Positions 1 through 64,000 of a DNA stretch of 64,000 nt are shown in pieces. The stretch spans positions 48,813 through 112,812 of the forward strand of contig CAMDKM010000007.1 of the NCBI GenBank assembly GCA_945900965.1. Reading direction: 5' to 3'. The translations under genes were made by a program, and so were the position numbers. A model generated the notes under the pieces. That model saw nothing but the letters and a program-made list of their open reading frames with translations. It did no database searches and was not told where the DNA came from. Position 1 is the first letter of the stretch. Every line of letters starts with the position of its first letter. Source of the DNA: Bordetella parapertussis (GTDB lineage: Bacteria; Pseudomonadota; Gammaproteobacteria; Burkholderiales; JACQAP01).

Positions 1-881
1 CGCAGGGAAGTGCAGCGCTGTCCCGCGGTGCCTACGGCCGCGAACAGAATCGCGCGTTCGGCCAGCGCAAGATCCGCCGAGGGCGCCACGATGGCGGCGT
101 TGTTTCCGCCAAGCTCCAGAATGGTACGCACAAAGCGTGGCGCCATCTGTGCCGCCACCGCTTTGCCCATGGCAGTTGATCCGGTGGCGGAGACCAGGCG
201 AATCTTCGGATGATCGAGCAGCAGACGCGCGTGATCGCCTGTGCCGAATACCAATTGAATCAGATGCATCGGTGTATTTTGACTGGCGCGGCAGGCTTGC
301 TCGAACAAGGCGTGCATCGCCAAAGCGGTCAGTGGTGTCTTTTCGGATGGCTTCCACAACGCACTGTTGCCGCAGACAATGGCCAGCGCGGCGTTCCAGG
401 CCCACACCGCGACCGGAAAATTGAACGCCGTAATTACCGCAGTAGGGCCCAGGGGATGCCAAGTCTCCATCATGCGATGTCCGGCCCGTTCGCTGGCAAT
501 GGTGAGGCCGTGCAGTTGCCGGGACAATCCCACGGCGAATTCGCAGATGTCGATCACCTCCTGCACTTCGCCCAGCCCTTCCTGGAGGATCTTGCCGGTC
601 TCGATGGTGACCAGCCTGCCCAGTTGCGCTTTATGGGCACGCACCGCTTCGCCAAATACCCGGATCAACTCGCCGCGCCGCGGTGCCGGAGTCGCGCGCC
701 AGGCCAGAAACGCGCTGTGCGCCTGCGCTACTTTGTTCTGGATGTTCGCCTGCGTATCGACCACGACCCCACCTATGCGCGAGCCGTCGATGGGAGTGCG
801 CGCGATCAAACCCTGCGGTGAATCCGCCGCGCTTACCGCTAACGCTCGCAGAATATCCTGGGTGTCGTTGTAAAGGCTCAT
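1..881 (-). CDS. Aldehyde dehydrogenase, probable alpha-aminoadipic semialdehyde dehydrogenase (ALDH7-type), partial
   Basis: About 293 codons are visible; the C-terminal part lies beyond the left edge of the window. The translation from ATG at 881 starts MSLYNDTQDILRAL and carries the ALDH substrate/cofactor signature FNFPVAVWAWN, the general-base region ILELGGNN and, at the very edge, the catalytic cysteine loop GTAGQRCTS. The spacing and the NFPVAVW and LGGNNAAIV sequences resemble the ALDH7 (antiquitin, aminoadipate-semialdehyde dehydrogenase) group, which oxidises the semialdehyde formed in lysine breakdown. The start has a GGAG ribosome site only a few bases upstream, inside the 9-bp gap after the saccharopine/lysine dehydrogenase-like gene, so the two are one operon. 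The ALDH call is secure; the substrate is inferred from the family resemblance and the neighbour. Confidence 0.82.
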   Translation of the reverse strand, partial: MSLYNDTQDILRALAVSAADSPQGLIARTPIDGSRIGGVVVDTQANIQNKVAQAHSAFLAWRATPAPRRGELIRVFGEAVRAHKAQLGRLVTIETGKILQEGLGEVQEVIDICEFAVGLSRQLHGLTIASERAGHRMMETWHPLGPTAVITAFNFPVAVWAWNAALAIVCGNSALWKPSEKTPLTALAMHALFEQACRASQNTPMHLIQLVFGTGDHARLLLDHPKIRLVSATGSTAMGKAVAAQMAPRFVRTILELGGNNAAIVAPSADLALAERAILFAAVGTAGQRCTSL

Positions 882-890
882 GGCAGCTCC

Positions 891-1982
891 TTATGCCGCA
901 GCGGTCTCGTAAGCCCGGCCGAATCGATTAGCAAGAAAATCCGCGAGCGTTATCTGTTCCTGCCGGATAAAACCGGCCTGCGGCAATTTCCCGGAAGCGA
1001 AAAGATCCACCACCGCGCAGACACCGCTGGCCGTCGTAATCTGGATCGCCGTCATGGGCAATCCGCACCATGTCTGAGAATAAATTTTCCGCGCGAAGGA
1101 TGTCTGCACGCGTTTGCCGCCCCGCACCCCGGAGGCCGAGACAAATACCACGACAACGTCCTGCTCCGTGGTGGGAATCGCGGTTTCAAGGATTTCCTTC
1201 ATGGTCTCGCGCTTGCCCGCCAGGCCAAAGTCTTGCAACAGTAATTTCGCGATGTCGCGGTGCCCCGGATAACGAATGGTCTTGTAATCCAGATACTGCA
1301 CCTTGCCTTCCAGCGTCTCGGCCAGGGTGCCCAGACCGCCGGAGGTATTAAATGCCTCATAGTGCGCGCCATCCAGAGCGAAAGTCTCGTAGCCCTCTAG
1401 CGGCGGCACCTCTATGCGTCGGCCATCAACGATGGCTTCACAGGGGTGGACGTATTCATTGATGAGCCCGTCCACCGACCAGGTCAGGTTGTATTTAAGC
1501 GCGTTGGTGGGATATTGCGGCAGCGCACCGACACGCATGTGTAATCGCTCCAACTTATCGAATCCCTGGGATAAGGCATGGCCGGCAATGGCGATGAACC
1601 CTGGGGCAAGCCCGCACTGGGGCATGAAGGCGGTCTTGGCATCTCGAGCCAGGTCGCGAATGGTGCGGGTGGCCGAGACGTCTTCCGTCAAATCGAAATA
1701 GTGAACGCGTTCGGCCGCCGCGGCCGCCGCGACCGTACTCGCCAGTTGAAACGGCAGGGCATTTACCAGAATATCGTAGCCTTGAATGCGGCGCGCGAAG
1801 CTGGCCACATTGGAACCTTCGATCTCAAAGCAACGCTCCGGAAATTCCTCCCGCACTTCCTTGCCGACGACGCGGTCTCCCACCCAGACATCGTACTGTG
1901 GCCCGCCCTGCGCCGTGCGCAGCATATGCGCCACCGATCGCCCGATGTGGCCTGTACCCAGGACCAGAACACGTTTCGACAT
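891..1982 (-). CDS. Saccharopine dehydrogenase / L-lysine 6-dehydrogenase family oxidoreductase
   Basis: 363-residue protein starting MSKRVLVLGTGHIGRSVA, a Rossmann dinucleotide-binding fold (GTGHIG) at the extreme N terminus, followed by the saccharopine-dehydrogenase-type middle domain (LVNALPFQLA, MPQCGLAPGFIAIAGHAL). Length and motifs fit the Lys9/LysDH group, which oxidises saccharopine or lysine to give aminoadipate semialdehyde with NAD(P). The next gene in the operon encodes the matching semialdehyde dehydrogenase, so the pair probably runs lysine to aminoadipate. Which of the two substrates is used cannot be decided from motifs. A GAGGG sequence lies about 7 bases before the ATG. Confidence 0.8.
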   Translation of the reverse strand: MSKRVLVLGTGHIGRSVAHMLRTAQGGPQYDVWVGDRVVGKEVREEFPERCFEIEGSNVASFARRIQGYDILVNALPFQLASTVAAAAAAERVHYFDLTEDVSATRTIRDLARDAKTAFMPQCGLAPGFIAIAGHALSQGFDKLERLHMRVGALPQYPTNALKYNLTWSVDGLINEYVHPCEAIVDGRRIEVPPLEGYETFALDGAHYEAFNTSGGLGTLAETLEGKVQYLDYKTIRYPGHRDIAKLLLQDFGLAGKRETMKEILETAIPTTEQDVVVVFVSASGVRGGKRVQTSFARKIYSQTWCGLPMTAIQITTASGVCAVVDLFASGKLPQAGFIRQEQITLADFLANRFGRAYETAAA

Positions 1983-2085
1983 GAATTTTCCCTCAGCCAG
2001 GCCATTATCCGAAAAACCGAAGCAAGCTTAATCCGGGCCAGGGCCGGGTCTGCCGAGCCCGGAGCAGGATTGAGGATCGAGGGGT

Positions 2086-2141
2086 TCACCCTTCACCCTT
2101 CACCCTTACCCCTTACCCCTTACCCCTTACCCCTTCCGCAT
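2086..2141. repeat. Heptamer array: TTCACCC x3 then TTACCCC x5
   Basis: Eight 7-bp units run without a gap or register slip: three TTCACCC (2086-2106) and five TTACCCC (2107-2141). On the left the array is preceded by GGATTGAGGATCGAGGGG (2069-2085), which is itself made of GGATTGA-like 7-bp words. The array lies between the stop of the MBL gene (2187) and the start of the lysine/saccharopine dehydrogenase gene (1982). It is one of about ten such loci in this window. Confidence 0.95.
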
Positions 2142-2186
2142 TCACTCTTGCGAGTTCCGCCTCGTCCGGCTTAGAATTTTTCTTCG

Positions 2187-3077
2187 TCAGAACCCTTGTT
2201 TCCTGGCTATCGAGTCATATTCGAACCAGAACGCATCCTGGCGCCGAATGATGCGTCCCAGTGACGGTTCCGGGAAATGCGTGGCACACACCGTCACACC
2301 CGTGTCGCAGTAGCGTTCCAGAAATTTCCGCCGCGTTGCGCTGGCCAGGGCAGGATCCACGTCGGCACGCATGATCCAGCCTGGTTCACGGCACTGCACC
2401 GGACTGTGGATACAGTCGCCGGTGATGACAGCCTGGGCGCCCTGCGAGGCAAGATAAACGCACACATGGCCCGGCGTGTGTCCCGGCGAGGGTTCCAGCC
2501 AGACTTCGTCATCCAGGGCAAAGTCGGCACCCACCAGTTGCACCTGACCCGCCTCCATCACCGGCAGGATGCTGTCCACATAGTGCGGCTGGGGTTGCTT
2601 GCGGTGCAGAGCTTCGAAGTTCTCCCATTCCTGGCGGGCGAAGATGTACTTCGCATTCGGGAAGGTCGGCACCCAGCGACCATCGCGCAACCGGGTGTTC
2701 CAGCCGACATGGTCCCAGTGCAAATGGGTACACATCACGTAGTCCACCTCCTCGGGCGCCACCCCGGCAGCGGCAAGATGCGGCAGAAAAGTGTTCCACT
2801 GCTTCATGTCCCAGAACGGACGCTGCGGGCGGGGCTTGTGATCTCCGACACAAGTGTCAACCAGAATGGTGTGATGTCGTGTGCGCACCAGAAACGCCTG
2901 AATCGGCAGGATAAGATTGCCGGTAACCGGCTGCAGAGCCCAGGGCTCCATCCAATTCTTGTGCAATGCCCAGTCTTCCGCCGTGGATTGCGGAAAAAAA
3001 CTCCGCGCCTCGAACCCCGTGCAGATGGACTCGACGATGCGCTGGATGACGATCTCGCCTACGGCATATTGCCTCAC
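2187..3077 (-). CDS. MBL-fold metallo-hydrolase
   Basis: 296 residues if started at the GTG at 3077, which has GGAGG four bases upstream; the reading frame stays open further upstream to 3251, but there it crosses degenerate repeat sequence and has no ribosome site. The metal-binding signature THLHWDHVG, a later GHTPGH histidine and TGDCIHSP are all present, so it should be an active zinc hydrolase of the lactonase/glyoxalase-II-like branch. There is no signal peptide. The substrate is unknown; cyclic ester or thioester hydrolysis is usual for the fold. It stands alone between two intergenic repeat zones. Confidence 0.85.
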   Translation of the reverse strand: MRQYAVGEIVIQRIVESICTGFEARSFFPQSTAEDWALHKNWMEPWALQPVTGNLILPIQAFLVRTRHHTILVDTCVGDHKPRPQRPFWDMKQWNTFLPHLAAAGVAPEEVDYVMCTHLHWDHVGWNTRLRDGRWVPTFPNAKYIFARQEWENFEALHRKQPQPHYVDSILPVMEAGQVQLVGADFALDDEVWLEPSPGHTPGHVCVYLASQGAQAVITGDCIHSPVQCREPGWIMRADVDPALASATRRKFLERYCDTGVTVCATHFPEPSLGRIIRRQDAFWFEYDSIARKQGF

Positions 3078-3390
3078 AGCCCCTCCGCCCACGCTTTTTT
3101 GCACGTATTGCCTACAGGGTAGTGTATTCGAAGAAATATGATTGCGTCTCCAACTGTCATTCTCGTGCAAACGGCAATCCAGATTATTCAAAAAAAGCAG
3201 GCTTCTGCTCCCGACAAAACCGATCGGAGAAGAGTTATTGGAGGACGACACTTGCTCAGTATTGCCTTTACACGGTACCGGCGGGTTACGCTTCGCTAAC
3301 CCACCCTACGCATCTTTTTTCCTTTGCGTCCTTTCTTGATCTTCCTTTGCGCCTTTGCGTCGACGATTCACTTTTGATTTTTGAACCCGG
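3078..3390. other. Repeat-filled gap without a gene
   Basis: This 313-bp stretch holds three repeat types. Near 3156-3183 is a degenerate copy of the ATTCCC-N8-GGGAAT palindrome family seen better at 12.2, 12.5 and 23.8 kb. At 3279-3309 is a REP-like hairpin (GGGTTACG-CTT-CGCTAACCC followed by ACCCTACG). At about 3318-3362 are CTTTGCG words with imperfect 7-bp spacing, 29 bp from the stop of the SDR gene. I see no credible reading frame. Confidence 0.7.
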
Positions 3391-4206
3391 CTACTGGGTA
3401 TCCGTGGCGCGAGGACGGCCAACCAGAGTCGTACCACCGTCCACCACCAATGTCTGCCCTGTGATGAAGCGCGCCTGATCGGATAGCAGGAAGCGAATGG
3501 CATTACCGATATCCCACCCGGTTCCTTCCACGCCCAGCACCGAGGCTTCACGACGCCGCTCGCGTGCGGCTGGACTCATGCCCACTGCATACACCATCGG
3601 CGTATAAACTGGTCCGGGTGCAACACAGTTAACACGAATGCCTTGCGGGCCGTGGTCCACCGCCATTGCGCGGGTCAACGCGATCACGGCGCCTTTGGAC
3701 GTGGAATAAGCAGTCATGCCCCGCGGGCGCAAAGCGGCAATCGAGGCCACATTGACAATCGCCCCGGCACCGGCAGTCTTGATCATGGCGGGAATGGCAT
3801 GCCGGGAGGCGAGGAACATGCTGTCCACATTGACCTGCATGATCCGGTGCCACCGATCCACATCTTCCTCGACTACACTGCCCTTGCCGTCGATGCCGAC
3901 GTTGTTGTCCAGCAAATCGAGACGGCCGAATTGAGAGAGCGCGGTTTCGACCATCGCGCGGCATTGCGCTTCGTCGGTAACATCCGCCGCGAACGCGGCG
4001 GCCTTGCCGCCTTCGTCCGTAATCATCTTGACCGTGCGCTGGGCAAGATCGAATTTCTGGTCCACCACCAGCACCCGCGCCCCGACCCGGGCGAGCAGAA
4101 TAGCTGCCGCCCGGCCATTGCCAATGCCGTCTCCCGCCGCCCCGCCGCCGGTGACGATGGCAACTTTGCCGGCGAGGCCGAAGTCCTGACTGGATTGTGA
4201 ATTCAT
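3391..4206 (-). CDS. SDR-family oxidoreductase (NNVG subtype)
   Basis: 271-residue short-chain dehydrogenase. The cofactor loop is TGGGAAGDGIGNG at residues about 19-31, the central beta-4 motif reads NNVG where most SDRs have NNAG, and the catalytic Ser and YxxxK are in SIAALRPRGMTAYSTSKG. The C terminus has the usual ITGQTLVVDGG. A strong AGGAGGAG site precedes the ATG. It is a clear paralogue of the SDR gene at 37114-37914, sharing the GDGIGNG/GEGIGNG loop and NNVG. The substrate is unknown; NAD(P)-dependent oxidation of a secondary alcohol is the family role. Confidence 0.87.
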   Translation of the reverse strand: MNSQSSQDFGLAGKVAIVTGGGAAGDGIGNGRAAAILLARVGARVLVVDQKFDLAQRTVKMITDEGGKAAAFAADVTDEAQCRAMVETALSQFGRLDLLDNNVGIDGKGSVVEEDVDRWHRIMQVNVDSMFLASRHAIPAMIKTAGAGAIVNVASIAALRPRGMTAYSTSKGAVIALTRAMAVDHGPQGIRVNCVAPGPVYTPMVYAVGMSPAARERRREASVLGVEGTGWDIGNAIRFLLSDQARFITGQTLVVDGGTTLVGRPRATDTQ

Positions 4207-4379
4207 GTCATCTCCTCCTGCTCAGGACCCAATGAACATGGGGTCCTTAGAGAAAAATAGTTGGCAATGTTGTCGAAACATTGTATCAACCGGCCTGCGC
4301 GCATGTTTGGGCAATCCGCAGCCGCCATCCAGCACGCATACAATGTGCGGATCGTCCGTTCGAGAATTAAGGATTACCA

Positions 4380-5813
4380 ATGCCAACAACCCCCAACGCC
4401 AGTTTCGACGCGAAGTCACTCGAAGCATTCATTTCTCAGAAATGGGATGGCGACATCGTCCCGCGTCTGGTCGAGTACATCCGCATACCCTGCAAGTCGC
4501 CGCACTTCGATCGCGACTGGGCCGCCAACGGCCATATCGACTCCGCAGTCAAGCTGGCCGAGGGCTGGTCGCAGGCGCAAAACATTCCCGGATTGAAGCT
4601 CCAAGTCGTTCGCCTGGCCAACCGCACACCGGTAATTTTCTTCGAACTGCCCGGCGATGCGCCCGGCACCATTCTCATGTACGGCCACCTCGACAAGCAG
4701 CCGGAGATGACTGGCTGGCGGGAAGGCTTTGGGCCGTGGATACCGGTGCTGCAGGACGGCAAGCTCTATGGCCGCGGCGGCGCGGACGACGGCTACGCGA
4801 TCTTCGCGTCGCTGGCAGCACTGTCCGCGCTCAAAGAGCAACGCATTCCGCACGCGCGCATTGTAGGCTTGATCGAATGCTGCGAGGAAAGCGGCAGCTT
4901 CGACCTGCCCGCCTATCTGGACGCGCTGAAATCACGCATCGGCACTGTCGATCTCGTCATCGGCCTCGATTCCGGCTGCGGCAACTATGATCAATTGTGG
5001 ATGACCACCAGCCTGCGCGGCATCGCGGCCGGCACACTCACCGTGGAAGTGCTCAACGAAGGCGTGCACTCGGGGGACGCCAGCGGCGTCGTGCCTTCGA
5101 GCTTCCGAATCGCACGGCTATTGCTGGATCGTCTGGAAGACGCAAAGACCGGGCGCATCCTGCCGAAGGAGTTTTATTGCGACATCCCCTCCGAGCGCAC
5201 CGACCAGGCAGCCCTCGCCGGCCAAACGCTCGGCGAAGCCATGCTCACGCGCTTTCCTTTCGCCGGCAAGACACGGCCAATGATCAGCGATCATGGCGAA
5301 GCCGTGCTGAACCGCACCTGGCGGCCCTTCCTGTCGATCATCGGCGCCGATGGCATGCCCGCCATCAAGGACGCCGGCAACGTGCTGCGCCCAAGAACCG
5401 CCCTCAAACTCAGCCTGCGCATCCCGCCGCTTATCGACGGCAAGCGCGCCACCGAAGACCTGAAACGCATTCTCGAAGCCGATCCACCCCATGGGGCGAA
5501 AGTGAGCTTCGAAGCCGACCAGGGCGCCAGCGGCTGGCACGCCTCGGCCACCGCACCGTGGCTGAAGGAGACGGTGGATGCCGCGTCAAAGCAGTTCTAC
5601 GGAAAGCCCGCGATGATGATGGGCGAAGGCGGCACCATCCCCTTCATGGCCATGCTCGGCAAATCATTTCCGCAAGCGCAGTTCCTGATCACCGGCGTGC
5701 TTGGTCCGAAATCCAACGCCCACGGCCCGAACGAGTTTTTGCATATTCCCTATGCGAAGAAACTCACCGCCTGCGTGGCACAGATAATTGCGGGGCATGG
5801 AGGTTTGGCTTAA
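4380..5813 (+). CDS. M20-family metallopeptidase (dipeptidase-like)
   Basis: 477 residues, matching the long M20 dipeptidase/carboxypeptidase branch. Metal ligands are visible as GHLDKQPE (about residue 100), GRGGADDGYA, the CCEESGS glutamates and a C-terminal HGPNE, with the dimerisation domain between them. No signal peptide, so a cytosolic di-zinc hydrolase acting on a peptide or N-acyl bond is expected. The ATG has an AAGGA site 6 bases upstream and the gene is followed after 33 bp by the dCTP deaminase gene. The exact substrate cannot be read from sequence. Confidence 0.87.
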   Translation: MPTTPNASFDAKSLEAFISQKWDGDIVPRLVEYIRIPCKSPHFDRDWAANGHIDSAVKLAEGWSQAQNIPGLKLQVVRLANRTPVIFFELPGDAPGTILMYGHLDKQPEMTGWREGFGPWIPVLQDGKLYGRGGADDGYAIFASLAALSALKEQRIPHARIVGLIECCEESGSFDLPAYLDALKSRIGTVDLVIGLDSGCGNYDQLWMTTSLRGIAAGTLTVEVLNEGVHSGDASGVVPSSFRIARLLLDRLEDAKTGRILPKEFYCDIPSERTDQAALAGQTLGEAMLTRFPFAGKTRPMISDHGEAVLNRTWRPFLSIIGADGMPAIKDAGNVLRPRTALKLSLRIPPLIDGKRATEDLKRILEADPPHGAKVSFEADQGASGWHASATAPWLKETVDAASKQFYGKPAMMMGEGGTIPFMAMLGKSFPQAQFLITGVLGPKSNAHGPNEFLHIPYAKKLTACVAQIIAGHGGLA

Positions 5814-5846
5814 TGTATCGATCCACCTCCGCCAAGGGGACGTCGG

Positions 5847-7052
5847 ATGAATAACGCGGTAACGGAAACAATCATGACAGACACATCAGCCCCAACTGCC
5901 AATGTACGCACTGCCGAGTACACGGGCATTCTTCCCAGCCAGAAGATCAGAGCAATGGTGGATAACGACGAGATAAAGACTGTCGTCAGACCACTCGACC
6001 CTGACCAGATACAACCTGCCAGCATCGATCTGAGGCTTGGCGACTGGGCTTATCCCGTGGATACGAGCTTTCTTCCCGGTAAAGGGGTAAGAGTGCTCGA
6101 CAAAATGAAGGAGCTGGATGACCAGTACGACAAATTCAAGATTGATCTTCGCAACGGCGCTGTATTGGAGAAGGGTCGCATATACGTTATTCAGCTTATC
6201 GAAGCCATCGATTTAAGAAGCGAGGTGGCGGCGTTCGCCAACCCAAAGAGCTCAACGGGCCGCCTGGACATTCTCACCAGGTTGATTGCGGATGAAGCCG
6301 AAGTTTTTGATCAAGTGAATGAAGGCTATAAGGGCGAACTCTACATAGAAGTGGCGCCGCGAAGTTTTAGTGTCGTGGCCAGAACCGGCACCCGTTTGAA
6401 TCAGTTGAGATTCCGCCGCACCAGAGGCGAAGCACCGAAAGCCATCTCGGCTGCCGAGTGGAGGCGGCTTCTTGGCGAAGGTCACCTGCTCAACTTCTCG
6501 GCGGAGGACGAAAACCCGCGCTCCATCAAGACAGGGGTACTACCCTTCACCATTGACTTGCAGGGACAGGAGGGCGAAGGCGGAGTGATTGGTTATCGCG
6601 CAAAAAAACACACAGGACGAATTGATCTGGACAGGCGGGACTACGACCGTTTCGATTTCTGGGATCCGATTCGTTTCCACAAGAAATCGTCGCTCACGCT
6701 GGATCCGGATGAGTTCTATATTCTGGTGACAAAGGAGGCGATAGCCGTCCCTCCGGACTATGCGGCGGAGATGCTGCCCTACGACACACGCGCCGGAGAG
6801 TTTCGGGTTCACTATGCCGGCTTTTTTGATCCGGGATTTGGCTGGAATTCACAAACAGGCCGGGCCGGAAGCAGCAGGGGAGTGCTCGAAGTACGCTCGC
6901 ACGAAATCCCTTTCCTGCTCGAACACGGACAGACTGTCGGTTGGCTGCGCTTCGAGCGCATGGCGGCCCGACCCGAAATGCTCTATGGCGAAGACGGCCG
7001 CTCGAACTACCAGGGTCAGGGTTTGAAGTTGGCCAAGCAGTTCTCGCAGTAA
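5847..7052 (+). CDS. dcd: 2'-deoxycytidine 5'-triphosphate deaminase (long, two-domain type)
   Basis: 401 residues as called from an ATG with AGGGG upstream; an internal ATG at 5874 gives a product closer to the usual length of this family. The DCD signature QIQPASIDLRLG lies near residue 53 and the substrate loop NPKSSTGRLD near residue 133; a second related domain fills the C-terminal half (VHYAGFFDPGFGW). This is the large DCD type rather than the short E. coli Dcd. It converts dCTP to dUTP for thymidylate synthesis. It follows the M20 peptidase gene on the same strand. Confidence 0.88.
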   Translation: MNNAVTETIMTDTSAPTANVRTAEYTGILPSQKIRAMVDNDEIKTVVRPLDPDQIQPASIDLRLGDWAYPVDTSFLPGKGVRVLDKMKELDDQYDKFKIDLRNGAVLEKGRIYVIQLIEAIDLRSEVAAFANPKSSTGRLDILTRLIADEAEVFDQVNEGYKGELYIEVAPRSFSVVARTGTRLNQLRFRRTRGEAPKAISAAEWRRLLGEGHLLNFSAEDENPRSIKTGVLPFTIDLQGQEGEGGVIGYRAKKHTGRIDLDRRDYDRFDFWDPIRFHKKSSLTLDPDEFYILVTKEAIAVPPDYAAEMLPYDTRAGEFRVHYAGFFDPGFGWNSQTGRAGSSRGVLEVRSHEIPFLLEHGQTVGWLRFERMAARPEMLYGEDGRSNYQGQGLKLAKQFSQ

Positions 7053-7123
7053 ATCTGATTCTTGAAGTACTCAACATAAAGATTGTAGTTTCAGCATTGA
7101 TGCTTTTTTTCTCTAGTGCCCCC

Positions 7124-8791
7124 ATGACCAACCCTCCCGTCACCCCGCGCCCTGCGGCGACATTAATCCTGGTGCGAGACGCATCGCATGGCCTGGAGGT
7201 GTTGCTCGCCAAGCGCACCCATCTGGCCGATTTTGCAGGCGGGGCATACGTGTTTCCTGGCGGGGCCGTAGATAATGCCGACGCCGCGCCGGAACTGGCC
7301 ACGCTAGCTTCGGGACTGGACGATGCGGAAGCCAGCCGGCGTCTGGGCATCGAACGCGGCGGCATTGGTTATTGGATCGCGGCGATTCGGGAATGTTTCG
7401 AAGAAGCCGGGTTGTTGTTTGCGCATGCGCACGATAACGAGTTGATCGATATCGACGGGCATGCAGCGCCCAGCTTTGCCTCGGCGCGCAAGGCGCTGGT
7501 AGGGGGTGAAGCATCGCTGTTGCAGCTTCTGCAATCCCATAACCTGCGTCTTGCCACGGACCGGCTGCATTATTTTAGCCACTGGATCACGCAAGCAGGC
7601 CGGCCGCGCCGCTACGACACCCGCTTCTTTCTTGCCGAAGCCCCGGCCCGGCAAACACCCTCGCATGATGGCGAGGAACTGGTGAACCACCTTTGGATTC
7701 GACCGGCGGAAGCGCTGGAGCGCGGCCATGAAGGGGAATTGAATCTGATGTTTCCGACCATGAAAACGCTGGAAAGCATTGCGACAATGCGCGATGTGGC
7801 GGCGGCAATTGCGTTCGCCCGCTTGCCTCGCCCGATGCCGCCGATGGCGCCCCGGGTGGGCATCGGTCAGGGCGGAAAAAAGTTTCTGGTGCCTGGCGAT
7901 TTCGCCTATGCGGAGCTTGGCAAGCTCGATCCGGAGCAAAAGGGCACCGCTTCATACGAAATTGTTCCCCGCACGGTCGTGCAGCTTTCCGATCGGGTAA
8001 GGCGAGTCACCGCGCCGAACCCGGGAATGATGACCGGCCCCGGCACCAACACCTATCTGGTGGGTGATGCGTCAACGGGCGTCGCGGTGATTGATCCCGG
8101 GCCGGCCGATGCTGGCCACGTTGCGCGCATCGTCGAGGCGGCGGCGGGCCCAATACGCTGGATCCTCTGCACGCACACCCATATGGATCATTCCCCGGGC
8201 GCGGCGCAGCTCAAGGAGCGAACGCAGGCGGCCACGTATGGAATGCTCGCCTTGCACAAGGCAGCGCAGGATCCTTCCTTCGTGCCCGATCACGCCATTG
8301 TCGAAGGCGAACGCCTTGCCATTGCAGGTGCGACGCTGCGGGTGTTGCACACACCGGGACACGCATCGAACCAGGTCTGCTATCTGCTCGAAGAAGAACG
8401 CATGCTCTTCACCGGCGACCACATCATGCAGGGCTCGACCGTTGTCATCAATCCTCCCGATGGCGACATGTCCGCCTATTTCGCCTCTCTTGAACGGCTA
8501 TACAGAGAAGACCTCGAATGGCTCGCACCAGGCCACGGCTTCCTGATGGCCCGGCCACACGAGATGGTCGAGCGGCTGATCGTGCATCGGCGCACGCGCG
8601 AGAACAAAGTCGTGAACGCGCTGCGTAGTGCGGGCCGGGGCAATGTCGAGACACTCGTCACGACAGTCTATGACGACACTCCCGAAAGGCTGCACGCGAT
8701 GGCGATGCGCTCTCTGCTGGCGCATTTGCAAAAGCTCGAATTGGATGGGCGGGCCAAGCGGGATCTGGGGATGTGGCAATTCGTGGAATAA
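7124..8791 (+). CDS. NUDIX hydrolase - MBL-fold hydrolase fusion protein
   Basis: 555 residues from ATG 7124. The first about 240 residues are a NUDIX domain with a divergent box (AAIRECFEEAGLL) and an insertion before the box, as in NUDT19-like CoA diphosphatases. The second half, from about residue 290, is an LACTB2-like metallo-beta-lactamase with THTHMDHSPG, HTPGHASNQ and FTGDHIM, ending in a small winged-helix-like tail. Both active sites look intact. The fusion suggests coupled hydrolysis of a CoA or nucleotide ester, but the substrate is unknown. No clear ribosome site precedes the chosen ATG and the frame is open further upstream, so the start is uncertain. Confidence 0.85.
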   Translation: MTNPPVTPRPAATLILVRDASHGLEVLLAKRTHLADFAGGAYVFPGGAVDNADAAPELATLASGLDDAEASRRLGIERGGIGYWIAAIRECFEEAGLLFAHAHDNELIDIDGHAAPSFASARKALVGGEASLLQLLQSHNLRLATDRLHYFSHWITQAGRPRRYDTRFFLAEAPARQTPSHDGEELVNHLWIRPAEALERGHEGELNLMFPTMKTLESIATMRDVAAAIAFARLPRPMPPMAPRVGIGQGGKKFLVPGDFAYAELGKLDPEQKGTASYEIVPRTVVQLSDRVRRVTAPNPGMMTGPGTNTYLVGDASTGVAVIDPGPADAGHVARIVEAAAGPIRWILCTHTHMDHSPGAAQLKERTQAATYGMLALHKAAQDPSFVPDHAIVEGERLAIAGATLRVLHTPGHASNQVCYLLEEERMLFTGDHIMQGSTVVINPPDGDMSAYFASLERLYREDLEWLAPGHGFLMARPHEMVERLIVHRRTRENKVVNALRSAGRGNVETLVTTVYDDTPERLHAMAMRSLLAHLQKLELDGRAKRDLGMWQFVE

Positions 8792-8805
8792 ATCGGACCG
8801 GTATC

Positions 8806-8857
8806 GGCATCGATTCTCGCGGTCTTTTGGGCCGGCAAGTACGACGCCCTGCACTAG
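8806..8857. repeat. Solo end of the CTAG-bounded element
   Basis: 52 bp that match the right end of the 195-bp element at 63661-63855 (positions 63804-63855) at 46 of 52 positions, ending in CACTAG. It lies between two convergent genes, and its terminal CTAG contains the TAG stop codon of the RlmN-like gene (8854-8856, read on the minus strand). Confidence 0.85.
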
Positions 8858-9864
8858 ACCGCAACCACCTTGGCCGCCCGGGCGCGCAACTGCCCGCAGC
8901 CGCCCTCGATATCCTGCCCCGCGGAATCGCGCAGCGTGGCCAGGATGCCGCGCTGACGAAGGCTGCGCACCAATGTCATGGCGCGATCCGGCGCCGGGCG
9001 CCGAAATTCCAGACCGCCAACAGTGTTCCAGGGAATAAAGTTCATCACCGCGTATTTTCCGGCGAGTAATCCGGCGATGCGCTCCAGCTCTTCGTCGCCG
9101 TCGTTGATGCCTGCGAGCAGCGTCCATTGATACTGGATCGGGTAGTTCGTCGCGCGGGCATACTGCTCGCCCAGCTCCACCAGATCGGCAGGGTCGATGC
9201 CCGGTGCGCGAGGCAGCAGTTTCGCGCGCAATTGCGCATGAGTCGAATGCAGCGAAAGCGCCAGTGCCGGCTTCACGGCCGCACGCGGCAGCCGTTCGAA
9301 TACCCGCGGATCACCGACCGTGGAGAAAACCAGATTCTTGTGACCGATCGCCCCATCGGTACCCAGCAGTTCGATGGCATCCAGCACATTGTCCAGATTA
9401 TGGGCCGGCTCCCCCATACCCATAAACTGGACTTTCCTGACCAGGCGCAGCCGTCGGGCGAGCACCACCTGCGCAACGATCTCCGCACTACCGAGGTGGC
9501 GCTTCAGCCCTTCGCGGCCAGTCATGCAAAAAACACAGCCCACGGCGCAGCCGACCTGAGTCGAAACACAGACGGCCTCGCGCGGCAGCAGTACGCTTTC
9601 CACGGTCTGACCGTCGGCCAGCCCGACCAACAGCCGCCCGGAACCATCTTCCCCGGTATGCGATGAACGAACACGGGCGATGCGCTCCAGCGCCAGTTCA
9701 ATGTCCGGCAGCGCGGTGCGCAGAGGCAGCGGCAGAAAATTCTCAGGTCGTTGCCGGCCGCTGTCGAGCGGCAATGCCTGGGCCCAGGCGCGCAGTACGG
9801 ACTGCTCGTGGCCGGGTTTGGCGCCGCGAGATTGCAAGAGCTGGCGGATGTCTTCAATTTGCAT
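8854..9864 (-). CDS. RlmN/Cfr-family radical SAM enzyme
   Basis: 336 residues from ATG 9864. The radical SAM cluster motif CAVGCVFC, the upstream catalytic cysteine in CVSTQVGC and the C-terminal methyl-carrying cysteine in GGCGQL are all present, as is the SAM-binding GMGEPAHN. The family methylates C2 or C8 of adenine A2503 in 23S rRNA and C2 of A37 in some tRNAs. It is clearly shorter than E. coli RlmN (384 residues) and its N-terminal domain is divergent, so it may be a second RlmN-like enzyme rather than the housekeeping one. The ATG overlaps the end of the M20 gene by 11 bp, and the stop codon sits in a repeat-element end. Confidence 0.82.
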   Translation of the reverse strand: MQIEDIRQLLQSRGAKPGHEQSVLRAWAQALPLDSGRQRPENFLPLPLRTALPDIELALERIARVRSSHTGEDGSGRLLVGLADGQTVESVLLPREAVCVSTQVGCAVGCVFCMTGREGLKRHLGSAEIVAQVVLARRLRLVRKVQFMGMGEPAHNLDNVLDAIELLGTDGAIGHKNLVFSTVGDPRVFERLPRAAVKPALALSLHSTHAQLRAKLLPRAPGIDPADLVELGEQYARATNYPIQYQWTLLAGINDGDEELERIAGLLAGKYAVMNFIPWNTVGGLEFRRPAPDRAMTLVRSLRQRGILATLRDSAGQDIEGGCGQLRARAAKVVAV

Positions 9865-11167
9865 GGGTGCGAACCGGCACAGGATTGACCCCGCACCAGC
9901 GAGCCATGAACAACGCCAGCACCGTGCACACCCGTTGCGCGCTTTCCAGGGATACCGACTCATCGATGCCGTGAATGTGCTGCGCCTCGGGGCCGTAACA
10001 GGTCGCTGGCGTGGACCCGTAAAGATTGAATACGCGAATGTCGGTGGTGCCTGACATATCCATCCACTGCGGTGGCGATCCGCAGACACGCTCGTGGCTC
10101 GCGCGCAGCACATCGATGGAGGGATGGGTGGTGTCCACAATACAGCCTTCCGATTGCAGGCCCGCGTAAGTGATGCGCACGATCACATCGGCAAGCTTGG
10201 GGTGTTCGCCTGCCGTTTGCCGCAACGCGGCCTCCACCGCTTCCTGCGCTTGCTTGACGCTCATGCCCGGGTAAAAGCCAATGCGGATATCCATCACGCA
10301 ACGCGTCGCCACCGAGGAATGCCATTCGCCGCCGCGGATCTTGCCCAGATTGAAATTGATCGGCCGTTCGTGATTGGCAAAAGCCGGATGGCGCTGCGCC
10401 GGCTCGTTCCACCGCGCTTCCAGGCGCTTCAAGCCCTGGTAAAGCGTGAAGGCTGCCTCGATGGCATTGATTCCGCGCTGGGCCTGAAATACATGCGCGG
10501 GCCGCCCCAACACCTCGACGCTCAGCCAGAGCACGCCCACCTGGGCGCGCAGCACCGTTTCGTTGAAGGGTTCGGGAATGATGGCGGCATCGGCGCGGTA
10601 GCCTTGCGCCAGACACGCCAGCGCGCCGTTGCCCGTGCATTCCTCCTCGACCACGGACTGCAAATAAACCGGCGCGGCCGGTTCCAGCCCGAGCTGGCGC
10701 AGACTGCGAAAAGCCATGACATAGGCGGCAATACCCGCCTTCATGTCCCCGGCCCCACGCCCATACAATCGCCCCTTGTCCACCCGCGGCTCGAATGGCG
10801 GTGTACTCCAGAGCTCTTCCGCGCCCACCGGCACCACGTCGATATGCCCATTCAGAATCAGGGAGCGCCCCGATCTTTTGGCCGGTTCGTGCACGCCCAC
10901 CACGTTATCGTGACGGTCCCAGCGCCCCGTCACCGGCGCGTATCCCGGCATGTTCTCCAGCTTTCTTACGTCCACCGGGAAACGGTCGGTCTTCAGCCCC
11001 TGGCCTTGAAAAAGGCCCTCCATGAAATCCTGTGCGCTCGCCTCTTCCCCCATCAGGCTGGGAAACCGAACCAGGGTGGCCGTGAGCTCCGCCAGGGCTT
11101 TTGCGTTCGCGCTCACAGCCGCGATAATTTCGGCTTCCAGATTGGGATCTACTTTGGTGCCAGACAT
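9854..11167 (-). CDS. M20-family deacylase/peptidase (ArgE/DapE type)
   Basis: 437 residues. Zinc ligands appear in NGHIDVVP (about residue 107), GRGAGDMKAG, VVEEECTGNG and the C-terminal HIHGIDE. Domain order is the usual catalytic half, lid/dimerisation domain, catalytic end. The family removes N-acyl groups from amino acids or cleaves dipeptides in the cytoplasm. It overlaps the RlmN-like gene by 11 bp, so the two are probably translationally coupled. It is only distantly related to the other M20 protein at 4.4 kb. Confidence 0.87.
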   Translation of the reverse strand: MSGTKVDPNLEAEIIAAVSANAKALAELTATLVRFPSLMGEEASAQDFMEGLFQGQGLKTDRFPVDVRKLENMPGYAPVTGRWDRHDNVVGVHEPAKRSGRSLILNGHIDVVPVGAEELWSTPPFEPRVDKGRLYGRGAGDMKAGIAAYVMAFRSLRQLGLEPAAPVYLQSVVEEECTGNGALACLAQGYRADAAIIPEPFNETVLRAQVGVLWLSVEVLGRPAHVFQAQRGINAIEAAFTLYQGLKRLEARWNEPAQRHPAFANHERPINFNLGKIRGGEWHSSVATRCVMDIRIGFYPGMSVKQAQEAVEAALRQTAGEHPKLADVIVRITYAGLQSEGCIVDTTHPSIDVLRASHERVCGSPPQWMDMSGTTDIRVFNLYGSTPATCYGPEAQHIHGIDESVSLESAQRVCTVLALFMARWCGVNPVPVRTHAN

Positions 11168-11261
11168 TGGCGCCCCCAGGAAATAAGTGAGCGGTAGATT
11201 AACTTGAATTGCGGTGATCGGCGTGACGAAAATAAAAGGGGAGGACGTGAAGGGGAAGACG

Positions 11262-11289
11262 GTAACGTGTAACGGGTGACAAGTGACGA
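11262..11289. repeat. Short heptamer array (4 units)
   Basis: Units GTAACGT, GTAACGG, GTGACAA and GTGACGA follow each other exactly every 7 bp. The array lies between the start of the M20 gene (11167) and the stop of the first EAL gene (11347). Confidence 0.8.
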
Positions 11290-11346
11290 GCCCTCCCCGC
11301 CGTCTTATGGTCTCGTCCGCTTCCCCATTTCGCCCGAGATCAGTGC

Positions 11347-12090
11347 TTACAGCGGCTCGACCTTCCCGAGCTCGAAACCCTGCGCAAAGTCGATCTTGCA
11401 GCGGCGCAAATGATCCAATACCTGGCTATCTTCGACATATTCGGCGATGGTCTGCGCGCCCAGTTCGTGGCAGCGGCGGTTGATGTCGGTCACCTTTTCC
11501 GGGTCGATGGTATTGGCGTTGATTTTGACGAATTCCGGTTCCAACGTTTGAATTTCGGCCAGAGAGGTATCGTTGCCGTCGAAACCGGCTACGGCGAGGC
11601 TGCAACCGTGCGGTCGCAGGTCTTCCATGAGATGATGCAAGGATTCGCGATGAGAAATGGCACTTCCGTGCGAAACGTCGAACCCCAGCACTCCACCGGA
11701 CAGGTAGGAATCGTCGGTATACTTAAGAACGTAGTTGCCGAATTCCCGGTCGGCCAGCGTCTCATCAGACAAGTTCACAACATAGCGCGGCACATTCCAA
11801 TGCGGATCGCTCAGCAAACTGGCCCGCACATGCCGGGCCAGGCGGTTGACGACCCAGCGGTCGAGGTAAGGAAGCAAGCCGACCTCTCGTAGCACCGGCA
11901 GAAATGAACCAGGCGGCAATAGCTGATCATCCTCTTCCTTGAAACGAACGAAAATTTCGTACAACGGCCGGTCATCGGCCTGAGACTCGACCGAGACGAT
12001 CGGCTGCCCGTACAGCACGAATTCGTCCTCCTGCATCGCGGAAAACAAGCGTCCTGCAATATCCTCCTGGGATTCAGCTTCATTTGCCAT
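11347..12090 (-). CDS. Degenerate EAL-domain protein 1
   Basis: 247 residues from ATG 12090, chosen because GGAG lies 7 bases upstream. The whole protein is one EAL fold (FVLYGQPIV at the start, AEYVED and AQGFELG near the end). The first Glu (YEIFVRF), the Asn (VVNLS) and the Lys (FVKINA) of the c-di-GMP phosphodiesterase site are kept, but the loop normally reading DDFG is AGFDG and the expected Glu of EITE is lost, so catalysis is unlikely. It may bind c-di-GMP or a protein partner. It is a paralogue of the EAL protein at 13005-13832. Confidence 0.85.
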   Translation of the reverse strand: MANEAESQEDIAGRLFSAMQEDEFVLYGQPIVSVESQADDRPLYEIFVRFKEEDDQLLPPGSFLPVLREVGLLPYLDRWVVNRLARHVRASLLSDPHWNVPRYVVNLSDETLADREFGNYVLKYTDDSYLSGGVLGFDVSHGSAISHRESLHHLMEDLRPHGCSLAVAGFDGNDTSLAEIQTLEPEFVKINANTIDPEKVTDINRRCHELGAQTIAEYVEDSQVLDHLRRCKIDFAQGFELGKVEPL

Positions 12091-12144
12091 AGGGTTGCTC
12101 CAGCAATTGGTGGTATTGCAATCCATTTAGTGTGTTTGGCCTTC

Positions 12145-12271
12145 CTGCGCCAGGGAAAACCTGAGTAAGTGTCTTCCCCGCGAAGGCGGGGAACCAGATG
12201 CCATTAAAATCCTGGATTCCCGTTTTCACGGGAATGACATTTGGAAAATTATTCAGTGTTTCCCGAGATTG
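12145..12271. repeat. Left arm of a long imperfect inverted repeat with two palindromes
   Basis: This about 127-bp arm matches the reverse complement of 12437-12567. It contains two hairpins of the same spacing: TTCCCC-N8-GGGGAA near 12174 and ATTCCC-N8-GGGAAT near 12216. The second has exactly the form of the dRS3 repeat of Neisseria (ATTCCC-N8-GGGAAT). Confidence 0.88.
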
Positions 12272-12333
12272 ACCGGACCTGGGCATTTAACGGCACAACA
12301 ATGGGGAAAGTAAATGGCAGGGCGCAAAAACCG

Positions 12334-12419
12334 GTGAACGGTGATCGGTGAACAGTGAACGGCAGAACTAAAGGGCCAGATTCTGTGACGAGAGACAGGT
12401 GACGAGTGACGGGTAAGGG
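12334..12419. repeat. Two heptamer blocks between the inverted arms
   Basis: Block one (12334-12361) has GTGAACG, GTGATCG, GTGAACA, GTGAACG. Block two (12385-12419) has GTGACGA, GAGACAG, GTGACGA, GTGACGG, GTAAGGG. Each block is in strict 7-bp register, but the two blocks are not in register with each other. Confidence 0.85.
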
Positions 12420-12436
12420 CAAAAACCTCCGGACAA

Positions 12437-12567
12437 CGATCTACGGAAACACCGAATTAATACCCAAACGTCATTCCCGTAACGACGGGAATTCAGGTTT
12501 TTCAAAGGCAACTGGTTCCCCGCTTTCGCGGGGAAGACACTTACTTCAGAGTTTCCCTAGCCCTGCC
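12437..12567. repeat. Right arm of the inverted repeat pair
   Basis: Reverse-complement partner of 12145-12271, with ATTCCC-N8-GGGAAT near 12471 and TTCCCC-N8-GGGGAA near 12515. The arm extends over the stop codon (12557-12559) and last codons of the GIY-YIG-like gene. Confidence 0.88.
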
Positions 12568-12877
12568 AAACGCCATAGCCCTCCTCCCGCAGGCCGACGG
12601 CGAGTTCTACCTCCATATCGCGTGCGGCGTCATAGGGCATCGGGTTGGCATAGGCGTAAAGCAGGGGCAGCAGGCGCAGGCCGAATTGCTCGACATAGCG
12701 GTTTGCCTTGATACCTTGCTTGTGTTTTTCAAAACGCAGCTCAGGCGCGAGGCCCGTCATGCCTACATAGACGCAGGGCTTGGTCGCGTCGTACTCGGGG
12801 TTGGCCTTGCGGAAGCGGGCTTCCTGCAACACTTCAGGGGAGAGTTCGACAACGTAAACGTTGTGGTGATAATTCAA
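12557..12877 (-). CDS. Small GIY-YIG-like protein, start uncertain
   Basis: About 106 residues if started at the TTG at 12877. The product begins LNYHHNVYVVELSP and has CVYVGMTG, followed by RFEKHKQGIKANRY, the pattern of a GIY-YIG nuclease core (VYVV...YVGMTG with a downstream Arg and His). A C-terminal catalytic Glu may be in MEVELAVGLREEGYG. No ATG or ribosome site is present near the 5' end: the sequence directly upstream is a heptamer array, and the frame stays open through it. The original start may therefore have been overwritten, or a rare start is used. The 3' end is overlapped by the inverted repeat arm. Confidence 0.65.
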   Translation of the reverse strand: MNYHHNVYVVELSPEVLQEARFRKANPEYDATKPCVYVGMTGLAPELRFEKHKQGIKANRYVEQFGLRLLPLLYAYANPMPYDAARDMEVELAVGLREEGYGVWQG

Positions 12878-12881
12878 GGTC

Positions 12882-12931
12882 GTGAAGGGTGAAGGGTGAA
12901 GGGTGAAGGGTGAATGAGTGAAGGGTGAAAA
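12882..12931. repeat. Heptamer array GTGAAGG
   Basis: Four GTGAAGG units in register (12882-12909), then GTGAATG, one extra base, GTGAAGG and GTGAAAA. It lies directly upstream of the GIY-YIG-like gene and 74 bp downstream of the stop of the second EAL gene. Confidence 0.9.
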
Positions 12932-13004
12932 TCGCGGCGGGCGTAGCAAACTCCCCGGGGATTTCAACAAAACGGGATTTTCGTAGCCGCTACCCTCGCC
13001 CACA

Positions 13005-13832
13005 CTACAACGCCTTGACTGGCGCGACCTGAAAACCCTGCACGAAATCGACTTTGGCGGCCCGCATTTTTTCGATAACTTCCTTGCTTTCCACATATTC
13101 TGCGATGGTCTTGATGCCCAGAACGCGGCAGCGACGCTGAATCTCCACCAGTTTCGCCGTATCCAAAGAAACGGAATTGAGCTTGATAAAATTCGGCGAC
13201 AGTGCATGCAACGCGGTCAGGGATGGGATACTGCCATCGATCCCCGACAGGGTAAAAGTGCACCCATGGGGGCGCAGGTCCACCATCAGGCGGCGATAGG
13301 CGCTGGCACGCCGAAGTGCGACTTCCCAGCTCAGTTCGAACCCCAACGCGCCTTTCGACAAATATGAATTGCCCACGTACTGGCGCACATATTCCCCAAA
13401 CCCGGCATCGTCCAATGTCTCTTCGGATAGATTGACGTTACAGCGCGGGACCTCCCATTTCGGCCAGACACGCAGCGAGCCTCTTACCCACCGCGCCAGA
13501 CGGTTCACCACCCAACGGTCGAGCAGGGGCAGCATGTGGCACTCTTCGAGTATCGGAAAAAATGTTCCAGGCGGCAGGGACATCTCGTCTTCCTCGGAAT
13601 ACCGGACAAAAATCTCGAGGAACGGGCGTTCCTTGCGAGCGGTTCCGATCGGCATGATGGCCTGCCCGAAGAGGAGGAATTTATCCTGCTGCAGTGTCGA
13701 TATTATCTGTGGCGAAATGTCGTTCCTTGGGTCGTCCGTAATCGCGAGAGGGCGATTTGCAGCAGGGCTGGGAAGTACACGGCGCAACCTGGGCACGCTT
13801 TTTGGTCTGGATATGATTTTCCCCAACATCAT
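13005..13832 (-). CDS. Degenerate EAL-domain protein 2
   Basis: 275 residues with an about 40-residue N-terminal extension before the EAL fold (FLLFGQAIMP). It keeps Glu in LEIFVRY, Asn in NVNLSEETL, Glu in FELSW, Lys in FIKLNS and AEYVES/VQGFQV, but the double-aspartate DDFG loop is SGIDG. Like its neighbour it therefore probably cannot hydrolyse c-di-GMP. Conserved blocks (DRWVVNRLARWVR, DLRPHGC, TIAEYVE) show that the two EAL genes are tandem duplicates, now separated by the GIY-YIG-like gene and repeats. An AGGGGGG site precedes the ATG. Confidence 0.85.
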   Translation of the reverse strand: MMLGKIISRPKSVPRLRRVLPSPAANRPLAITDDPRNDISPQIISTLQQDKFLLFGQAIMPIGTARKERPFLEIFVRYSEEDEMSLPPGTFFPILEECHMLPLLDRWVVNRLARWVRGSLRVWPKWEVPRCNVNLSEETLDDAGFGEYVRQYVGNSYLSKGALGFELSWEVALRRASAYRRLMVDLRPHGCTFTLSGIDGSIPSLTALHALSPNFIKLNSVSLDTAKLVEIQRRCRVLGIKTIAEYVESKEVIEKMRAAKVDFVQGFQVAPVKAL

Positions 13833-14129
13833 TCATCCCCCCTAAGGATCGAGTACCGGCAGGTACGGACGAAACAATATTCCGGGACGGAACTTTTATC
13901 AATGAGCGACACAAAAAAAACAGGACTTTTGCAATGTGTCGCCGATAGAAATGTCCGCATGCGACGACAAATGGAATGGATCAAATTGCGCGAGGCGTCA
14001 GGGGTGAGGAGAGAGGGAAGAACTTCAAGTGCGACGCGACTCACCATCGAAAGCGACGAGAGACAAAATAAAATAACGTGCCAGATCCGCGTCTATTCGG
14101 CTCGGGCTGAACGCCGGATTGCAATTGGG

Positions 14130-14348
14130 TCAATCTGGCATAGCGCGGATTCGATGCCAAAAGCTGCGGGGGGTTCCCAAACCGAACAAAACCGCGGCAA
14201 CAATTGAAATACCGTTGACCAGGGAGCAGCCGGTCGCAATAACCAGCGCGGCGCCGAAAAAAATCATCCACCGCCAATAGCGGGTGGCGAACCGGGGTAA
14301 CACACGCAAAGCACGCAGACGCTGAATGCCCGAGACGGGCTGAGACAA
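14130..14348 (-). CDS. Possible small membrane protein
   Basis: A 72-codon frame with a TTG start encodes a basic N terminus and one long hydrophobic stretch (WMIFFGAALVIATG and GISIVAAVLFGLG). It has no recognisable family and no strong ribosome site. The rest of 13833-14129 shows only a plus-strand frame (about 101 codons from ATG 13902, GGACGG upstream) that I cannot support as a gene. Treat both as unproven. Confidence 0.3.
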   Translation of the reverse strand: MSQPVSGIQRLRALRVLPRFATRYWRWMIFFGAALVIATGCSLVNGISIVAAVLFGLGTPRSFWHRIRAMPD

Positions 14349-14413
14349 TGTGCCGTCAGGCGTGCGCGGGCGCCCTTTATTCGAATTGGCGCCTCACCCG
14401 GCGCCACTCGACT

Positions 14414-14797
14414 TCAGGGCTTGCGGGAAAAGCGGACGAGCCAATCGTCGGCCTGCCTCTGCCCTTCGGCAATTTCTTCTTCCTTCATCAAATGCGCCAA
14501 GCCGTCCCGATAACGCGACGCGACCGACACGGCCGATTCCGAGGCGATGACAAACCATTTGTAAGCCGTGACATAGTCCACCGTCAGGCTGTTGCCATCG
14601 TAGTACATGCGACCAAGCAGGAATTGCGCTTCGCCATCGCCCTCTTCTGCTGCTTTCTCAAACCATGTGACGGCCCCATCGTAGTCGCGCGCGCGAAAGG
14701 CCTGAACGCCCTTGTAGAACAGTTCGACATCCTCGGCGACGGCCAGGTCAGCCCCCAGCGACATCAACAGCAGCAGTGCGCTCAATAGAATTTTCAC
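14414..14797 (-). CDS. Small secreted Sel1-repeat protein
   Basis: 127 residues with a signal peptide (MKILLSALLLLMSLGADLAVA) cut near AVA-ED, then two Sel1/TPR-like repeats: FYKGVQAFRARDYDGAV with WFEKAAEEGD, and AQFLLGRMYYDGNSLTVDYV with AYKWFVIASE. Such short periplasmic Sel1 proteins act as protein-binding modules. It is much shorter than the 11-repeat Sel1 protein at 47.6-49.0 kb but has the same repeat type. Confidence 0.8.
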   Translation of the reverse strand: MKILLSALLLLMSLGADLAVAEDVELFYKGVQAFRARDYDGAVTWFEKAAEEGDGEAQFLLGRMYYDGNSLTVDYVTAYKWFVIASESAVSVASRYRDGLAHLMKEEEIAEGQRQADDWLVRFSRKP

Positions 14798-14901
14798 GTC
14801 ATCAATCCCTTTTCAGTCGTTTCCAGGTCGCGCCTCTCCAATGCGCGGCGAGAATTCAAAGGTATCACGCTCCGGTTCCGTGCGCAGCATCGCAAAAGAC
14901 C

Positions 14902-14933
14902 CTTGCGAGCAGGCACACTTGCGAGCAGGCACA
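14902..14933. repeat. Perfect 16-bp tandem duplication
   Basis: The sequence CTTGCGAGCAGGCACA occurs twice head to tail (14902-14917 and 14918-14933) in the gap between the divergent Sel1 and outer-membrane protein genes. It could be a duplicated operator or a replication slip; nothing else marks it. Confidence 0.85.
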
Positions 14934-15046
14934 GTGTCCCGCAAGACCTACCTGTCGTACCATATGCCGTGGCTTGCGCTGGACCCTACCGACTAGTTGG
15001 TAATATCGGGACGCTAGAACCGTTTTTTAACCATGGATGAGACCTC

Positions 15047-15598
15047 ATGAACAATGTATCGATCCGAAACAAATGTTCCTTCTCGGCGCCGAATGCACGA
15101 ATTGCAATCCTCGTCGCGAGCCTGATGGCCGGCGCGACCGTCCTTCCGGGAAATTCCTTGGCGGCAGACGTTTTCAGGCCTGGCAACACCACCGGCTCGG
15201 TGGTTTTGGGAGCCGGCCGGGCGCTCGACCGCGATTACACGATTCTGGGCGCCACGCTGGGTTATATGGCCTCGGAGGGACTGATGTTGGGGATTAGCGC
15301 GAATATGTGGCTGGGCAACGATCCGAGCATCTACAAAATTACCCCGGAAATTCGTTACCACTTTCCGCAGTTCGGCTCGGTGCGCCCCTACGCCGGCGCC
15401 TTCTTGTCACGCACGATTTATGACGGCCCGCCGGATCGGAATACCTATGGCGCGCGCGGCGGTGTGTCTGTCCCGTTCAGCACCAACGCGGCATTCAACG
15501 CCGGACTGGTGTACGAAAAAGTTTCCGGTTGCGATACCGCAGTATTCCGCGACTGCGGCCAGTTGTACTCAGAGGCGAGCGTCATGTTTTCGTTCTGA
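15047..15598 (+). CDS. Outer-membrane beta-barrel protein, unknown function
   Basis: 183 residues. A long signal region ends near NSLAADVF; after it come alternating strand-like segments (GSVVLGAGRAL, YTILGATLGYMAS, LMLGISANMWLG) and the last residue is Phe (SVMFSF), the usual sorting signal for beta-barrel assembly. Two cysteines near the C terminus (GCDTAVFRDCG) could form a loop disulfide. The size fits an 8-stranded barrel. No named family is recognised. Confidence 0.75.
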   Translation: MNNVSIRNKCSFSAPNARIAILVASLMAGATVLPGNSLAADVFRPGNTTGSVVLGAGRALDRDYTILGATLGYMASEGLMLGISANMWLGNDPSIYKITPEIRYHFPQFGSVRPYAGAFLSRTIYDGPPDRNTYGARGGVSVPFSTNAAFNAGLVYEKVSGCDTAVFRDCGQLYSEASVMFSF

Positions 15599-15629
15599 GA
15601 CTCGCTGCGGTACCTGGCCGGAAGAGACG

Positions 15630-16268
15630 TCAGCCCATCAGCTCCCATCTTCCTGCCGCACCCCGGCAGGCTTTCTGGTGGCTGACGTCGGTCCGACCGC
15701 CCGTTCGCACCTCCAGCGAAAAATTCCGGCAGGGCTGCTCGTTCCTGTGAAACACCTGCAGCGGGGTAAGAATGTAAGTCGCCTGCGAGGTCTCATTGCG
15801 CCACGTGACCGGGCGCCCTCCCTCGGCCAATTCCAGTGCATGGCCCATACAAGCACGATCCTGTTCGTCCATCCGCCGGCCGATTTCGGCTCCGATCACT
15901 GCGCCAATCACGCTGCCGAGAAGAATTGCCACCCTGCGATCGCCATCGCTCCCAACTCGTGAGCCAACTACTCCGCCCACAACTCCGCCCAGCACCGCAC
16001 CGATGGCTCGCCGGTCGCAGTCGCCATAAACGACACCATAGTCGCTGGGCCAGGGATTGCGGTCATAGTCCGAGTAACGCGTACTGCGGACTTCCCGTTC
16101 GCGCTCCCGGCGATGCTTCCTGCCATTATGGTCATCATCACGATCACGCTCATGTTTTTTTCGCCAGCCGTGAGCCGGCGCCCACTCGGGCGGATCGGCC
16201 ATGGCGATGTCCTGCATACCCATCGCCGCCAATATCAGGGCAACGATGTAATATTTTGTTGTGTTCAT
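15630..16268 (-). CDS. Glycine-zipper 2TM domain protein
   Basis: 212 residues from ATG 16268, which has GGAG four bases upstream. There is a signal peptide ending around ADPPEW, a very charged Arg/Asp-rich region with HERDRDDDHNGRKHRR, then a glycine-zipper membrane motif (AVLGGVVGGVVGSRVG and SVIGAVIGAEIGRRM) and a C-terminal domain like that of Rickettsia 17-kDa-type surface antigens (GRPVTWRNE). Envelope-associated; precise role unknown. The gene ends 32 bp from the outer-membrane protein gene in convergent orientation. Confidence 0.8.
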   Translation of the reverse strand: MNTTKYYIVALILAAMGMQDIAMADPPEWAPAHGWRKKHERDRDDDHNGRKHRREREREVRSTRYSDYDRNPWPSDYGVVYGDCDRRAIGAVLGGVVGGVVGSRVGSDGDRRVAILLGSVIGAVIGAEIGRRMDEQDRACMGHALELAEGGRPVTWRNETSQATYILTPLQVFHRNEQPCRNFSLEVRTGGRTDVSHQKACRGAAGRWELMG

Positions 16269-16293
16269 AATTCTCCAGTATTCAGAATAACCG

Positions 16294-17736
16294 CTAAGCC
16301 AGCACATAACTCGTCTTTACCGTGGTGAAGAACTCTACCGCGTAACGGCCCTGCTCGCGCGGCCCGTAACTCGATCCTTTGCGCCCGCCAAACGGAACGT
16401 GGTAATCCACCCCGGCGGTGGGTAGATTCACCATCACCATGCCGGCCTGGGCGTTCTTGCGGAAGTGCGACGCGTGTTTGAGCGATGTGGTTACCACGCC
16501 GGAAGAAAGTCCAAATGGCGTGTCATTCGCCACCGCCAGCGCTTCGTCGTAATCCTTGACTCTCACCACCGAGGCAACCGGTCCGAACACTTCTTCGCGA
16601 TTGATGCGCATCGAGTTGACGGTATCGATGAACAGCGCCGGTTCGATATAAAAGCCATCGGTCTCGCGCTTGAGCAGATTACCGCCGAACGCGAGTTTGC
16701 CGCCTTCTTTTTGCGCCGCCTCGATGTACATCAGGTCTTGATTGAGCTGGTTCTTATCCACCACCGGGCCGATATCGGTACCTTGCTTCAGCGCATTATC
16801 CACCTTGACATTTTTCAGGCGCTCGATCAATGCGGCGACAAATTTGTCGTGAATACCCTGGGTCACCACCAGCCGCGAGGAAGCCGTGCAACGCTGCCCG
16901 GTCGAAAAATAAGCGCCGTTAACCGCACATTCGACGGCGATTTTGATGTCGGCATCGTCAAGCACGACGAGCGGATTCTTGCCGCCCATTTCGAGCTGGA
17001 ACTTGGCCATGCGCGCCACCGCTTTGGCGGCTACCTGACGTCCGGTTTCCACCGAGCCGGTAAAACTGATTGCATCGACGCGTTTGTCGTTGACCAGCAT
17101 CTCGCCCACGACGCTGCCGCGACCCATCACCAGGTTGAATACGCCTTTCGGGATACCGGCATCGACGATAATTTTCCCGAGTGCATGGGCCATGCCCGGC
17201 ACCAGATCGGCGGGCTTGAACACCACACAGTTGCCATAGGCCAGGGCAGGAGCAATTTTCCAGGCGGGAATCGCCGCTGGAAAATTCCAGGGCGATATGA
17301 TGCCGACCACACCGAGCGGCTCGCGCGTCAGTTCGACATCGATGCCGGGGCGCACCGATGGCAGTAATTCTCCCGCGCGGCGCAGCACTTCGCCGGCGAA
17401 GAATTTGAATATGTTGGCCGCGCGCACCACTTCGCCGACGCCCTCGGGAAGCGTCTTGCCTTCTTCGCGCGAGAGCAGTTTGCCCAGTTCGTCCTTGCGC
17501 GCCAGGATGTCGTTGCCGATCCGCTCCAGCAGGTCGGCGCGGGCCTGGGTGCCGAAAGCGGCCCAGGCCGGGGCGGCGGCGCGCGCCGCCTCGACAGCGA
17601 GTTCGGTCTGCGCCCTGTCTGCCTGCGCGTATTCGAAGATCACATCCGCCGTATCCGATGGGTTGATGTCTTTGGAAAGTGTGGCGCCCGCGATCCATTC
17701 GCCGGCAATGTAGTTCTGAAGTATCTGAGTAGTCAT
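16294..17736 (-). CDS. Aldehyde dehydrogenase, alpha-ketoglutaric semialdehyde dehydrogenase-like
   Basis: 480 residues. Catalytic Asn in PWNFPAAIP, Glu in LEMGGKNP and Cys in STGQRCTASSR are intact. The N-terminal IAGEWIAG...INPSDTADVI and overall length match the group that oxidises 2,5-dioxopentanoate (alpha-ketoglutaric semialdehyde) with NAD(P), as in sugar-acid and hydroxyproline breakdown. GGAGG lies about 11 bases before the ATG. The XRE-type regulator gene just upstream on the same strand may control it. The substrate assignment is by resemblance only. Confidence 0.83.
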   Translation of the reverse strand: MTTQILQNYIAGEWIAGATLSKDINPSDTADVIFEYAQADRAQTELAVEAARAAAPAWAAFGTQARADLLERIGNDILARKDELGKLLSREEGKTLPEGVGEVVRAANIFKFFAGEVLRRAGELLPSVRPGIDVELTREPLGVVGIISPWNFPAAIPAWKIAPALAYGNCVVFKPADLVPGMAHALGKIIVDAGIPKGVFNLVMGRGSVVGEMLVNDKRVDAISFTGSVETGRQVAAKAVARMAKFQLEMGGKNPLVVLDDADIKIAVECAVNGAYFSTGQRCTASSRLVVTQGIHDKFVAALIERLKNVKVDNALKQGTDIGPVVDKNQLNQDLMYIEAAQKEGGKLAFGGNLLKRETDGFYIEPALFIDTVNSMRINREEVFGPVASVVRVKDYDEALAVANDTPFGLSSGVVTTSLKHASHFRKNAQAGMVMVNLPTAGVDYHVPFGGRKGSSYGPREQGRYAVEFFTTVKTSYVLA

Positions 17737-17797
17737 GTTAAGGGTATCCTCCGTGGGGAATGCTAGCACGCCGACAAGATCGCGGACCGTTATCGAT

Positions 17798-18550
17798 TCA
17801 AGCAGGCTTGGTCTTGCGCTTGCGGCGCATCTTGTTGAAGGCATCCAGCTCCCAGGGCCGCAGCGCCAGCACCAGGGTTGCCGGCCGCCGCACCCCGAGG
17901 GGCAGATGCATGTCGTCGGTGTGCAGCTCGGAAAATTCCACTGCCAGCCTGCGCAGGCGGGCAATGATTTGCGCGCTTGACGCGGCGGACAACATCGCGT
18001 TGATCGCGGCCATAAACTCGCCCGGTCCATCGAATCGGGAACGGAAGAATTCGGCCTGGCCCGCGCTTCTAAAGTAAGCGAGGATCGGACCGTTCGGCAG
18101 CCAGGAAAAGGTGCGGGTGACTTTCAGCCGGATGCGATTGTTGGGTAACAACTCCAGGAACTTGATGCGGTCGAGCTTCAGCAACAGCTGAATGCATTCG
18201 GTTTTGGTCACATCATAAAACTCGACAATCTGCTCCAGCGTCATGTGGTTCAGCGCGCAGACCGCCACCAGGAACAACTTGGGGTTCCCTACGATTTCGC
18301 GCTCCTGCTCGAGCGTCAACTGGGACACGAAATTGCGTTCGCTGTCCACTTCCCGCGCCAGATCGGTAATCCCTATCCCGGCCAGTTGGCAAATTTGCTC
18401 GAAGCGATCCAGAGTGAAATGGTTGTGGGAAAACATGCGCTTGACGCTCGCCTCGGACAGCTTGAGGGTCTTGGCAACACTCGCGTAGGTTAGCTTGCGG
18501 CCCTTCAACGCGCGTTTGAGCGCATCGACCACCATCACGGTCTGGGACAT
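17798..18550 (-). CDS. XRE-family transcriptional regulator
   Basis: 250 residues. The N terminus is a Cro/CI-type helix-turn-helix (YASVAKTLKLSEASVKRMF, then LDRFEQICQLAGI); the rest is an about 180-residue domain without a recognised catalytic motif, ending in a basic tail (RRKRKTKPA). This one-domain regulator type is common in betaproteobacteria. It precedes the ALDH gene by 61 bp on the same strand and is divergent from a 62-codon gene. Confidence 0.82.
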   Translation of the reverse strand: MSQTVMVVDALKRALKGRKLTYASVAKTLKLSEASVKRMFSHNHFTLDRFEQICQLAGIGITDLAREVDSERNFVSQLTLEQEREIVGNPKLFLVAVCALNHMTLEQIVEFYDVTKTECIQLLLKLDRIKFLELLPNNRIRLKVTRTFSWLPNGPILAYFRSAGQAEFFRSRFDGPGEFMAAINAMLSAASSAQIIARLRRLAVEFSELHTDDMHLPLGVRRPATLVLALRPWELDAFNKMRRKRKTKPA

Positions 18551-18698
18551 GAATTTCTCTGGAATTGGTCTAAAGTCGCATTATGCGATACCGGAGGATG
18601 CCTTGGTAGCAACCTCCGTCCCTGTCCTTTTCTCGCGCCCTCCACATCGACATCATGCCGCCCAACAACAAGCCGTAACAACAACCAGGAGGAGAGAA

Positions 18699-18887
18699 AT
18701 GGAAAACCGATCGCTCGCCACCGCAGTATTCGCCGCTCTGGAAAACAAATCCGCGCCTGTCGCCATAAGTGAAACTCCTGAGGACTCACTACTGCTGGCG
18801 GCCTTGAGCCACAGCGCCACCCGCTGCGATCAGCTCATGCAGCGGCGCGTAGGTTTCGCCATGCCCGGTCAAAACATCGTCCCGTAA
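18699..18887 (+). CDS. Small orphan protein, 62 residues
   Basis: The ATG is preceded by an excellent ribosome site (AGGAGGAGAGAA). The product starts MENRSLATAVFAALENKSAP, has no signal peptide or membrane segment, and one Cys in SATRCDQLMQRR. No family recognised. The ideal ribosome site and its place in the divergent promoter region of the XRE regulator argue for a real gene, possibly controlled by that regulator. Confidence 0.55.
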   Translation: MENRSLATAVFAALENKSAPVAISETPEDSLLLAALSHSATRCDQLMQRRVGFAMPGQNIVP

Positions 18888-19015
18888 AACTCTTCGCTGT
18901 GCGGGCGGGGTTGCGCCTTCCGGGCGCGACCCCGTCATTTCGGCCGGCCGGGTACAGGGTCGGCCACTTTTTTGTCGGCCGTGGGAGAATGCGGGACTTT
19001 CCCAATTCCGGCACC

Positions 19016-20299
19016 ATGGCCCACCTGATTACCGCGCGTCCCGCCGTTCAGGCACTGCGATCCTCGAAAATCCGCGAAGTCGCCAATGCCGGGATGGGAG
19101 GCAAAGACCTGCTCGCCTTCTGGTTCGGCGAGCCCGACGAGGTCACCCCCGATTTCATCCTTCAGGCCGGCATCGAGGCGCTGCAGCGGGGCGAAACCTT
19201 TTACACGCAGAATTTCGGCGTTCCCGAACTGCGCGAGGCGATCGCCTCCTACCTCACGTGCCTGCACGGCACGCAATTCGCCCTGCCGGACGCTTCCACT
19301 CGATCAGGGAGCCAGACACCCCCTTCTCCCTCCGGGACAAGGGCTGGGGACGAGGGAAGGCACCTCATCACCGACTCATCGTTGCATTTCGCGATCTCGC
19401 CCGACAACATCGCAGTGACCAACTCGGGGATGTCCGCCCTGATGCTGACGACCCAGGCGCTGATCAGCCCCGGTGATCGTGTTGTGGTCATCACTCCGGT
19501 GTGGCCGAACCTGGTGGAGATCCCGAAAATTCTTGGCGCGCAGGTGGAGACGTTTCCGCTGACGTTCTCCCCGCAAGGCTGGGCGCTCGACCTGGAACGC
19601 CTGCTCGCCACACTGACGCCAGATACCCGCGCCGTCTACCTCAACTCGCCCAACAATCCGACTGGATGGACCATCACACGCGACCAGCAGATCGCGATAC
19701 TCGCGCACTGCCGCCGGCATGGCATCTGGATTCCCGCGGACGACGCCTACGAGCGACTCTACTACGCCGATGCCGTCGCGCCGTCCTTTCTGGACATCTG
19801 CAACGAGCAGGATCGGCTCGTCAGCACGAATACGTTTTCTAAGTCCTGGCTGATGACCGGCTGGCGCCTGGGCTGGATCGTAGCGCCACGCGAACTGATG
19901 CCCGCGCTCGGCACCCTGATCGAATACAACACCTCCTGTGCCCCAGGATTCGTGCAGCGCGCCGGCATCGCCGCCATCGAACAGGGCGACCCGGTCATCG
20001 CGCGCACCCAGCAACGCTTTCGCAAGGCCCGCGATTTTCTCTGTACACAGTTGCGTACCATCCCCGGCGTCGAAGTCTCCGTCCCCTCAGGTGCGATGTA
20101 CGCCTTCTTCAAAATGCCCCGCGTAACCGACAGCCTCGCATTCTGCAAAGGCCTGGTCGCTGAAACCGGACTCGGCCTGGCGCCGGGTATTGCGTTCGGC
20201 CCGGAGGGCGAAGGGTTTGTGAGATGGTGCTTTGCGTCGAACGAAGACAGGTTGGCGCAGGGGATTGAACGGCTGCGGCGGTATATTGGGCATCGGTGA
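19016..20299 (+). CDS. PLP-dependent class I/II aminotransferase with an in-frame repeat insertion
   Basis: 427 residues from the ATG at 19016 (MAHLITARPAV); the frame is open further upstream but the extension is arginine-rich and unlike the family. PLP-binding features are NSPNNPTGW, ADDAYERLYY and the Schiff-base lysine in TFSKSWLMTGWRLGW. The family transfers amino groups between aspartate-like amino acids and keto acids. At about residues 92-120, where relatives continue directly, there are extra residues (TRSGSQTPPSPSGTRAGDEG) encoded by an intergenic-type repeat; see the separate entry. Confidence 0.83.
   Translation: MAHLITARPAVQALRSSKIREVANAGMGGKDLLAFWFGEPDEVTPDFILQAGIEALQRGETFYTQNFGVPELREAIASYLTCLHGTQFALPDASTRSGSQTPPSPSGTRAGDEGRHLITDSSLHFAISPDNIAVTNSGMSALMLTTQALISPGDRVVVITPVWPNLVEIPKILGAQVETFPLTFSPQGWALDLERLLATLTPDTRAVYLNSPNNPTGWTITRDQQIAILAHCRRHGIWIPADDAYERLYYADAVAPSFLDICNEQDRLVSTNTFSKSWLMTGWRLGWIVAPRELMPALGTLIEYNTSCAPGFVQRAGIAAIEQGDPVIARTQQRFRKARDFLCTQLRTIPGVEVSVPSGAMYAFFKMPRVTDSLAFCKGLVAETGLGLAPGIAFGPEGEGFVRWCFASNEDRLAQGIERLRRYIGHR
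19317..19360. repeat. Intergenic-type hairpin repeat inside a coding region
   Basis: CCCCTTCTCCCTCC-GGG-ACAAGGGCTGGGGACGAGGG resembles the CTCTCCC...GGGAGAG hairpin repeats found between parE and parC (42150-42380). Here it is slightly degenerate and reads through in frame within the aminotransferase gene. Confidence 0.65.
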
Positions 20300-20508
20300 G
20301 GAGTTGCCGAGGGGCGAAAGTTGCCGTCACAAACGACCGGGCAGAGTCGATTTCTTACGCCGTGCTTTACTTGGTGAGGGTGCTATATTGCAAGACCTGA
20401 CACCGCGCCTTTGACACCGTGCCTTCGATTGTCAGTGCCGGTGTCTTCGGCAGACGCCTGGCCCGACTCCTGCCGTCTTCATCCTTCACTCATTCACCCT
20501 TCGCGCCT

Positions 20509-20997
20509 TTACTGCCCTTGGTGCTTCTCGTGAACCAGCAAGCTCTGCTTGCGCTCCAATCCCCCGGCATAACCGGTCAGGGAATTATCGGCGCCGATAA
20601 CCCGATGGCAGGGAACAATAATAGATATCGGATTACGGGCGTTGGCGTGGCCAACCGCGCGCGAGGCAGTGGGCCGGCCGATACGTCGGGCAAGTTCCGC
20701 GTAGGAGATGGTTTTGCCGAAGGGAATGTTGCGCAACTCCTTCCAGACTTGCATCTGAAATGCGGTCCCCTGCGGCGCAAGGGGCAGGTCGAAGTCCGCA
20801 AGCTCGCCGTTGAAGTAGGCACGAAGTTGTCGCGCCACGTCCGGCAAGGGCGAGACCGAAGCGTCTTCTACCCAATCGTCCTTCATGATCGGACGATGTT
20901 TGTCGGATTGTGTATGCAGGCCCGTGAGTGCCTTGCCGTCGGATATCAGCAACAACGGCCCGACCGGGCTGGAGAAATGGGTGAAGTATGTCGTCAT
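20509..20997 (-). CDS. ogt: Methylated-DNA--[protein]-cysteine S-methyltransferase
   Basis: 162 residues from ATG 20997 (GGAGG eight bases upstream). The suicide-acceptor site is IIVPCHRVIG with the GYAGGLERK helix after it, and the helix-turn-helix reads GRPTASRAVGHANARNP. The protein takes methyl groups off O6-methylguanine in one turnover. Its ATG overlaps the TGA of the ada-alkA gene as ATGA, so translation is coupled. A degenerate heptamer tract (TTCACTCATTCACCC) runs up to its stop codon. Confidence 0.95.
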   Translation of the reverse strand: MTTYFTHFSSPVGPLLLISDGKALTGLHTQSDKHRPIMKDDWVEDASVSPLPDVARQLRAYFNGELADFDLPLAPQGTAFQMQVWKELRNIPFGKTISYAELARRIGRPTASRAVGHANARNPISIIVPCHRVIGADNSLTGYAGGLERKQSLLVHEKHQGQ

Positions 20998-22412
20998 TTG
21001 AAGGACCTCCATAAATGCATCGCGGCGTAGCCGCGCCAGGGTCGCCAGGCCTCGGCCTTTGCCAACACCTCGCGTTCATTGTCAGTGCCCAATGCCTTGC
21101 GTATTCCCAGGTCGGTGGCGGGAAATGCGTCGGGCCAGGAAAACGCGCGCATCGCCAGATATTGCGCGGTCCACTCGCCGACCCCCGGCAATTCCTTGAG
21201 ACGCGCCAGGGCCGCTTCGATATCCGCACCCGGTTCGAGAAGATTCGGGTTATCCGCCATCGCCTTCGACAGGTTAACCAGAGTACGCGCACGGGCCGAC
21301 GTTATGCCGATGGCGGTCAACTCGGCAGGTGCGGCCTTGGCAACAGCGGCGGCCGTGGGCACGAGCCGCGTCAATTCAGGGAAAGGTGTCTGCACTTGCA
21401 CTCCAAACGCCGCCGCGAATCGTCCGGCCAGCGTGGTGGCCGCCTTGACGCTGATCTGCTGACCAAGCACCGCACGCACCGCCACTTCGTAGCCATCGAA
21501 AGCGCCCGGCAGACGCAAGCCCGGATTCTTGTCCGCCAGCTTGCCCAGGCGTTGCGCGATACGTTGCGGCTCGGCACCCACATCGAACAAGCGCCGCAGC
21601 TTTCGCAACACGACCGGCACCACTCGGCCCAGTTCCGGCGCCAACTCAACACTCAGGACATTCCCATCGGCGGCCGGCTCGACCCGAACCCAACCGATGC
21701 GACCGCCGACTTCGACAGTGCGAAGATAACACTCACCGGCCACCGCCTCGGCCCCGGCGTACAAGCGCGCGCTCAGAAATTCCAGCATCGCTTCCCAGTC
21801 GAAGGGCGGGCGATACGCAATTTCAAATCTCAAACGCTCATCAATCCGCTTGCCGATTCTCTTGCGGAACTGACTGGGATTGAGTCGATAGTTGGTCTGA
21901 AAGGCATCGTTGAATCGGCGCAAGCTGCCAAATCCGCTCGCAAAAGCCACGTCGGTCACTGACATCGCGGTGTCCGTAAGCAGCATCTTCGCCGTGAGCA
22001 GACGTTGGGTTTCCAGCATCTTGTTCGGCGAGACGCCGAATTCGCCTTCGATCACCCGGCGCAGATGCCGGTCACTGACACCCATTTCCGCCGCCAGCTC
22101 GGACACACTGATTTCGTTCAGCGCACCGTCTTCGATGCGCCGCGCCAGCGCCACGGCCAGCCGGTTGCGGGAATCTACGAGGGAATTTCCCGGCGCCAAT
22201 TCAGGACGGCAGCGCAAACAAGGCCGAAAGCCCGCCTGCTCTGCCGACGCAGCGTTGGGATAGAAAGTACAGTTTTTTCTGAGCGGCCGGCGCGACGTAC
22301 ACACAAGCCGACAGTAGATGCCAGTCGAAGCCACGCCGACAAACATCAACCCATCGAACCGCGGATCGCGGCTCGTCAGTGCCTGGTAACAGCTTTCGGT
22401 ATCGAGTTGCAT
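20994..22412 (-). CDS. alkA: Ada-AlkA fusion: methylation-responsive regulator and 3-methyladenine DNA glycosylase
   Basis: 472 residues from ATG 22412. Domains in order: Ada zinc domain (about 1-80; STGIYCRLVC and FRPCLRCRPE give the four cysteines, the first being the methyl acceptor), AraC-type helix-turn-helix (about 90-185; SELAAEMGVSDRHLRRV), AlkA N-terminal domain, then HhH-GPD glycosylase (LKELPGVGEWTAQYLAMRAF) with the catalytic Asp in PATDLGI. The protein combines alkylation sensing and base excision, and with ogt makes a two-gene alkylation-repair operon. The upstream in-frame extension is not likely to be translated. Confidence 0.92.
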   Translation of the reverse strand: MQLDTESCYQALTSRDPRFDGLMFVGVASTGIYCRLVCTSRRPLRKNCTFYPNAASAEQAGFRPCLRCRPELAPGNSLVDSRNRLAVALARRIEDGALNEISVSELAAEMGVSDRHLRRVIEGEFGVSPNKMLETQRLLTAKMLLTDTAMSVTDVAFASGFGSLRRFNDAFQTNYRLNPSQFRKRIGKRIDERLRFEIAYRPPFDWEAMLEFLSARLYAGAEAVAGECYLRTVEVGGRIGWVRVEPAADGNVLSVELAPELGRVVPVVLRKLRRLFDVGAEPQRIAQRLGKLADKNPGLRLPGAFDGYEVAVRAVLGQQISVKAATTLAGRFAAAFGVQVQTPFPELTRLVPTAAAVAKAAPAELTAIGITSARARTLVNLSKAMADNPNLLEPGADIEAALARLKELPGVGEWTAQYLAMRAFSWPDAFPATDLGIRKALGTDNEREVLAKAEAWRPWRGYAAMHLWRSFK

Positions 22413-22529
22413 GGCGGCATAGTGCACGTGATCAATCGGCCTTGCCAGCCATTTTCGGACATGTAGTTCAGTCTCTCTCCCCTCGCGGAACAAGGGCAGG
22501 TAGGTACGAACCGGCGATGACGAGCTGGG

Positions 22530-23696
22530 TCAGGATTGCCTGGCCGCCGCCTCGTCGGCACGAATCTGTTCGATGGAACGCTCGCGGTGTTTCAACCACC
22601 AGCCGTATTGCACCGGCCAGTCGTCCATCGCATCCAAGGCTTTTCGTCCCAGCGCGATCTCCGCCATCTGCGGCCAACATGGATTTACCAGCGCTTCCCG
22701 CGCGATGGCAACCAGATCCGCCCGGCCCATCTGCACGATCTCTTCAGCGAAAAAAGGATCGACGATGAGGCCCACCGCCATGGATTTGATATCCGCCTCC
22801 CGCCGCACGCGTTCGGCGTAGGACACTTGAAAACCCCAGGATCTCTTGACGCGTGCCGCAGTAGCCGAGCCGAACAACCCACCCGAGGAACAATCGATTA
22901 CATCGATGCCGCGCAGCTTGAGTTCCTTTGCATAAGCCACCGTGTCATCCAGGGTCCAGCCGCCATCGAGGCCGTCGACTGCGGAGACGCGCAGAAACAC
23001 CGGCTTGTCCTTCGGCCACGCGGTGCGCAGGGCTTCGGCCAGCTCAAGAGGAAATCGCGTGCGGCCAGCGAAGTCGCCGCCATAGGCATCGGTGCGCTTG
23101 TTCGACAGAGGCGAGAGAAACTGGTGAATCAGGTAGCCGTGTGCGTTGTGGATGTTCAGCACTTCGAATCCCGCATCCACCGCGCGTTTGGCCGCGTCCA
23201 CCCAGTCGCGCTTGAGCGTGGTCAGATCGGAGACCGTTAACTGCCGTGGCACGATATGGCCCTCGGCCATCGGCTCGGCAGTGGGAGCGACCGTGTCCCA
23301 TTTCTTTTCGCCACGGGCGAAGTCTTCGGCGGTGAGCGCACCGTTGCCGAACCAGGGCCGCTGCATGGAACCTTTGCGACCGGCATGCGCGAGCTGTATG
23401 CCGGGTACCACGTTTTGCGCCTTCATGAATTCGGCGATGCGCTTGAGCGGCGGCACATGCGCGGAGGACCAGATGCCCAAGTCCCCGTTGGTGATGCGGC
23501 CCTGGTCCGTCACCGCCGTCGCCTCGACAAACACACAGCCCGCTCCACCCAACACCAGCCGGCCCCAGTGCGCAAAGTGGAAGTCCTGCGCGATACCTTC
23601 GATAGCCGAGTAAGTCGCCATCGGAGCGATGACGACGCGGTTCTTGAACGTGACTTCTCGAATCTTGAGGGGTGTGAATAGTAATGGCTTGTTCAT
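22530..23696 (-). CDS. Old yellow enzyme family NADH:flavin oxidoreductase
   Basis: 388 residues. A TIM-barrel FMN enzyme with NRVVIAPMATYS at the start, the substrate-binding pair in NIHNAHGYLIHQFLSP, and SPLSNKRTDAYGG. The HNAH form and the length are as in the YqjM/XenA branch, which reduces C=C bonds of activated alkenes. FMN-binding sequence AREALVNPCWP is near the end. Single-gene unit; natural substrate unknown. Confidence 0.9.
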   Translation of the reverse strand: MNKPLLFTPLKIREVTFKNRVVIAPMATYSAIEGIAQDFHFAHWGRLVLGGAGCVFVEATAVTDQGRITNGDLGIWSSAHVPPLKRIAEFMKAQNVVPGIQLAHAGRKGSMQRPWFGNGALTAEDFARGEKKWDTVAPTAEPMAEGHIVPRQLTVSDLTTLKRDWVDAAKRAVDAGFEVLNIHNAHGYLIHQFLSPLSNKRTDAYGGDFAGRTRFPLELAEALRTAWPKDKPVFLRVSAVDGLDGGWTLDDTVAYAKELKLRGIDVIDCSSGGLFGSATAARVKRSWGFQVSYAERVRREADIKSMAVGLIVDPFFAEEIVQMGRADLVAIAREALVNPCWPQMAEIALGRKALDAMDDWPVQYGWWLKHRERSIEQIRADEAAARQS

Positions 23697-23753
23697 GGCT
23701 GCATGTTCTTCAGATGGTAATTGTGCGTAGTGCTGATTTGTTTTTCTCGAGTG

Positions 23754-23815
23754 GGTGGGAATCCAGACTTTTTTAGTCGCTGGATTCCTGTCTGCACGGG
23801 AATGACAGCGGTTGA
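23754..23815. repeat. dRS3-like palindromic repeat
   Basis: Contains GGGAATCCAG, a short spacer, CTGGATTCC and the imperfect palindrome ATTCCT-N8-GGGAAT (about 23783-23802). It is related to the arms at 12.2 and 12.5 kb. It lies 10 bp from the heptamer array at 23825. Confidence 0.8.
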
Positions 23816-23824
23816 GATTTTCCC

Positions 23825-23852
23825 TAGCCCCCAGCCCCTAGTCCCTAGCCCC
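23825..23852. repeat. Heptamer array TAGCCCC, overlapping a stop codon
   Basis: Units TAGCCCC, CAGCCCC, TAGTCCC and TAGCCCC in strict register, followed by TCACACT. The TAG stop of the cinA-like gene (23845-23847 on the minus strand) and the codons just before it lie inside the array. Confidence 0.88.
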
Positions 23853-24582
23853 TCACACTCCACTCAAACCCCAGCGCACTGACGCCTTTTTGCAAATTCT
23901 CGAGCGCCTCGTTGGCGAGTATTGCCTCGCCCTTGACGCCCAACTCGATACGCCGATCCGGACTGACGCTGGGCAGGCTGAACAATTTCAGCGCGGGGTA
24001 TCGCGCGATGCATGCATTCATCAAATCGATCAACTGGCTCTCTCCCGCACCTCTAACCACGATTGCCACATCAACTGGCGGGTCCGCACGATGCAGATGC
24101 GCGTATTCATAATCGAGCACCCATTCCATCATCGGCCAGGCCATTTCCGGGAAGCCGGGCAGAAAATGGTGTCGGTGGAAACTAAAACCGGGAATACGAT
24201 TGAAGGGGTTGGCAATAATGCGGCTGCCCGCCGGGAATACGCCCATCTCCAGGCGCCTGGCGTTGATCTCCGCGCCGAAACGCGCTTCGATCTCGCGCCT
24301 GGCCTCGGGATGCATTCGCAACTCGACACCCGCCGCCCTGGCCGCGCATTGGCGGGTATGGTCATCGGGTGTGGCGCCGATGCCGCCAAAGCTGAACACG
24401 GTATCGGCACGCGCCAATGTGCTGGTCAATACCTGCGTAATGATGTCGGGATCGTCGGGCAGATTCATGCTCCACGACAGGCCCAAACCGCGTGCCTTCA
24501 GCAATTCCACGATCTTGGGAAAATGTTTGTCCTGCCGTTTCCCGGACAAGATTTCATCGCCGATGATAAGTGCTCCGAACAC
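23845..24582 (-). CDS. CinA N-terminal / molybdopterin-binding domain protein
   Basis: 245 residues from a GTG start with AGGAG six bases upstream. It has the MoCF-biosynthesis fold: IIGDEILSGKRQDKH at the start and FGGIGATPDDHTRQ in the middle. It lacks the C-terminal nicotinamide-mononucleotide deamidase domain of full-length CinA. Related short proteins hydrolyse ADP-ribose-type or FAD pyrophosphates; the function here is open. The last codons (VRG, stop) lie in a heptamer array. Confidence 0.85.
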   Translation of the reverse strand: MFGALIIGDEILSGKRQDKHFPKIVELLKARGLGLSWSMNLPDDPDIITQVLTSTLARADTVFSFGGIGATPDDHTRQCAARAAGVELRMHPEARREIEARFGAEINARRLEMGVFPAGSRIIANPFNRIPGFSFHRHHFLPGFPEMAWPMMEWVLDYEYAHLHRADPPVDVAIVVRGAGESQLIDLMNACIARYPALKLFSLPSVSPDRRIELGVKGEAILANEALENLQKGVSALGFEWSVRG

Positions 24583-24695
24583 GCTTGGCTCCTGCGATGC
24601 CTTGAGGCCGCCGAGTTTGCAGGCGGCGGGGAACTCCCGTCAAGCCCGGCGTCCGGAACGGCTTGTTGACAGCGATACGCAGCATCGGCAAGAAT

Positions 24696-24711
24696 GGTTC
24701 TAATTAGAATC
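24696..24711. promoter_or_regulatory. Palindromic operator candidate before the MarR gene
   Basis: A perfect 12-bp palindrome, TTCTAA-TTAGAA, lies at 24698-24709 between the divergent cinA-like and marR-type genes. MarR regulators bind short AT-rich palindromes near their own promoter, so this is a likely autoregulatory site. Confidence 0.55.
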
Positions 24712-24732
24712 AAATACTCGCAATGTGGCTAC

Positions 24733-25185
24733 ATGCCTAAAGACCAGTACCTCAAAACCTTGCGTTCCCTGGCCGAGTGTTATCAGGCTTTCGAGGCCTA
24801 TTCCGGGGCGCATGTACGGCAAATGGGGCTAACGGCGGCGCAGTTCGATATTGTCGCCACCCTGGGCAATACGCCGGGCATGACCTGCCGCGAGTTGGGC
24901 GAGAAAACCCTCATCACCAAGGGCACGCTGACCGGCGTGCTGGATCGCATGGAAGCAAGCGGCCTCGTGCGCCGTGGCGCGACGGATGCCGACCGTCGGC
25001 AGGTTTTTGTCGCGCTCACGCCCCAGGGCACGCGCGTGTTCGAGCGCGCGTTCCCGGCGCATATCAATCATATCAAGCCCGCGTTCAACACCTTATCGCC
25101 ACGCGAACTGGAGCAGATGACCCTATTGCTGCACAAGTTACGCGACGCCTTGCGCGAGGCGCGCGCGCAGAGCAAGGCAGCCTGA
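24733..25185 (+). CDS. MarR-family transcriptional regulator
   Basis: 150 residues from ATG 24733; an upstream ATG at 24694 would place the palindromic operator inside the gene. Winged helix-turn-helix: CRELGEKTLITKGTLTGVLD for the recognition part and GLVRRGATDADRRQVFVAL for the wing. Such dimers usually repress stress, efflux or catabolic genes and respond to small aromatic ligands or oxidation. The cytochrome b561 gene follows directly, so the regulator probably controls the b561-YceI set. Confidence 0.87.
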   Translation: MPKDQYLKTLRSLAECYQAFEAYSGAHVRQMGLTAAQFDIVATLGNTPGMTCRELGEKTLITKGTLTGVLDRMEASGLVRRGATDADRRQVFVALTPQGTRVFERAFPAHINHIKPAFNTLSPRELEQMTLLLHKLRDALREARAQSKAA

Positions 25186-25207
25186 TTTGACCGCGGCTGC
25201 CTCATCC

Positions 25208-25765
25208 ATGCCCGTGGCGCAGCGCTACTCCGGTGTGGCCATTGCGTTGCACTGGCTGATTGCAGCGGTGATTCTATGCACCGCCGTGCTCGGGCTGTAC
25301 ATGCGCGAACTGCCCTTGTCGCCGGACAAGCTCAGGCTGTACTCGTATCACAAGTGGATCGGCGTGACGATATTTCTGCTGGTACTGATGCGTCTGGCCT
25401 GGCGCCTGACCCATGCACCGCCCGCGCCGCCGCCTTCCATGCCAGACTGGCAGCAGCGCGCCGCGCAAGCCGCCCTTGTGCTGCTCTATCTGCTGACACT
25501 CTTCATCCCGATCTCTGGATGGCTGATGAGTTCGGCGTCGGGATTCCAGGTCGTCTATCTTGGCTTGCTGCCGATACCGGACCTGCTCGCCAAAAACAAA
25601 GAGCTCGCCGAACAACTTCAGGACGCGCACGAGGCATTAAACGGACTGATGTTTCTGGTCCTCGCCCTGCATGTAGCCGCGGCCCTGAAGCATCATTTTA
25701 TGGATCGGGATGATGTTCTTGTACGCATGCTGCCTGTTCTTAAACCGCGGAGTGCCCCAAAATGA
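25208..25765 (+). CDS. Cytochrome b561
   Basis: 185 residues from ATG 25208 (an in-frame TTG lies at 25187). Four membrane helices are visible (IALHWLIAAVILCTAVLGLY, WIGVTIFLLVLMRLAW, AALVLLYLLTLFIPISGW, LMFLVLALHVAAALKHHF) with the histidines expected to hold two b-type haems in the first and last helices. It moves electrons across the inner membrane, probably from quinol. The stop overlaps the ATG of the first yceI gene as ATGA. Confidence 0.9.
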   Translation: MPVAQRYSGVAIALHWLIAAVILCTAVLGLYMRELPLSPDKLRLYSYHKWIGVTIFLLVLMRLAWRLTHAPPAPPPSMPDWQQRAAQAALVLLYLLTLFIPISGWLMSSASGFQVVYLGLLPIPDLLAKNKELAEQLQDAHEALNGLMFLVLALHVAAALKHHFMDRDDVLVRMLPVLKPRSAPK

Positions 25766-26316
25766 AATTCCAGAACCTCGTCGCCTTTGCCGCACTGATC
25801 GTGGCTGGCATCCCCGCGTTCGCAAACCATGTCGATTACGCAAGAAGTCAGATCAGCTTTGTCTCCACGCAGATGAATGTCGCGGTAACCGGCCGCTTCA
25901 AGCAATTTACCGCTCGGATTGCTTTCGACCCCGCGAAACCGGCCGCCTCAAAAGTCGAGATCGCCGTCGATCTGGCGAGCGTCGATACCGGCAGCGATGA
26001 AGCCGATGCGGAAGTCGTCAAGAAGGGCTGGTTCAATGTCCTCGCTTTTCCTGACGCAAAATTCGTTTCCGACACGGTCAGGAAAACTGGCCCGGATCGC
26101 TACGAGGCGACGGGAAAACTTTCCATCAAGGGCATGAGTCAGGAAGTGACCGCGCCTTTCGGCGTAAAACGAAGCGGCGATGTCGCGACTTACGAAGGCG
26201 GCTTTACCCTAAAGCGCTTGCAGTTCAAGATCGGCGAAGGCATCTGGTCGGATACGGACACCGTTGCCGATGACGTGCAGGTGAAGTTCCTCATCGTCAC
26301 CACCGGCAACAAATAA
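25762..26316 (+). CDS. yceI: YceI-family periplasmic lipid-binding protein 1
   Basis: 184 residues with a signal peptide cut near PAFA-NHVD. The YceI lipocalin-like barrel is recognised from YARSQISFVSTQMNVAVTGRF, KVEIAVDLASVDTG and KKGWFNVLAFPDAKF. The family binds polyprenoid or quinone-like lipids. Translation is coupled to cytochrome b561 by an ATGA overlap; b561-YceI pairs are common and suggest a redox role with a quinone carried by YceI. Confidence 0.9.
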   Translation: MKFQNLVAFAALIVAGIPAFANHVDYARSQISFVSTQMNVAVTGRFKQFTARIAFDPAKPAASKVEIAVDLASVDTGSDEADAEVVKKGWFNVLAFPDAKFVSDTVRKTGPDRYEATGKLSIKGMSQEVTAPFGVKRSGDVATYEGGFTLKRLQFKIGEGIWSDTDTVADDVQVKFLIVTTGNK

Positions 26317-26391
26317 TTTTCAACGCCATCTGCGTGCTGGTGCACAGAGCACGCAAACACATTCATCAACCAACCCAAAGGAAGCTAAAAG

Positions 26392-26958
26392 ATGAAACAG
26401 CAATTCGCGACACTACTGATCGGCGCAACATTGGCGATGCCCGCCCTCGCCGCCGATACCTATACGGTGGACTCCAGCCACACCTACCCGAATTTCGAGA
26501 TCAACCATCTCGGATTTTCGACCATGCATGGACAGTTCGGCACCACGACTGGCAAGATCACGCTCGACACCACGGCCAAGAGCGGCAGCATCGACATCGC
26601 TATCGACGCCGCCTCCATCTACACCGGCCACGCCAAGCGCGACGCTCACTTGAAGACCGATGAGTTCTTCAATGTCGGCAAGTTCACCACGCTGACCTAT
26701 AAATCCACCAAGCTCAAATTCAGCGACGGCAAACTCACCGGCGCGGATGGGGAACTGACCATGCTGGGCGTTACCAAACCGGTGAGCCTGACGGTGACCG
26801 CATTTATTTGCAAGGATCACCCCATGACCAAAAAGCCGGTATGCGGCGCCAATGCCATCACGACACTCAAGCGCAGCGAATGGGGTCTCGCTGCTTATGT
26901 GCCGGCGGTGGGCGATGAAGTCAAGATTGCCATCCAGATCGAAGCGATGAAAGATTGA
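26392..26958 (+). CDS. yceI: YceI-family periplasmic lipid-binding protein 2
   Basis: 188 residues, signal peptide cut at ALA-ADTY, then the YceI fold (YTVDSSHTYPNFEINHLGFS, GKITLDTTAKSG, HLKTDEFFNVGKF). It has two cysteines in CKDHPMTKKPVCG, absent from the first copy. It sits 75 bp after the first YceI gene with its own GGAAGC site, and a strong terminator follows, so it ends the MarR-b561-YceI unit. Confidence 0.92.
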   Translation: MKQQFATLLIGATLAMPALAADTYTVDSSHTYPNFEINHLGFSTMHGQFGTTTGKITLDTTAKSGSIDIAIDAASIYTGHAKRDAHLKTDEFFNVGKFTTLTYKSTKLKFSDGKLTGADGELTMLGVTKPVSLTVTAFICKDHPMTKKPVCGANAITTLKRSEWGLAAYVPAVGDEVKIAIQIEAMKD

Positions 26959-26982
26959 TTACCTCGTAGTCACGCAAAAAAG

Positions 26983-27011
26983 ACGGGCCGCCATGCGCGG
27001 CCCGTTTGCTT
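26983..27011 (+). terminator. Rho-independent terminator after yceI
   Basis: Nine-base-pair perfect stem ACGGGCCGC / GCGGCCCGT with a 5-base loop, followed by TTGCTTT. It lies 24 bp after the second yceI stop. Confidence 0.85.
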
Positions 27012-27022
27012 TGCTGGATACG

Positions 27023-27173
27023 GGGTCAGGTCTCCCATATTACGTCCGCTCTCGATCGGCCAAGTTGCCCCGCCCGACGCAAGAGTTCCGAGTGCAGGCC
27101 TGCGCTTAACGTCGATCCGGCGCTCTCGGAATGAGGGCGAGAAGGGAGTAGTGGGAAATGGGAGACCTGACCC
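27023..27173. mobile_element. 151-bp element with perfect 16-bp terminal inverted repeats
   Basis: The ends GGGTCAGGTCTCCCAT (27023-27038) and ATGGGAGACCTGACCC (27158-27173) are perfect reverse complements. The inside has no credible gene. Ends of the GGGTCAG type often flank small elements mobilised in trans by REP-associated transposases, which is an inference here. The right end stops 10 bp before the stop codon of the lipoprotein gene on the minus strand. Confidence 0.75.
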
Positions 27174-27180
27174 TTTTATA

Positions 27181-27492
27181 TTAACTGCATTCGTCACGCA
27201 CTTCGACCGGACGGCACTCCACCCGACTGCGGTCGGGATTGGATACGCAACGATAGAGTTTTTGCTTGCATCGCGCACACCACGTGGTGGTGATGCCTTC
27301 GCGGGAGTAACGGCTTTTCAGGATGTCGACATCGCCTACAGCGCAGCCCATCGCTTCCGCGCTCGCGCCGCTGGTGGTCCGGCAGGCGGATACGGCGGCA
27401 AGCCATAAGACCAGCATCGCCGTGAATAAACAACGTAAGAAGCCGCCCTCACAACCCTTGAATGGCCGGAAGAAAGGCTGGATATCCTTCAA
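27181..27492 (-). CDS. Small cysteine-rich lipoprotein
   Basis: Up to 103 residues. The hydrophobic stretch MLVLWLAAVSAC ends in a lipobox, so the mature protein starts at that Cys. The mature part has further cysteines (MGCAVGD, WCARCKQKLYRC, VECRP, DECS) that suggest disulfides or a metal site. The TTG at 27492 overlaps the TGA of the CBS gene as TTGA, pointing to coupling; an internal ATG at 27417 is an alternative start that gives a more usual signal peptide length. Family unknown. Confidence 0.6.
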   Translation of the reverse strand: MKDIQPFFRPFKGCEGGFLRCLFTAMLVLWLAAVSACRTTSGASAEAMGCAVGDVDILKSRYSREGITTTWCARCKQKLYRCVSNPDRSRVECRPVEVRDECS

Positions 27493-27917
27493 CTATGGAT
27501 ATAGCTTTCAAGTTGCTTGATGACAAATTCTTTCTCGGAAAGCATTTCCTTGACCACGTCGCCAATGGAGATGATGCCGACCACTTTTTTATGATCGAGA
27601 ACCGGAAGATGCCGAATGCGCTTGTCGGTCATTAACCCCATACATTTTTCGACGGAATGCTCAGGGTCGATGCAGATCAGTTTCGAGGTCATGATCTCCG
27701 AAACCGGGGTATCCCGGGACGACTTGCCGTGCAGCACGACCTTGCGCGCGTAATCGCGCTCGGAGAGGATGCCGGCGAGACGTTCGCCATCCAACACCAG
27801 CACGGCGCCAATCTCCTTCTCGGCCATCAGCTTGAGGGCGTCATATACGGACGTGTCGGGTCTCACGGACACCACACCGAAACGTTTGGATTCCAGGAGC
27901 TGCCGAACAGTTTTCAT
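27489..27917 (-). CDS. CBS-domain pair protein
   Basis: 142 residues made of two CBS domains (GAVLVLDGERLAGILSERDY and HLPVLDHKKVVGIISIGDVV). Stand-alone CBS pairs bind adenine nucleotides and act as energy sensors through a partner protein. GGGAGG precedes the ATG. A lipoprotein gene follows with a TTGA overlap. Confidence 0.9.
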   Translation of the reverse strand: MKTVRQLLESKRFGVVSVRPDTSVYDALKLMAEKEIGAVLVLDGERLAGILSERDYARKVVLHGKSSRDTPVSEIMTSKLICIDPEHSVEKCMGLMTDKRIRHLPVLDHKKVVGIISIGDVVKEMLSEKEFVIKQLESYIHS

Positions 27918-27995
27918 GCCAACCTCCCTGCCCCACTCAATGAGGATGAGGCCAGTGTAATCCAGTGCTAGCCTTTGTCAACGAGATCGAAGGGC

Positions 27996-28230
27996 GGGGA
28001 TTGGGGATTGGGGATTGAGGGGCTGGGGACTTGGGTCTAGGGGCCAGGGACTAGAAAAGTCCTCCTAACTCCTCGCTCCTCACGGTTCATCGTTCACCGT
28101 TCACCGTTCACCGTTCACCGTTCACTGTTCACTGTTCACCGTTCACTGTTCACCGTTCACTGTTCACCGTTCACCGTTCACTGTTCACTGCCTTTTGACC
28201 GTTCACTCATTCACCCATTCACTTATTCAC
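27996..28230. repeat. Compound heptamer array, G-rich then C-rich
   Basis: The left block, 27996-28051, has eight units in register: GGGGATT x3, GAGGGGC, TGGGGAC, TTGGGTC, TAGGGGC, CAGGGAC. The right block, 28091-28188, has fourteen units in register, all CGTTCAC or TGTTCAC. It then breaks into TGCCTTTTGAC, one CGTTCAC and three 8-bp units ending in ATTCAC. It lies between the start of the CBS gene and the stop of the M48 gene; this and the flanks fill the gap 27918-28283, with no gene inside. Confidence 0.95.
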
Positions 28231-28283
28231 GCATTCCAGAGTTCCGGCTTGGGATCCAGGAACAGCGGGCATCGAATGCCGGG

Positions 28284-30296
28284 TCATTCGGCAAGATGCG
28301 CGGGGTCTATTTCGTCGAGCAGCGGCGGCAAGGGACAATCGAGTACCGCACCGGTCAGCCGCAGCAGGCCCACCTCAACCACGCGAATCGAGCCGTCGTG
28401 GGTTGCGGCGGCGAACAGCCCCTTGATGAGCAGCGCCTTGGCAAGCGGCGCAAGGCCGCGTAGAGCCTCCAAAGCCTCGCTGATCGAATCAAACTTCAAT
28501 GAGCCGTGGACAGACATCACCGCACCTTTGATTTGCGCTTCGTCCGTCCCGGCCAGGAAGGCGGCGCTGGCTGCTTTTTCCAAATCCGCGGCTGTTTCGC
28601 CCCAAGTACCTGCCTGTGCAATAAGTGATATCAACAAAACCGCATGCTCGCGCGCAGCCGATATAGAGGCATATTTCGCGGTGCGTAAAGGCCCGAGATC
28701 CTCGATTTGCGTGCGCAGCAGCGTAACAATAATGAATTCCTGCATCGACACGCGCCGATCGGCCCCGATCACGACTTTGGCTGCAGCGATCAATTCTTGT
28801 TTGGCATCCGCCGCAGTTAATTTAAGCGCCGGCAGCGCGAGATCAATCACGGCCAACCGGAACGATGGCCCAAGGCCGCGCGTAGCCGATTCCAGGGCAA
28901 GCGCATCGTCTGCGAGTGCGTTCAGGCCTTTGGCCCTCAGCGCTTCAACCTGTATTCGCATAAGATCCGCCTGGCTGGCAAGAAGCAATGCAATCACCGC
29001 AGCCCGTGCGCCCGAGGGATCGCGAACCCGGTTACGCAACACCTCGGGCAAGGCCGCCAGAAGGCGCGCGGCGTAGTCCACCTTGCCGACGTCGAGTTGA
29101 CCAACGAGATTCGCACTCTGCCCCGGCGACGCCAGCCACGGCGCACGCCGATCATCGGCGCGACGCTCGCCGGACGAAAGCATGCCTGCCGCGGCGGGAA
29201 GCGCCTCGCCAGACCCCTCCCGAATTGCCGCGGTGCCCTCCGGCTCGATCTGCCGGCGAGCGCGGTAGCGGCTGCGCTGAAAACCCGGCCGCACGCGTGC
29301 GATACGCTCCGCCAGAGGCGGGTGGGTATCGAAAATTCCGCCCAGCCAGACGCTGATAGCCTGACCAAAATACATGTGCGCCATCTCTTCCGCATACCGG
29401 TTGAAGATTCTTGCCCCGGCCGGCATCAGACTTATTTGATCGAGCGCGCCCGCCAGCCCTTCGGGATTGCGGGTGAACTGCACGCTGGAGGCATCCGCCA
29501 GGAACTCTCGCTGGCGCGACACGGCGGCCTTGATCAGCCGCGCGAAAAACAGGCCGATGTATCCGATGATGAACAATGCCAAGCCCACAAGAAAAACGGC
29601 GGCCACACCATCCCTGCGCCCCCGACTGCGCCCTACGCCGCGCATGATGAAGGAGCCGATCGCACTCAGGAATACGATACCTTCGAGAACTCCCAGCATG
29701 CGCACGTTTAGCCGCATATCGCCATTCAAGATGTGGCTGAACTCGTGGCCGATCACCCCTTGCAACTCATCGCGGCTCAGCGTATCGAGCGCGCCCCGAG
29801 TCACCGTCACCACCGCGTTCGACACATCGTAGCCGGCGGCAAAGGCATTGATACCGGCCTCCTCGTCCATGACATACACCTTGGGCACGCGAACACCTGC
29901 GGCAATTGCCATTTCCTCGACCACATTGAGCAGCCGTCGTTCCATGGACTCGGACGTGTTCGGCGCGATCGGCCGTGCACCGACCATTCGCGCAACTTCC
30001 TCGCCCTTGCCTGCCAGCCGGAGAATATTCCAGAAGCTGACCGAAAAAATCACCGCGGTGGTGACAACCGCGCCCGCAATAAGCACTTCGGGCGCAACGA
30101 ACTGCTTCCAGCCGCCGGTCGACTGAGCCGCCTGAATTATCCCGAACGTATTATCGTGGTGAACGTAGAGGTAAATGACGGATAGCAGGATATCGACGGC
30201 AAAAACGACCCCCGCCACCGCGAGGATGTAAAGTAGCACCAGAACCCGCGTCCTGCGATGCGCCGCCGCCTGCTGCTCGAAAAACCCCGCCGCCAT
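28284..30296 (-). CDS. M48-family membrane metallopeptidase, HtpX-like with C-terminal extension
   Basis: 670 residues. Two N-terminal membrane helices (LVLLYILAVAGVVFAVDILL and a second near residue 75) precede the catalytic zinc motif GVIGHEFSHILNGD and a second membrane pair; the third zinc ligand is probably in REFLADASSVQFTRNPEGLA. After about residue 340 comes an extra about 330-residue cytoplasmic domain with YRARRQIEPEG at its start, absent from HtpX. Family members degrade misfolded membrane proteins. The gene follows lemA after 12 bp, the usual LemA-M48 pair. Confidence 0.9.
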   Translation of the reverse strand: MAAGFFEQQAAAHRRTRVLVLLYILAVAGVVFAVDILLSVIYLYVHHDNTFGIIQAAQSTGGWKQFVAPEVLIAGAVVTTAVIFSVSFWNILRLAGKGEEVARMVGARPIAPNTSESMERRLLNVVEEMAIAAGVRVPKVYVMDEEAGINAFAAGYDVSNAVVTVTRGALDTLSRDELQGVIGHEFSHILNGDMRLNVRMLGVLEGIVFLSAIGSFIMRGVGRSRGRRDGVAAVFLVGLALFIIGYIGLFFARLIKAAVSRQREFLADASSVQFTRNPEGLAGALDQISLMPAGARIFNRYAEEMAHMYFGQAISVWLGGIFDTHPPLAERIARVRPGFQRSRYRARRQIEPEGTAAIREGSGEALPAAAGMLSSGERRADDRRAPWLASPGQSANLVGQLDVGKVDYAARLLAALPEVLRNRVRDPSGARAAVIALLLASQADLMRIQVEALRAKGLNALADDALALESATRGLGPSFRLAVIDLALPALKLTAADAKQELIAAAKVVIGADRRVSMQEFIIVTLLRTQIEDLGPLRTAKYASISAAREHAVLLISLIAQAGTWGETAADLEKAASAAFLAGTDEAQIKGAVMSVHGSLKFDSISEALEALRGLAPLAKALLIKGLFAAATHDGSIRVVEVGLLRLTGAVLDCPLPPLLDEIDPAHLAE

Positions 30297-30308
30297 GGCG
30301 GCCCTCTT

Positions 30309-30905
30309 CTACTTGAAGGATACCTTGGGAACTTTGCGCTCTTCGGGCGATTCAGTCGCCTGCAACAGCCCCGCCTCCTTGAACGCAAACATGTTGGCAA
30401 AGAAATTGTCCGGAAACGACTCGCGTTGGGTGTTGTATTCCATGACCGCGTCGTTGTACGCCTGGCGCGCAAATGACACCTTGTTCTCGGTGCTGGTCAG
30501 CTCTTCCTGAACCTGCAGAATGTTCTGATTCGCCTTCAGGTCGGGAAAGGATTCGACCACCGCCAGCAATCGGCCAAGGGCACCCCCCAGCACCCCTTCT
30601 GCCTGGGCCAATCCCTGCATGGCTGCCGCGTCGCCCGGCGCCGCCGCAGCCCGCTGCGAAGCGCCCAGCGCCGCGCCGCGCGCCGCCACCACGGCCTCCA
30701 GTGTCTGGCGCTCGTGGGCCAGATACCCCTTGGCCGCCTCAACCAGATTGGGTATGAGATCGTAACGGCGCTTCAATTGAACATCGATCTGCGAAAAACT
30801 GTTCTTGTATCGATTGCGTAACGCGACAAGACGGTTGTAAATCGAGATAGCAAACACCACAACCGCGATGATAAGTCCAAGAAATATCCATCCGCCTGTG
30901 CTCAT
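30309..30905 (-). CDS. lemA: LemA-family protein
   Basis: 198 residues from ATG 30905, which has GGAGGG six bases upstream; the frame is open further upstream but the added residues do not fit. One N-terminal membrane helix (WIFLGLIIAVVVFAISIYN) is followed by the LemA coiled-coil domain (FSQIDVQLKRRYDLIPNLVE, NILQVQEELTSTENKVSFAR, AYNDAVMEYNTQRESFPDN). LemA proteins are membrane-anchored helical bundles of unclear role, often with an M48 peptidase, as here. Confidence 0.93.
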   Translation of the reverse strand: MSTGGWIFLGLIIAVVVFAISIYNRLVALRNRYKNSFSQIDVQLKRRYDLIPNLVEAAKGYLAHERQTLEAVVAARGAALGASQRAAAAPGDAAAMQGLAQAEGVLGGALGRLLAVVESFPDLKANQNILQVQEELTSTENKVSFARQAYNDAVMEYNTQRESFPDNFFANMFAFKEAGLLQATESPEERKVPKVSFK

Positions 30906-31200
30906 GAGCATCCCTCCAGAGTTGACAAATCCGCCAGACAATATGCCAGTGCGCCCCGCCCCCGTGCGTTCGATGCACGGAGGATACCGCCGGCCAACGA
31001 CAGTTAACCCCCATTCGCCCTCCCCAGACATAACGGCTTCGCCGCGCTCACCGTAAGTTGCTTCGCCAACTACCGCATAGACCCAATTCCCCTCGTCTCA
31101 CAAACATTGACTTGTTGAGATATTAATCGTATAAACACGTTGGCATCAATAGGTTATCCTCCAAATCCGATAAGTTCCCTTAACTTTGTACGAGGTTCAT

Positions 31201-31683
31201 ATGAAAAAAGTAATTACTGCGTTAGCTATGCTTGCCCTTCCCATTGCAGCCCACGCCGACAACGTAGGCGGATGCGGTTGGGGTTCCAAATTGATGGAAG
31301 GCAAGAAAGGCGTGGCACCTCAGGTTCTGGCGGTAACGACCAATGGCACCTTGGGCAACCAGACTTTCGGCATTTCGTCGGGCACCTCCGGTTGCAGCCA
31401 GGATGGCGCCGTCATGTCGAACTGGAAGACCGCCATGTTCATCGATGGCAACAAGGAACAACTGGCGCGCGACATGGCCAACGGTGGCGGCGAAACCCTG
31501 GACTCTCTTGCGCACTTGCTGGGAATCAGCGATGAGCACCGCGCCCAGTTCAATCGCGCTGCGCAGCAGAACCTCACCAAAATTTTCCCGTCCAGCGACG
31601 TTTCGACCGAACAAGTTGCGGTAGCGCTGAAGGACGTTCTGGCATCCGACGGCAATCTGGCTCACTACGCCGCCGCGATTTAA
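31201..31683 (+). CDS. DUF3015 periplasmic protein
   Basis: 160 residues from ATG 31201, with a signal peptide cut at AHA-DNVG. The mature protein starts NVGGCGWGSKLMEG and carries NGTLGNQTFGISSGTSGC, typical for DUF3015. The two cysteines of GGCGWG and TSGC probably form a disulfide. Function unknown. A terminator follows, so it is transcribed on its own or attenuated before the next operon. Confidence 0.9.
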   Translation: MKKVITALAMLALPIAAHADNVGGCGWGSKLMEGKKGVAPQVLAVTTNGTLGNQTFGISSGTSGCSQDGAVMSNWKTAMFIDGNKEQLARDMANGGGETLDSLAHLLGISDEHRAQFNRAAQQNLTKIFPSSDVSTEQVAVALKDVLASDGNLAHYAAAI

Positions 31684-31708
31684 GTCTGGCTCGTCCGTAC
31701 TGAATACG

Positions 31709-31737
31709 CCCAGTGGGAATCCACTGGGTGTTTTTTT
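31709..31737 (+). terminator. Rho-independent terminator
   Basis: Perfect 8-bp stem CCCAGTGG / CCACTGGG with a 4-base loop, followed by TGTTTTTTT. It lies 26 bp after the DUF3015 stop and 20 bp before the next start. Confidence 0.9.
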
Positions 31738-31756
31738 GTCCGTCGTTGTGCCAAAA

Positions 31757-33679
31757 ATGAACCTGCTGCGCGCCTGCTTTCTAATTGTCTTTCTGAGCGG
31801 ATTCACCCCGCCAACTGCGCATGCAGGCGATTATCTGGGTGAACTTACCGCCCGCTCGCGACAGATGCGCCTGCATGAACGCCGGGAGTGGCATCGGCTG
31901 CTGCACTACATCTCGAATCTGGTCTCTTCGGGCGTGCACAGCCTTGCGGATTCGCCCGGTTTCTTTCTTGCGCCTGAGGGCAAGACCGACCCGCAAGCGG
32001 AGCTGGAAGCCACGCTGGCCAGCTTCTTTTCCGACGTCGAAGAAACCAATGATCGCCAGAACGCCCAGTGCCAGTTCATCGCGCGCCATGCGTGGCTCGC
32101 CCGTGAGCTGGCCTTCGATCCGGCGCGCTTGCCGGTGCAACCGTGCAAACGCTTTCAGGCCTGGCGCGAAGCACTGAACCCGCAGGGCGTGACACTGGTA
32201 TTCCCGGCGGCGCACCTTAACAATCCCTCGTCGATGTATGGCCACACGCTCTTGCGCATCGATGCCCGCGACCAGGACGAACGCACCCGTCTGCTTGCCT
32301 ATGCGGTAAATTACACCGCGAATACCACGGAAACCAACGGCATCGTATTTGCCATCAACGGCCTGTTCGGAACCTACCCCGGCAATTTTTCGATGATGCC
32401 GTACTACCTCAAGGTGCGCGAGTACAACGATCTGGAAAATCGCGACATCTGGGAATACGAACTCAACCTGACGCCGGAAGAAATCGACCGTCTGTTGATG
32501 CACATATGGGAGCTCGGCCCGGTATGGTTCGAATACTATTTCTTCGACGAAAACTGCGCTTATTATTTGTTGGAGGCGCTCGAAGTGGCGCGCACCGATC
32601 TGGACCTCAGCTCGCATTTCCGTTGGTGGGCGATCCCGTCGGACACCGTGCGCGTACTGGTCGAACAGGAGGGATTACTCATACGCGCCGTGTACAGGCC
32701 TTCGAACGCCACTCAGATAATCCACCGTTTGGAGCGCATGTCCGAGTCGGAACGTACGTTGGTCAACGAATTGAGCCGCGGCCACATCTCCGTCGAAGCG
32801 CCATCGATTGCGGCATTGACGCCGGTCGCCCGGGCGCGCGTACTGGAAGTCAGCTACGATTACCTCAGCTATTTGCGAGCCACGGAACACAGTCCGCTGG
32901 CCGATCCCGCGAAGGTGGCCCGCGAATTGATGCTGGCTCGCAGCCGCATCGAAGATGCCTCGGACGATCCCCCGACACCGGCGCCCCAGACGCGCCCCGA
33001 CCAGGGACACAAGACTGCTCGCGCCGCAGTCGGCGGCGGACGCCGCGACCGCGTAGATTTTGCGGAAATTCGCGTACGTCCTTCGTACCACGAACTGCTG
33101 GATCCCGAGGGCGGGTACGTGCGCGGCGCCCAGATTGAATTCCTCGATTTCTCGCTCAGGCGATATGCCAATGGCCAGTATCTGCGCGTGGAAGAAATCA
33201 AGCCCGTGGATATCGTGTCTATTTCGCCGCGAAACGATTTCTTCAAGACATTGTCCTGGAAAGTCGATGTCGGTTGGACGCGCAGGCGGCTTGAAAATGG
33301 CACCGAGCGCCTGCTATTCGAACTGAATGCCGGCGCCGGTTACGCCCGAAACGTGCCAGACGCATTGCACGGAAGCGCCCTGCTCTACGCTTTTCTCGAT
33401 GTCGGCACGCGGGCCGATAAACGCCTCAGCCAAGGGTTTGCGATAGGCGCCGGACCGGCCATCGGTTTAATCGCCGACTTCACGCCCAAGTGGCGCACCG
33501 ATTGGTACGCCCGGGGACAACGTTTCTTCGCGGGCGACGCGGACACCACCTGGGAGGCGGGGTTGCGTCAGCGTTATACGCTCAACGCCAATAACGCTCT
33601 GCGCCTCGACGTGATTCGCGAAAAGCAGGAGCAACACATTTGGAACTCCGCTCTGATATCCCTGCATCACTATTTCTAG
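31757..33679 (+). CDS. DUF4105 / Lnb-type periplasmic protein
   Basis: 640 residues from ATG 31757. A signal peptide ends near AHA-GDYL. The N-terminal half has the DUF4105 features HLNNPSSMYGHTLLRID, NENCAYY-like DENCAYYLLEAL and the YFFDENC cysteine, which resemble a papain-like catalytic His/Cys arrangement also found in Lnb. The C-terminal third (from about residue 430) ends HHYF and looks like an outer-membrane beta-barrel. It starts a three-gene envelope operon: hydrolase lipoprotein (40-bp overlap) and PDZ/GND lipoprotein follow. Confidence 0.85.
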   Translation: MNLLRACFLIVFLSGFTPPTAHAGDYLGELTARSRQMRLHERREWHRLLHYISNLVSSGVHSLADSPGFFLAPEGKTDPQAELEATLASFFSDVEETNDRQNAQCQFIARHAWLARELAFDPARLPVQPCKRFQAWREALNPQGVTLVFPAAHLNNPSSMYGHTLLRIDARDQDERTRLLAYAVNYTANTTETNGIVFAINGLFGTYPGNFSMMPYYLKVREYNDLENRDIWEYELNLTPEEIDRLLMHIWELGPVWFEYYFFDENCAYYLLEALEVARTDLDLSSHFRWWAIPSDTVRVLVEQEGLLIRAVYRPSNATQIIHRLERMSESERTLVNELSRGHISVEAPSIAALTPVARARVLEVSYDYLSYLRATEHSPLADPAKVARELMLARSRIEDASDDPPTPAPQTRPDQGHKTARAAVGGGRRDRVDFAEIRVRPSYHELLDPEGGYVRGAQIEFLDFSLRRYANGQYLRVEEIKPVDIVSISPRNDFFKTLSWKVDVGWTRRRLENGTERLLFELNAGAGYARNVPDALHGSALLYAFLDVGTRADKRLSQGFAIGAGPAIGLIADFTPKWRTDWYARGQRFFAGDADTTWEAGLRQRYTLNANNALRLDVIREKQEQHIWNSALISLHHYF

Positions 33680-34509
33680 TGGCGGGACGCCGGCTGCTTG
33701 CCACCGTGCTGACCATCACTCTGACAGGATGCACGCACCTATTCTTTCAACCGCACCGGTCGAAAGTTCTAACGCCTGACAATTTCGGGCTGACCTATGA
33801 GGAAGTGTCCTTTCAGTCGGCCGATAATATCGAGCTGTTCGGCTGGTTCCTTCCTGCCACGCAGGATGCCGCGGGCACCATTCTTTTTCTGCATGGCAAC
33901 GCCGAAAACATCAGTACCCATATTTCCGCCGTGGTCTGGCTTCCCGAAGCAGGGTTTAATGTTTTTCTATTCGATTACCGCGGTTACGGCGCTTCCGCGG
34001 GCAGCCCCTCTCTTGCCGGCGCACAGAAGGATATAGATGCTGCAATGTGTACGCTGCTTGAGCGCACGGACATCGACACCTACCGCGTTGTGGTCTATGG
34101 TCAGAGCCTGGGCGGGGCATTGGCGGCATACAACATCGCCCTTTCTCCGTATCGAAATCACGTTCGCGCATTGATTGTCGACAGCACATTTTCGAGTTAT
34201 ACCGGCATTACCCGGGAAAAACTGGCCTCGATATGGCTGACCTGGCCCTTCCAGTGGCTGGCGTCGGTCAGTGTCGATGAAAACTACAGTCCTCTGCCGA
34301 CAATCAAGAAGATCAGCCCGATCCCGCTGCTGGTGATCCATGGCGATCAAGACGCGATTGTGCCGGTGCATCACGGGCGGCGGCTCTACGATGCGGCGCT
34401 GGAACCGAAACAACTTTGGGTAATCCCGGAAACCGGGCATATTCAAGCCGTACGGCAAAGTTCGTTGCGCGAGCGGTTCATCGCATACTTGCACGAGGTG
34501 CTGAAATAA
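33640..34509 (+). CDS. Lipoprotein alpha/beta hydrolase
   Basis: 289 residues from the TTG at 33640, which overlaps the end of the previous gene and has AGGAG eight bases upstream; an in-frame GTG at 33679 is an alternative. Signal peptide with lipobox LTITLTGC. The alpha/beta hydrolase fold shows the oxyanion HGNAEN, nucleophile GQSLGG, acid in HGDQDAIVP and histidine in ETGHIQA. The FrsA/BEM46-like group has esterase or peptidase activity. Probably anchored to the envelope. The PDZ lipoprotein gene follows one base after the stop. Confidence 0.87.
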   Translation: MELRSDIPASLFLVAGRRLLATVLTITLTGCTHLFFQPHRSKVLTPDNFGLTYEEVSFQSADNIELFGWFLPATQDAAGTILFLHGNAENISTHISAVVWLPEAGFNVFLFDYRGYGASAGSPSLAGAQKDIDAAMCTLLERTDIDTYRVVVYGQSLGGALAAYNIALSPYRNHVRALIVDSTFSSYTGITREKLASIWLTWPFQWLASVSVDENYSPLPTIKKISPIPLLVIHGDQDAIVPVHHGRRLYDAALEPKQLWVIPETGHIQAVRQSSLRERFIAYLHEVLK

Positions 34510-34510
34510 C

Positions 34511-36781
34511 ATGGAAATGAAGCGGGTTGACGGGATGGCCTTAATCGCCTCGGCATCGGTGCTGTTTCTGTTTGTTGGGTGCGCCAGTAAGCAAAAATCG
34601 CCTGACGCGGAGAAGCCGCTCGAACAAGTTACCCATCATGAGAAAGCGGACGGGACTCCCTACGCGGGACTATGGCTGGATAGCGCAAAAGAAGGTGGTG
34701 CACTGGTTCGCGGCGTGATGGCTGGACCGGCCGCCATCGCGGGGATCTTGCGCGGAGATCGCATCCTTCGTATCGAAGGCGTCGAGGTCGATGCAGCTCG
34801 GGCGCATGCAATGATCGGTGCATCCTTGCCGGGAAACCGGCGGATTTTTGATGTCTTGCGCGACGGCAAGCCGTTAACCATCGAAGTATGGATCGGTTCG
34901 CGCGATCGCTGGGCCGGGCCGTCGAACTACCCGGCAATGGTTCGCAATGCGGACATTCCACCGAACGAAATCGCACCGAAGTCTCACCCGATCATCGATC
35001 AGGCGCTTTCGGCAGCCCCGGACCTATTGCCGGTCAACCAGCGCCTGGACTCCATGTTTGCCGATCTGGCCCGCAGTGATGCTGGCAACCACAAGCTGCC
35101 GCTGATGCGGGCGGCCTTTCGGCGGCCGACGACGGTGGAAGACTGGCGCGACGAATTGGTGTCGCGCATGCGAGTACCAGCGGGTGACCGGCACGCGGTA
35201 TTTCTGAGCATCTGCAAAACACTGGCGCTAATCTGCCCCGCGGTGTTGAACCAGCCTGAGCGCCACGCATCCACGCTTGCACAGTTCGCCGCGGCCATCT
35301 CCGCCGAAAATCGAAACGTGCGGGAGATTTTTCGCAATACCGAAGATGGTCGGGCGCAGACGATTGCCGACATGCAGTATCTGTTGCAAACCGTCTCCAC
35401 CGAACAAACCTTGGTGGGGCAACCGGAAGATTTGCGCGGCATTCGCGCCATGCAACTCAGTATGCGGGTGGATCTTTCCGCGCTGCTTGCCGTCAGCGTG
35501 CGCTTGCTCGACATTGCTTCGTATTTGCCGACTTCCGCGCCCCCCTCGCGCAAACTACCCGCCGCGCTGCGTGGTGCAGTGGAGGGCGAGGTTGTCGATT
35601 ACGTCGAAGTGGATGGCGGGTATGCCGTTATCGGTGGTGCCGGGTCCAATCGCTACGACATGACCAAAATTTATGCAGTGATCGATCTCGCCGGCAATGA
35701 CACCTACCGGTGGGGCGACGGCATTCCCCTGGAGACCCAGACCGTGATCGATATGCAAGGCAATGATCGCTATGTAGCCTCGCGTGGCGGGCCCGCCGCA
35801 GGCTGGCTGGGGGTGTCGATATTGATCGACCACGCCGGCAACGATCACTATGAAAGTGCCCTCGGCGGCTGCGGCGCGGGCGCACTCGGCGTCGGCCTGT
35901 TATTCGACGATGCCGGCACCGACACCTACCAATGCGCCGCGTGGTCGCTGGGTGCGGCGGCCTACGGCGCGGGTGCCCTAATCGACAGCGGAGCGGAAAC
36001 GGACGTCCATGTATCCCATACGTTCAGCCAGGGTGTGGGTGGACCGCGCGGCTTTGGGCTGCTGTTGGACGCTGACGGCGACGACCTGTATCGCGCCAAT
36101 GGTCCGGTACCTTCCATTTATGGCACACCGGGTTCATACATGGCCTTCAGTCAGGGTGTGGGTGTCGGCATCCGTCCATATGACTTCGGCGGCGTCGGCG
36201 CCCTGGTCGATCTGGGCGGAAACGATCGTTATGAAGGTGGCGAATTCAGCCAGGGCGGCGGCTACTTCTGGGGCATCGGCCTGCTGCACGACGCATCCGG
36301 CAATGATCTGTACTACGGGAATCGCTACGCCCAGGGTTTCGCCGCGCACCAGGCCTTCGGCATGCTCTCCGACATCAAGGGCGATGACATCTACTGGTCG
36401 ATGACCGCCGCTGGGCAAGGCGTGGCCTGGGATCAATCAATAGCAATCTTGTTCGACGGCGCGGGCAACGACGTTTATCAAGCCGATGCATTGAGCCAGG
36501 GCGCTGCCGCCCAGCAGTCCATTGCAATACTGCACGATGTTTCCGGAGATGACATATATCGGGCCTACGGCGAAGACGCACAAGGCGCGGCGGGCGACAA
36601 CAGCTATCATTTTTCGAACGACGATCCGATCCATAGTCTCGGCGTATTGCTCGACGAAAGCGGCACGGATCGATATTCCACCGGGCTGCGCAATGCCGAA
36701 CAGCGAATGCGCAACATTTCCACCAATGCAAACGGTGCGGCAATCGCCGGGGTATCCATGGATCGGGAATCTAGGCCATAA
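34511..36781 (+). CDS. Lipoprotein with PDZ domain and twelve GND-type repeats
   Basis: 756 residues. Lipobox FLFVGCAS, then a PDZ-like domain at about residues 50-120 (GALVRGVMAGPAAIAGILRG, GDRILRIEGVEV), a helical middle region, and from about residue 390 to 722 twelve copies of a motif [AL]xxDxxG(N/D/T)DxY, for example IDLAGNDTY, IDMQGNDRY, LFDDAGTDTY, LHDASGNDLY, LLDESGTDRY, spaced about 20-40 residues, many followed by QG. The regular aspartates suggest a calcium-binding beta-solenoid-like repeat. No named family. Last gene of the operon with the DUF4105 and hydrolase genes. Confidence 0.8.
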   Translation: MEMKRVDGMALIASASVLFLFVGCASKQKSPDAEKPLEQVTHHEKADGTPYAGLWLDSAKEGGALVRGVMAGPAAIAGILRGDRILRIEGVEVDAARAHAMIGASLPGNRRIFDVLRDGKPLTIEVWIGSRDRWAGPSNYPAMVRNADIPPNEIAPKSHPIIDQALSAAPDLLPVNQRLDSMFADLARSDAGNHKLPLMRAAFRRPTTVEDWRDELVSRMRVPAGDRHAVFLSICKTLALICPAVLNQPERHASTLAQFAAAISAENRNVREIFRNTEDGRAQTIADMQYLLQTVSTEQTLVGQPEDLRGIRAMQLSMRVDLSALLAVSVRLLDIASYLPTSAPPSRKLPAALRGAVEGEVVDYVEVDGGYAVIGGAGSNRYDMTKIYAVIDLAGNDTYRWGDGIPLETQTVIDMQGNDRYVASRGGPAAGWLGVSILIDHAGNDHYESALGGCGAGALGVGLLFDDAGTDTYQCAAWSLGAAAYGAGALIDSGAETDVHVSHTFSQGVGGPRGFGLLLDADGDDLYRANGPVPSIYGTPGSYMAFSQGVGVGIRPYDFGGVGALVDLGGNDRYEGGEFSQGGGYFWGIGLLHDASGNDLYYGNRYAQGFAAHQAFGMLSDIKGDDIYWSMTAAGQGVAWDQSIAILFDGAGNDVYQADALSQGAAAQQSIAILHDVSGDDIYRAYGEDAQGAAGDNSYHFSNDDPIHSLGVLLDESGTDRYSTGLRNAEQRMRNISTNANGAAIAGVSMDRESRP

Positions 36782-36818
36782 TCTCGGCGGACCCACGGAA
36801 CAGTACAACGCAGGGCAA

Positions 36819-37070
36819 TGGGGTCAGACTCCCATGACACCACCTTGACCGGATGCCGTGACAACTACGGTACGCAGCCCGTATGGAGCGCAGCGCAATC
36901 CGGGTATTGGACCGCAACTGTGCATTTCCCCCGTATTCCGCTGCGCTCCATACGGGCTACGTACTGCGCCTTACTTGGCGCAAGCGCCGTATTCTCGAGC
37001 AAAGGCGCTTAAGTTAGCGCCATGGGTGCCTGATCCCATTATCTGGGTGGCTGACCCCATTATCTCCGTC
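36819..37070. repeat. Composite repeat region with a long REP-like hairpin
   Basis: The core is an inverted repeat: 36870-36904 and 36930-36964 are complementary at 32 of 35 positions around a 25-base loop; the arms carry CCCGTATGGAGCGCAGCG. The flanks hold AATGGGGTCAG (about 36818) and two inverse copies of the same kind (GATCCCATTATCT near 37034, GACCCCATTATCT near 37053), similar to the ends of the element at 27.0 kb. No gene is visible between 36782 and 37113. Confidence 0.85.
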
Positions 37071-37113
37071 AAGTGCCTTTTCCGGGCTCAAGACTCTCGC
37101 AGCATCCACACTG

Positions 37114-37914
37114 TCAGCCGATCCGCACCAATGCTCCGCCGTCCACTGGCAAAGCCACACCAGTAATGAAGTTCGCTTCGTCGGAAGCCAGAAATAGCGC
37201 GGCATTTGCAACGTCCCATGCGGTTCCCATCTTGCCGCGTAGCGGCACTTTGGCGTCGCGCTCCGCGGCGATGGTCGCGCGGCTCTTGCCGATGGCGCTT
37301 GCACGCGTGTCCACAGCCATGGGGGTATTCATGAGTCCGGGCAGGATGACATTGGCGCGGACGCCGTAGGCGGCATTCTGCAACGCGAGCTGCTGGGTGA
37401 AGGCGATCATGGCGGCCTTGGTGGCTTTGTAAACGACGAGCGGATAATCGATCCAGGACGCGATGGAGGAGATGTTGAGGATGACTCCGCTGCGCTGCTC
37501 GCGCATGATGGGGATAACGTGTTTGCAGGCCATTATGGTTCCGCGCAGGTTGATGGCGCTGACGCGGTCAAATATTTCTTCGGTCAATTCGAGCAGCGGG
37601 GCGTCGCCCCCCGCGATACTGACGCCGACATTGTTGTGCAGGATGTCGATGCGGCCCCATCGCTTATGCGCGAATTTCACCGCTTCGGCCAGCGTGGCTT
37701 CTTTGGTGACATCCGCCGCGAAAGGGACACACTCCGCGCCTTCCTTCATGACCATCGCCGCTGTCTCTTTGGCAGACTCGATGTCTCGATCCACCGCAAG
37801 AATTTTCGCGCCTTCCCGGGCAAAACGAATAGCGGTGGCGCGGCCATTGCCGATGCCTTCTCCCGGGCTCTGCCCGGCGCCGACGATGATGGCTATTTTT
37901 TCTTTGAGACGCAT
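37114..37914 (-). CDS. SDR-family oxidoreductase (NNVG subtype), second copy
   Basis: 266 residues. Cofactor loop GAGQSPGEGIGNG, central NNVG, catalytic Ser and YxxxK in SSIASWIDYPLVVYKATKA, C-terminal ITGVALPVDGG. AGGAG lies eight bases before the ATG. It is a paralogue of the SDR at 3391-4206 with the same unusual GxGIGNG loop and NNVG. Its substrate is unknown. It lies alone between two repeat regions. Confidence 0.87.
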   Translation of the reverse strand: MRLKEKIAIIVGAGQSPGEGIGNGRATAIRFAREGAKILAVDRDIESAKETAAMVMKEGAECVPFAADVTKEATLAEAVKFAHKRWGRIDILHNNVGVSIAGGDAPLLELTEEIFDRVSAINLRGTIMACKHVIPIMREQRSGVILNISSIASWIDYPLVVYKATKAAMIAFTQQLALQNAAYGVRANVILPGLMNTPMAVDTRASAIGKSRATIAAERDAKVPLRGKMGTAWDVANAALFLASDEANFITGVALPVDGGALVRIG

Positions 37915-37936
37915 GACTGTTCTCCTCTAAAAGATA

Positions 37937-38112
37937 GGATCGAAGATCGAGGGTCGGGAAAGCAGGGGCTAGCGACTAGGGGCTTGGGGCTAGGTATCGG
38001 GATTGAGGATTGAGGATCGGGGATCGAGGGGTGGAGCGCCGCAAGGCGGCGCAATTGTATTTTTACCGTTCACCGATTACCGTTCGCCGTTCACAGCCTT
38101 TTGACCGTTCAC
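37937..38112. repeat. Compound heptamer array with drifting units
   Basis: Fourteen G-rich units in exact 7-bp register from 37937 to 38034: GGATCGA, AGATCGA, GGGTCGG, GAAAGCA, GGGGCTA, GCGACTA, GGGGCTT, GGGGCTA, GGTATCG, GGATTGA x2, GGATCGG, GGATCGA, GGGGTGG. Then a C-rich block at 38067-38094 (CGTTCAC, CGATTAC, CGTTCGC, CGTTCAC) and GCCTTTTGACCGTTCAC at 38096-38112, a 17-bp exact match to 28190-28206. It lies between the SDR start and the qmcA stop. Confidence 0.95.
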
Positions 38113-38171
38113 TGCCTTTGACCCGTTCACCGCTCATCATTCATCCCCCTCACCGCGCACTTTCTTGTCCA

Positions 38172-39182
38172 TTAACTCTTCGCGGTTTTCACGACCGTGT
38201 CCACCCCCGATTTGGCTCTTTCGAGCACGGTCATGGCGCTGGCGATGAAACTCGCTGCATCGTTCAAATTCGAGGGGATGATCAGCGTATTGCCTGCCTT
38301 GGCAAGCTCCTTGAAAGCGGCGACGTAGAGTTCTGCGACTTTGAGGTTGGCCGCGCTCAGTCCTTCGGCGGTACCGATGGCCTGACCGACCACCCTCACC
38401 GCCTCGGCCTGGGCCTCGGCGATCATTTTGATGGCGCCGGCTTCGCCTTGCGCCTTGTTGATCTGCGCGGTTTTGTCGCCTTCGGAGGAAAGGATCTTGG
38501 CCTGTTTCTCCCCATCGGCCAGATTGATCTCTTCCTGACGCTGACCTTCGGATTTGGCGATCAGCGCGCGTTTCTCGCGTTCGGCGGTAATCTGCGCCTG
38601 CATGGATCGCAGAATGGCTTCCGGCGGGGTAAGGTTCTTGATTTCGTAACGCAACACTTTCACGCCCCAAGTACGGCCGGCTTCGTCGAGCACGGCGACA
38701 ACCTGTTTGTTCATTTCGTCGCGACTCTCGAAAGTCTTGTCCAGTTCCATCTTGCCGACTTCGCTGCGTAACGTAGTCTGCGCAAGCTGGGTGATCGCCA
38801 GCACATAATCCGATGTGCCATAACTCGCGAGCTTCGGATCGGTAACCTGAAAATAAATGATGCCGTCCACCGATAGCTGCGTGTTGTCGCGGGTGATACA
38901 GGTCTGCTCCGGCACATCGAGCGGCACCTCTTTCAGAGAATGATGGTACGCCACCCGGTCGACAAAGGGCACGATGATGTTCAGGCCGGGCTCCAGAGTT
39001 GCGTGAAATTTTCCAAGACGTTCCACCACCCAGGCGTTCTGCTGTGGCACGACGCGCACGCCCTCGATGATAAACACTACCGCCAGCGCGACAATAAAAA
39101 ATGGCACCGCATAACCTTGGGTGGGCGGGTAGGAAAAGATGAATGCCGAAAGTATGGCGACGACAACGAATTTGACGAACAT
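38172..39182 (-). CDS. qmcA: SPFH-domain membrane protein QmcA/stomatin type
   Basis: 336 residues from ATG 39182 (GAGGGGG upstream). One membrane helix near residues 20-40 (FFIVALAVVFIIEGV), then the SPFH/PHB domain (WVVERLGKFHATLEPGLNII, RDNTQLSVDGIIYFQVTDP) and a long coiled-coil with TAEREKRALIAKSEGQRQEE. Such proteins form membrane cages or microdomains around FtsH-type proteases. It follows the nfeD gene on the same strand, the usual pair. Confidence 0.93.
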   Translation of the reverse strand: MFVKFVVVAILSAFIFSYPPTQGYAVPFFIVALAVVFIIEGVRVVPQQNAWVVERLGKFHATLEPGLNIIVPFVDRVAYHHSLKEVPLDVPEQTCITRDNTQLSVDGIIYFQVTDPKLASYGTSDYVLAITQLAQTTLRSEVGKMELDKTFESRDEMNKQVVAVLDEAGRTWGVKVLRYEIKNLTPPEAILRSMQAQITAEREKRALIAKSEGQRQEEINLADGEKQAKILSSEGDKTAQINKAQGEAGAIKMIAEAQAEAVRVVGQAIGTAEGLSAANLKVAELYVAAFKELAKAGNTLIIPSNLNDAASFIASAMTVLERAKSGVDTVVKTAKS

Positions 39183-39237
39183 GGTGCCCCCTCTGTTGAG
39201 ATTGGGTAACGGACTGTTTCTGCGCCGGGCCACGGTT

Positions 39238-39666
39238 TCAGGCGGATCGGCTTGACGAGACTTTCAGGCGGCTGCCTTCAACGCCGGCAACAAACAAGAC
39301 GGCGCCAGGCGCAACCTTGTCGGTGCCGAGGACTTCGGCATCCCAGTCCGTGTCGCGGTAACGCACTCGGGCGATGCGTTGGGCTTCGTTAACCCAAGAC
39401 GTGTGCACAACTGTCTGCCCGAGATCCATTTGATTCTCCGCCGCAGGTCCCGAAGTGGATTTCTTGCGCTGGATAAGCAAGACAGAGCCCGCCACCGCAG
39501 TGGCAGAGGCAATCAGCGCCTGCACCAAAAATGGACCACCCAACCAGGCCGCCAGCGAGCCCACCCCGGCCGCGATACCGAGAATCAGCAGAAAGAAAGT
39601 GCCAGTGAGAAGTTCGACAATCACCAGCACCAACGCAAGTAAAAACCAACCCAATTCCATCGACAT
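39238..39666 (-). CDS. nfeD: NfeD-family membrane protein
   Basis: 142 residues with three membrane helices (FLLALVLVIVELLTGTFFLL, GIAAGVGSLAAWLGG, ALIASATAVAGSVLLI) and a C-terminal OB-fold domain (GQTVVHTSWVNEAQRIARVR, WDAEVLG). This is the short NfeD1b type that partners with stomatin/QmcA proteins in membrane quality control. The qmcA gene follows after 55 bp. Confidence 0.92.
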   Translation of the reverse strand: MSMELGWFLLALVLVIVELLTGTFFLLILGIAAGVGSLAAWLGGPFLVQALIASATAVAGSVLLIQRKKSTSGPAAENQMDLGQTVVHTSWVNEAQRIARVRYRDTDWDAEVLGTDKVAPGAVLFVAGVEGSRLKVSSSRSA

Positions 39667-39720
39667 TGTGAAACCTCCTGTTGAGGTTCAATTATGGATT
39701 ACGGGGACTGCCGATCAGTC

Positions 39721-42147
39721 TCAGGCTGCGACCGCGGCAACGTTCAGCCTCAGCGGCATCTTGAGTTTTTCCGGCAATACGCGACCCATCCGGGCACGCT
39801 TGAGAATGTGATGTGCAAGTTTGGTGCCGGAGATCGTGAGGGATTTTTCCTTGCCGGTGCGCGACACGATACCGCTGACCTCGATGGTTTGTCGATTCGA
39901 CACGGCCGCTGCGGCCAGTTTCTCGCCTTCATCCAAGCCCATGAGTATCATGCCACGGCCCTTGGCCATGATCTTCAACTCCTCGATTGCAAACAATAGC
40001 AGCTTGCCGTTTTCCGACAGGGTTGCAACGTAATTACCGGGAGCGTCTTCATACACCTGTGGCGCAATCGGCGTATGGCCTTCGTCCACCGACATGAATT
40101 CGCGACCCGCCTTGCGATTGGAGACCATATCGCGAATGCTCGAAAGAAAGCCGTAGCCCGCTGTGGTCGCTACCAGCACTTTGATGTCCGGTTTGCCGCC
40201 CAGGCAATAAAGAATATGCGCGCCATCCTGGATTTCCACCAGCGAGGAGGCCGGGGCACCGTCGCCGCGCGCCGGCGGCAATTGGGCCGCTTCGACGCTG
40301 TAGGCGCGTCCCTTCGAATCGAGAAAGATGACCGGATCCACGGTACGGCATTTGATCAGCGATTGCAGCGCGTCGCCTTCCTTGAAGGAGAGCGCGGCCG
40401 AATCGACTTCCCAGCCCTGACGCGCGCGCACCCAGCCCTTCTTTGAAAAAATCACCGTCAAGGGCTCGTCGATCACCGGCGTGTCGATTTCGGCTTTTTC
40501 GGCTTCTTCTATGCGGGTGCGGCGTTTGTCGCCGAAAGTCTTCACGTCGGCTTCGATTTCGGTGACCACCAGATCTTCGAGGACTGCGCGATCCTTGAGA
40601 ATCCTGTCAAGACTCTTCTGTTCTTTTTGCAGTTCTTTCAATTCCTGCTCAACTTTGATGTGTTCGAGCTTCGCCAGTTGCCGCAGGCGTATCTCAAGAA
40701 TATCCTCTGCCTGGCGTTCTGATAGTTTGAAAGCCCTGATCAGATCAGCCTTGGGTTCATCCGCATTACGGATGATTTTGATGACTTTGTCCACGTTGAG
40801 CAGGACCAGCAGCCGGCCTTCGAGGACATGCATGCGGTCGAGCACCTGGGTGAGCCGATGCTGCGTACGACGAGTGACAGTCGCGAGACGGAATCGAGTC
40901 CATTCTGCAACAATGTCGCGCAGATTCTTGCCGGTCGGCCGCCCGTCCAGGCCAACCATGACCAGATTCATGGAAACATTGGTCTCCAGACTGGTCTTAG
41001 CCAGCAACAGATTGACGAATTCCGTTTCGTCTACCTTTGAAGTCTTGGGCTCGAATACCAGCCTGACTGGATGCGTACGATCGGACTCATCGCGCGCCTT
41101 GTCGAGCATCGACAGCATCAGACTCTTTTCGCGCGTTTGTTCGGGCGTCAAAGACTTCTTGCCGGGCTTTGCCTGCGGATTGGTGATCCCTTCTACTTCC
41201 TCCAGCACCTTGCGGGCGGAAGCACCCGGGGGCAGTTCGTATACCACCATCTGCCACTGGCCGCGCGCCAGGCGTTCAATGTTCCAGCGCGCGCGTACGC
41301 GCACGGATCCGCGCCCGGAGGTATAGGCATCCTTGAGTTCGGCGCGCGGCGTGATGATCTGCGCGCCACCCGGGAAATCCGGCCCCTTGATATGTCTCAT
41401 CAACCCGGCGATGGACAGATCCGGATCGCGAATCATCGCGATCGCCGCGTTGGCGACTTCGTTCAGGTTGTGGCTGGGAATTTCCGTCGCCATGCCGACT
41501 GCGATGCCGGAGGCACCATTGAGCAACACCACCGGCAAGCGCGCGGGCAAAACGACAGGCTCCTGCCGCGTGCCATCGTAATTGGGCGCGAAATCCACGG
41601 TGCCCATATCGAGTTCGGCGAGCAGTACTTCGGCAAAGCGAGTCAGCCGCGCCTCGGTATAGCGATAGGCCGCGGCTTCGTCGCCATCGCGCGAGCCGAA
41701 GTTGCCTTCGCCGTCGATCAGGGGATAACGCAGCGTGAAATTTTGCGCCAGCCGCACCAGCGCGTCGTACACCGACTGGTCGCCGTGCGGATGCAGCTTG
41801 CCCAATACATCCCCCACCACAGCCGCCGATTTGGTGCGCTTGGTGCCGGCCCGGGTGCCGCTTTCCCACATGGAATACAGGATGCGGCCCTGCACCGGTT
41901 TCTGCCCGTCGCCCACCCTCGGCAGAGCGCGGTCTTTGACCGTGGCAATGGCGTATTGCAGATACTGCGTGGAGGCGTATTTGCCCAGCGGCAGCGTGCC
42001 GCCGAATTCACCCGACATCGGCGCGAAATGCGGCGGCAGCGTGCCGCCACCGCCGCCGGTTTTTGCCGGCGCCGCCACGTCCTTGGTTTTTTTATTCTCC
42101 GCGACAACCGTGTCGCCGTCGCCGAACAAATCCGGTTGATCCGCCAT
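39721..42147 (-). CDS. parC: DNA topoisomerase IV subunit A
   Basis: 808 residues. The catalytic tyrosine is in AAAYRYTEARLTRFAE, with the quinolone-resistance region around GKLHPHGDQSVYDALVRLAQ (Asp and Gly where resistance mutations occur elsewhere). Five-bladed C-terminal propeller after about residue 500. ParC lacks the GyrA box, as expected. It decatenates daughter chromosomes with ParE. Its leader, including the likely GAGG ribosome site, lies inside a repeat (42150-42213). Confidence 0.95.
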   Translation of the reverse strand: MADQPDLFGDGDTVVAENKKTKDVAAPAKTGGGGGTLPPHFAPMSGEFGGTLPLGKYASTQYLQYAIATVKDRALPRVGDGQKPVQGRILYSMWESGTRAGTKRTKSAAVVGDVLGKLHPHGDQSVYDALVRLAQNFTLRYPLIDGEGNFGSRDGDEAAAYRYTEARLTRFAEVLLAELDMGTVDFAPNYDGTRQEPVVLPARLPVVLLNGASGIAVGMATEIPSHNLNEVANAAIAMIRDPDLSIAGLMRHIKGPDFPGGAQIITPRAELKDAYTSGRGSVRVRARWNIERLARGQWQMVVYELPPGASARKVLEEVEGITNPQAKPGKKSLTPEQTREKSLMLSMLDKARDESDRTHPVRLVFEPKTSKVDETEFVNLLLAKTSLETNVSMNLVMVGLDGRPTGKNLRDIVAEWTRFRLATVTRRTQHRLTQVLDRMHVLEGRLLVLLNVDKVIKIIRNADEPKADLIRAFKLSERQAEDILEIRLRQLAKLEHIKVEQELKELQKEQKSLDRILKDRAVLEDLVVTEIEADVKTFGDKRRTRIEEAEKAEIDTPVIDEPLTVIFSKKGWVRARQGWEVDSAALSFKEGDALQSLIKCRTVDPVIFLDSKGRAYSVEAAQLPPARGDGAPASSLVEIQDGAHILYCLGGKPDIKVLVATTAGYGFLSSIRDMVSNRKAGREFMSVDEGHTPIAPQVYEDAPGNYVATLSENGKLLLFAIEELKIMAKGRGMILMGLDEGEKLAAAAVSNRQTIEVSGIVSRTGKEKSLTISGTKLAHHILKRARMGRVLPEKLKMPLRLNVAAVAA

Positions 42148-42149
42148 TT

Positions 42150-42213
42150 AACTTCTACCTCGCCACCTCATCCCTACCCTCTCCCGCCGCACGCGGCGGA
42201 GTGGGAGTCCTGA
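42150..42213. repeat. Hairpin repeat, copy 1, in the parC leader
   Basis: CTTCTACCTCGCCACCTCA, then a CTCTCCCGCCG...CGGCGGAGTGGGAG hairpin. It is a direct repeat of 42317-42380 and ends 2 bp upstream of the parC start codon, so the parC ribosome site (GAGG on the minus strand) belongs to the repeat. Confidence 0.85.
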
Positions 42214-42316
42214 GGTGTTTCCATAGGGTTTGTCTTTAGTACCAAATTACTCTGCAATCTTTGAATGCATTGAATTCTGTTTCGATGCACGATCCTCGAT
42301 CCTCTAACTTCATTGC

Positions 42317-42380
42317 TTCTACCTCGCCACCTCACCCCCGCCCTCTCCCCCGCAAGCGGCGGAGAGGGGATTCCGAGGAT
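42317..42380. repeat. Hairpin repeat, copy 2
   Basis: Direct repeat of 42150-42213 with the same CTTCTACCTCGCCACCTCA start and a CTCTCCCCCGC...GCGGCGGAGAGG hairpin. On the minus strand it places GAGGTAGAAG in front of an ATG at 42313 that opens a 25-codon frame; this frame could be a leader peptide or a chance product of the duplication. Heptamer-like words (CTCGCTCCTCGATCC) fill 42450-42475 next to the parE stop. Confidence 0.8.
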
Positions 42381-42476
42381 TTTTTTAATTTTTTTGTATT
42401 GGGTCCCGTGCGCGTGCGCGGCGATCGTTACGGCTCTTCATTATTTTTCCCTCGCTCCTCGCTCCTCGATCCTGCT

Positions 42477-44465
42477 TTAAGAAATATCCGCCTCCACAAG
42501 ATTCCCATAGGTCTCCATCCATTCGCGGCGCGTGGATGCGTTTTCGCGCGCCATCATCATATTGAAGATGTCCACGGACACATCCACACCTTCGTCCAGC
42601 GCCACCGGCAACATGCGCCTCGTATCGGGATTGAGCGTGGTTTCCCACAGTTGTTCGGGATTCATCTCGCCCAGGCCCTTGAAGCGGCTCACCGTCCAGG
42701 AACCAGACTTCACACCTTCATCCTCGAGTTTTTCCTCGGTGGCTTCGAGTTCCTGGCGGTCGAGCGCATAAAGTTTGCGCGCCGGCTTGCCCTTGCCCTG
42801 ACCTGGCACATCGAGACGGAATAGCGGGGGCTGGGCAACGTACACGTTGCCGTTGGCAATCAGTTTCGGAAAATGTTTGAAGAACAGGGTCAATAACAGC
42901 ACCTGGATGTGCGAGCCATCGACGTCCGCGTCAGCCAGGATGATGATCTTCTTATAGCGCAATCCAGCCAGATCGACGTTGTCGCCCGGTTTGTGATGAT
43001 CCACACCGATGGCCAGCGCGATGGCCTCGATTTCCTTGTTGGCGTAGAGCGTATCAGGACTATCCTGCCAGGTATTTTTGGGCTTGCCCTTGAGTGGCAG
43101 CACGGCCTGGAATTCTTTGTCGCGCGCCTGCTTGGCCGAGCCACCGGCGGAATCGCCCTCGACGATAAACATTTCATTGCGCTCGGGATCGTCGGAGGCG
43201 CAGTCAGTCAGTTTGCCGGGCAGCACCGCTACGCCGGAACTCTTGCGGCGTTCGACTTTTTGCGCGGCACGGGTGCGGGCGTTGGCCTGACTGATCACCA
43301 ACTCGGCGATGCGTTTGCCTTCGTCCACATGCTGGTTGAGCCACAGCTCGAAGGGATCACGCACCATCTGCGCGGTGAGCTTCACGGCATCCCGCGAAAT
43401 CAATTCATTCTTGACCTGCCCCTTGAACTGGGGATCGAGCATTTTCACCGCCAGCACGTAACACACGCGCGACCAGACATCCTCCGGCACGATTTTCAGG
43501 CCGCGCTGACCCATGGCGTGAATATCGATAAAGGCCTTGATGGCGTTGTAGACGCCTTCGCGCAAGCCGGCTACATGAGTGCCGCCGACGCGGGTAGGAA
43601 TCATGTTGACGTAGGACTCGGTGACGGTTTCGCCTTCCGCGGTCCACGCAATTGCCCACATCGCGCCTTCGCCCTCGGCAAAACTGTCGGATTCCGATTG
43701 GGCGGCGATATAACGCTCACCGAGAAAACTGCTCGCCGCCGGCTCCAGGCTGGCGATCGCGGAGGCGAAATAACCCTTGATGCCCTCGGGAAAATGCCAG
43801 GTCTGGGTTTCGATCTTTTTGTTCTTCTCGATGCCGAGGGTGAATTTCACGCCGGGCAACAGCATGGCCTTGGCTCGCAGCAGCGCGGCGATGTCGGCCA
43901 CCACGATCTTCGGCGAATCGAAATATTTCGGGTCGGGCCAGAACCTGACACGTGTGCCACTCTCGCGCGGCCCGATCTGGCCGAGTTTTTTCAGCGGCTC
44001 CCTGACCTTGCCGTTATCGGCGAAAACGATCCGATTGCGCTCGCCATCACGCCGTACTTCGACTTCGAGCCGAGTCGAAAGCGCGTTGGGCACACACACT
44101 CCAACACCATGCAGACCACCGGCGATGCGATAGGCCGCGTCCTTGTCGGTCTTGCGAAACTTGCCGCCGGAATGCAAGGTGGTAAAAATCACCTGCACAG
44201 CCGGCACTTTCTTTTTCGGATGGATATCGACAGGAATGCCGCGGCCATCGTCGGTCACTTCGGCAGAACCTTCTTCATAGAGCACCACCTGCACATTTGT
44301 GGCGAATCCGGCCAGGCCCTCGTCGGCGGCGTTGTCGATGATTTCGACCAGCGCATGATTGGGATTGGCCGGATCGGTGTACATGCCCGGGCGATGCAGG
44401 ATGGGCGAAAGGTCTTCGAGGATCTCGATGTCCTCGGCAGTATATCCCGGAGTTTTTTTGGCCAT
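42477..44465 (-). CDS. parE: DNA topoisomerase IV subunit B
   Basis: 662 residues. GHKL ATPase motifs: EIIDNAADEGLAG, DDGRGIPVD and GGLHGVGV; TOPRIM metal site EGDSAGGSAKQARD and DADVDGSHI. Length and the KKTPGYTAEDIEILEDL start fit ParE rather than GyrB. Pairs with ParC to form topoisomerase IV. parE and parC are in the order parE-parC on the minus strand, with a 329-bp repeat-rich gap. Confidence 0.95.
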   Translation of the reverse strand: MAKKTPGYTAEDIEILEDLSPILHRPGMYTDPANPNHALVEIIDNAADEGLAGFATNVQVVLYEEGSAEVTDDGRGIPVDIHPKKKVPAVQVIFTTLHSGGKFRKTDKDAAYRIAGGLHGVGVCVPNALSTRLEVEVRRDGERNRIVFADNGKVREPLKKLGQIGPRESGTRVRFWPDPKYFDSPKIVVADIAALLRAKAMLLPGVKFTLGIEKNKKIETQTWHFPEGIKGYFASAIASLEPAASSFLGERYIAAQSESDSFAEGEGAMWAIAWTAEGETVTESYVNMIPTRVGGTHVAGLREGVYNAIKAFIDIHAMGQRGLKIVPEDVWSRVCYVLAVKMLDPQFKGQVKNELISRDAVKLTAQMVRDPFELWLNQHVDEGKRIAELVISQANARTRAAQKVERRKSSGVAVLPGKLTDCASDDPERNEMFIVEGDSAGGSAKQARDKEFQAVLPLKGKPKNTWQDSPDTLYANKEIEAIALAIGVDHHKPGDNVDLAGLRYKKIIILADADVDGSHIQVLLLTLFFKHFPKLIANGNVYVAQPPLFRLDVPGQGKGKPARKLYALDRQELEATEEKLEDEGVKSGSWTVSRFKGLGEMNPEQLWETTLNPDTRRMLPVALDEGVDVSVDIFNMMMARENASTRREWMETYGNLVEADIS

Positions 44466-44637
44466 TCTTTATATCGGTTGGCGTTGCGAGTGTTTCGGTT
44501 CGTCCACGCATTCGCCGGTGGACGCTTGCCGGCATCCGGGGCGTGGCGCCCTTCGGACGGTGTTGATCAATCGAAGCACAATTCGAAGCGGGCGGCTGCT
44601 GTCACGGCGCGCATTGTAGTGTGTCCTCCTGAATCCA

Positions 44638-45153
44638 TCACGGGTCTTTGTGCAAAGGCAAGGCGGCAAGCGCCTCGAGCGACGGGCCGGCGACCCGGAA
44701 TATGGTCCAGTCATCCAGAGTGCGTGCGCTCAGGGACCGGTAGAACCGGATCGCCGGCTCATTCCAATCCAGCGCCGCCCATTCGAAACGTCCACAGCCC
44801 CGGTCGTGGGCAATTTTGGCAACTTCCAGCAGAAGCCGCCGACCGTAACCACGCCGACGGTGGGCGGGTCGCACGTATAAGTCTTCCAGCCACAGTCCGC
44901 GCACGCCGAGGAAAGTGGAAAAATTGTGGAAGTACACCGCAAAACCCACAGGCGTATCACCTTCCAGAGCGAGCAATACCTCGGCACCGGGTTGCGCGCC
45001 GAACAGTGAATCCCGCAGTCCCGCCTCGGTCGCGCTAACCAGGTGACTCAAATGTTCGTAGTCGGCCAGCTCGCGAATAAAGTCCAGCACAGCGGAAAGG
45101 TCGTGCGCCGTTGCCGGGCGGATGCGCAGTGTCGATGGGTTCGAAGTCGTCAA
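44638..45153 (-). CDS. GNAT-family N-acetyltransferase, diamine/thialysine acetyltransferase-like
   Basis: 171 residues from a TTG start with AAGG seven bases upstream. GNAT motif A is LYVRPAHRRRGYGRRLL, and GVRGLWLEDLYV and RFEWAALDWNEPAIRFYRSL match the spermidine/thialysine acetyltransferase group, which acetylates small diamines with acetyl-CoA. The gene follows the LysR regulator gene after 10 bp, so the two are one operon and the regulator may control it. Confidence 0.85.
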   Translation of the reverse strand: MTTSNPSTLRIRPATAHDLSAVLDFIRELADYEHLSHLVSATEAGLRDSLFGAQPGAEVLLALEGDTPVGFAVYFHNFSTFLGVRGLWLEDLYVRPAHRRRGYGRRLLLEVAKIAHDRGCGRFEWAALDWNEPAIRFYRSLSARTLDDWTIFRVAGPSLEALAALPLHKDP

Positions 45154-45163
45154 TGTGGGACCT

Positions 45164-46114
45164 TCATTTGCCTACCTTGGCCCGTATGCGCGGCATGTGG
45201 CGAGGTTTTTCGCTCAGAACTTGCAGGGCGGGAATCTCCTGAAATTCGTTGCGGATGAATTCGAGAAACAGTTTCACCTTGGTCGACAGCAGGCGCGCCG
45301 TGGGATACACGGCGTGGATATCCACGGGTGGCGGGCCGTAGTCGGCGAGGATGCGAATAAGGCTGCCCTTGTCGATGTCGTCCTGCACGAACATGCCCGG
45401 CATGTAGGCGACACCGATACCTTCAAGCGCCGCGGCGCGAATCGTCAGTGCGCTATTGGCCCGAAAATCGCCGTGGACCCGGATGGATTGCGGCCCTTGC
45501 GGACCTTCGAACTCCCACTCGTTGCTGAACAGATAGTTGTAGGTAATGCAGTTGTGCGAGGCGAGATCGGCAGGCGACGTTGGGGTATTGCGGGCCCGCA
45601 AATAGGCGGGGCTGGCCACGCAGACGCGGGTAGTTCCCCCAATGCGCCGCGCGACAAGCTGCGAATCCTCCAGCTCGCCGAAACGAATAGTCATATCCAC
45701 CCCTTCCTGCACCAGATCGACATAACGGTCGCTGAGCATCAGATCGATGGACAGGCCCGGATAAAGCCGGCGGAAGCGGAACACGGAGGGCAGCATGTAA
45801 AGCTGCCCGAAGGCTACGGCGGCATGCACCCGCAACAGGCCGGTAGGTCGGTTCTGAAGTTCAGACAGACTGCCTTCGAGATCGGCAAGTTCGTCCAGAA
45901 GGTGCCGGCCGCGCTCGTAGTACTTCCGGCCAGCTTCCGTGGGACTTAGTTGCCGGGTCGTGCGGTTCAGCAGACGCACGCCCAAATGTTCTTCCAAAGC
46001 AGTGAGTTGCTTGCTGATGGTGGGTTGGATAGTGCCCATCTCCCGGGCTACGGCCGAGAAGCTCCCGGTTTCGACTACCCGGGTAAAAATTCGCATTTGA
46101 GAGAAACGATCCAC
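45164..46114 (-). CDS. LysR-family transcriptional regulator
   Basis: 316 residues. N-terminal winged helix-turn-helix (FTRVVETGSFSAVAREMG, then QPTISKQLTALEEHLGVRLL) and a C-terminal periplasmic-binding-protein-like effector domain. It belongs to the large CrgA/PecT-like group that is often next to its target. It is divergent from a 32-codon gene and precedes a GNAT gene by 10 bp. A dyad that fits a LysR site lies 27 bp upstream of its start. Confidence 0.9.
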   Translation of the reverse strand: MDRFSQMRIFTRVVETGSFSAVAREMGTIQPTISKQLTALEEHLGVRLLNRTTRQLSPTEAGRKYYERGRHLLDELADLEGSLSELQNRPTGLLRVHAAVAFGQLYMLPSVFRFRRLYPGLSIDLMLSDRYVDLVQEGVDMTIRFGELEDSQLVARRIGGTTRVCVASPAYLRARNTPTSPADLASHNCITYNYLFSNEWEFEGPQGPQSIRVHGDFRANSALTIRAAALEGIGVAYMPGMFVQDDIDKGSLIRILADYGPPPVDIHAVYPTARLLSTKVKLFLEFIRNEFQEIPALQVLSEKPRHMPRIRAKVGK

Positions 46115-46141
46115 AGCTCCGCAAAGTTATCACTTTTTAGG

Positions 46142-46164
46142 CATGAATCATATCCTGTTTCATG
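46142..46164. promoter_or_regulatory. LysR-type binding dyad
   Basis: CATGAA-N11-TTCATG, a perfect 6-bp dyad with the spacing typical of LysR operators, lies between the LysR gene and the divergent region starting at 46235. Confidence 0.6.
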
Positions 46165-46234
46165 AACTATTCATTAACAGGGCATGAGCGTAAATTATGG
46201 CGCGTAGAGCATCACTTGGCCGGAGGCACTCACC

Positions 46235-46333
46235 ATGCAGAAGCTTATTGAAATGTGGATCCGACTTTATCGACCCATGCCCGACTTACCGAAGATATCT
46301 GACGCCCCGGGGAACGGAAGAGCGCAACAGTAG
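46235..46333 (+). CDS. Possible 32-residue small protein
   Basis: ATG with GGAGG eight bases upstream opens MQKLIEMWIRLYRPMPDLPK, ending in PGNGRAQQ. It lies just after the LysR operator, in divergent orientation, and a strong terminator follows about 150 bp later. No family recognised. The stretch after it (46334-46480) could be a 3' untranslated region or the main part of a small RNA that starts nearby. I see nothing in 46514-46700. Confidence 0.4.
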   Translation: MQKLIEMWIRLYRPMPDLPKISDAPGNGRAQQ

Positions 46334-46480
46334 TGGATCGCGTATGAGCCCGGCACTTTTTGGTATCTGCCCTAGCCGCCAGACGGCTTGACATGTACAC
46401 GGTCCGAAGCCTGCGAAGTCCGCCAGGCAAGTAACGACTCCTCCCCACGTATCCTCCGTCTATTTGGATGCCGTGGTTTA

Positions 46481-46512
46481 GAGAGGGACGCTCAGGCGCC
46501 CCTCTTTTTTTT
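46481..46512 (+). terminator. Rho-independent terminator
   Basis: Stem AGAGGGACGC / GCGCCCCTCT (one mismatch) with a 4-base loop, followed by eight T. It closes the transcript that starts in the LysR divergent region. Confidence 0.88.
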
Positions 46513-46808
46513 GCCTATCACCAACAATCCGAAACAAAGTGAATTGGGTCGCGCAATCGTTGCGGACAAGGTTTTCGTGCCGCCCCGAATAGAACCAAAC
46601 ACAACGACTTACCCAACACGCGATGCAATCTGGCGGCGAACTTGAGCATTCAAATCAAGGCTTCCGAAAAAACAGTTAAGAGATTGCAGACACAAGCGCC
46701 ATGGACGCATTGATTTCACGTAAACACGGTGGAATTCAAACCATGATGTGTGGTTACAATTCGCCCTGATATATTCGGCAGCGCCTGAACACAAACAGGA
46801 GGCAAGCG

Positions 46809-47204
46809 ATGGGCAAGAAAAAGAAATCGGACGACAAGGATCAGAAGTACAAAGGAATTCTTTCCGAAACACGGCGCCCTCCCGTCGAAGAAGCGCTCGC
46901 ATGTCCACCTTCCACGCGTTTTTTCTGGGAGCTGGTGGTGGGCAACGGCATCGGCGAACGTGCCGTCGAAGATGCGCTGGAAGCCTATCGGCGCGCACTG
47001 GTCTCGCGGCGGGACAAGGCCTTGGACGCGGCACAACACCACGAACATGATCTGGGGAAATTCTGCGAAACGGATGAGCACTTGATTTACGGGCCATTTG
47101 TCGGGCCACAATCGTGGCGTATCGTTCAGGAACAACCGCTGCGCGCCACACTTTGGAGTTGGGTCGGATATCAGTCACTGCATTTCTGCCGGAGCCGTTT
47201 GTAG
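46809..47204 (+). CDS. Orphan protein, 131 residues
   Basis: Perfect ribosome site AGGAGG six bases before the ATG. Starts MGKKKKSDDKDQKYKGILSE, a highly charged N terminus, then RRPPVEEALACPPSTRFFWE and a helical stretch ERAVEDALEAYRRALVSRRD. Several His and Trp in the C-terminal third. No signal peptide or membrane segment, no recognised family. The ribosome site makes it a likely gene, but the reading frame C-terminal to about residue 85 looks compositionally different and may be frame-shifted or decayed. Confidence 0.5.
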   Translation: MGKKKKSDDKDQKYKGILSETRRPPVEEALACPPSTRFFWELVVGNGIGERAVEDALEAYRRALVSRRDKALDAAQHHEHDLGKFCETDEHLIYGPFVGPQSWRIVQEQPLRATLWSWVGYQSLHFCRSRL

Positions 47205-47274
47205 TTTTTTGTTTTGGCGAACGCTCTCTAGTACACGAAACTCTCCGCGCGCACAAAATATTTCTCGCGTCGCG

Positions 47275-47309
47275 ATATCCACAATTTCTGTGGATAAGCT
47301 TGTGGATGA
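47275..47309. promoter_or_regulatory. Cluster of three DnaA boxes
   Basis: TGTGGATAA at 47289-47297 is a perfect DnaA box on the minus strand. ATATCCACA at 47275-47283 and TGTGGATGA at 47301-47309 each have one mismatch. All three lie within 35 bp, in a gap of 366 bp (47205-47570) that has AT-rich runs on both sides (AAAATATTTCTC and AAAAAATATATTTG) and no gene. Confidence 0.65.
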
Positions 47310-47570
47310 CACGCAGCTTTTTATCTAATCCCTTTTCCCTGCTTGCACTCTTGTTAGGGTTGCTCAAATATTCAGCAAGCTGTCACCGCTCAGCGACGAA
47401 GCAAAAAGTTCGAAAAAATATATTTGTGCCAAATCGCGCAACTGTGCTGACTGCAATTTTGGCAGGCCAAAGAACTCCCGGGGAAAAACAACAGCTTGGT
47501 CGGGGAATCGAAGGTCACGCCATACGCACAATGGCTACGGAGGCCGCTACCAGTGACAAGCCCGCGACGA

Positions 47571-49016
47571 TTATTGTCGGGGCTTCCAGGCGCGGGCGAT
47601 TTCCTGCGCCTTGGCGAGTTGTTCCGGGCTGAGTTTTGAGCCGATAAAATCGCGCACCTTTCCGACCCGAAGTCCTTCCTCGCCAGACAGTTGCGAGGCC
47701 GCGAGATTGCTCCAGACATGCGCCATCACCGAATCCTGCGGCGTGCCTTTGCCTTCCCACAACATCCAGCCCAGATGACTCTGCGCACGTGGCTCGCCTT
47801 TTTCCGCAGCGAGGGTGTACCACTTTGCGGCTTGCGGAAGGTCTGCGGCGACACCTTTGCCTTCTTCATGCAGGTAACCCATCAGGTATTGCGCGTAGGC
47901 GCTGCCTTTTTCCGCGGGGATGCGGTACCACTTCGCGGCTTCGGCGGAGTCCTGTGCGATACCTTTGCCAAAAAAATACATGGCACCCAGACTTTCCATC
48001 GCCTCGGTGACGCCCGCCTCGGCGGCCTGCCTGTACCACTTGACGGCTTCGTTGCCATCTGCCGGCACGCCTTTGCCGTCCTCGTACAGGAATCCCAGCA
48101 TGTATCTTGACTGGGTGTCGCCTTCGTCGGCCGCCTTGCGAAACCAGATTGCCGCCGACGCAAAATCCTGCGCTACGCCTTTTCCCTGATAGTAGGCCCA
48201 GCCAAGGCTGGAATAAACCGACGACTCCTTTTGCGCCGCCGCCTTCTGGAACCACTTGAATGCCTCGGCATCATCCTGGGCCACGCCTTTGCCTGCGGCA
48301 TGGAGAAAACCCAGGCTGGCTTGCGCGCGCGGGTCGTTCTGATCCGCCGCCTTGCGATACCACTCGGCGGCCTTGGCCGGATCCTCGGGCAGACCACGCC
48401 CCTGCTCGAACATCCACCCCATGAGATATTGCGGGTAAGCCCGCCCTTGTTCGGCAACCTTGGAGTACCACTTGGCGGCTTCCACGTAGTCCTGCGGGAC
48501 ACCGCGCCCAAAAAAGAGCAGGGAAGCCACGCTCTCTTGCGCATCCGCGTTACCTTGTTCGGCGGCTTTGCGATACCACTGCGCCGCGCGCGCCTGATCC
48601 TGGGCCACACCCTTGCCCTGGTCGTACAGGTAGCCCAGCAAATACTGCGGATAGGCTTTGCCCTGCTTGGCGGCCATTTCGTACCACAGCGCGGCCTGCG
48701 CAAAATCCTGAGCCACACCCTTGCCGAAAAAATACATGCCGCCCAGCGTTTCCTGGGCCTCGACCTGGCCTTTTTCGGCGGATTGTTTGTACCACTTGAC
48801 GGCCTCGGCGTAGTCCTGCAGCACACCGCGGCCATTGAAGTAACACTCGCCCAGGAAAAACATGGCCAAGCCGTCTCCCTGCTGAGCCGTGACACGAAAT
48901 TGCTCGATGGCCGATTTGAAGTCGCCTTTTTCGTAAGCCTCGTAACCCTTGCGGGTATCCGCCAGGGCGCCAAAGCCCAGTGTCGACAACAGGACAAAAA
49001 CCATTACGCGAACCAT
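47571..49016 (-). CDS. Periplasmic Sel1-repeat protein with eleven repeats
   Basis: 481 residues from ATG 49016 with GGGGGAG upstream. Signal peptide MVFVLLSTLGFGALA cut before DTRK. Then eleven 36-residue Sel1-like repeats, each with AxxxLGxxYxxGxGVxQD and AxxWYxxAAExG, for example YFNGRGVLQDYAEAVKWY, ending in a short helical tail. A right-handed superhelix for protein-protein contact is expected. It is the long relative of the short Sel1 protein at 14.4 kb. Partner unknown. Confidence 0.9.
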   Translation of the reverse strand: MVRVMVFVLLSTLGFGALADTRKGYEAYEKGDFKSAIEQFRVTAQQGDGLAMFFLGECYFNGRGVLQDYAEAVKWYKQSAEKGQVEAQETLGGMYFFGKGVAQDFAQAALWYEMAAKQGKAYPQYLLGYLYDQGKGVAQDQARAAQWYRKAAEQGNADAQESVASLLFFGRGVPQDYVEAAKWYSKVAEQGRAYPQYLMGWMFEQGRGLPEDPAKAAEWYRKAADQNDPRAQASLGFLHAAGKGVAQDDAEAFKWFQKAAAQKESSVYSSLGWAYYQGKGVAQDFASAAIWFRKAADEGDTQSRYMLGFLYEDGKGVPADGNEAVKWYRQAAEAGVTEAMESLGAMYFFGKGIAQDSAEAAKWYRIPAEKGSAYAQYLMGYLHEEGKGVAADLPQAAKWYTLAAEKGEPRAQSHLGWMLWEGKGTPQDSVMAHVWSNLAASQLSGEEGLRVGKVRDFIGSKLSPEQLAKAQEIARAWKPRQ

Positions 49017-49210
49017 GAACATCTCCCCCGTCTTTTTTTGTCGCGGCCGCCCCGGCATAAACACCGTGGACAACTGCTGGATTTACATTAGGGAATTCTA
49101 AACCGATTCACATCGCGGCAGTCGCGTTTGCCTTGACATCTCTTTGGAGCCGATCCTATTCTCGTGCCGTTCCATTTGGCCCGCCACTTCCGGGCACTGC
49201 CCGCGTTCCC

Positions 49211-50080
49211 ATGATAGATGCCCTGATTTACCTTGCCACCAGCTTCTGGATTGGCGCGGTCCATGCGGCCACGCCCGGTCACGGCAAAACCATCGCCGCC
49301 GCCTATATTGTCGGCGCGCGCGGCAAACCGGTGGATGCGGTGATCCTAGGGGTATTCGTGACGCTTTCGCATACCAGCGGTATCGTGCTGGTCGGCATAC
49401 TCGCTTCGGTCGGACTACCGGGCATGGTTCCACAGCGCATCGAAGCCTGGCTGGCGCTGATCACCGGCGTGCTCGTTATTGGCATCGGCGCATGGACGCT
49501 GTGGACTCAGCGCGAGATGATTCTTCAATTGCAAGGCGTGCCTGCCGCTCCGGCTATCACACCAAAATCGGCGATGGCATTCCGATCAGTTGCACCACAC
49601 ACGCACCATCACGACTTGCATCATGCCCCGCACGGGCATACGCATGGCCACGACGACACTCACTCGCATGAGCATGACGCCACTCATGAAGAAGGCGGCA
49701 CTCACAGCCACGGCTGGGGCTTCAAACACACCCACGATCTCAAACTGGCGACGACTCAGCGGCCCAGCCTTCTGGTGCTGATTGGCCTGGGCATCGCGGG
49801 AGGCCTGTTGCCCGATCCAGCCGCGCTTGCCATTCTTCTTAATGCACTCGCTCAGGGCAAGGTCATGCTCGGCCTCGCGACCGTTGTGGTATTCAGCGTC
49901 GGCTTTGCCATGACTCTTGTGGTGGTCGGGGTCATCGCGGCGAAAGTCGGCCAAAAAATTCTCGATTGGCTGGCCGGCCCCTGGGCAATGCGAATGCAGG
50001 TCGGCACATCCCTGCTCATCGTGGTGGTCGGCGTACTGCTGTCGGCAAAGGCCTGGGTGACGCTGAGCACGTTTGGCTGA
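49211..50080 (+). CDS. NicO-family nickel/cobalt transporter
   Basis: About 289 residues from ATG 49211; the frame is open upstream but the added sequence is not membrane-like. Six or so membrane helices, a conserved HAATPGHGKTIAAAY at the N terminus and a cytoplasmic loop very rich in histidine (HTHHHDLHHAPHGHTHGH and later HSHEHD, HSHGW). This is the RcnA/NicO pattern for nickel or cobalt export or transfer. No ribosome site is clear before the start. It is one of two Ni/Co-type transporters in this stretch. Confidence 0.85.
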   Translation: MIDALIYLATSFWIGAVHAATPGHGKTIAAAYIVGARGKPVDAVILGVFVTLSHTSGIVLVGILASVGLPGMVPQRIEAWLALITGVLVIGIGAWTLWTQREMILQLQGVPAAPAITPKSAMAFRSVAPHTHHHDLHHAPHGHTHGHDDTHSHEHDATHEEGGTHSHGWGFKHTHDLKLATTQRPSLLVLIGLGIAGGLLPDPAALAILLNALAQGKVMLGLATVVVFSVGFAMTLVVVGVIAAKVGQKILDWLAGPWAMRMQVGTSLLIVVVGVLLSAKAWVTLSTFG

Positions 50081-50136
50081 GTGCGCCTCGCGTGCTCGGC
50101 TAGGATCGAGGATCGAGGGTGTCTCCAGCGTTCTTT

Positions 50137-50290
50137 CGCCTCACGCCTCACGCCTCACGCCTCACGCCTCACGCCTCACGCCTCACGCCTCACGCCTCTC
50201 GCCTCACGCCTCACGCCTCACGCCTCACGCCTCACGCCTCACGCCTCACGCCTCACGCCTCACGCCTCACGCCCCACGCCCCACGCCTCA
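50137..50290. repeat. Heptamer array CGCCTCA x22
   Basis: Twenty-two 7-bp units in exact register, nineteen CGCCTCA with one CGCCTCT and two CGCCCCA. On the left it is preceded by TAGGATC, GAGGATC, GAGGGTG (50101-50121). It ends 10 bp from the stop codon of the NHL-type gene (50301) and starts 56 bp after the stop of the NicO gene. Confidence 0.97.
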
Positions 50291-50300
50291 CGTCTAACCT

Positions 50301-51293
50301 CTATCTTTTGGCCGCTTCTTTCTTCAGCATCCCAACGTAACCGCTGATGTCCGCGTACCAGATATTTCCCGAAGGGTCCGCCGCTACGGAATAAGGCCGA
50401 GCTTGCGGGCGTGGCAGATTAAAAATTTTGATCTCGCCATTGCGGATTCGACCGATGGCATGGTGGCGCAGCAATCCGAACCAGATGGAACCATCCGGCG
50501 CCACATCGATACCTGACAATCCGGCCCAGTCTTTTCCCGGCACCGGGTATTCGATAATTTTCCCGTCGGACAACACCCCGACCTTGTTGCCCTTGAACTC
50601 CAGAAACCAGACATCGCCTTTTGCATCGACGGTCAGATCGGTGGGCGAGGCAGCGCGGGTGGGCACTTCGAATTCGGTAATTTTTCCGTCTGGCGCAATA
50701 CGCATCAACTGATTCGCCGCCTGGAGGGTTGCCCACGCGTTGCCCTGCCCATCGTGCGCCACACCATACGGGCCACCACGCACATTCTTGATTTCGTGGC
50801 GGGTGAGTTTGCCAGCCTTGAGCCGCGTGATGCTGTAGGCAGTGCTTTCCGCGAACCAAACGGCGCCATCCGGCGCCACCGCCAGGCGTCCGAGGCGCGC
50901 AATCGGCGTGTCGAGGGGATGGTAGGAAAACTTGCCCTCCGGCGACAGGCTGCCAATCGATTGTCCCAAGGCATCGGTGAACCAGACTGCCCCCTGGGCA
51001 TCAACATCCAGCCCTATCGGTTCGACACTGTTGCGCTTGGCAATAACAATGCGTTCGACTCGTCCTTCGCGAATGCGGCCCAGCGCGTTGGCGGAATCCA
51101 TGGTGAACCAGGGCATACCATCCACGGCGATCGCCAGTGCGGTCGGAATGTCGTTCGGCTCGGTCATGGCATATTCCACAAAATCGGCCACGGGCGTTTG
51201 GGTCGAGCGCCAATACGCCAGACCGGCCGATGCCATCAAAACGGCGGCGAGCACGATAACAATACCGTTTCTTCTCTTCATCATTTTCTCCAT
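50301..51293 (-). CDS. Beta-propeller protein, virginiamycin B lyase-like (NHL/SMP-30 fold)
   Basis: About 330 residues; start uncertain among ATGs at 51302, 51293 and 51284. N-terminal membrane anchor (GIVIVLAAVLMASAGLAYW), then six or seven repeats of the type VAPDGAVWFAES, VDAQGAVWFTDALG, VDAKGDVWFLEF, VAPDGSIWFGLL, which form a propeller. Virginiamycin B lyase and streptogramin-type lyases share this fold, but function here is only inferred. Overlaps the end of the BNR-propeller gene or nearly so. Confidence 0.82.
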   Translation of the reverse strand: MEKMMKRRNGIVIVLAAVLMASAGLAYWRSTQTPVADFVEYAMTEPNDIPTALAIAVDGMPWFTMDSANALGRIREGRVERIVIAKRNSVEPIGLDVDAQGAVWFTDALGQSIGSLSPEGKFSYHPLDTPIARLGRLAVAPDGAVWFAESTAYSITRLKAGKLTRHEIKNVRGGPYGVAHDGQGNAWATLQAANQLMRIAPDGKITEFEVPTRAASPTDLTVDAKGDVWFLEFKGNKVGVLSDGKIIEYPVPGKDWAGLSGIDVAPDGSIWFGLLRHHAIGRIRNGEIKIFNLPRPQARPYSVAADPSGNIWYADISGYVGMLKKEAAKR

Positions 51294-51312
51294 ACCTGCC
51301 ATTGCCCGCGGC

Positions 51313-52485
51313 TCAGGCACGCTTACGAATCAGCCAGCGCACACTCCATCCACCCAGCACACACAGCAACACCAGGAAAGCGCCGCCGCCGGCCATGCTC
51401 ACCACATCCAGGTGCGCCAGAAGATTGGATCCGCCGTCCATGCGTCGGTAGATCTCGGCATATGGCGTCAGGGAAAATCCCACGTATAGCGTCGCTGCGT
51501 CATGCGGGTCGCGTATCAGCGGGCCCGCTTCGAGATGAACCGGCAGATTGCCTTCCATCTGCATCCAGGTGGTTCCGCCGTCGCCGCTGCGCAAGAGCCC
51601 GCGATGCGTCGCCAACAGAATGACTTGGCCCGCCTGCGCAACCGCCATCCCGCGCACCGTGGTATCGCGTTGTGCAAGAGGCTTGCCGAGTGGATTCCAG
51701 CTTGCGCCAAGATCGTCGCTGGCATATACCTGACCATCCGCCACCAACCATAGTTTCTCATCGCTGATCAGGATTTCAATTCGGCTGCCCGGCGCGCCAC
51801 GCAATTGCCAGCTTCGGCCCTGGTTGAGGCTGATCCAGACTTGATCCTGCACCACCGCCAGAACCGTGTCGGCCGCTTGCGCCACCTTGACCAGGCAATG
51901 AACGGGTGCATCCGGAAGTCCGTCGGATAGCCGCTGCCAAAGACGGCCCGCATCCTCGCTCACAAATACCCCGCCATCTGTGCCCAGGTAGATTCGCTTT
52001 TCGTCGCAGACCAGCGCACGAACCGGCAGCGCACCGGCCGGTGCCTGCACATTTGTCCAAAGCTTGTCGGGCTCCGAAAAATAAATGCCGCCCGAGGTTG
52101 CCGCCACGGCGCCCCCTTTGTGCATGCACACGGCGTTCACGGCATTGACGAATTGCGGTCCGGGTTCCTGTGCCCAGTCCCGGCCACCATTGACGGAACG
52201 CAACAGGCGAGTGTCCGTGCCGTAAAGCAGACGGTTCGGATCCTGCGGATGCACCGCCACGGCGAGTGCGCCCCCCACGAATAACCCGGCATCCACCGGA
52301 AACCAGGAATTCCCTTGGTCGCGCGAGCGAAACAAACCGCCCCAGGCGCTGGGGTCGTGCGCCGTTGCGGGTGGCGCCAGAACCAGCAGCAGTACTGCCG
52401 CAAGCAGGCTCGACAGGCTGGGTCCAAAACAAGCGAGGAGCCGAATGTTCGGCTCCTCGCTTTTTACCGTATTACCGAAAATCAA
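51313..52485 (-). CDS. BNR-repeat beta-propeller protein with C-terminal membrane anchor
   Basis: 390 residues if the TTG at 52485 is used. A signal-like hydrophobic stretch ends near PPATA-HDPS, then BNR/sialidase-type repeats (GGLFRSRDQGNSWF, RLLRSVNGGRDWAQ, GVFVSEDAGRLWQRL, VWISLNQGRSWQLRG, LLRSGDGGTTWMQM) and a final membrane helix (GGAFLVLLCVLGGW) with basic tail RWLIRKRA. The first residues are encoded by a perfect 13-bp hairpin (52433-52460), so the true start is unclear. Probably an outward-facing sensor or binding protein; no enzyme activity visible. Confidence 0.8.
   Translation of the reverse strand: MIFGNTVKSEEPNIRLLACFGPSLSSLLAAVLLLVLAPPATAHDPSAWGGLFRSRDQGNSWFPVDAGLFVGGALAVAVHPQDPNRLLYGTDTRLLRSVNGGRDWAQEPGPQFVNAVNAVCMHKGGAVAATSGGIYFSEPDKLWTNVQAPAGALPVRALVCDEKRIYLGTDGGVFVSEDAGRLWQRLSDGLPDAPVHCLVKVAQAADTVLAVVQDQVWISLNQGRSWQLRGAPGSRIEILISDEKLWLVADGQVYASDDLGASWNPLGKPLAQRDTTVRGMAVAQAGQVILLATHRGLLRSGDGGTTWMQMEGNLPVHLEAGPLIRDPHDAATLYVGFSLTPYAEIYRRMDGGSNLLAHLDVVSMAGGGAFLVLLCVLGGWSVRWLIRKRA
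52433..52460. terminator. Perfect 13-bp hairpin, possible terminator/attenuator
   Basis: GCGAGGAGCCGAA and TTCGGCTCCTCGC form a 13-bp perfect stem with a 2-base loop, with TTTTT after it on the plus strand and TTGTTTT after it on the minus strand. It lies between the stop of the MBL gene and the first hydrophobic residues of the BNR gene. Confidence 0.7.
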
Positions 52486-52488
52486 AGA

Positions 52489-53478
52489 TTACTTCTTGCG
52501 TGACTTCTCTCCCGGTGCCAAGGTCAACTCCGCCAGTCTGCCACCATTCATGCCCACCCAGGCATTCTTGGTCAGCGGATAACCGTCGGAATAGGACTTC
52601 GGCTCATGCGCGGCGACACAATTCTGGTAACCTCCGGTGACCTTGTAGCATTTTTCGTAGGCCAGAAATTGTTGAACCGAATCGGTTTGCTGGATGTTCG
52701 CGACTTCCCAGTCGCGTATCGCTTCCCAGGACGAATAGGCATCGGAACCGAACATCAACTTGCCAATCGAGGTCGGCACTTCCAGCAATTGCGATCCTGC
52801 CGTGTGGGCGCGATGCGCGGCATGGATTTTCACTCCGGGGGCGATTTCCATATCGCCATCGACAATCACCGCCTTGCCGCGCAATACCTTGCCGTAGATG
52901 GAATCCAGGGTTTTCGGCGGATAGCCGCAAGCCGGCGTGCGATTGCACCCCCCCTTGTCTACGTTGGTGGCACGGATGCGCTCGTGGCCGGGATAGTTGA
53001 GCGCCCACTCGATGCCGCGCAATTCTTCCTTCTGTACATAGAGCACGGCATTGGGAAACTCATCCAGGGAGCCGGCGTGGTCCCAGTGGCCGTGGCCGAT
53101 GACGATCTTGTCCACGTCCTTGGCGTCGAAGCCAAGTTGCGCGATCTGCTGCGACAGCGGAGACCAGTGGGCGGTACCGGTCATCTTGTGATAGTCGGTT
53201 GCGTTCCAGCCGTTATCGTAGAGGATCAACTCGCTGCCGCATTTGATGACGCCGACATTGACCGGCAAATCGACGGTGTTGACGTTGTTCTTCGGATTGG
53301 TGCTGCCTTAGACAAACGAACGGTCGGGATGAAACATGCCGAAAGGAACGTTCATGAAACGGCTGTTCTCGACCAGCCATGCCGAACATACGTCCGCCGC
53401 ATGTGCGACGGGTACCGCAAGGCCCGCCGATGCGGCAAGGCCTACTGCCAGCATTGCCTGTTTAAGACTCTTGCTCAT
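52489..53478 (-). pseudogene. MBL-fold hydrolase with an in-frame stop codon
   Basis: From ATG 53478 (GGAGGAG upstream) the frame encodes a signal peptide (MSKSLKQAMLAVGLAASAGL, cut near AHA-ADVC), then NSRFMNVPFGMFHPDRSFV and a TAA at 53308-53310 (codon 57). After it the same frame continues without any shift: GSTNPKNNVNTVDLPVNVG and a full MBL domain with GHGHWDHAG, HRAHTAGS and FGSDAYS, about 329 codons in all. A single nonsense change therefore breaks an otherwise intact secreted hydrolase. A sequencing error is the alternative. Family of quinoprotein-associated or lactonase-type MBL enzymes; substrate unknown. Confidence 0.8.
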
Positions 53479-53609
53479 TTTTGTCTCCTCCTCAAGTTAT
53501 ATGACACTGCCACGTTTTATCGCCACTACGAAACCAATTGCTCAACCAACAGTTACCGCCGTACCCGCACAATTTCCGCTTTAACCCGGGGGCGTATTCG
53601 CGCTGCACT

Positions 53610-54194
53610 TCAATTCGGCTTGTATTCGCCCGGCCACAGCGCTTCCCCGACCTTCAGGATCAATGTCGCCGCCCGGGTCGACATGTCATGAGCCGCGACC
53701 ATCTCCTGTCCGCCCCTCGCGCCCGTGGCCGCCAGCATCTTGCGGGCCGCGCCGCCGTATAACCTGATCGCCTCGACATAGTCTGCATGTATGTCCGTCA
53801 GGGACCCCGGCACTTGCAGCCTCGTCGTTTGCGCTAACGATACCTCAAATACCCGCGGCAAAGGCCCCAGTCTCTTCCGGAATTCGCCCTGCTTGATGTC
53901 CCCGACCTTGTAGGCCAATCCGGCAAATGTCATCTTGACCGCATTTTGCTTCACTTCGGCATGAATCGGCCATAACGAGTACGCATAAGTTTCTTCGGCG
54001 GCTGTGCGTGCCGGGCGCGGCGGCGCCTCGAAAACCGGATTCTGCGCCGCGGTTTCGGGCTGTGTCGCGCCCATCTCCCGATAAGCGGCGGTGGCAATCA
54101 GCCCGGCCAAACCGGCAAACAACAATCCCGTGGCCACCACCTTGAGCCCGGACCGCCGAACCGACGTTTGCGCTATGCCTGCTGGGCTCTGCAT
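53610..54194 (-). CDS. Membrane-anchored protein of unknown function
   Basis: 194 residues. A single N-terminal helix (LKVVATGLLFAGLAGLIATA) leaves the rest outside. The external domain has YAYSLWPIHAEVKQNAVK and ADYVEAIRLYGGAARKMLA, then a helix AAHDMSTRAATLILKVGEAL. No named family. It lies between the interrupted MBL gene and the second nickel/cobalt-type transporter on the same strand. Confidence 0.72.
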   Translation of the reverse strand: MQSPAGIAQTSVRRSGLKVVATGLLFAGLAGLIATAAYREMGATQPETAAQNPVFEAPPRPARTAAEETYAYSLWPIHAEVKQNAVKMTFAGLAYKVGDIKQGEFRKRLGPLPRVFEVSLAQTTRLQVPGSLTDIHADYVEAIRLYGGAARKMLAATGARGGQEMVAAHDMSTRAATLILKVGEALWPGEYKPN

Positions 54195-54246
54195 TGGAAA
54201 AGCCTAAGCGCCGGAGGGCGATCCGTCAATGCTGCGCCGCAGCTTG

Positions 54247-55029
54247 TCAATTCGTTCGTTCCAGCAACAGCCCATCGACATAGCCAATGTAATACATCAG
54301 AAACAGCCCGAACCCCAGACACAAAAGACCGGAGGCCACCCGAAGGTAGGCGTTGAAATAAGGAAAACGGTCCATCGAATAGGCAACCGGCGCGGCGATG
54401 GCCAAAGTCACCAGCATCATGCCAGTAATCGTGCCAATACCGAACAGGAGCAGGTAAACCATCCCCCAGAACGGATCGGCGATCGCGGCCAGAACCAGCA
54501 GTGCAACCGCCGCCGATCCCGCCAGTCCATGCACGACCCCCACCAGGAGCGGGCGCAGAAGCTGGTAAATCCCGATGCTGCCTAGCTTGGCGTCGAGCCA
54601 GGCCTGCGGCGTCTGGTTTTCCGCATGCCCATGGTCGGATTCACCATGCCCATGCGAATGGCTATGAGCATAATCGCCATGGGCATGGGTATGCAGATGC
54701 CCGTGCGTCAGGGGACCTGGCCGGATATGATCCCTTATCCAGAGGTTAAGCCCGGTCAGACTGAAAAAGCCTAGCATCACCAGCATGACCCCGACCGCAA
54801 ATTCCATGGCGAGCCCGAGCCGCGGCGGAATAACCACGGTAAACAGGATCATCGCCCCGCCCACTATGGCGACAGTCAAGGTATGTCCGAAGCCCCAAAT
54901 CGCGCCAATAATTGCCGCGCCGCGAACCGAGCGCTCGCGACTTACAATGGTGGAAATGGCAATGACGTGATCGGCATCGGTCGCGTGCCGCATGCCCAGG
55001 AAAAAGCCCACCGCCAGAAGAGATAACAT
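54247..55029 (-). CDS. NiCoT/UreH-like nickel/cobalt transporter
   Basis: 260 residues from ATG 55029 (in-frame TTG at 55038). The signature GMRHATDADHVIAISTIV, with the HX4DH motif of nickel/cobalt permeases, is in the first helices. A histidine-rich loop (HGHLHTHAHGDYAHSHSHGH) follows, then three or four more helices. Nickel or cobalt movement across the inner membrane is the family role. Two Ni/Co-type transporters within 6 kb suggest metal handling in this region. Confidence 0.88.
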   Translation of the reverse strand: MLSLLAVGFFLGMRHATDADHVIAISTIVSRERSVRGAAIIGAIWGFGHTLTVAIVGGAMILFTVVIPPRLGLAMEFAVGVMLVMLGFFSLTGLNLWIRDHIRPGPLTHGHLHTHAHGDYAHSHSHGHGESDHGHAENQTPQAWLDAKLGSIGIYQLLRPLLVGVVHGLAGSAAVALLVLAAIADPFWGMVYLLLFGIGTITGMMLVTLAIAAPVAYSMDRFPYFNAYLRVASGLLCLGFGLFLMYYIGYVDGLLLERTN

Positions 55030-55245
55030 GCTGCCCAAGATTACGAGACCTCGAGTGAATGATTTTTATGCTCGGGGTCGCGAAACTACTCTCGGGCAGG
55101 CCGCCACGTCAAGGCGCATCATTATTTTCAGTAGCCCAGATTGCGATATTAACTCAGCTCCGATTGAGTAAAATGCCGCGGTGCAGTGGGCTCAGGGATG
55201 GGTTACCCGGCCAAGCTCAACATTTCCGTTTCCAGAGAGGAAATT

Positions 55246-57051
55246 ATGACCACCAGAGTATTTTCGTCCGTAGCTCTCGCGTCGACGGCAGCATTGCTGT
55301 TTCAGACCGGCGCAATCGCACAGCCCGAGGCGGGCGATCTGACCCCGATTGCCGGGGAAGATTGGAATGCGCAGCGCGCGGCGCACCTCCTGGAACGCGC
55401 CGGGTTTGGTGGGACTCCTGAGGAAATCGCCCGTTTGTCAGCCATGACGCCACTGGCAGCGGTCCGCCATTTGGTGCGATATCGGAATATTGCCGAGGAG
55501 CTACCGTCTTTCGACGAATCCGGCGCCCATGACCCGGGGCTGGAACCCTTCGCGCCCTCGCGTCCGGCCGCCACCGATCTGGCGAAAAAAACCGGCGAGT
55601 CGCTCGGGGTCAAGGTCAAGCCAAACGGCAACCGCCGGCTGCAACCGGTGGCCGACCGCTTTTTCTACTGGCTGCGAGCCAGCCGGCTCGAAACCCACAG
55701 ACTGGGCTACTGGTGGGCCAACAGGATGCTCAACTCGCGCCGCCCGCTGGAAGAAAAAATGGCCTTGTTCTGGCACGGCCACTTTGCCACCACCGAAGAA
55801 AAAGTCCGCGACTACCGCAAGATGTATTTGCAGAACCAGTTGTTCCGGCGGGCCGGCACGGGCAACTTCCGCACGTTGTTGATCGGCGTGGCCCAGGACC
55901 CGGCAATGCTCGCCTTCCTGGATGCCGCGGTCAACGTAAAAGGCTCGCCAAACGAAAATTTCGCCCGCGAGATCATGGAACTCTTCACCATGGGAGTGGG
56001 CAACTACAGCGAGACCGACATCCGCGAGGCCGCCCGCGCGTTCACCGGCTGGAACTATGTGGACTTGAAATTTGTCGTCTCTCCGGAAAAACACGACGCC
56101 ACGACTAAAACGGTGCTTGGCAAGCGCGGCAACTTCGATGGTGTTCAAATTATCGACGTCATTCTTTCGCAGCCGGTCACCGCCGAATACATCGCCGGCA
56201 AAATTTATCGCTATTTGGTGCGCCAGGATTTGCCCGATGATCTCCGGGTCCAATTGGGCCGGCGGCTGCGGCAGGACAACTACGAAATCGCTCCACTATT
56301 GGAAACCATTTTCCTGTCGCAGGATTTTTACAGCGCGGCGGCCGTTGGAACACGCATCAAACCCCCCGTGGAACTGGTGGTATCCACCTATCGAAAAATG
56401 GGCTTGAAGGAAATTCCGGGCGTGCCGGATTTCAACGATGTCACTGAATCGCTCGGCCAAAAATTATTCTTCCCGCCCACCGTTGCCGGCTGGGCGCACG
56501 GCAAGAGCTGGATCACGCCAGGCCTGTTGCTGACGCGCAGCAATTTCGCCTATGACGTGGTATTCCCGGACATTAATTTTCTGCCTTCCGATCGCTATCC
56601 CGGCTCCGATTATCAGATCGCCACGGTCAGCGAAAAACTGGCGTTGGGCTTCGACATCAGCTCGGCCACCAAACCGGATTCCAAGGACATGACATCCATG
56701 TCGATGCAAATGGCCGACCGCGACGAGGATTTTAACACCCGGCTCGCGAGTTTCCGTGGCTGGCAACTGGCGCTGCAAAAAGTCAAACCGATTGCACGCA
56801 CTACCCCGCAATTGAACTTGTCGGCCATGGTTCTCAAAGCCGGCTGCAAAACATCCGGGGAAGTCGCCGATTATCTGATCGGCCGCTTTATATCGGTGCC
56901 GGTGGACGACATCACGCGCCAGCGGATCGCGAAATTCCTGGAAGCGGAACTGGGCACCGACGATATCACGCGCGCGGCCAGCTACCTCGAAGAACCGTTG
57001 CGAACCACGCTTCATCTCATATTGTCACTGCCCGACTATCAATTGGGATAA
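55246..57051 (+). CDS. DUF1800 protein
   Basis: 601 residues from ATG 55246 with GAGAGG upstream. Signal peptide ending near GAIA-QPEA. DUF1800 features: AQRAAHLLERAGFGGTPEEI, WWANRMLNSRRPLEEKMALF, WHGHFATTEEKV, and NENFAREIMELFTMGVGNY. DUF1800 proteins are secreted, usually in a pair with a DUF1501 protein, as here. The biochemical role is not established. Confidence 0.92.
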   Translation: MTTRVFSSVALASTAALLFQTGAIAQPEAGDLTPIAGEDWNAQRAAHLLERAGFGGTPEEIARLSAMTPLAAVRHLVRYRNIAEELPSFDESGAHDPGLEPFAPSRPAATDLAKKTGESLGVKVKPNGNRRLQPVADRFFYWLRASRLETHRLGYWWANRMLNSRRPLEEKMALFWHGHFATTEEKVRDYRKMYLQNQLFRRAGTGNFRTLLIGVAQDPAMLAFLDAAVNVKGSPNENFAREIMELFTMGVGNYSETDIREAARAFTGWNYVDLKFVVSPEKHDATTKTVLGKRGNFDGVQIIDVILSQPVTAEYIAGKIYRYLVRQDLPDDLRVQLGRRLRQDNYEIAPLLETIFLSQDFYSAAAVGTRIKPPVELVVSTYRKMGLKEIPGVPDFNDVTESLGQKLFFPPTVAGWAHGKSWITPGLLLTRSNFAYDVVFPDINFLPSDRYPGSDYQIATVSEKLALGFDISSATKPDSKDMTSMSMQMADRDEDFNTRLASFRGWQLALQKVKPIARTTPQLNLSAMVLKAGCKTSGEVADYLIGRFISVPVDDITRQRIAKFLEAELGTDDITRAASYLEEPLRTTLHLILSLPDYQLG

Positions 57052-57082
57052 CCCCCTGCCAACCGCCAAGAAGAGAGATGCA

Positions 57083-58306
57083 ATGAAATCGACTCATACC
57101 CCGATCAATTCATGGACGCGGCGCGCAGTATTGCGTGCCGGACTGGCAGGCGCCGGTGCGCTGGGTCTGCCTCTGATATTTTCCAAGGCAATCGCGGCCG
57201 ACGCGGCGGCGGCGAACCGGATACTGGTGATACTGGAATTATCCGGCGGCAACGATGGGCTCAACACCCTGGTTCCCTATTCCGACGACGCCTACTACCG
57301 GCACCGCCCGAACCTAGGCATCCGCCCGGAAAAGCTGCGCAAGATCGATGATCGCTTCGGCTTCAATCCTGGCATGGAGGGCTTCGAACGCCTCTACAAG
57401 GACGGTCGGATGGCGATCACCCACGGCTGCGGTTATGCACAGCCTTCCTTTTCGCATTTCACATCGATGGCCTACTGGCACACCGGCGCGCCGAACAGCG
57501 GCGAGGAATTGGGCTGGGTGGGCCGGCTGGCCGACGCGATCGACCCGCGTCTGACGCCGAATTTCATCGTCAACATCGATGAAACCCAATCGCTCGCAGT
57601 ACGCGCACGCGATCACGTGCCGGTTGTCTTCGACGAACCGGACAAATTCGGCCGCAAAGGCCTGCACCAAACACGGCCGCTGCTCGATCAGGCGCCCACG
57701 ACACAACACGCCGACAATGCCTCACGACAGTTCCTCAATGATGTCGCGCGCAGCGCCCGTGAAGCCTCGTTGCTGGTGCGCGACGCGTGGACCCGCTACA
57801 AAACACCGGTGGATTACGGCATTGTTCCGGTCGATCTGCCGAAAGTTGCCTCGTTGATTGCCGCCGGTCTACCCACCCGCCTCTACTACACGGCTTATCG
57901 TCACAACGCCTTCGATACCCACGTCCAGCAACCGGACTTGCACCAGCGGCTGCTGACCTATGTGTCTGACGCAGTATCTGGCTTCATGAAAGATCTCGAT
58001 CGCATCGGGCGGGCCGACGACGTGCTGCTGATGGTGTTTTCCGAGTTTGGCCGCCGTGTTCCGGAAAATACCAACCTTGGCACCGACCACGGGACCGCCA
58101 ATCACATGTACCTCATTGGAAAACCTGTCCGGGGTGGACACTATGGCAAGCCCTCCAGTCTGGTTGACCTTGATGAGGGAGACAACTTGATCCATACCAC
58201 CGATTTCCGCCGAGTCTATGCCAGTGTCACAGAAGGCTGGCTGGGTTATCGCGACACCGGCAAATTATTCGCGGGCCGCTACGAGACCTTCCCTTACTTC
58301 ACCTGA
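57083..58306 (+). CDS. DUF1501 protein with Tat signal
   Basis: 407 residues. The N terminus WTRRAVLRAGLAGAGALGL is a twin-arginine signal peptide, cut near AIA-ADAA. The DUF1501 domain has LELSGGNDGLNTLVPYSDD, FSHFTSMAYWHTG and MVFSEFGRRVPENTNLGTDH, an alkaline-phosphatase-like (sulfatase-type) fold. It is 31 bp after the DUF1800 gene; both are probably secreted together as a unit. Confidence 0.92.
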   Translation: MKSTHTPINSWTRRAVLRAGLAGAGALGLPLIFSKAIAADAAAANRILVILELSGGNDGLNTLVPYSDDAYYRHRPNLGIRPEKLRKIDDRFGFNPGMEGFERLYKDGRMAITHGCGYAQPSFSHFTSMAYWHTGAPNSGEELGWVGRLADAIDPRLTPNFIVNIDETQSLAVRARDHVPVVFDEPDKFGRKGLHQTRPLLDQAPTTQHADNASRQFLNDVARSAREASLLVRDAWTRYKTPVDYGIVPVDLPKVASLIAAGLPTRLYYTAYRHNAFDTHVQQPDLHQRLLTYVSDAVSGFMKDLDRIGRADDVLLMVFSEFGRRVPENTNLGTDHGTANHMYLIGKPVRGGHYGKPSSLVDLDEGDNLIHTTDFRRVYASVTEGWLGYRDTGKLFAGRYETFPYFT

Positions 58307-58397
58307 GTCGCTTCGCCTGAAGCGGCAAGCATTGCCCCCGCGGATCGGGCATCGGGTTTATAGTGAAGCACATGCTGCTGCATAACAGGACTACATC

Positions 58398-58781
58398 TTG
58401 AATATTCGTATTCAGAGCTATCAGGGCGTACGAGTGCTTTCCCCGGTCGGAAGGATCGACCATTTCAACAGTGAAGAGTTTCGCAGGCTGCTGTTCCCCC
58501 ATGTCGAACACTGCAAAGCCGACGGCGAGTGCCTCGTTATTGACCTCGAAGAGGTGGACTACATCAGCAGCGCGGGTTTGCGTTGTTTCATGATGGCGGA
58601 CAAACAGGCCAATGCCCAGGGCGGCCACATTGTGGTCGCCGCCATGCAGCCGGTGGTAAAGGAAATTTTCGAGATCAGCCGCTTTACGCTGGTGTTCGAA
58701 TCCTTCACTACCGTGCGCGAGGCCATCGCCGGTCTATCGCCCGCTGTGCTGGCCGAGTTCGACCGCAGGCAGGCACTCTGA
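58398..58781 (+). CDS. STAS-domain anti-sigma-factor antagonist
   Basis: 127 residues from a TTG start with AGGA seven bases upstream. STAS fold with the phosphorylation serine in LEEVDYISSAGLRCFMMAD. This is the RsbV/SpoIIAA-like antagonist that binds the anti-sigma kinase when unphosphorylated. One base separates its stop from the MBL hydrolase gene. It begins the partner-switching module of this window. Confidence 0.9.
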   Translation: MNIRIQSYQGVRVLSPVGRIDHFNSEEFRRLLFPHVEHCKADGECLVIDLEEVDYISSAGLRCFMMADKQANAQGGHIVVAAMQPVVKEIFEISRFTLVFESFTTVREAIAGLSPAVLAEFDRRQAL

Positions 58782-58782
58782 G

Positions 58783-59742
58783 ATGCGGGTGCGTTTCTGG
58801 GGTACGCGCGGATCCATCCCGGTCGCACTCACATCCACCGATATTCGTGCGAAGATCGAAAATGCGCTGAGACTGGCGCTGTCCAAGGGAGTCGACAGCG
58901 AAGAGAAGTTGCGTACATTTCTCGCCAACGATCTCGATTCTCTGTTGCCGCATACCTATGGCGGCCATTCCTCTTGCGTTCAAATCGAAACAGTCAATGA
59001 AGAGTTCTTGGTATGCGACGCCGGCACAGGCATCCGTGCCTTGGGCACCAGCATTCTTTCGCGAACACCCACTGGCGCGGCGCCGACTGTCCATCTGTTG
59101 ATGTCGCATGTCCACTGGGACCACTTAATGGGTTTCCCGTTCTTCGCGCCGGCCTACCTAAAGGGCGCCCGTGTACGAATCTACGGTTGTCATGACAATC
59201 TGGAACAGGCATTCAGACTCCAGCAGTCAGCGCCGTGCTTTCCGGTGGAATTTTCCCGGCTCGCCGCCGACGTCGAATTTGTCAAACTGCGGCAGGGCGA
59301 GTCCTCGCGAATCGCGGGCTTTGACGTGACCCCAAAACTGCAACTCCACACTGGGGACTCCTATGGCTACCGTCTGGAACGCGAGGGCAAAGTGATCGTC
59401 TACTCGACGGACTCCGAACACAAACTCGAAGATCAGTCGGAAACCGAATCCTTTGTGCGTTTCTTCCAGAACGCCGATCTGGTGATATTTGATGCCATGT
59501 ACTCTTTTCTGGAAACGGTCAGCATGAAGGAAGACTGGGGGCATTCCAGCAACATGGTAGGTGTGGAACTGGCCCAGTTGGCCGAGGTAAAACATCTCTG
59601 CCTGTTTCATCACGAACCAGCCTTCGATGACGCGCGCATCCACGCCGTTCTCGGCGAAACCCTTCGCTTCGAGCAACTCACTCGCAGGGGCCAACCGCTG
59701 AAAATAACCTCCGCCTACGACGGCATGGAAATCGACGTGTGA
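58783..59742 (+). CDS. MBL-fold hydrolase linked to the partner switch
   Basis: 319 residues. WGTRGSIPVA at the start, GGHSSCVQIE and SHVHWDHLMGFPF with FDAMYS and SHHEPAFDD-like LFHHEPAFDD near the end: a complete di-metal site of the class often annotated as cyclic-nucleotide-phosphodiesterase-like or RNase-Z-like. It is embedded in an operon with STAS and SpoIIE genes; its stop overlaps the start of the CHASE2-SpoIIE gene as GTGA. Substrate unknown, perhaps a signal nucleotide. Confidence 0.85.
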   Translation: MRVRFWGTRGSIPVALTSTDIRAKIENALRLALSKGVDSEEKLRTFLANDLDSLLPHTYGGHSSCVQIETVNEEFLVCDAGTGIRALGTSILSRTPTGAAPTVHLLMSHVHWDHLMGFPFFAPAYLKGARVRIYGCHDNLEQAFRLQQSAPCFPVEFSRLAADVEFVKLRQGESSRIAGFDVTPKLQLHTGDSYGYRLEREGKVIVYSTDSEHKLEDQSETESFVRFFQNADLVIFDAMYSFLETVSMKEDWGHSSNMVGVELAQLAEVKHLCLFHHEPAFDDARIHAVLGETLRFEQLTRRGQPLKITSAYDGMEIDV

Positions 59743-61916
59743 CGAAGCCCGAATCTGCGGGCGACTCTGCCTGGTTGCGCTGGTATCGGGCATGCGTTCA
59801 ACTGGTTATCCACGGTCGAGGACGGCCGATGGGCGCCGTGATTCTCGCGTTATTCCTTGCCGCCTCGTTCGCTCCGACACCATCGTTGGTATCCGGATTG
59901 CAGTTTGCATTGTTCGACACCTACCATCGGCTTGCGCCACGTGTGCCGAAACTGACGCACACGGTCATCGTGGCCATCGATCAAAAAAGTCTGCACGAAA
60001 TTGGCCAGTGGCCCTGGCCGCGTACCGTGATGGCCGATTTGATCGACGCGCTCGGAAGAATGGGCCCCGCCGCGATCGGAGTGGATCTGCTTTTCCCGGA
60101 ACCCGACCGGATGTCGCCGGCCAGCATTGCCCAGGTTGTCGCACGCGCGGACCCGCCACTTGCCCGTCGTCTGGCAAAACTGCCCGACAACGATGCCCTG
60201 CTGGCCGCGGTTTTTAAGCGCCACCCGATCGCGCTCGGCGTGGCAGGAACTCAGAACACCGAGCCGGCACATCAGTCCGGTGGCCGCGGCACGCCTTTTC
60301 GGCTCCAAGGCGAGGACCCGCGACCCTATCTGCGAAATTTTTCAGGCACGCTTGGAAGTCTGGAAATGTTCGATGCTGCGGTGCCCGGACACGGGCTGAT
60401 CAGCGTCGATCCCGGCGAAGGCATCATTCGCAGCGTTCCCATGCTGGCCAACGCCGACGGGGTGCTGATTGCGGCGCTCTCCCTTGAAACGCTCAGGCTG
60501 GCCAGCGGCAATGCGGGATATGCGGTTACCACGGATCGTGGTGGCGTGCGCGATATTCGTATCGGCGACCTGGTTCTGCCCACCGATCCCAGCGGCTCCA
60601 TCTGGGTGCATTTCAGTCACCATGACCCGGCGCGCTTTGTGTCGGCGGTGGATGTGTTGCGCGGCCGAGTCGATCCCAGCGAAATCATTGGGGCGATCGC
60701 CCTGATCGGCGCCACCGGTATCGGATTGCTGGATTACAAATCGACGCCGCTTGGCGAACAAATTCCTGGAGTTGAAATTCACGCCCAGATTCTCGAAGGA
60801 ATATTCGATAACTCGCTGCTCCAGAGGCCACAAATATTGCGTCACGTCGAAAGCGCCCTGATTTTGTTGTGCGGGGCTCTTCTGCTTGTGGCCATTCCGG
60901 CGGTCAAACCGCGCTATTCGGCGCTGATTTACCTGGGCATCATGTCCGCGCTTTCGGTGCTCGGCTTTGTACTTTATTACTCGCATCATTTATTGCTCAG
61001 CATCGTGCTGCCGACCGCGGCAACAAATGTCTTGTTCGGCATCGTGTTGTCCGGGACTCTGATCGATGCCGACCGGCAGCGCCGGGCGCTGCGGCTTGCA
61101 CTGGATGCGGAACGCGAAGCCGCGGCCCGCGCTGCCGGTGAATTGGAGGCCGCGCGCCGCATCCAAGTGGGCATGCTGCCGCCCGCTACCGCGGATTTTC
61201 TCGGCGATTCCCGGTTTAGTCTTCAGGCGTTGATTGAACCGGCGCGATCCGTCGGCGGTGACCTGTACGATTTTTTCAAGCTGGGCGAGGACCACTTATT
61301 TTTCATGATCGGGGATGTGGCGGGCAAGGGTCTGCCCGCCAGCATATTCATGGCGATAAGCAAGGTTTTATGCAAAAGCGCCGCGTTGCGACTCGAACCA
61401 GGGAAGATTGCGGATATTGCACAAATCATGCGCGCTGCCAATGCCGAAATCGCCCGCGACAATCCGGAGATGTTTTTCGTCACGGCGGCAGCAGGTGTTC
61501 TGGATCTGCGCGATGGCCGAGTCGATTTCTGCATTGCCGGCCATGACCCGCCCGTCTCGATCAGACCACTCGCCGAACTTGCCGAGCGGCTCGCATGCAA
61601 TGCCGGCCCGCCGCTGTGTGTCAGAGACAATTACGCCTATCGATCCCAAAATCACCACATGTTGCCAGGAGAAATTCTCTGCCTGTATACCGACGGCATC
61701 ACCGAGGCTATGAACGACCGGGGCGAGTTATTCGGAAAACAACAATTGATGGCGGTGCTTGGTGCCGGCATGCCGAGTGCGCAATCTCCCGAAAATCTGG
61801 TGGGTTCTATTCGAGATGCGGTAGGGAAGTTTGTCGGCCTGACCGAGCGATCCGACGATCTGACGATTCTTGCCTTACGCTGGAACGGACCCGAAACGCA
61901 GACCTCCCCAGCATGA
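59739..61916 (+). CDS. CHASE2 sensor - SpoIIE/PP2C phosphatase
   Basis: 725 residues from a GTG start that overlaps the previous stop (GTGA). Domains: N-terminal membrane helix (AVILALFLAASFAPTPSLV), periplasmic CHASE2 sensor domain (about 45-370; HTVIVAIDQKSLHEIGQWPW, AAIGVDLLFPEPDR, LIGATGIGLLDYKSTPLGEQ), three membrane helices around 375-455, a short coiled linker, then SpoIIE/PP2C phosphatase (SVGGDLYDFFKLGEDH, FFMIGDVAGKGLPASIFMA, ILCLYTDGITEAMNDRGE). It would sense an envelope signal and dephosphorylate the STAS antagonist. Confidence 0.93.
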   Translation: MTKPESAGDSAWLRWYRACVQLVIHGRGRPMGAVILALFLAASFAPTPSLVSGLQFALFDTYHRLAPRVPKLTHTVIVAIDQKSLHEIGQWPWPRTVMADLIDALGRMGPAAIGVDLLFPEPDRMSPASIAQVVARADPPLARRLAKLPDNDALLAAVFKRHPIALGVAGTQNTEPAHQSGGRGTPFRLQGEDPRPYLRNFSGTLGSLEMFDAAVPGHGLISVDPGEGIIRSVPMLANADGVLIAALSLETLRLASGNAGYAVTTDRGGVRDIRIGDLVLPTDPSGSIWVHFSHHDPARFVSAVDVLRGRVDPSEIIGAIALIGATGIGLLDYKSTPLGEQIPGVEIHAQILEGIFDNSLLQRPQILRHVESALILLCGALLLVAIPAVKPRYSALIYLGIMSALSVLGFVLYYSHHLLLSIVLPTAATNVLFGIVLSGTLIDADRQRRALRLALDAEREAAARAAGELEAARRIQVGMLPPATADFLGDSRFSLQALIEPARSVGGDLYDFFKLGEDHLFFMIGDVAGKGLPASIFMAISKVLCKSAALRLEPGKIADIAQIMRAANAEIARDNPEMFFVTAAAGVLDLRDGRVDFCIAGHDPPVSIRPLAELAERLACNAGPPLCVRDNYAYRSQNHHMLPGEILCLYTDGITEAMNDRGELFGKQQLMAVLGAGMPSAQSPENLVGSIRDAVGKFVGLTERSDDLTILALRWNGPETQTSPA

Positions 61917-62624
61917 TCAGCGCACGCTGATTTCCACCCGGCGGTTTTTTTGCTCCGGGATTTTGCCGGGAGTGTCTATCAGGGGTTCGCGACTGCCGCG
62001 ACCGGAGACTTGAATGTTCGCCGCCGGAAAACCGCGCCGCACCAGAATTTTCTTGACGATCTGCGCACGCCGTAAAGACAACTGGTCGTTGACGGGCACG
62101 GACCCGACTTTGTCGGTATGCCCGATGACCAATATTTCCGGATCAGGACGCTGGGCAATATCGGAAAATAGCTCAAGAATGGTTTTTTCCGCTCCTGGCG
62201 TCATCTCGTCTTTGCCCTCCAGAAAATACAGCAGATGGCTGACAGGTCGCGCTGGAAGGGCTCCTAGGGCAGGACCAAATTCGAGTTGCGCACGCGCCCC
62301 ATCAAAACCCTCCGCCACGACCGTCCCCTGCGGGGAAATGACGGCCCCAGCGTACGCCGTGTTCAGGAACAGTTCCATACCTTGCGCGCCCCGTACCACG
62401 ACACCACCAATCGGGCCATTGGCTTTTGGAAGCAGGACGATAACCTCGCTGCGGGCGTTTGGATGCGGGACGATAACCTCGCTGCTGGCTTTCGGAAGCG
62501 GGACGATAACCTCGCTGCGGGCCACTTTGTCCTCCGATTCCGGGACTCCGCGGGGCGGCAAGGCGCAGGACGCCAAAAACAAAACGGCGACGCGAAGCGT
62601 TGCCGTTATTGGACATCGGCGCAT
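61917..62624 (-). CDS. OmpA-family lipoprotein with an internal tandem repeat
   Basis: 235 residues. Lipobox LFLASC after RVAV, then three 11-residue repeats (SEVIVPLPKAS, SEVIVPHPNAR, SEVIVLLPKAN), a small beta domain, and a C-terminal OmpA peptidoglycan-binding domain (EILVIGHTDKVGSVPVNDQL, LSLRRAQIVKKILVRRG, GRGSREPL). It is translationally coupled to the FecR gene (TGATG overlap). The repeats probably form a spacer between the outer membrane and the OmpA domain. Its stop codon is directly adjacent to that of the convergent SpoIIE gene. Confidence 0.9.
   Translation of the reverse strand: MRRCPITATLRVAVLFLASCALPPRGVPESEDKVARSEVIVPLPKASSEVIVPHPNARSEVIVLLPKANGPIGGVVVRGAQGMELFLNTAYAGAVISPQGTVVAEGFDGARAQLEFGPALGALPARPVSHLLYFLEGKDEMTPGAEKTILELFSDIAQRPDPEILVIGHTDKVGSVPVNDQLSLRRAQIVKKILVRRGFPAANIQVSGRGSREPLIDTPGKIPEQKNRRVEISVR
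62422..62520. repeat. Three 33-bp in-frame tandem repeats
   Basis: Units at 62422-62454, 62455-62487 and 62488-62520, differing by a few bases, each with GGACGATAACCTCGCTGC. They encode the 11-residue SEVIV repeats of the OmpA lipoprotein. The number of units can change by slippage without frame loss. Confidence 0.92.
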
Positions 62625-63094
62625 CAGTTTGATGCCGCCTCGTCGACTTTGACCACGAACTCGGTGCCGCGCACGCCCATCACAGCGGCCGGAGTTCTGA
62701 TGCGCATGGCCTCGGGCGACTGCTTGACAATCTTGCCGGAAACAACAGCCAGCGTGCCGCGCTTCAGATGGGTATTGAATTCCCCAACATGGGTGGTGCT
62801 GTCAAACAGGAATTTCTCGATCACCAGTTCGCTGTTTGGTCCCGCCGACAGAAGGCTGTTGTCGTTAAAGGTGATACCCACCGATCCATCGGCGCCGGTC
62901 TTGACCGTATCCTTGACCTCGATGGCGAAACCGACCGGCGCGGTAATCCGTTGGCCGTTGCGTTCCACATAGACTTCGCCCTTGGAAACCTTGACCCGCC
63001 CAGCGTCGGCCGCTTCGGACGCGCCTGCAGCCAGAAGCCCAAGCGCACATGCACCGGCTACGAATAACTTGCGAACTCTGGCGAACTTGCTCAT
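62624..63094 (-). CDS. Secreted FecR-domain protein
   Basis: 156 residues with a signal peptide (GACALGLLAAGASEA cut before ADAG). FecR fold: GRVKVSKGEVYVERNGQR, VKTGADGSVGITFNDNSLL, RTPAAVMGVRGTEFVV. It is a stand-alone periplasmic FecR domain, not a sigma-regulator with a membrane helix. It is paired with the OmpA lipoprotein; such pairs are often found next to CHASE2 sensors, as here. AGGGG precedes the ATG. Confidence 0.9.
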   Translation of the reverse strand: MSKFARVRKLFVAGACALGLLAAGASEAADAGRVKVSKGEVYVERNGQRITAPVGFAIEVKDTVKTGADGSVGITFNDNSLLSAGPNSELVIEKFLFDSTTHVGEFNTHLKRGTLAVVSGKIVKQSPEAMRIRTPAAVMGVRGTEFVVKVDEAASN

Positions 63095-63209
63095 TTTTTC
63101 CCCTATCCAGTTGGATTTCCGTCATACAACATAACAGCAAATATCAATTCAGCAAGAATTATGCGCATGAACCATGCTTGGCAGGCCCGCCCCTTGCGTA
63201 TCGAGACAA

Positions 63210-63656
63210 ATGACCGTGGAAATAGAGAATAACGCCAATCGCGTAAATCGGATTTTCGCCGCTCGGCTGGGGGATTTTGACCGGGTGAGGTCCATGGTCG
63301 AGGAGTTTGCCGACAAGACACGTGTGTCGGGCGAGGATCGCCACAAACTGACACTAATCGTCGAAGAATTATTCATCAATACGGTCACCCACGGCCATAA
63401 GGGCGATTGCGACTCGCCGGTATCTATTACCCTTCAGAAATCCGGCACCGATATCATGCTGCTTTACGAAGACGCAGCACCGCCGTTTAACCCTCTGGGT
63501 AGCGGGCAATCCGCCAATATCGACGATTCAATCCGCAAGCGCCGAATCGGAGGGCTCGGTGTATTCCTCACCACAGAGCTCGCTCATGGTGCGGCCTATA
63601 GCTACGATAAAGGCCGAAACCGAATTCATTTGACCTATTCTCCGGCGCACGCCTGA
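63210..63656 (+). CDS. RsbW-like anti-sigma factor kinase
   Basis: 148 residues from ATG 63210. GHKL ATPase fold: KLTLIVEELFINTVTHGH (N box), EDAAPPFNPLGSG (G1) and RRIGGLGVFLTTELAH (G2). It has the size and pattern of serine kinases that phosphorylate a STAS antagonist and hold a sigma factor. It is divergent from the FecR gene and completes the switch with the STAS protein and the SpoIIE phosphatase. No sigma factor gene is in the window. Confidence 0.9.
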   Translation: MTVEIENNANRVNRIFAARLGDFDRVRSMVEEFADKTRVSGEDRHKLTLIVEELFINTVTHGHKGDCDSPVSITLQKSGTDIMLLYEDAAPPFNPLGSGQSANIDDSIRKRRIGGLGVFLTTELAHGAAYSYDKGRNRIHLTYSPAHA

Positions 63657-63660
63657 TACC

Positions 63661-63855
63661 CTAGTGCAGTGCTTCGTGCTTGGTGGCTCCTCTGATTGGG
63701 TGTTGCCACAGCTGTTTGCGTACCAAAAGCGGCGAAATCGGCGCCTGACAAGGCGCAAGCCGCAGCCAGGTTGGACACCTGGCGAGGATTTGCAACGCCG
63801 TATGGCGTCGATTCTCGCCGTCTTTTGGGCCAGCAAGTACGAAGCACTACACTAG
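63661..63855. mobile_element. 195-bp CTAG-bounded element with terminal inverted repeats
   Basis: The ends are inverted repeats of about 25 bp (22 matches) beginning CTAGTG-AGTGCTTCGT. It starts 5 bp after the kinase stop and ends at a CTAG. There is no credible gene inside. A solo copy of its right end lies at 8806-8857. CTAG at both borders may be a target duplication or part of the repeat. Confidence 0.8.
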
Positions 63856-64000
63856 CAGCCTGTCGGACTTAGAATGATTCGGCTGCAACGCCGGGAGAGC
63901 GGTCCATATTTCGCCGCTTTCTCCTTACATATTCCCGATATGCGCGTCGAAATCGTCAAAATCTGTCCTCGCCCTCCCACCGTTTCGCTTTCGAACATCT
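63855..64000. mobile_element. Possible insertion-sequence end at the window edge
   Basis: Directly after the CTAG-bounded element comes GCAGCCTGTCGGACTTAG, which resembles the terminal inverted repeat of some transposons (the IS1182 type comes to mind); the body would lie beyond the window. No reading frame can be confirmed in the 145 bases seen. Confidence 0.35.

Follow-up and report, generated by a model that had tools for sequence, protein, structure and literature searches.

A 64,000 nt stretch of the Bordetella parapertussis genome (hereafter the window, and its genome, a likely betaproteobacterial one, the host) carries tandem repeats at many intergenic sites, with a step of 7 bp and a unit that differs from site to site. 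The question raised by this locus is what is inherited at such sites, and what makes the arrays, if not a fixed sequence. Eleven coordinates had been listed in the initial annotation as starts of arrays that all step by exactly 7 bp. Based on lag-7 matches above threshold, seven of these fell inside called arrays. The first is a minus-strand pyrimidine arm at 2085–2143, made of TTCACCC and then TTACCCC units, on the stop side of the minus-strand gene 2187–3251; a short plus-strand purine arm (AGGATTGAGGATCGAGGGG, 2066–2084; 9/20 lag-7 matches over 2064–2090) was read from the sequence as its partner in an inverted pair. On the plus strand, a GTGAACG-type array at 12332–12360 is flanked by REP-like palindromes and a GTGAAGG array at 12882–12929 lies at a called gene edge, the start call being uncertain. 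A CCCTAGC array on the minus strand at 23822–23853 (purine strand GGGGCTA) overlaps the end of the minus-strand gene 23845–24582. The plus-strand purine arm at 27996–28054 has GGGGATT three times and drifts to AGGGGCT/GGGGACT units. It is followed by a minus-strand pyrimidine arm at 28062–28190 with about 18 copies of TTCACCG/TTCACTG, including, at its left end, CTAACTC/CTCGCTC units in the same register, and this arm is adjoined by a minus-strand block of 8 bp period (TTCACTCA/TTCACCCA, 28202–28245). The last of the seven, a minus-strand pyrimidine arm with about 24 copies of CGCCTCA at 50137–50303, extends to the stop codon of the minus-strand gene 50301–51320. Across the loop sequence GGTGTCTCCAGCGTT (50118–50132), in a gap of convergent genes, stands a plus-strand GAGGATC purine arm at 50102–50118.

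The listed position 37937 lay 27 bp ahead of a called array (37964–38029), in a short stretch with 12/20 lag-7 matches; both belong to a plus-strand purine arm at 37936–38029 in which AGGATCG-type units are followed by a passage from AGGGGCT to AGGATTG in one register. The remaining three listed sites were degenerate and under the array threshold, with lag 7 still ahead of lags 5, 6, 8 and 9. They are a plus-strand array of GTGAAGG, GGTAACG, TGTAACG, GGTGACA and AGTGACG at 11245–11292 (22/41 lag-7 matches against 12–14 at the other lags), a plus-strand GTGACGA-type array at 12385–12420 (19/29 against 5–11) and an interrupted minus-strand pyrimidine arm of CGTTCAC/TTACCGT units at 38063–38135 (34/66 against 14–20). 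One window loop, at 38036–38062, resembles an intrinsic terminator: a hairpin, GCGCCGCAAGGCGGCGC, was read there, followed by a T-rich stretch (38036–38052), and among all loci compared the exact string GCGCCGCAAGGCGGCGC was present in the window only. Additional sites, absent from the earlier list, were a called minus-strand CCTCGCT array at 42450–42473, 3 bp from the stop codon of the minus-strand parE-like gene 42477–44465 (DNA gyrase B domains matched), and the two short purine arms at 2066 and 50102. The step of exactly 7 bp was slightly overstated, since the array at 27996 has one 8 bp step and the block at 28202 has a period of 8. No Rfam family or tRNA was detected in the window.

The 7 bp step was then sought in a 461 kb sample of the host genome and a 1.2 Mb sample of a sister species (G002). 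The host sample had 42 intergenic and 8 coding lag-7 segments, and the sister sample 52 and 3. At lags 5, 6, 10, 11 and 13, the same lag spectrum had 0–1 intergenic segments, and five block shuffles of the host sequence gave 0–2 lag-7 segments. The initial annotation had named the lack of a lag-7 excess elsewhere in the genome as a refutation; the excess was present in the rest of the sampled host. A second repeat family has a period of 9 bp, with the purine arm first in 18/18 paired gaps.

The units had been proposed to be relatives of one drifting heptamer and not independent tracts, which was borne out by the decay of similarity with distance and by a loose grammar shared on the purine strand. 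Neighbouring units matched at 5.78 of 7 positions and units ten apart at 4.61; in 40 of 48 arrays, neighbours were more alike than units at least three apart (p = 3e-8), which is the outcome predicted by stepwise copying. The suggested pattern T-[CTA]-[AG]-N-[CTG]-[CG]-[CT] fitted seven of nine window units (1.4 expected from permuted units), and in the samples 28/42 host arrays (8.1 expected) and 34/52 sister arrays (8.5 expected). Within this grammar the diversity was large: the 356 units of the host were of 117 distinct kinds and the 282 of the sister of 97. The information content was 0.25–1.5 bits per position, and one purine-strand position was G in 92%. The commonest units were GTGAAGG, GGATTGA, GGCGTGA, GGGGCGA and GTGAACG in the host, and GGGGCTA, GTGACTG and GGGACTA in the sister. 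Dominant units avoided ATG (1 against 14.9 expected). Three consecutive copies of GAGGATY were matched 49 times (overlaps included) in the host and not once in 368 other genomes of the class, in a draw without the three congeners, which makes the unit look recent and local.

The initial annotation had placed the arrays near the stop codons of minus-strand genes. Their placement with respect to gene ends was indeed non-random; the description was too narrow, as stop edges on either strand were occupied, start edges as well, and often by inverted pairs. In gaps of at least 30 bp (host and G002 together), the purine strand pointed away from the nearer gene edge in 78 of 91 arrays: 52/53 on stop sides, 25/35 on the start sides of tandem gaps and 1/3 in divergent gaps. 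Stop sides thus held 53 of the 91 arrays, and 34 of these 53 lay within 10 bp of the stop codon (10.3 expected). The order in gaps with two arrays was purine arm, loop, pyrimidine arm in 20/20; in gaps with a single array, a weaker partner was found on the expected side in 22/51 and on the opposite side in 1/51. Divergent gaps rarely had arrays (3/213 against 68/921 other gaps; p = 4e-4). Stop triplets were enriched, being present in 61/94 dominant units (TGA 36 against 14.8 expected), though the enrichment of CTA and AAC was no weaker, and a copy of the stop codon stood 7 bp downstream at 11/40 array-bearing ends against 18/1046 others, which is partly so by construction. Despite this enrichment, stop-codon seeding or co-transcriptional R-loops were not adopted as the origin of the arrays because, where a tandem gap had arrays at just one of its sides, this was the start side (20) as often as the stop side (17).

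Orthologous sites were compared with array thresholds of 11 in the sisters and 14 in the host. An array was present in 6/7 sister comparisons for host array sites and in 0/40 for array-free host sites (3 and 20 sites, respectively). At the array sites compared, the unit differed between species, with the 7 bp step and the strand direction kept. For adjacencies defined by reciprocal best hits in G002, arrays were found at 4/7 host array sites against 1/34 array-free sites (p = 0.0016); by protein orthology, 3/7 host array sites were without a called array in G002. At the 50.1 kb site, the loop was partly conserved between the host and the sister G003, GGTGTCTCCAGCGTT being common to these two and absent from every other locus compared, and both arms had a changed unit: GTGATTG-type in G001 and G003 against GAGGATC/CGCCTCA in the host. 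Full-text searches of open-licence papers found no report of such unit turnover at fixed sites. Recombination breakpoints at arrays were also considered and showed no sign, as adjacency (at most two genes) was kept at 10/11 array gaps against 40/55 others, for gene pairs that both had reciprocal hits.

The period of 7, the direction of the purine strand, the rarity in divergent gaps, the drift of units and the different units at orthologous sites are direct observations. As sites keep step and strand direction while the letters change, a copying slip in DNA, and not a fixed sequence, is the likely maker. Our preferred reading, in which belief and doubt are about evenly balanced, is that slippage at the DNA level in 7 nt steps, combined with inverted copying between arms, makes the arrays. 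Replication slippage would lengthen them and may also cause the units to drift; template switching inside a DNA hairpin would copy one arm onto the other, a possible cause of the matching arms in the sister. Persistence may simply reflect that repeats beget repeats where neither coding sequence nor promoters constrain the DNA, so that no function would be needed to explain the arrays. In the host, one-sided expansions seem to have overtaken arm pairing.

Several observations sit less easily with slippage. Host arms do not preferentially match their own partner, and there was no polarity of growth, neither array end being more homogeneous (41 against 32; p = 0.35). From slippage alone, neither the strict purine-first order seen in all 20 two-array gaps nor a period of exactly 7 would be predicted, and the model leaves unexplained why the step is 7 (9 in the second family) and why the purine arm leads. 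A selected function, too, would account for the conserved sites. A permissive loss of the hairpin nuclease SbcCD was set aside: SbcD was above the cut-off in 17/120 genomes and in 0/10 array carriers, a test with little power since SbcD is uncommon across the order as a whole. Within the genus, three of four members, including the host, had no match and G001 had a partial match below the cut-off.

The alternative that survives best, possible though on the unlikely side, is that the inverted pairs are selected 3′-end hairpins, which fold in the RNA past the stop codon and stabilise the transcript or terminate it, as REP elements and terminators do, with position and pairing kept and the sequence free. 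REP and BIME elements are hairpin-forming fixed palindromes of convergent and tandem gaps past stop codons, associated with a tyrosine transposase; the present arrays resemble them in hairpin formation and in the gaps occupied, and differ in their tandem 7 bp step and free sequence. The placement near stop codons, the occupation of convergent and tandem gaps, the rarity in divergent gaps and the conservation of sites between host and sisters all suit such hairpins, and so does the pairing in G002. There, 8-mer sharing was higher between the two arms of one locus (0.124) than between arms taken from different loci (0.035; permutation p = 1e-4; 37/41 array regions used), and by RNA duplex energy own arms paired better than swapped arms (p = 0.001; 16 regions in the first 400 kb). 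The host did not repeat this, as own arms were no better than those of other loci by 8-mers (0.039 against 0.053; p = 0.78; 25/30 regions used) or by RNA duplex permutation (p = 0.89; 24 regions). Mismatches that preserve pairing through G-U were not in excess, with 67 against 74 non-preserving in 43 stems, and 54 against 52 in the 30 stems of tandem gaps alone, the test being uninformative for convergent gaps because both strands may be transcribed there. RNA pairing is therefore not obviously what keeps the arms similar, and selection on RNA stems was not supported in the host; in G002 own arms paired better, yet with no G-U preference. Canonical terminators (GC-rich hairpin plus T tract) were not enriched at array ends, being found at 9/81 array-bearing gene ends against 157/820 others; this lower frequency would fit replacement of terminators by arrays. 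The equal use of start sides in one-sided tandem gaps also counts against 3′-end hairpins.

Less probable is a binding array for a nucleoid or RNA-binding protein that reads a 7 nt spaced G/purine pattern. The loose grammar of the purine strand, with G prevailing at one position, and the avoidance of ATG would suit such a target; the many distinct units, the low information at each position and the replacement of units between sister species at fixed sites count against it. We consider it more improbable still that a dispersed REP- or MITE-like mobile element, whose arms are heptamer arrays by coincidence, was inserted at gene ends. A loop-side block, ACCCTTCACTCATTCAC, occurs nine times in the host sample and REP-like palindromes adjoin some arrays, but no common core was seen, loops vary by locus (the 50.1 kb loop string being specific to its locus and shared with a sister), the arm unit changes between species with its place unchanged, and no common palindrome was seen in the arms by eye. 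Weakest and very improbable is the model put forward for Xanthomonas and Nostoc, a G-quadruplex into which the purine strand folds and so modulates gene ends. In its favour, G-rich units exist (GGGGATT, GGGGCTA), four GGG runs occur in 44/94 arrays and the placement rule is identical to the published one, but 50/94 arrays have no four GGG runs, so that it was rejected as a property common to all, arrays of GTGAACG, GTGAAGG and GTGATTG have equal period, polarity and sites, and at 50.1 kb GTGATTG-type arms stand in the sisters in place of the host units.

Cyanobacterial STRR heptamers, reportedly described by Mazel and colleagues in 1990, are likewise 7 bp tandem repeats, from a different lineage. 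The earlier remark that no named equivalent was known in proteobacteria was wrong, as there are precedents in Xanthomonas (PMC4692102), Beggiatoaceae (PMC4679880) and Geobacter metallireducens (PMC2700814). Arrays of GGGAATC in Xanthomonas and GGGGA(C/T)T in Nostoc were read as quadruplexes in a search limited to one G-run unit family per genome, and the Xanthomonas arrays have the placement seen here, with convergent pairs (Rehm et al. 2015; PMC4692102). The common features are a mostly intergenic 7 bp tandem unit, a nearer 5′ ORF on the G strand regardless of ORF direction, convergent inverted pairs and rarity between divergent ORFs; because this layout is shared with the Xanthomonas and Nostoc arrays, the present arrays belong to a kind already known. 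They differ in that GGGAATC, GGGANTN and GGGGA(C/T)T are not the commonest units, although GGGGATT does occur three times at 27996 in the window, and in that quadruplex capacity, described there along with a preference for four units, is not general. New here are the many units per genome (tens, with a different unit at orthologous sites of the sisters), fewer than half of the arrays being quadruplex-capable, and the turnover of units at fixed sites.

In one Beggiatoaceae genome, 169 intergenic sets of TAACTGA direct repeats were reported (MacGregor 2015; PMC4679880). Their unit is fixed and present in two to six copies, in most cases directly ahead of a start codon; related heptamers are rare or missing, and the neighbouring ORFs show no functional pattern. 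These repeats are also intergenic heptamers of a proteobacterial lineage, whereas the present unit drifts, occupies both kinds of gene edge and often has an inverted partner; TAACTGA was not among the common units of host or sister arrays. In G. metallireducens, 49 elements carry the heptanucleotide GGGACCG four times in tandem, also within genes, and were proposed to be regulatory RNA elements (PMC2700814); they too are tandem heptamers at many sites of one genome, and differ in their four copies and single consensus.

Reports of heptamer repeats in several bacterial groups agree on no cause, and in each the repeat has been taken for a motif, be it a quadruplex, a translation signal or a regulatory element. 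These readings can be told apart in a genus whose arrays keep period, strand direction and site through sequence turnover: whatever acts on the arrays reads no fixed sequence, and their shared property cannot be a G-quadruplex. A bolder and rather doubtful generalisation is that these are a sequence-free class of repeat, in which a site would inherit only its step (7 or 9 bp), strand direction and inverted layout, and a local DNA-copying activity would rewrite the letters of both arms. If so, Xanthomonas, Nostoc and Beggiatoaceae, whose heptamers have a fixed unit, would not carry separate regulatory motifs; each would show the same process, with its built-in step, confined to a single unit. 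The question shifts from the function of a motif to the 7 nt step in DNA copying, and to what tolerates or keeps the arrays at gene ends.

All of the heptamer arrays listed for the window in the initial annotation were recovered by Tandem Repeats Finder and plain reading, three of them being degenerate. The genome-wide intergenic lag-7 excess by which it proposed to judge them was present across 461 kb of DNA from the host (assembly of 3.88 Mb in 103 contigs, the window being a 64-kb piece of contig C7). At a segment score of 14 or more, 42 intergenic and 8 coding lag-7 segments were called, compared to 0, 2, 0, 0 and 0 in five 50-bp block shuffles. Lags 14 and 21 were harmonics of lag 7, smaller intergenic peaks were seen at lags 8 (7 segments) and 9 (16 segments), and lags 5, 6, 10, 11 and 13 gave 0 or 1 intergenic segments each. 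Genes were called with our own caller (hexamer model with dynamic programming), for which start codons are uncertain; the coding fraction was 82−88% across six host pieces. The host stretches were sampled partly because they contained hits, so densities are biased high; contig C1 alone carried 19 arrays in 217 kb. The fixed pattern CACCNTTCACCNTTCACC matched the host 109 times (overlaps counted) and, read backwards, not at all. In G002, one of three congeners (G001, G002 and G003), 52 intergenic and 3 coding lag-7 segments were found in 1.2 Mb. With a stricter mismatch penalty and coding and intergenic DNA pooled, related bacteria (31 loci, 513 kb) had 5 segments compared to 54 in the host. 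The 31 relatives of the host ParC (identity 53−81%) were almost all betaproteobacterial/Burkholderiales (two only proteobacteria) and came mostly from metagenome assemblies, which makes the host a likely betaproteobacterium.

The arrays are real, genome-wide and governed by a geometric rule. With orientation set by the G-richer strand, 91 of 94 arrays from the host and G002 lay between called genes at least 30 bp apart, and in 78 of these 91 arrays the purine strand had its 5' end closer to a gene edge than its 3' end. For stop-side arrays this held in 52/53, and 34 of the 53 started no more than 10 bp from the stop codon, where uniform placement would predict 10.3. The start-side orientation rule was weaker (25 of 35 arrays in tandem gaps and 1 of 3 in divergent ones), start calls being least certain here. 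Arrays were present in 3 of 213 divergent gaps compared to 68 of 921 others (p = 4e-4). Every gap that held two called arrays (20 of 20) showed a purine arm followed by a pyrimidine arm. Of 51 single-array gaps, 22 had a weaker partner of opposite polarity on the expected side, and 1 had such a partner on the opposite side. The arm order and partner counts indicate that an array is often one half of an inverted pair; at the loci inspected, these pairs took up much of the gap.

This kind of array is already known. The host and G002 arrays obey the same placement rule as the heptamers of Xanthomonas and Nostoc, for which Rehm et al. 2015 (PMC4692102) describe the rule itself, convergent pairing, scarcity between divergent genes and sites that persist from one species to another with differing length and sequence, the function being left open by those authors.

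The units were diverse: the 356 host units comprised 117 distinct heptamers and the 282 units of G002 comprised 97. With purine-strand units set in the rotation that fits them best jointly, position 1 was G in 92%, position 2 G or T and position 3 mostly G, the remainder being loose. Four GGG runs were present in 44 of the 94 arrays. Dominant units avoided ATG (1 vs 14.9 expected) and were enriched in TGA (36 vs 14.8). Similarity fell from 5.78/7 between neighbouring units to 4.61 ten units apart, and in 40 of the 48 arrays at least 42 bp long, adjacent units resembled each other more closely than units three or more positions apart (p = 3e-8).

A second family of inverted arrays, with 9-bp units (CGCAGAGGA, CGCGGAGGA, CACGGAGGA and CGCAAAGGA), was found in host and G002 intergenic DNA. 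The purine arm came first in 18/18 paired gaps and arm spacing was mostly 60−130 bp, as at 5259−5285 and 5376−5402 of locus L014. Other repeats were also seen. REP-like palindromes lie at window positions 12166−12250 and 12470−12546 and, judged by eye, appear to form a long outer inverted repeat around the arrays at 12332 and 12385. A palindromic repeat (CCTCACCCCCGCCCTCTCCC...) at 42325−42370 has many copies in all three congeners. When 42148−42476 was compared with the orthologous loci L074 and L067, G001 and G002 showed about 1 kb extra between the parE- and parC-like genes, which by eye looks like a GGDEF gene; in the host and G003, this interval contains repeats but not the extra DNA. A 33-bp unit occurs in three copies within an open reading frame at 62421−62522.

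Three successive GTGAASG units were found in 10 of 120 genomes: the host, two congeners and seven genomes from six further genera of the same order. In pieces of these seven (192 kb, chosen for containing hits), 12 of the 14 array places inspected fell in gaps and the other 2 within called genes; at five, the TGA stop codon of the adjoining gene was the TGA of the first unit. Of 369 genomes drawn from the class, the congeners not among them, only the host had three successive GAGGATY units. The backward control matched in G049 (one of the seven) and G069 of the 120-genome set and in G240 and G358 of the 369-genome set, pointing to other tandem heptamers in these four.

Several array sites were shared between sister species while units differed. 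At 50.03−50.30 kb, in a gap flanked by convergent genes of NicO transporter and Vgb lyase type (domain search), an inverted heptamer pair is present in the host and all three congeners. Its units are GAGGATC/CGCCTCA in the host, GTGATTG/CAATCAC in G001, GAGGTCC/CTCGAAC in G002 and GTGATTG-like in G003. The loop string GGTGTCTCCAGCGTT is common to the host and G003 and absent from every other locus compared. At one site on contig C9, the host arms are GAGGGGC/GAGGATT and those of G002 and G003 GTGAACG-type; at C1:174,623, GAGGGGC in the host corresponds to seven GGGGCTA in G002. The comparison covered host sites that kept synteny and lay inside the sampled stretches; some others had lost synteny or fell outside. 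In 23 gaps aligned by both flanks, a sister array (score 11 or more) was present in 6/7 comparisons with a host array and 0/40 without, these being non-independent and covering three array sites. By reciprocal best protein hits, 4/7 array gaps and 1/34 others had a G002 array (p = 0.0016). The three misses were a gap shrunk to 5 bp, a 69-bp gap with a sub-threshold stretch only, and a site where G002 has a 9-bp-period inverted pair in place of heptamers.

The best-supported account, to which we give an even chance, is a process at the DNA level that combines slippage, 7 nt at a time, with inverted copying between the two arms. Arrays would grow by the slippage; mismatch repair is less efficient on loops longer than 1−3 bp according to a survey (PMC4060949), so 7-nt slips would escape it. 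Likeness between arms would come from inverted copying from one to the other. The main rival reading is a hairpin kept by selection at the 3' end. In G002, purine arms shared more 8-mers with the complement of their own partner than with that of partners at other loci (0.124 vs 0.035, p = 1e-4, 37 regions), and by RNA duplex energy own arms paired better (p = 0.001, 16 regions in the first 400 kb). In the host, the own partner was favoured neither by 8-mer sharing (0.039 vs 0.053, p = 0.78, 25 regions) nor by duplex energy (p = 0.89, 24 regions). One-sided expansions predominate there, and at C1:128,246 and C1:158,921 matching outer units were seen by eye to be kept around such an expansion. 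Between aligned arms, mismatches that preserve G-U pairing were no more frequent than those that disrupt it (67 vs 74; 54 vs 52 in tandem gaps alone), in a test of limited size that is little informative in convergent gaps; this speaks for DNA copying over an RNA-maintained helix.

What is new for arrays of this kind is that their units are diverse, that units turn over while sites stay fixed, and that the quadruplex reading does not hold for them in general.
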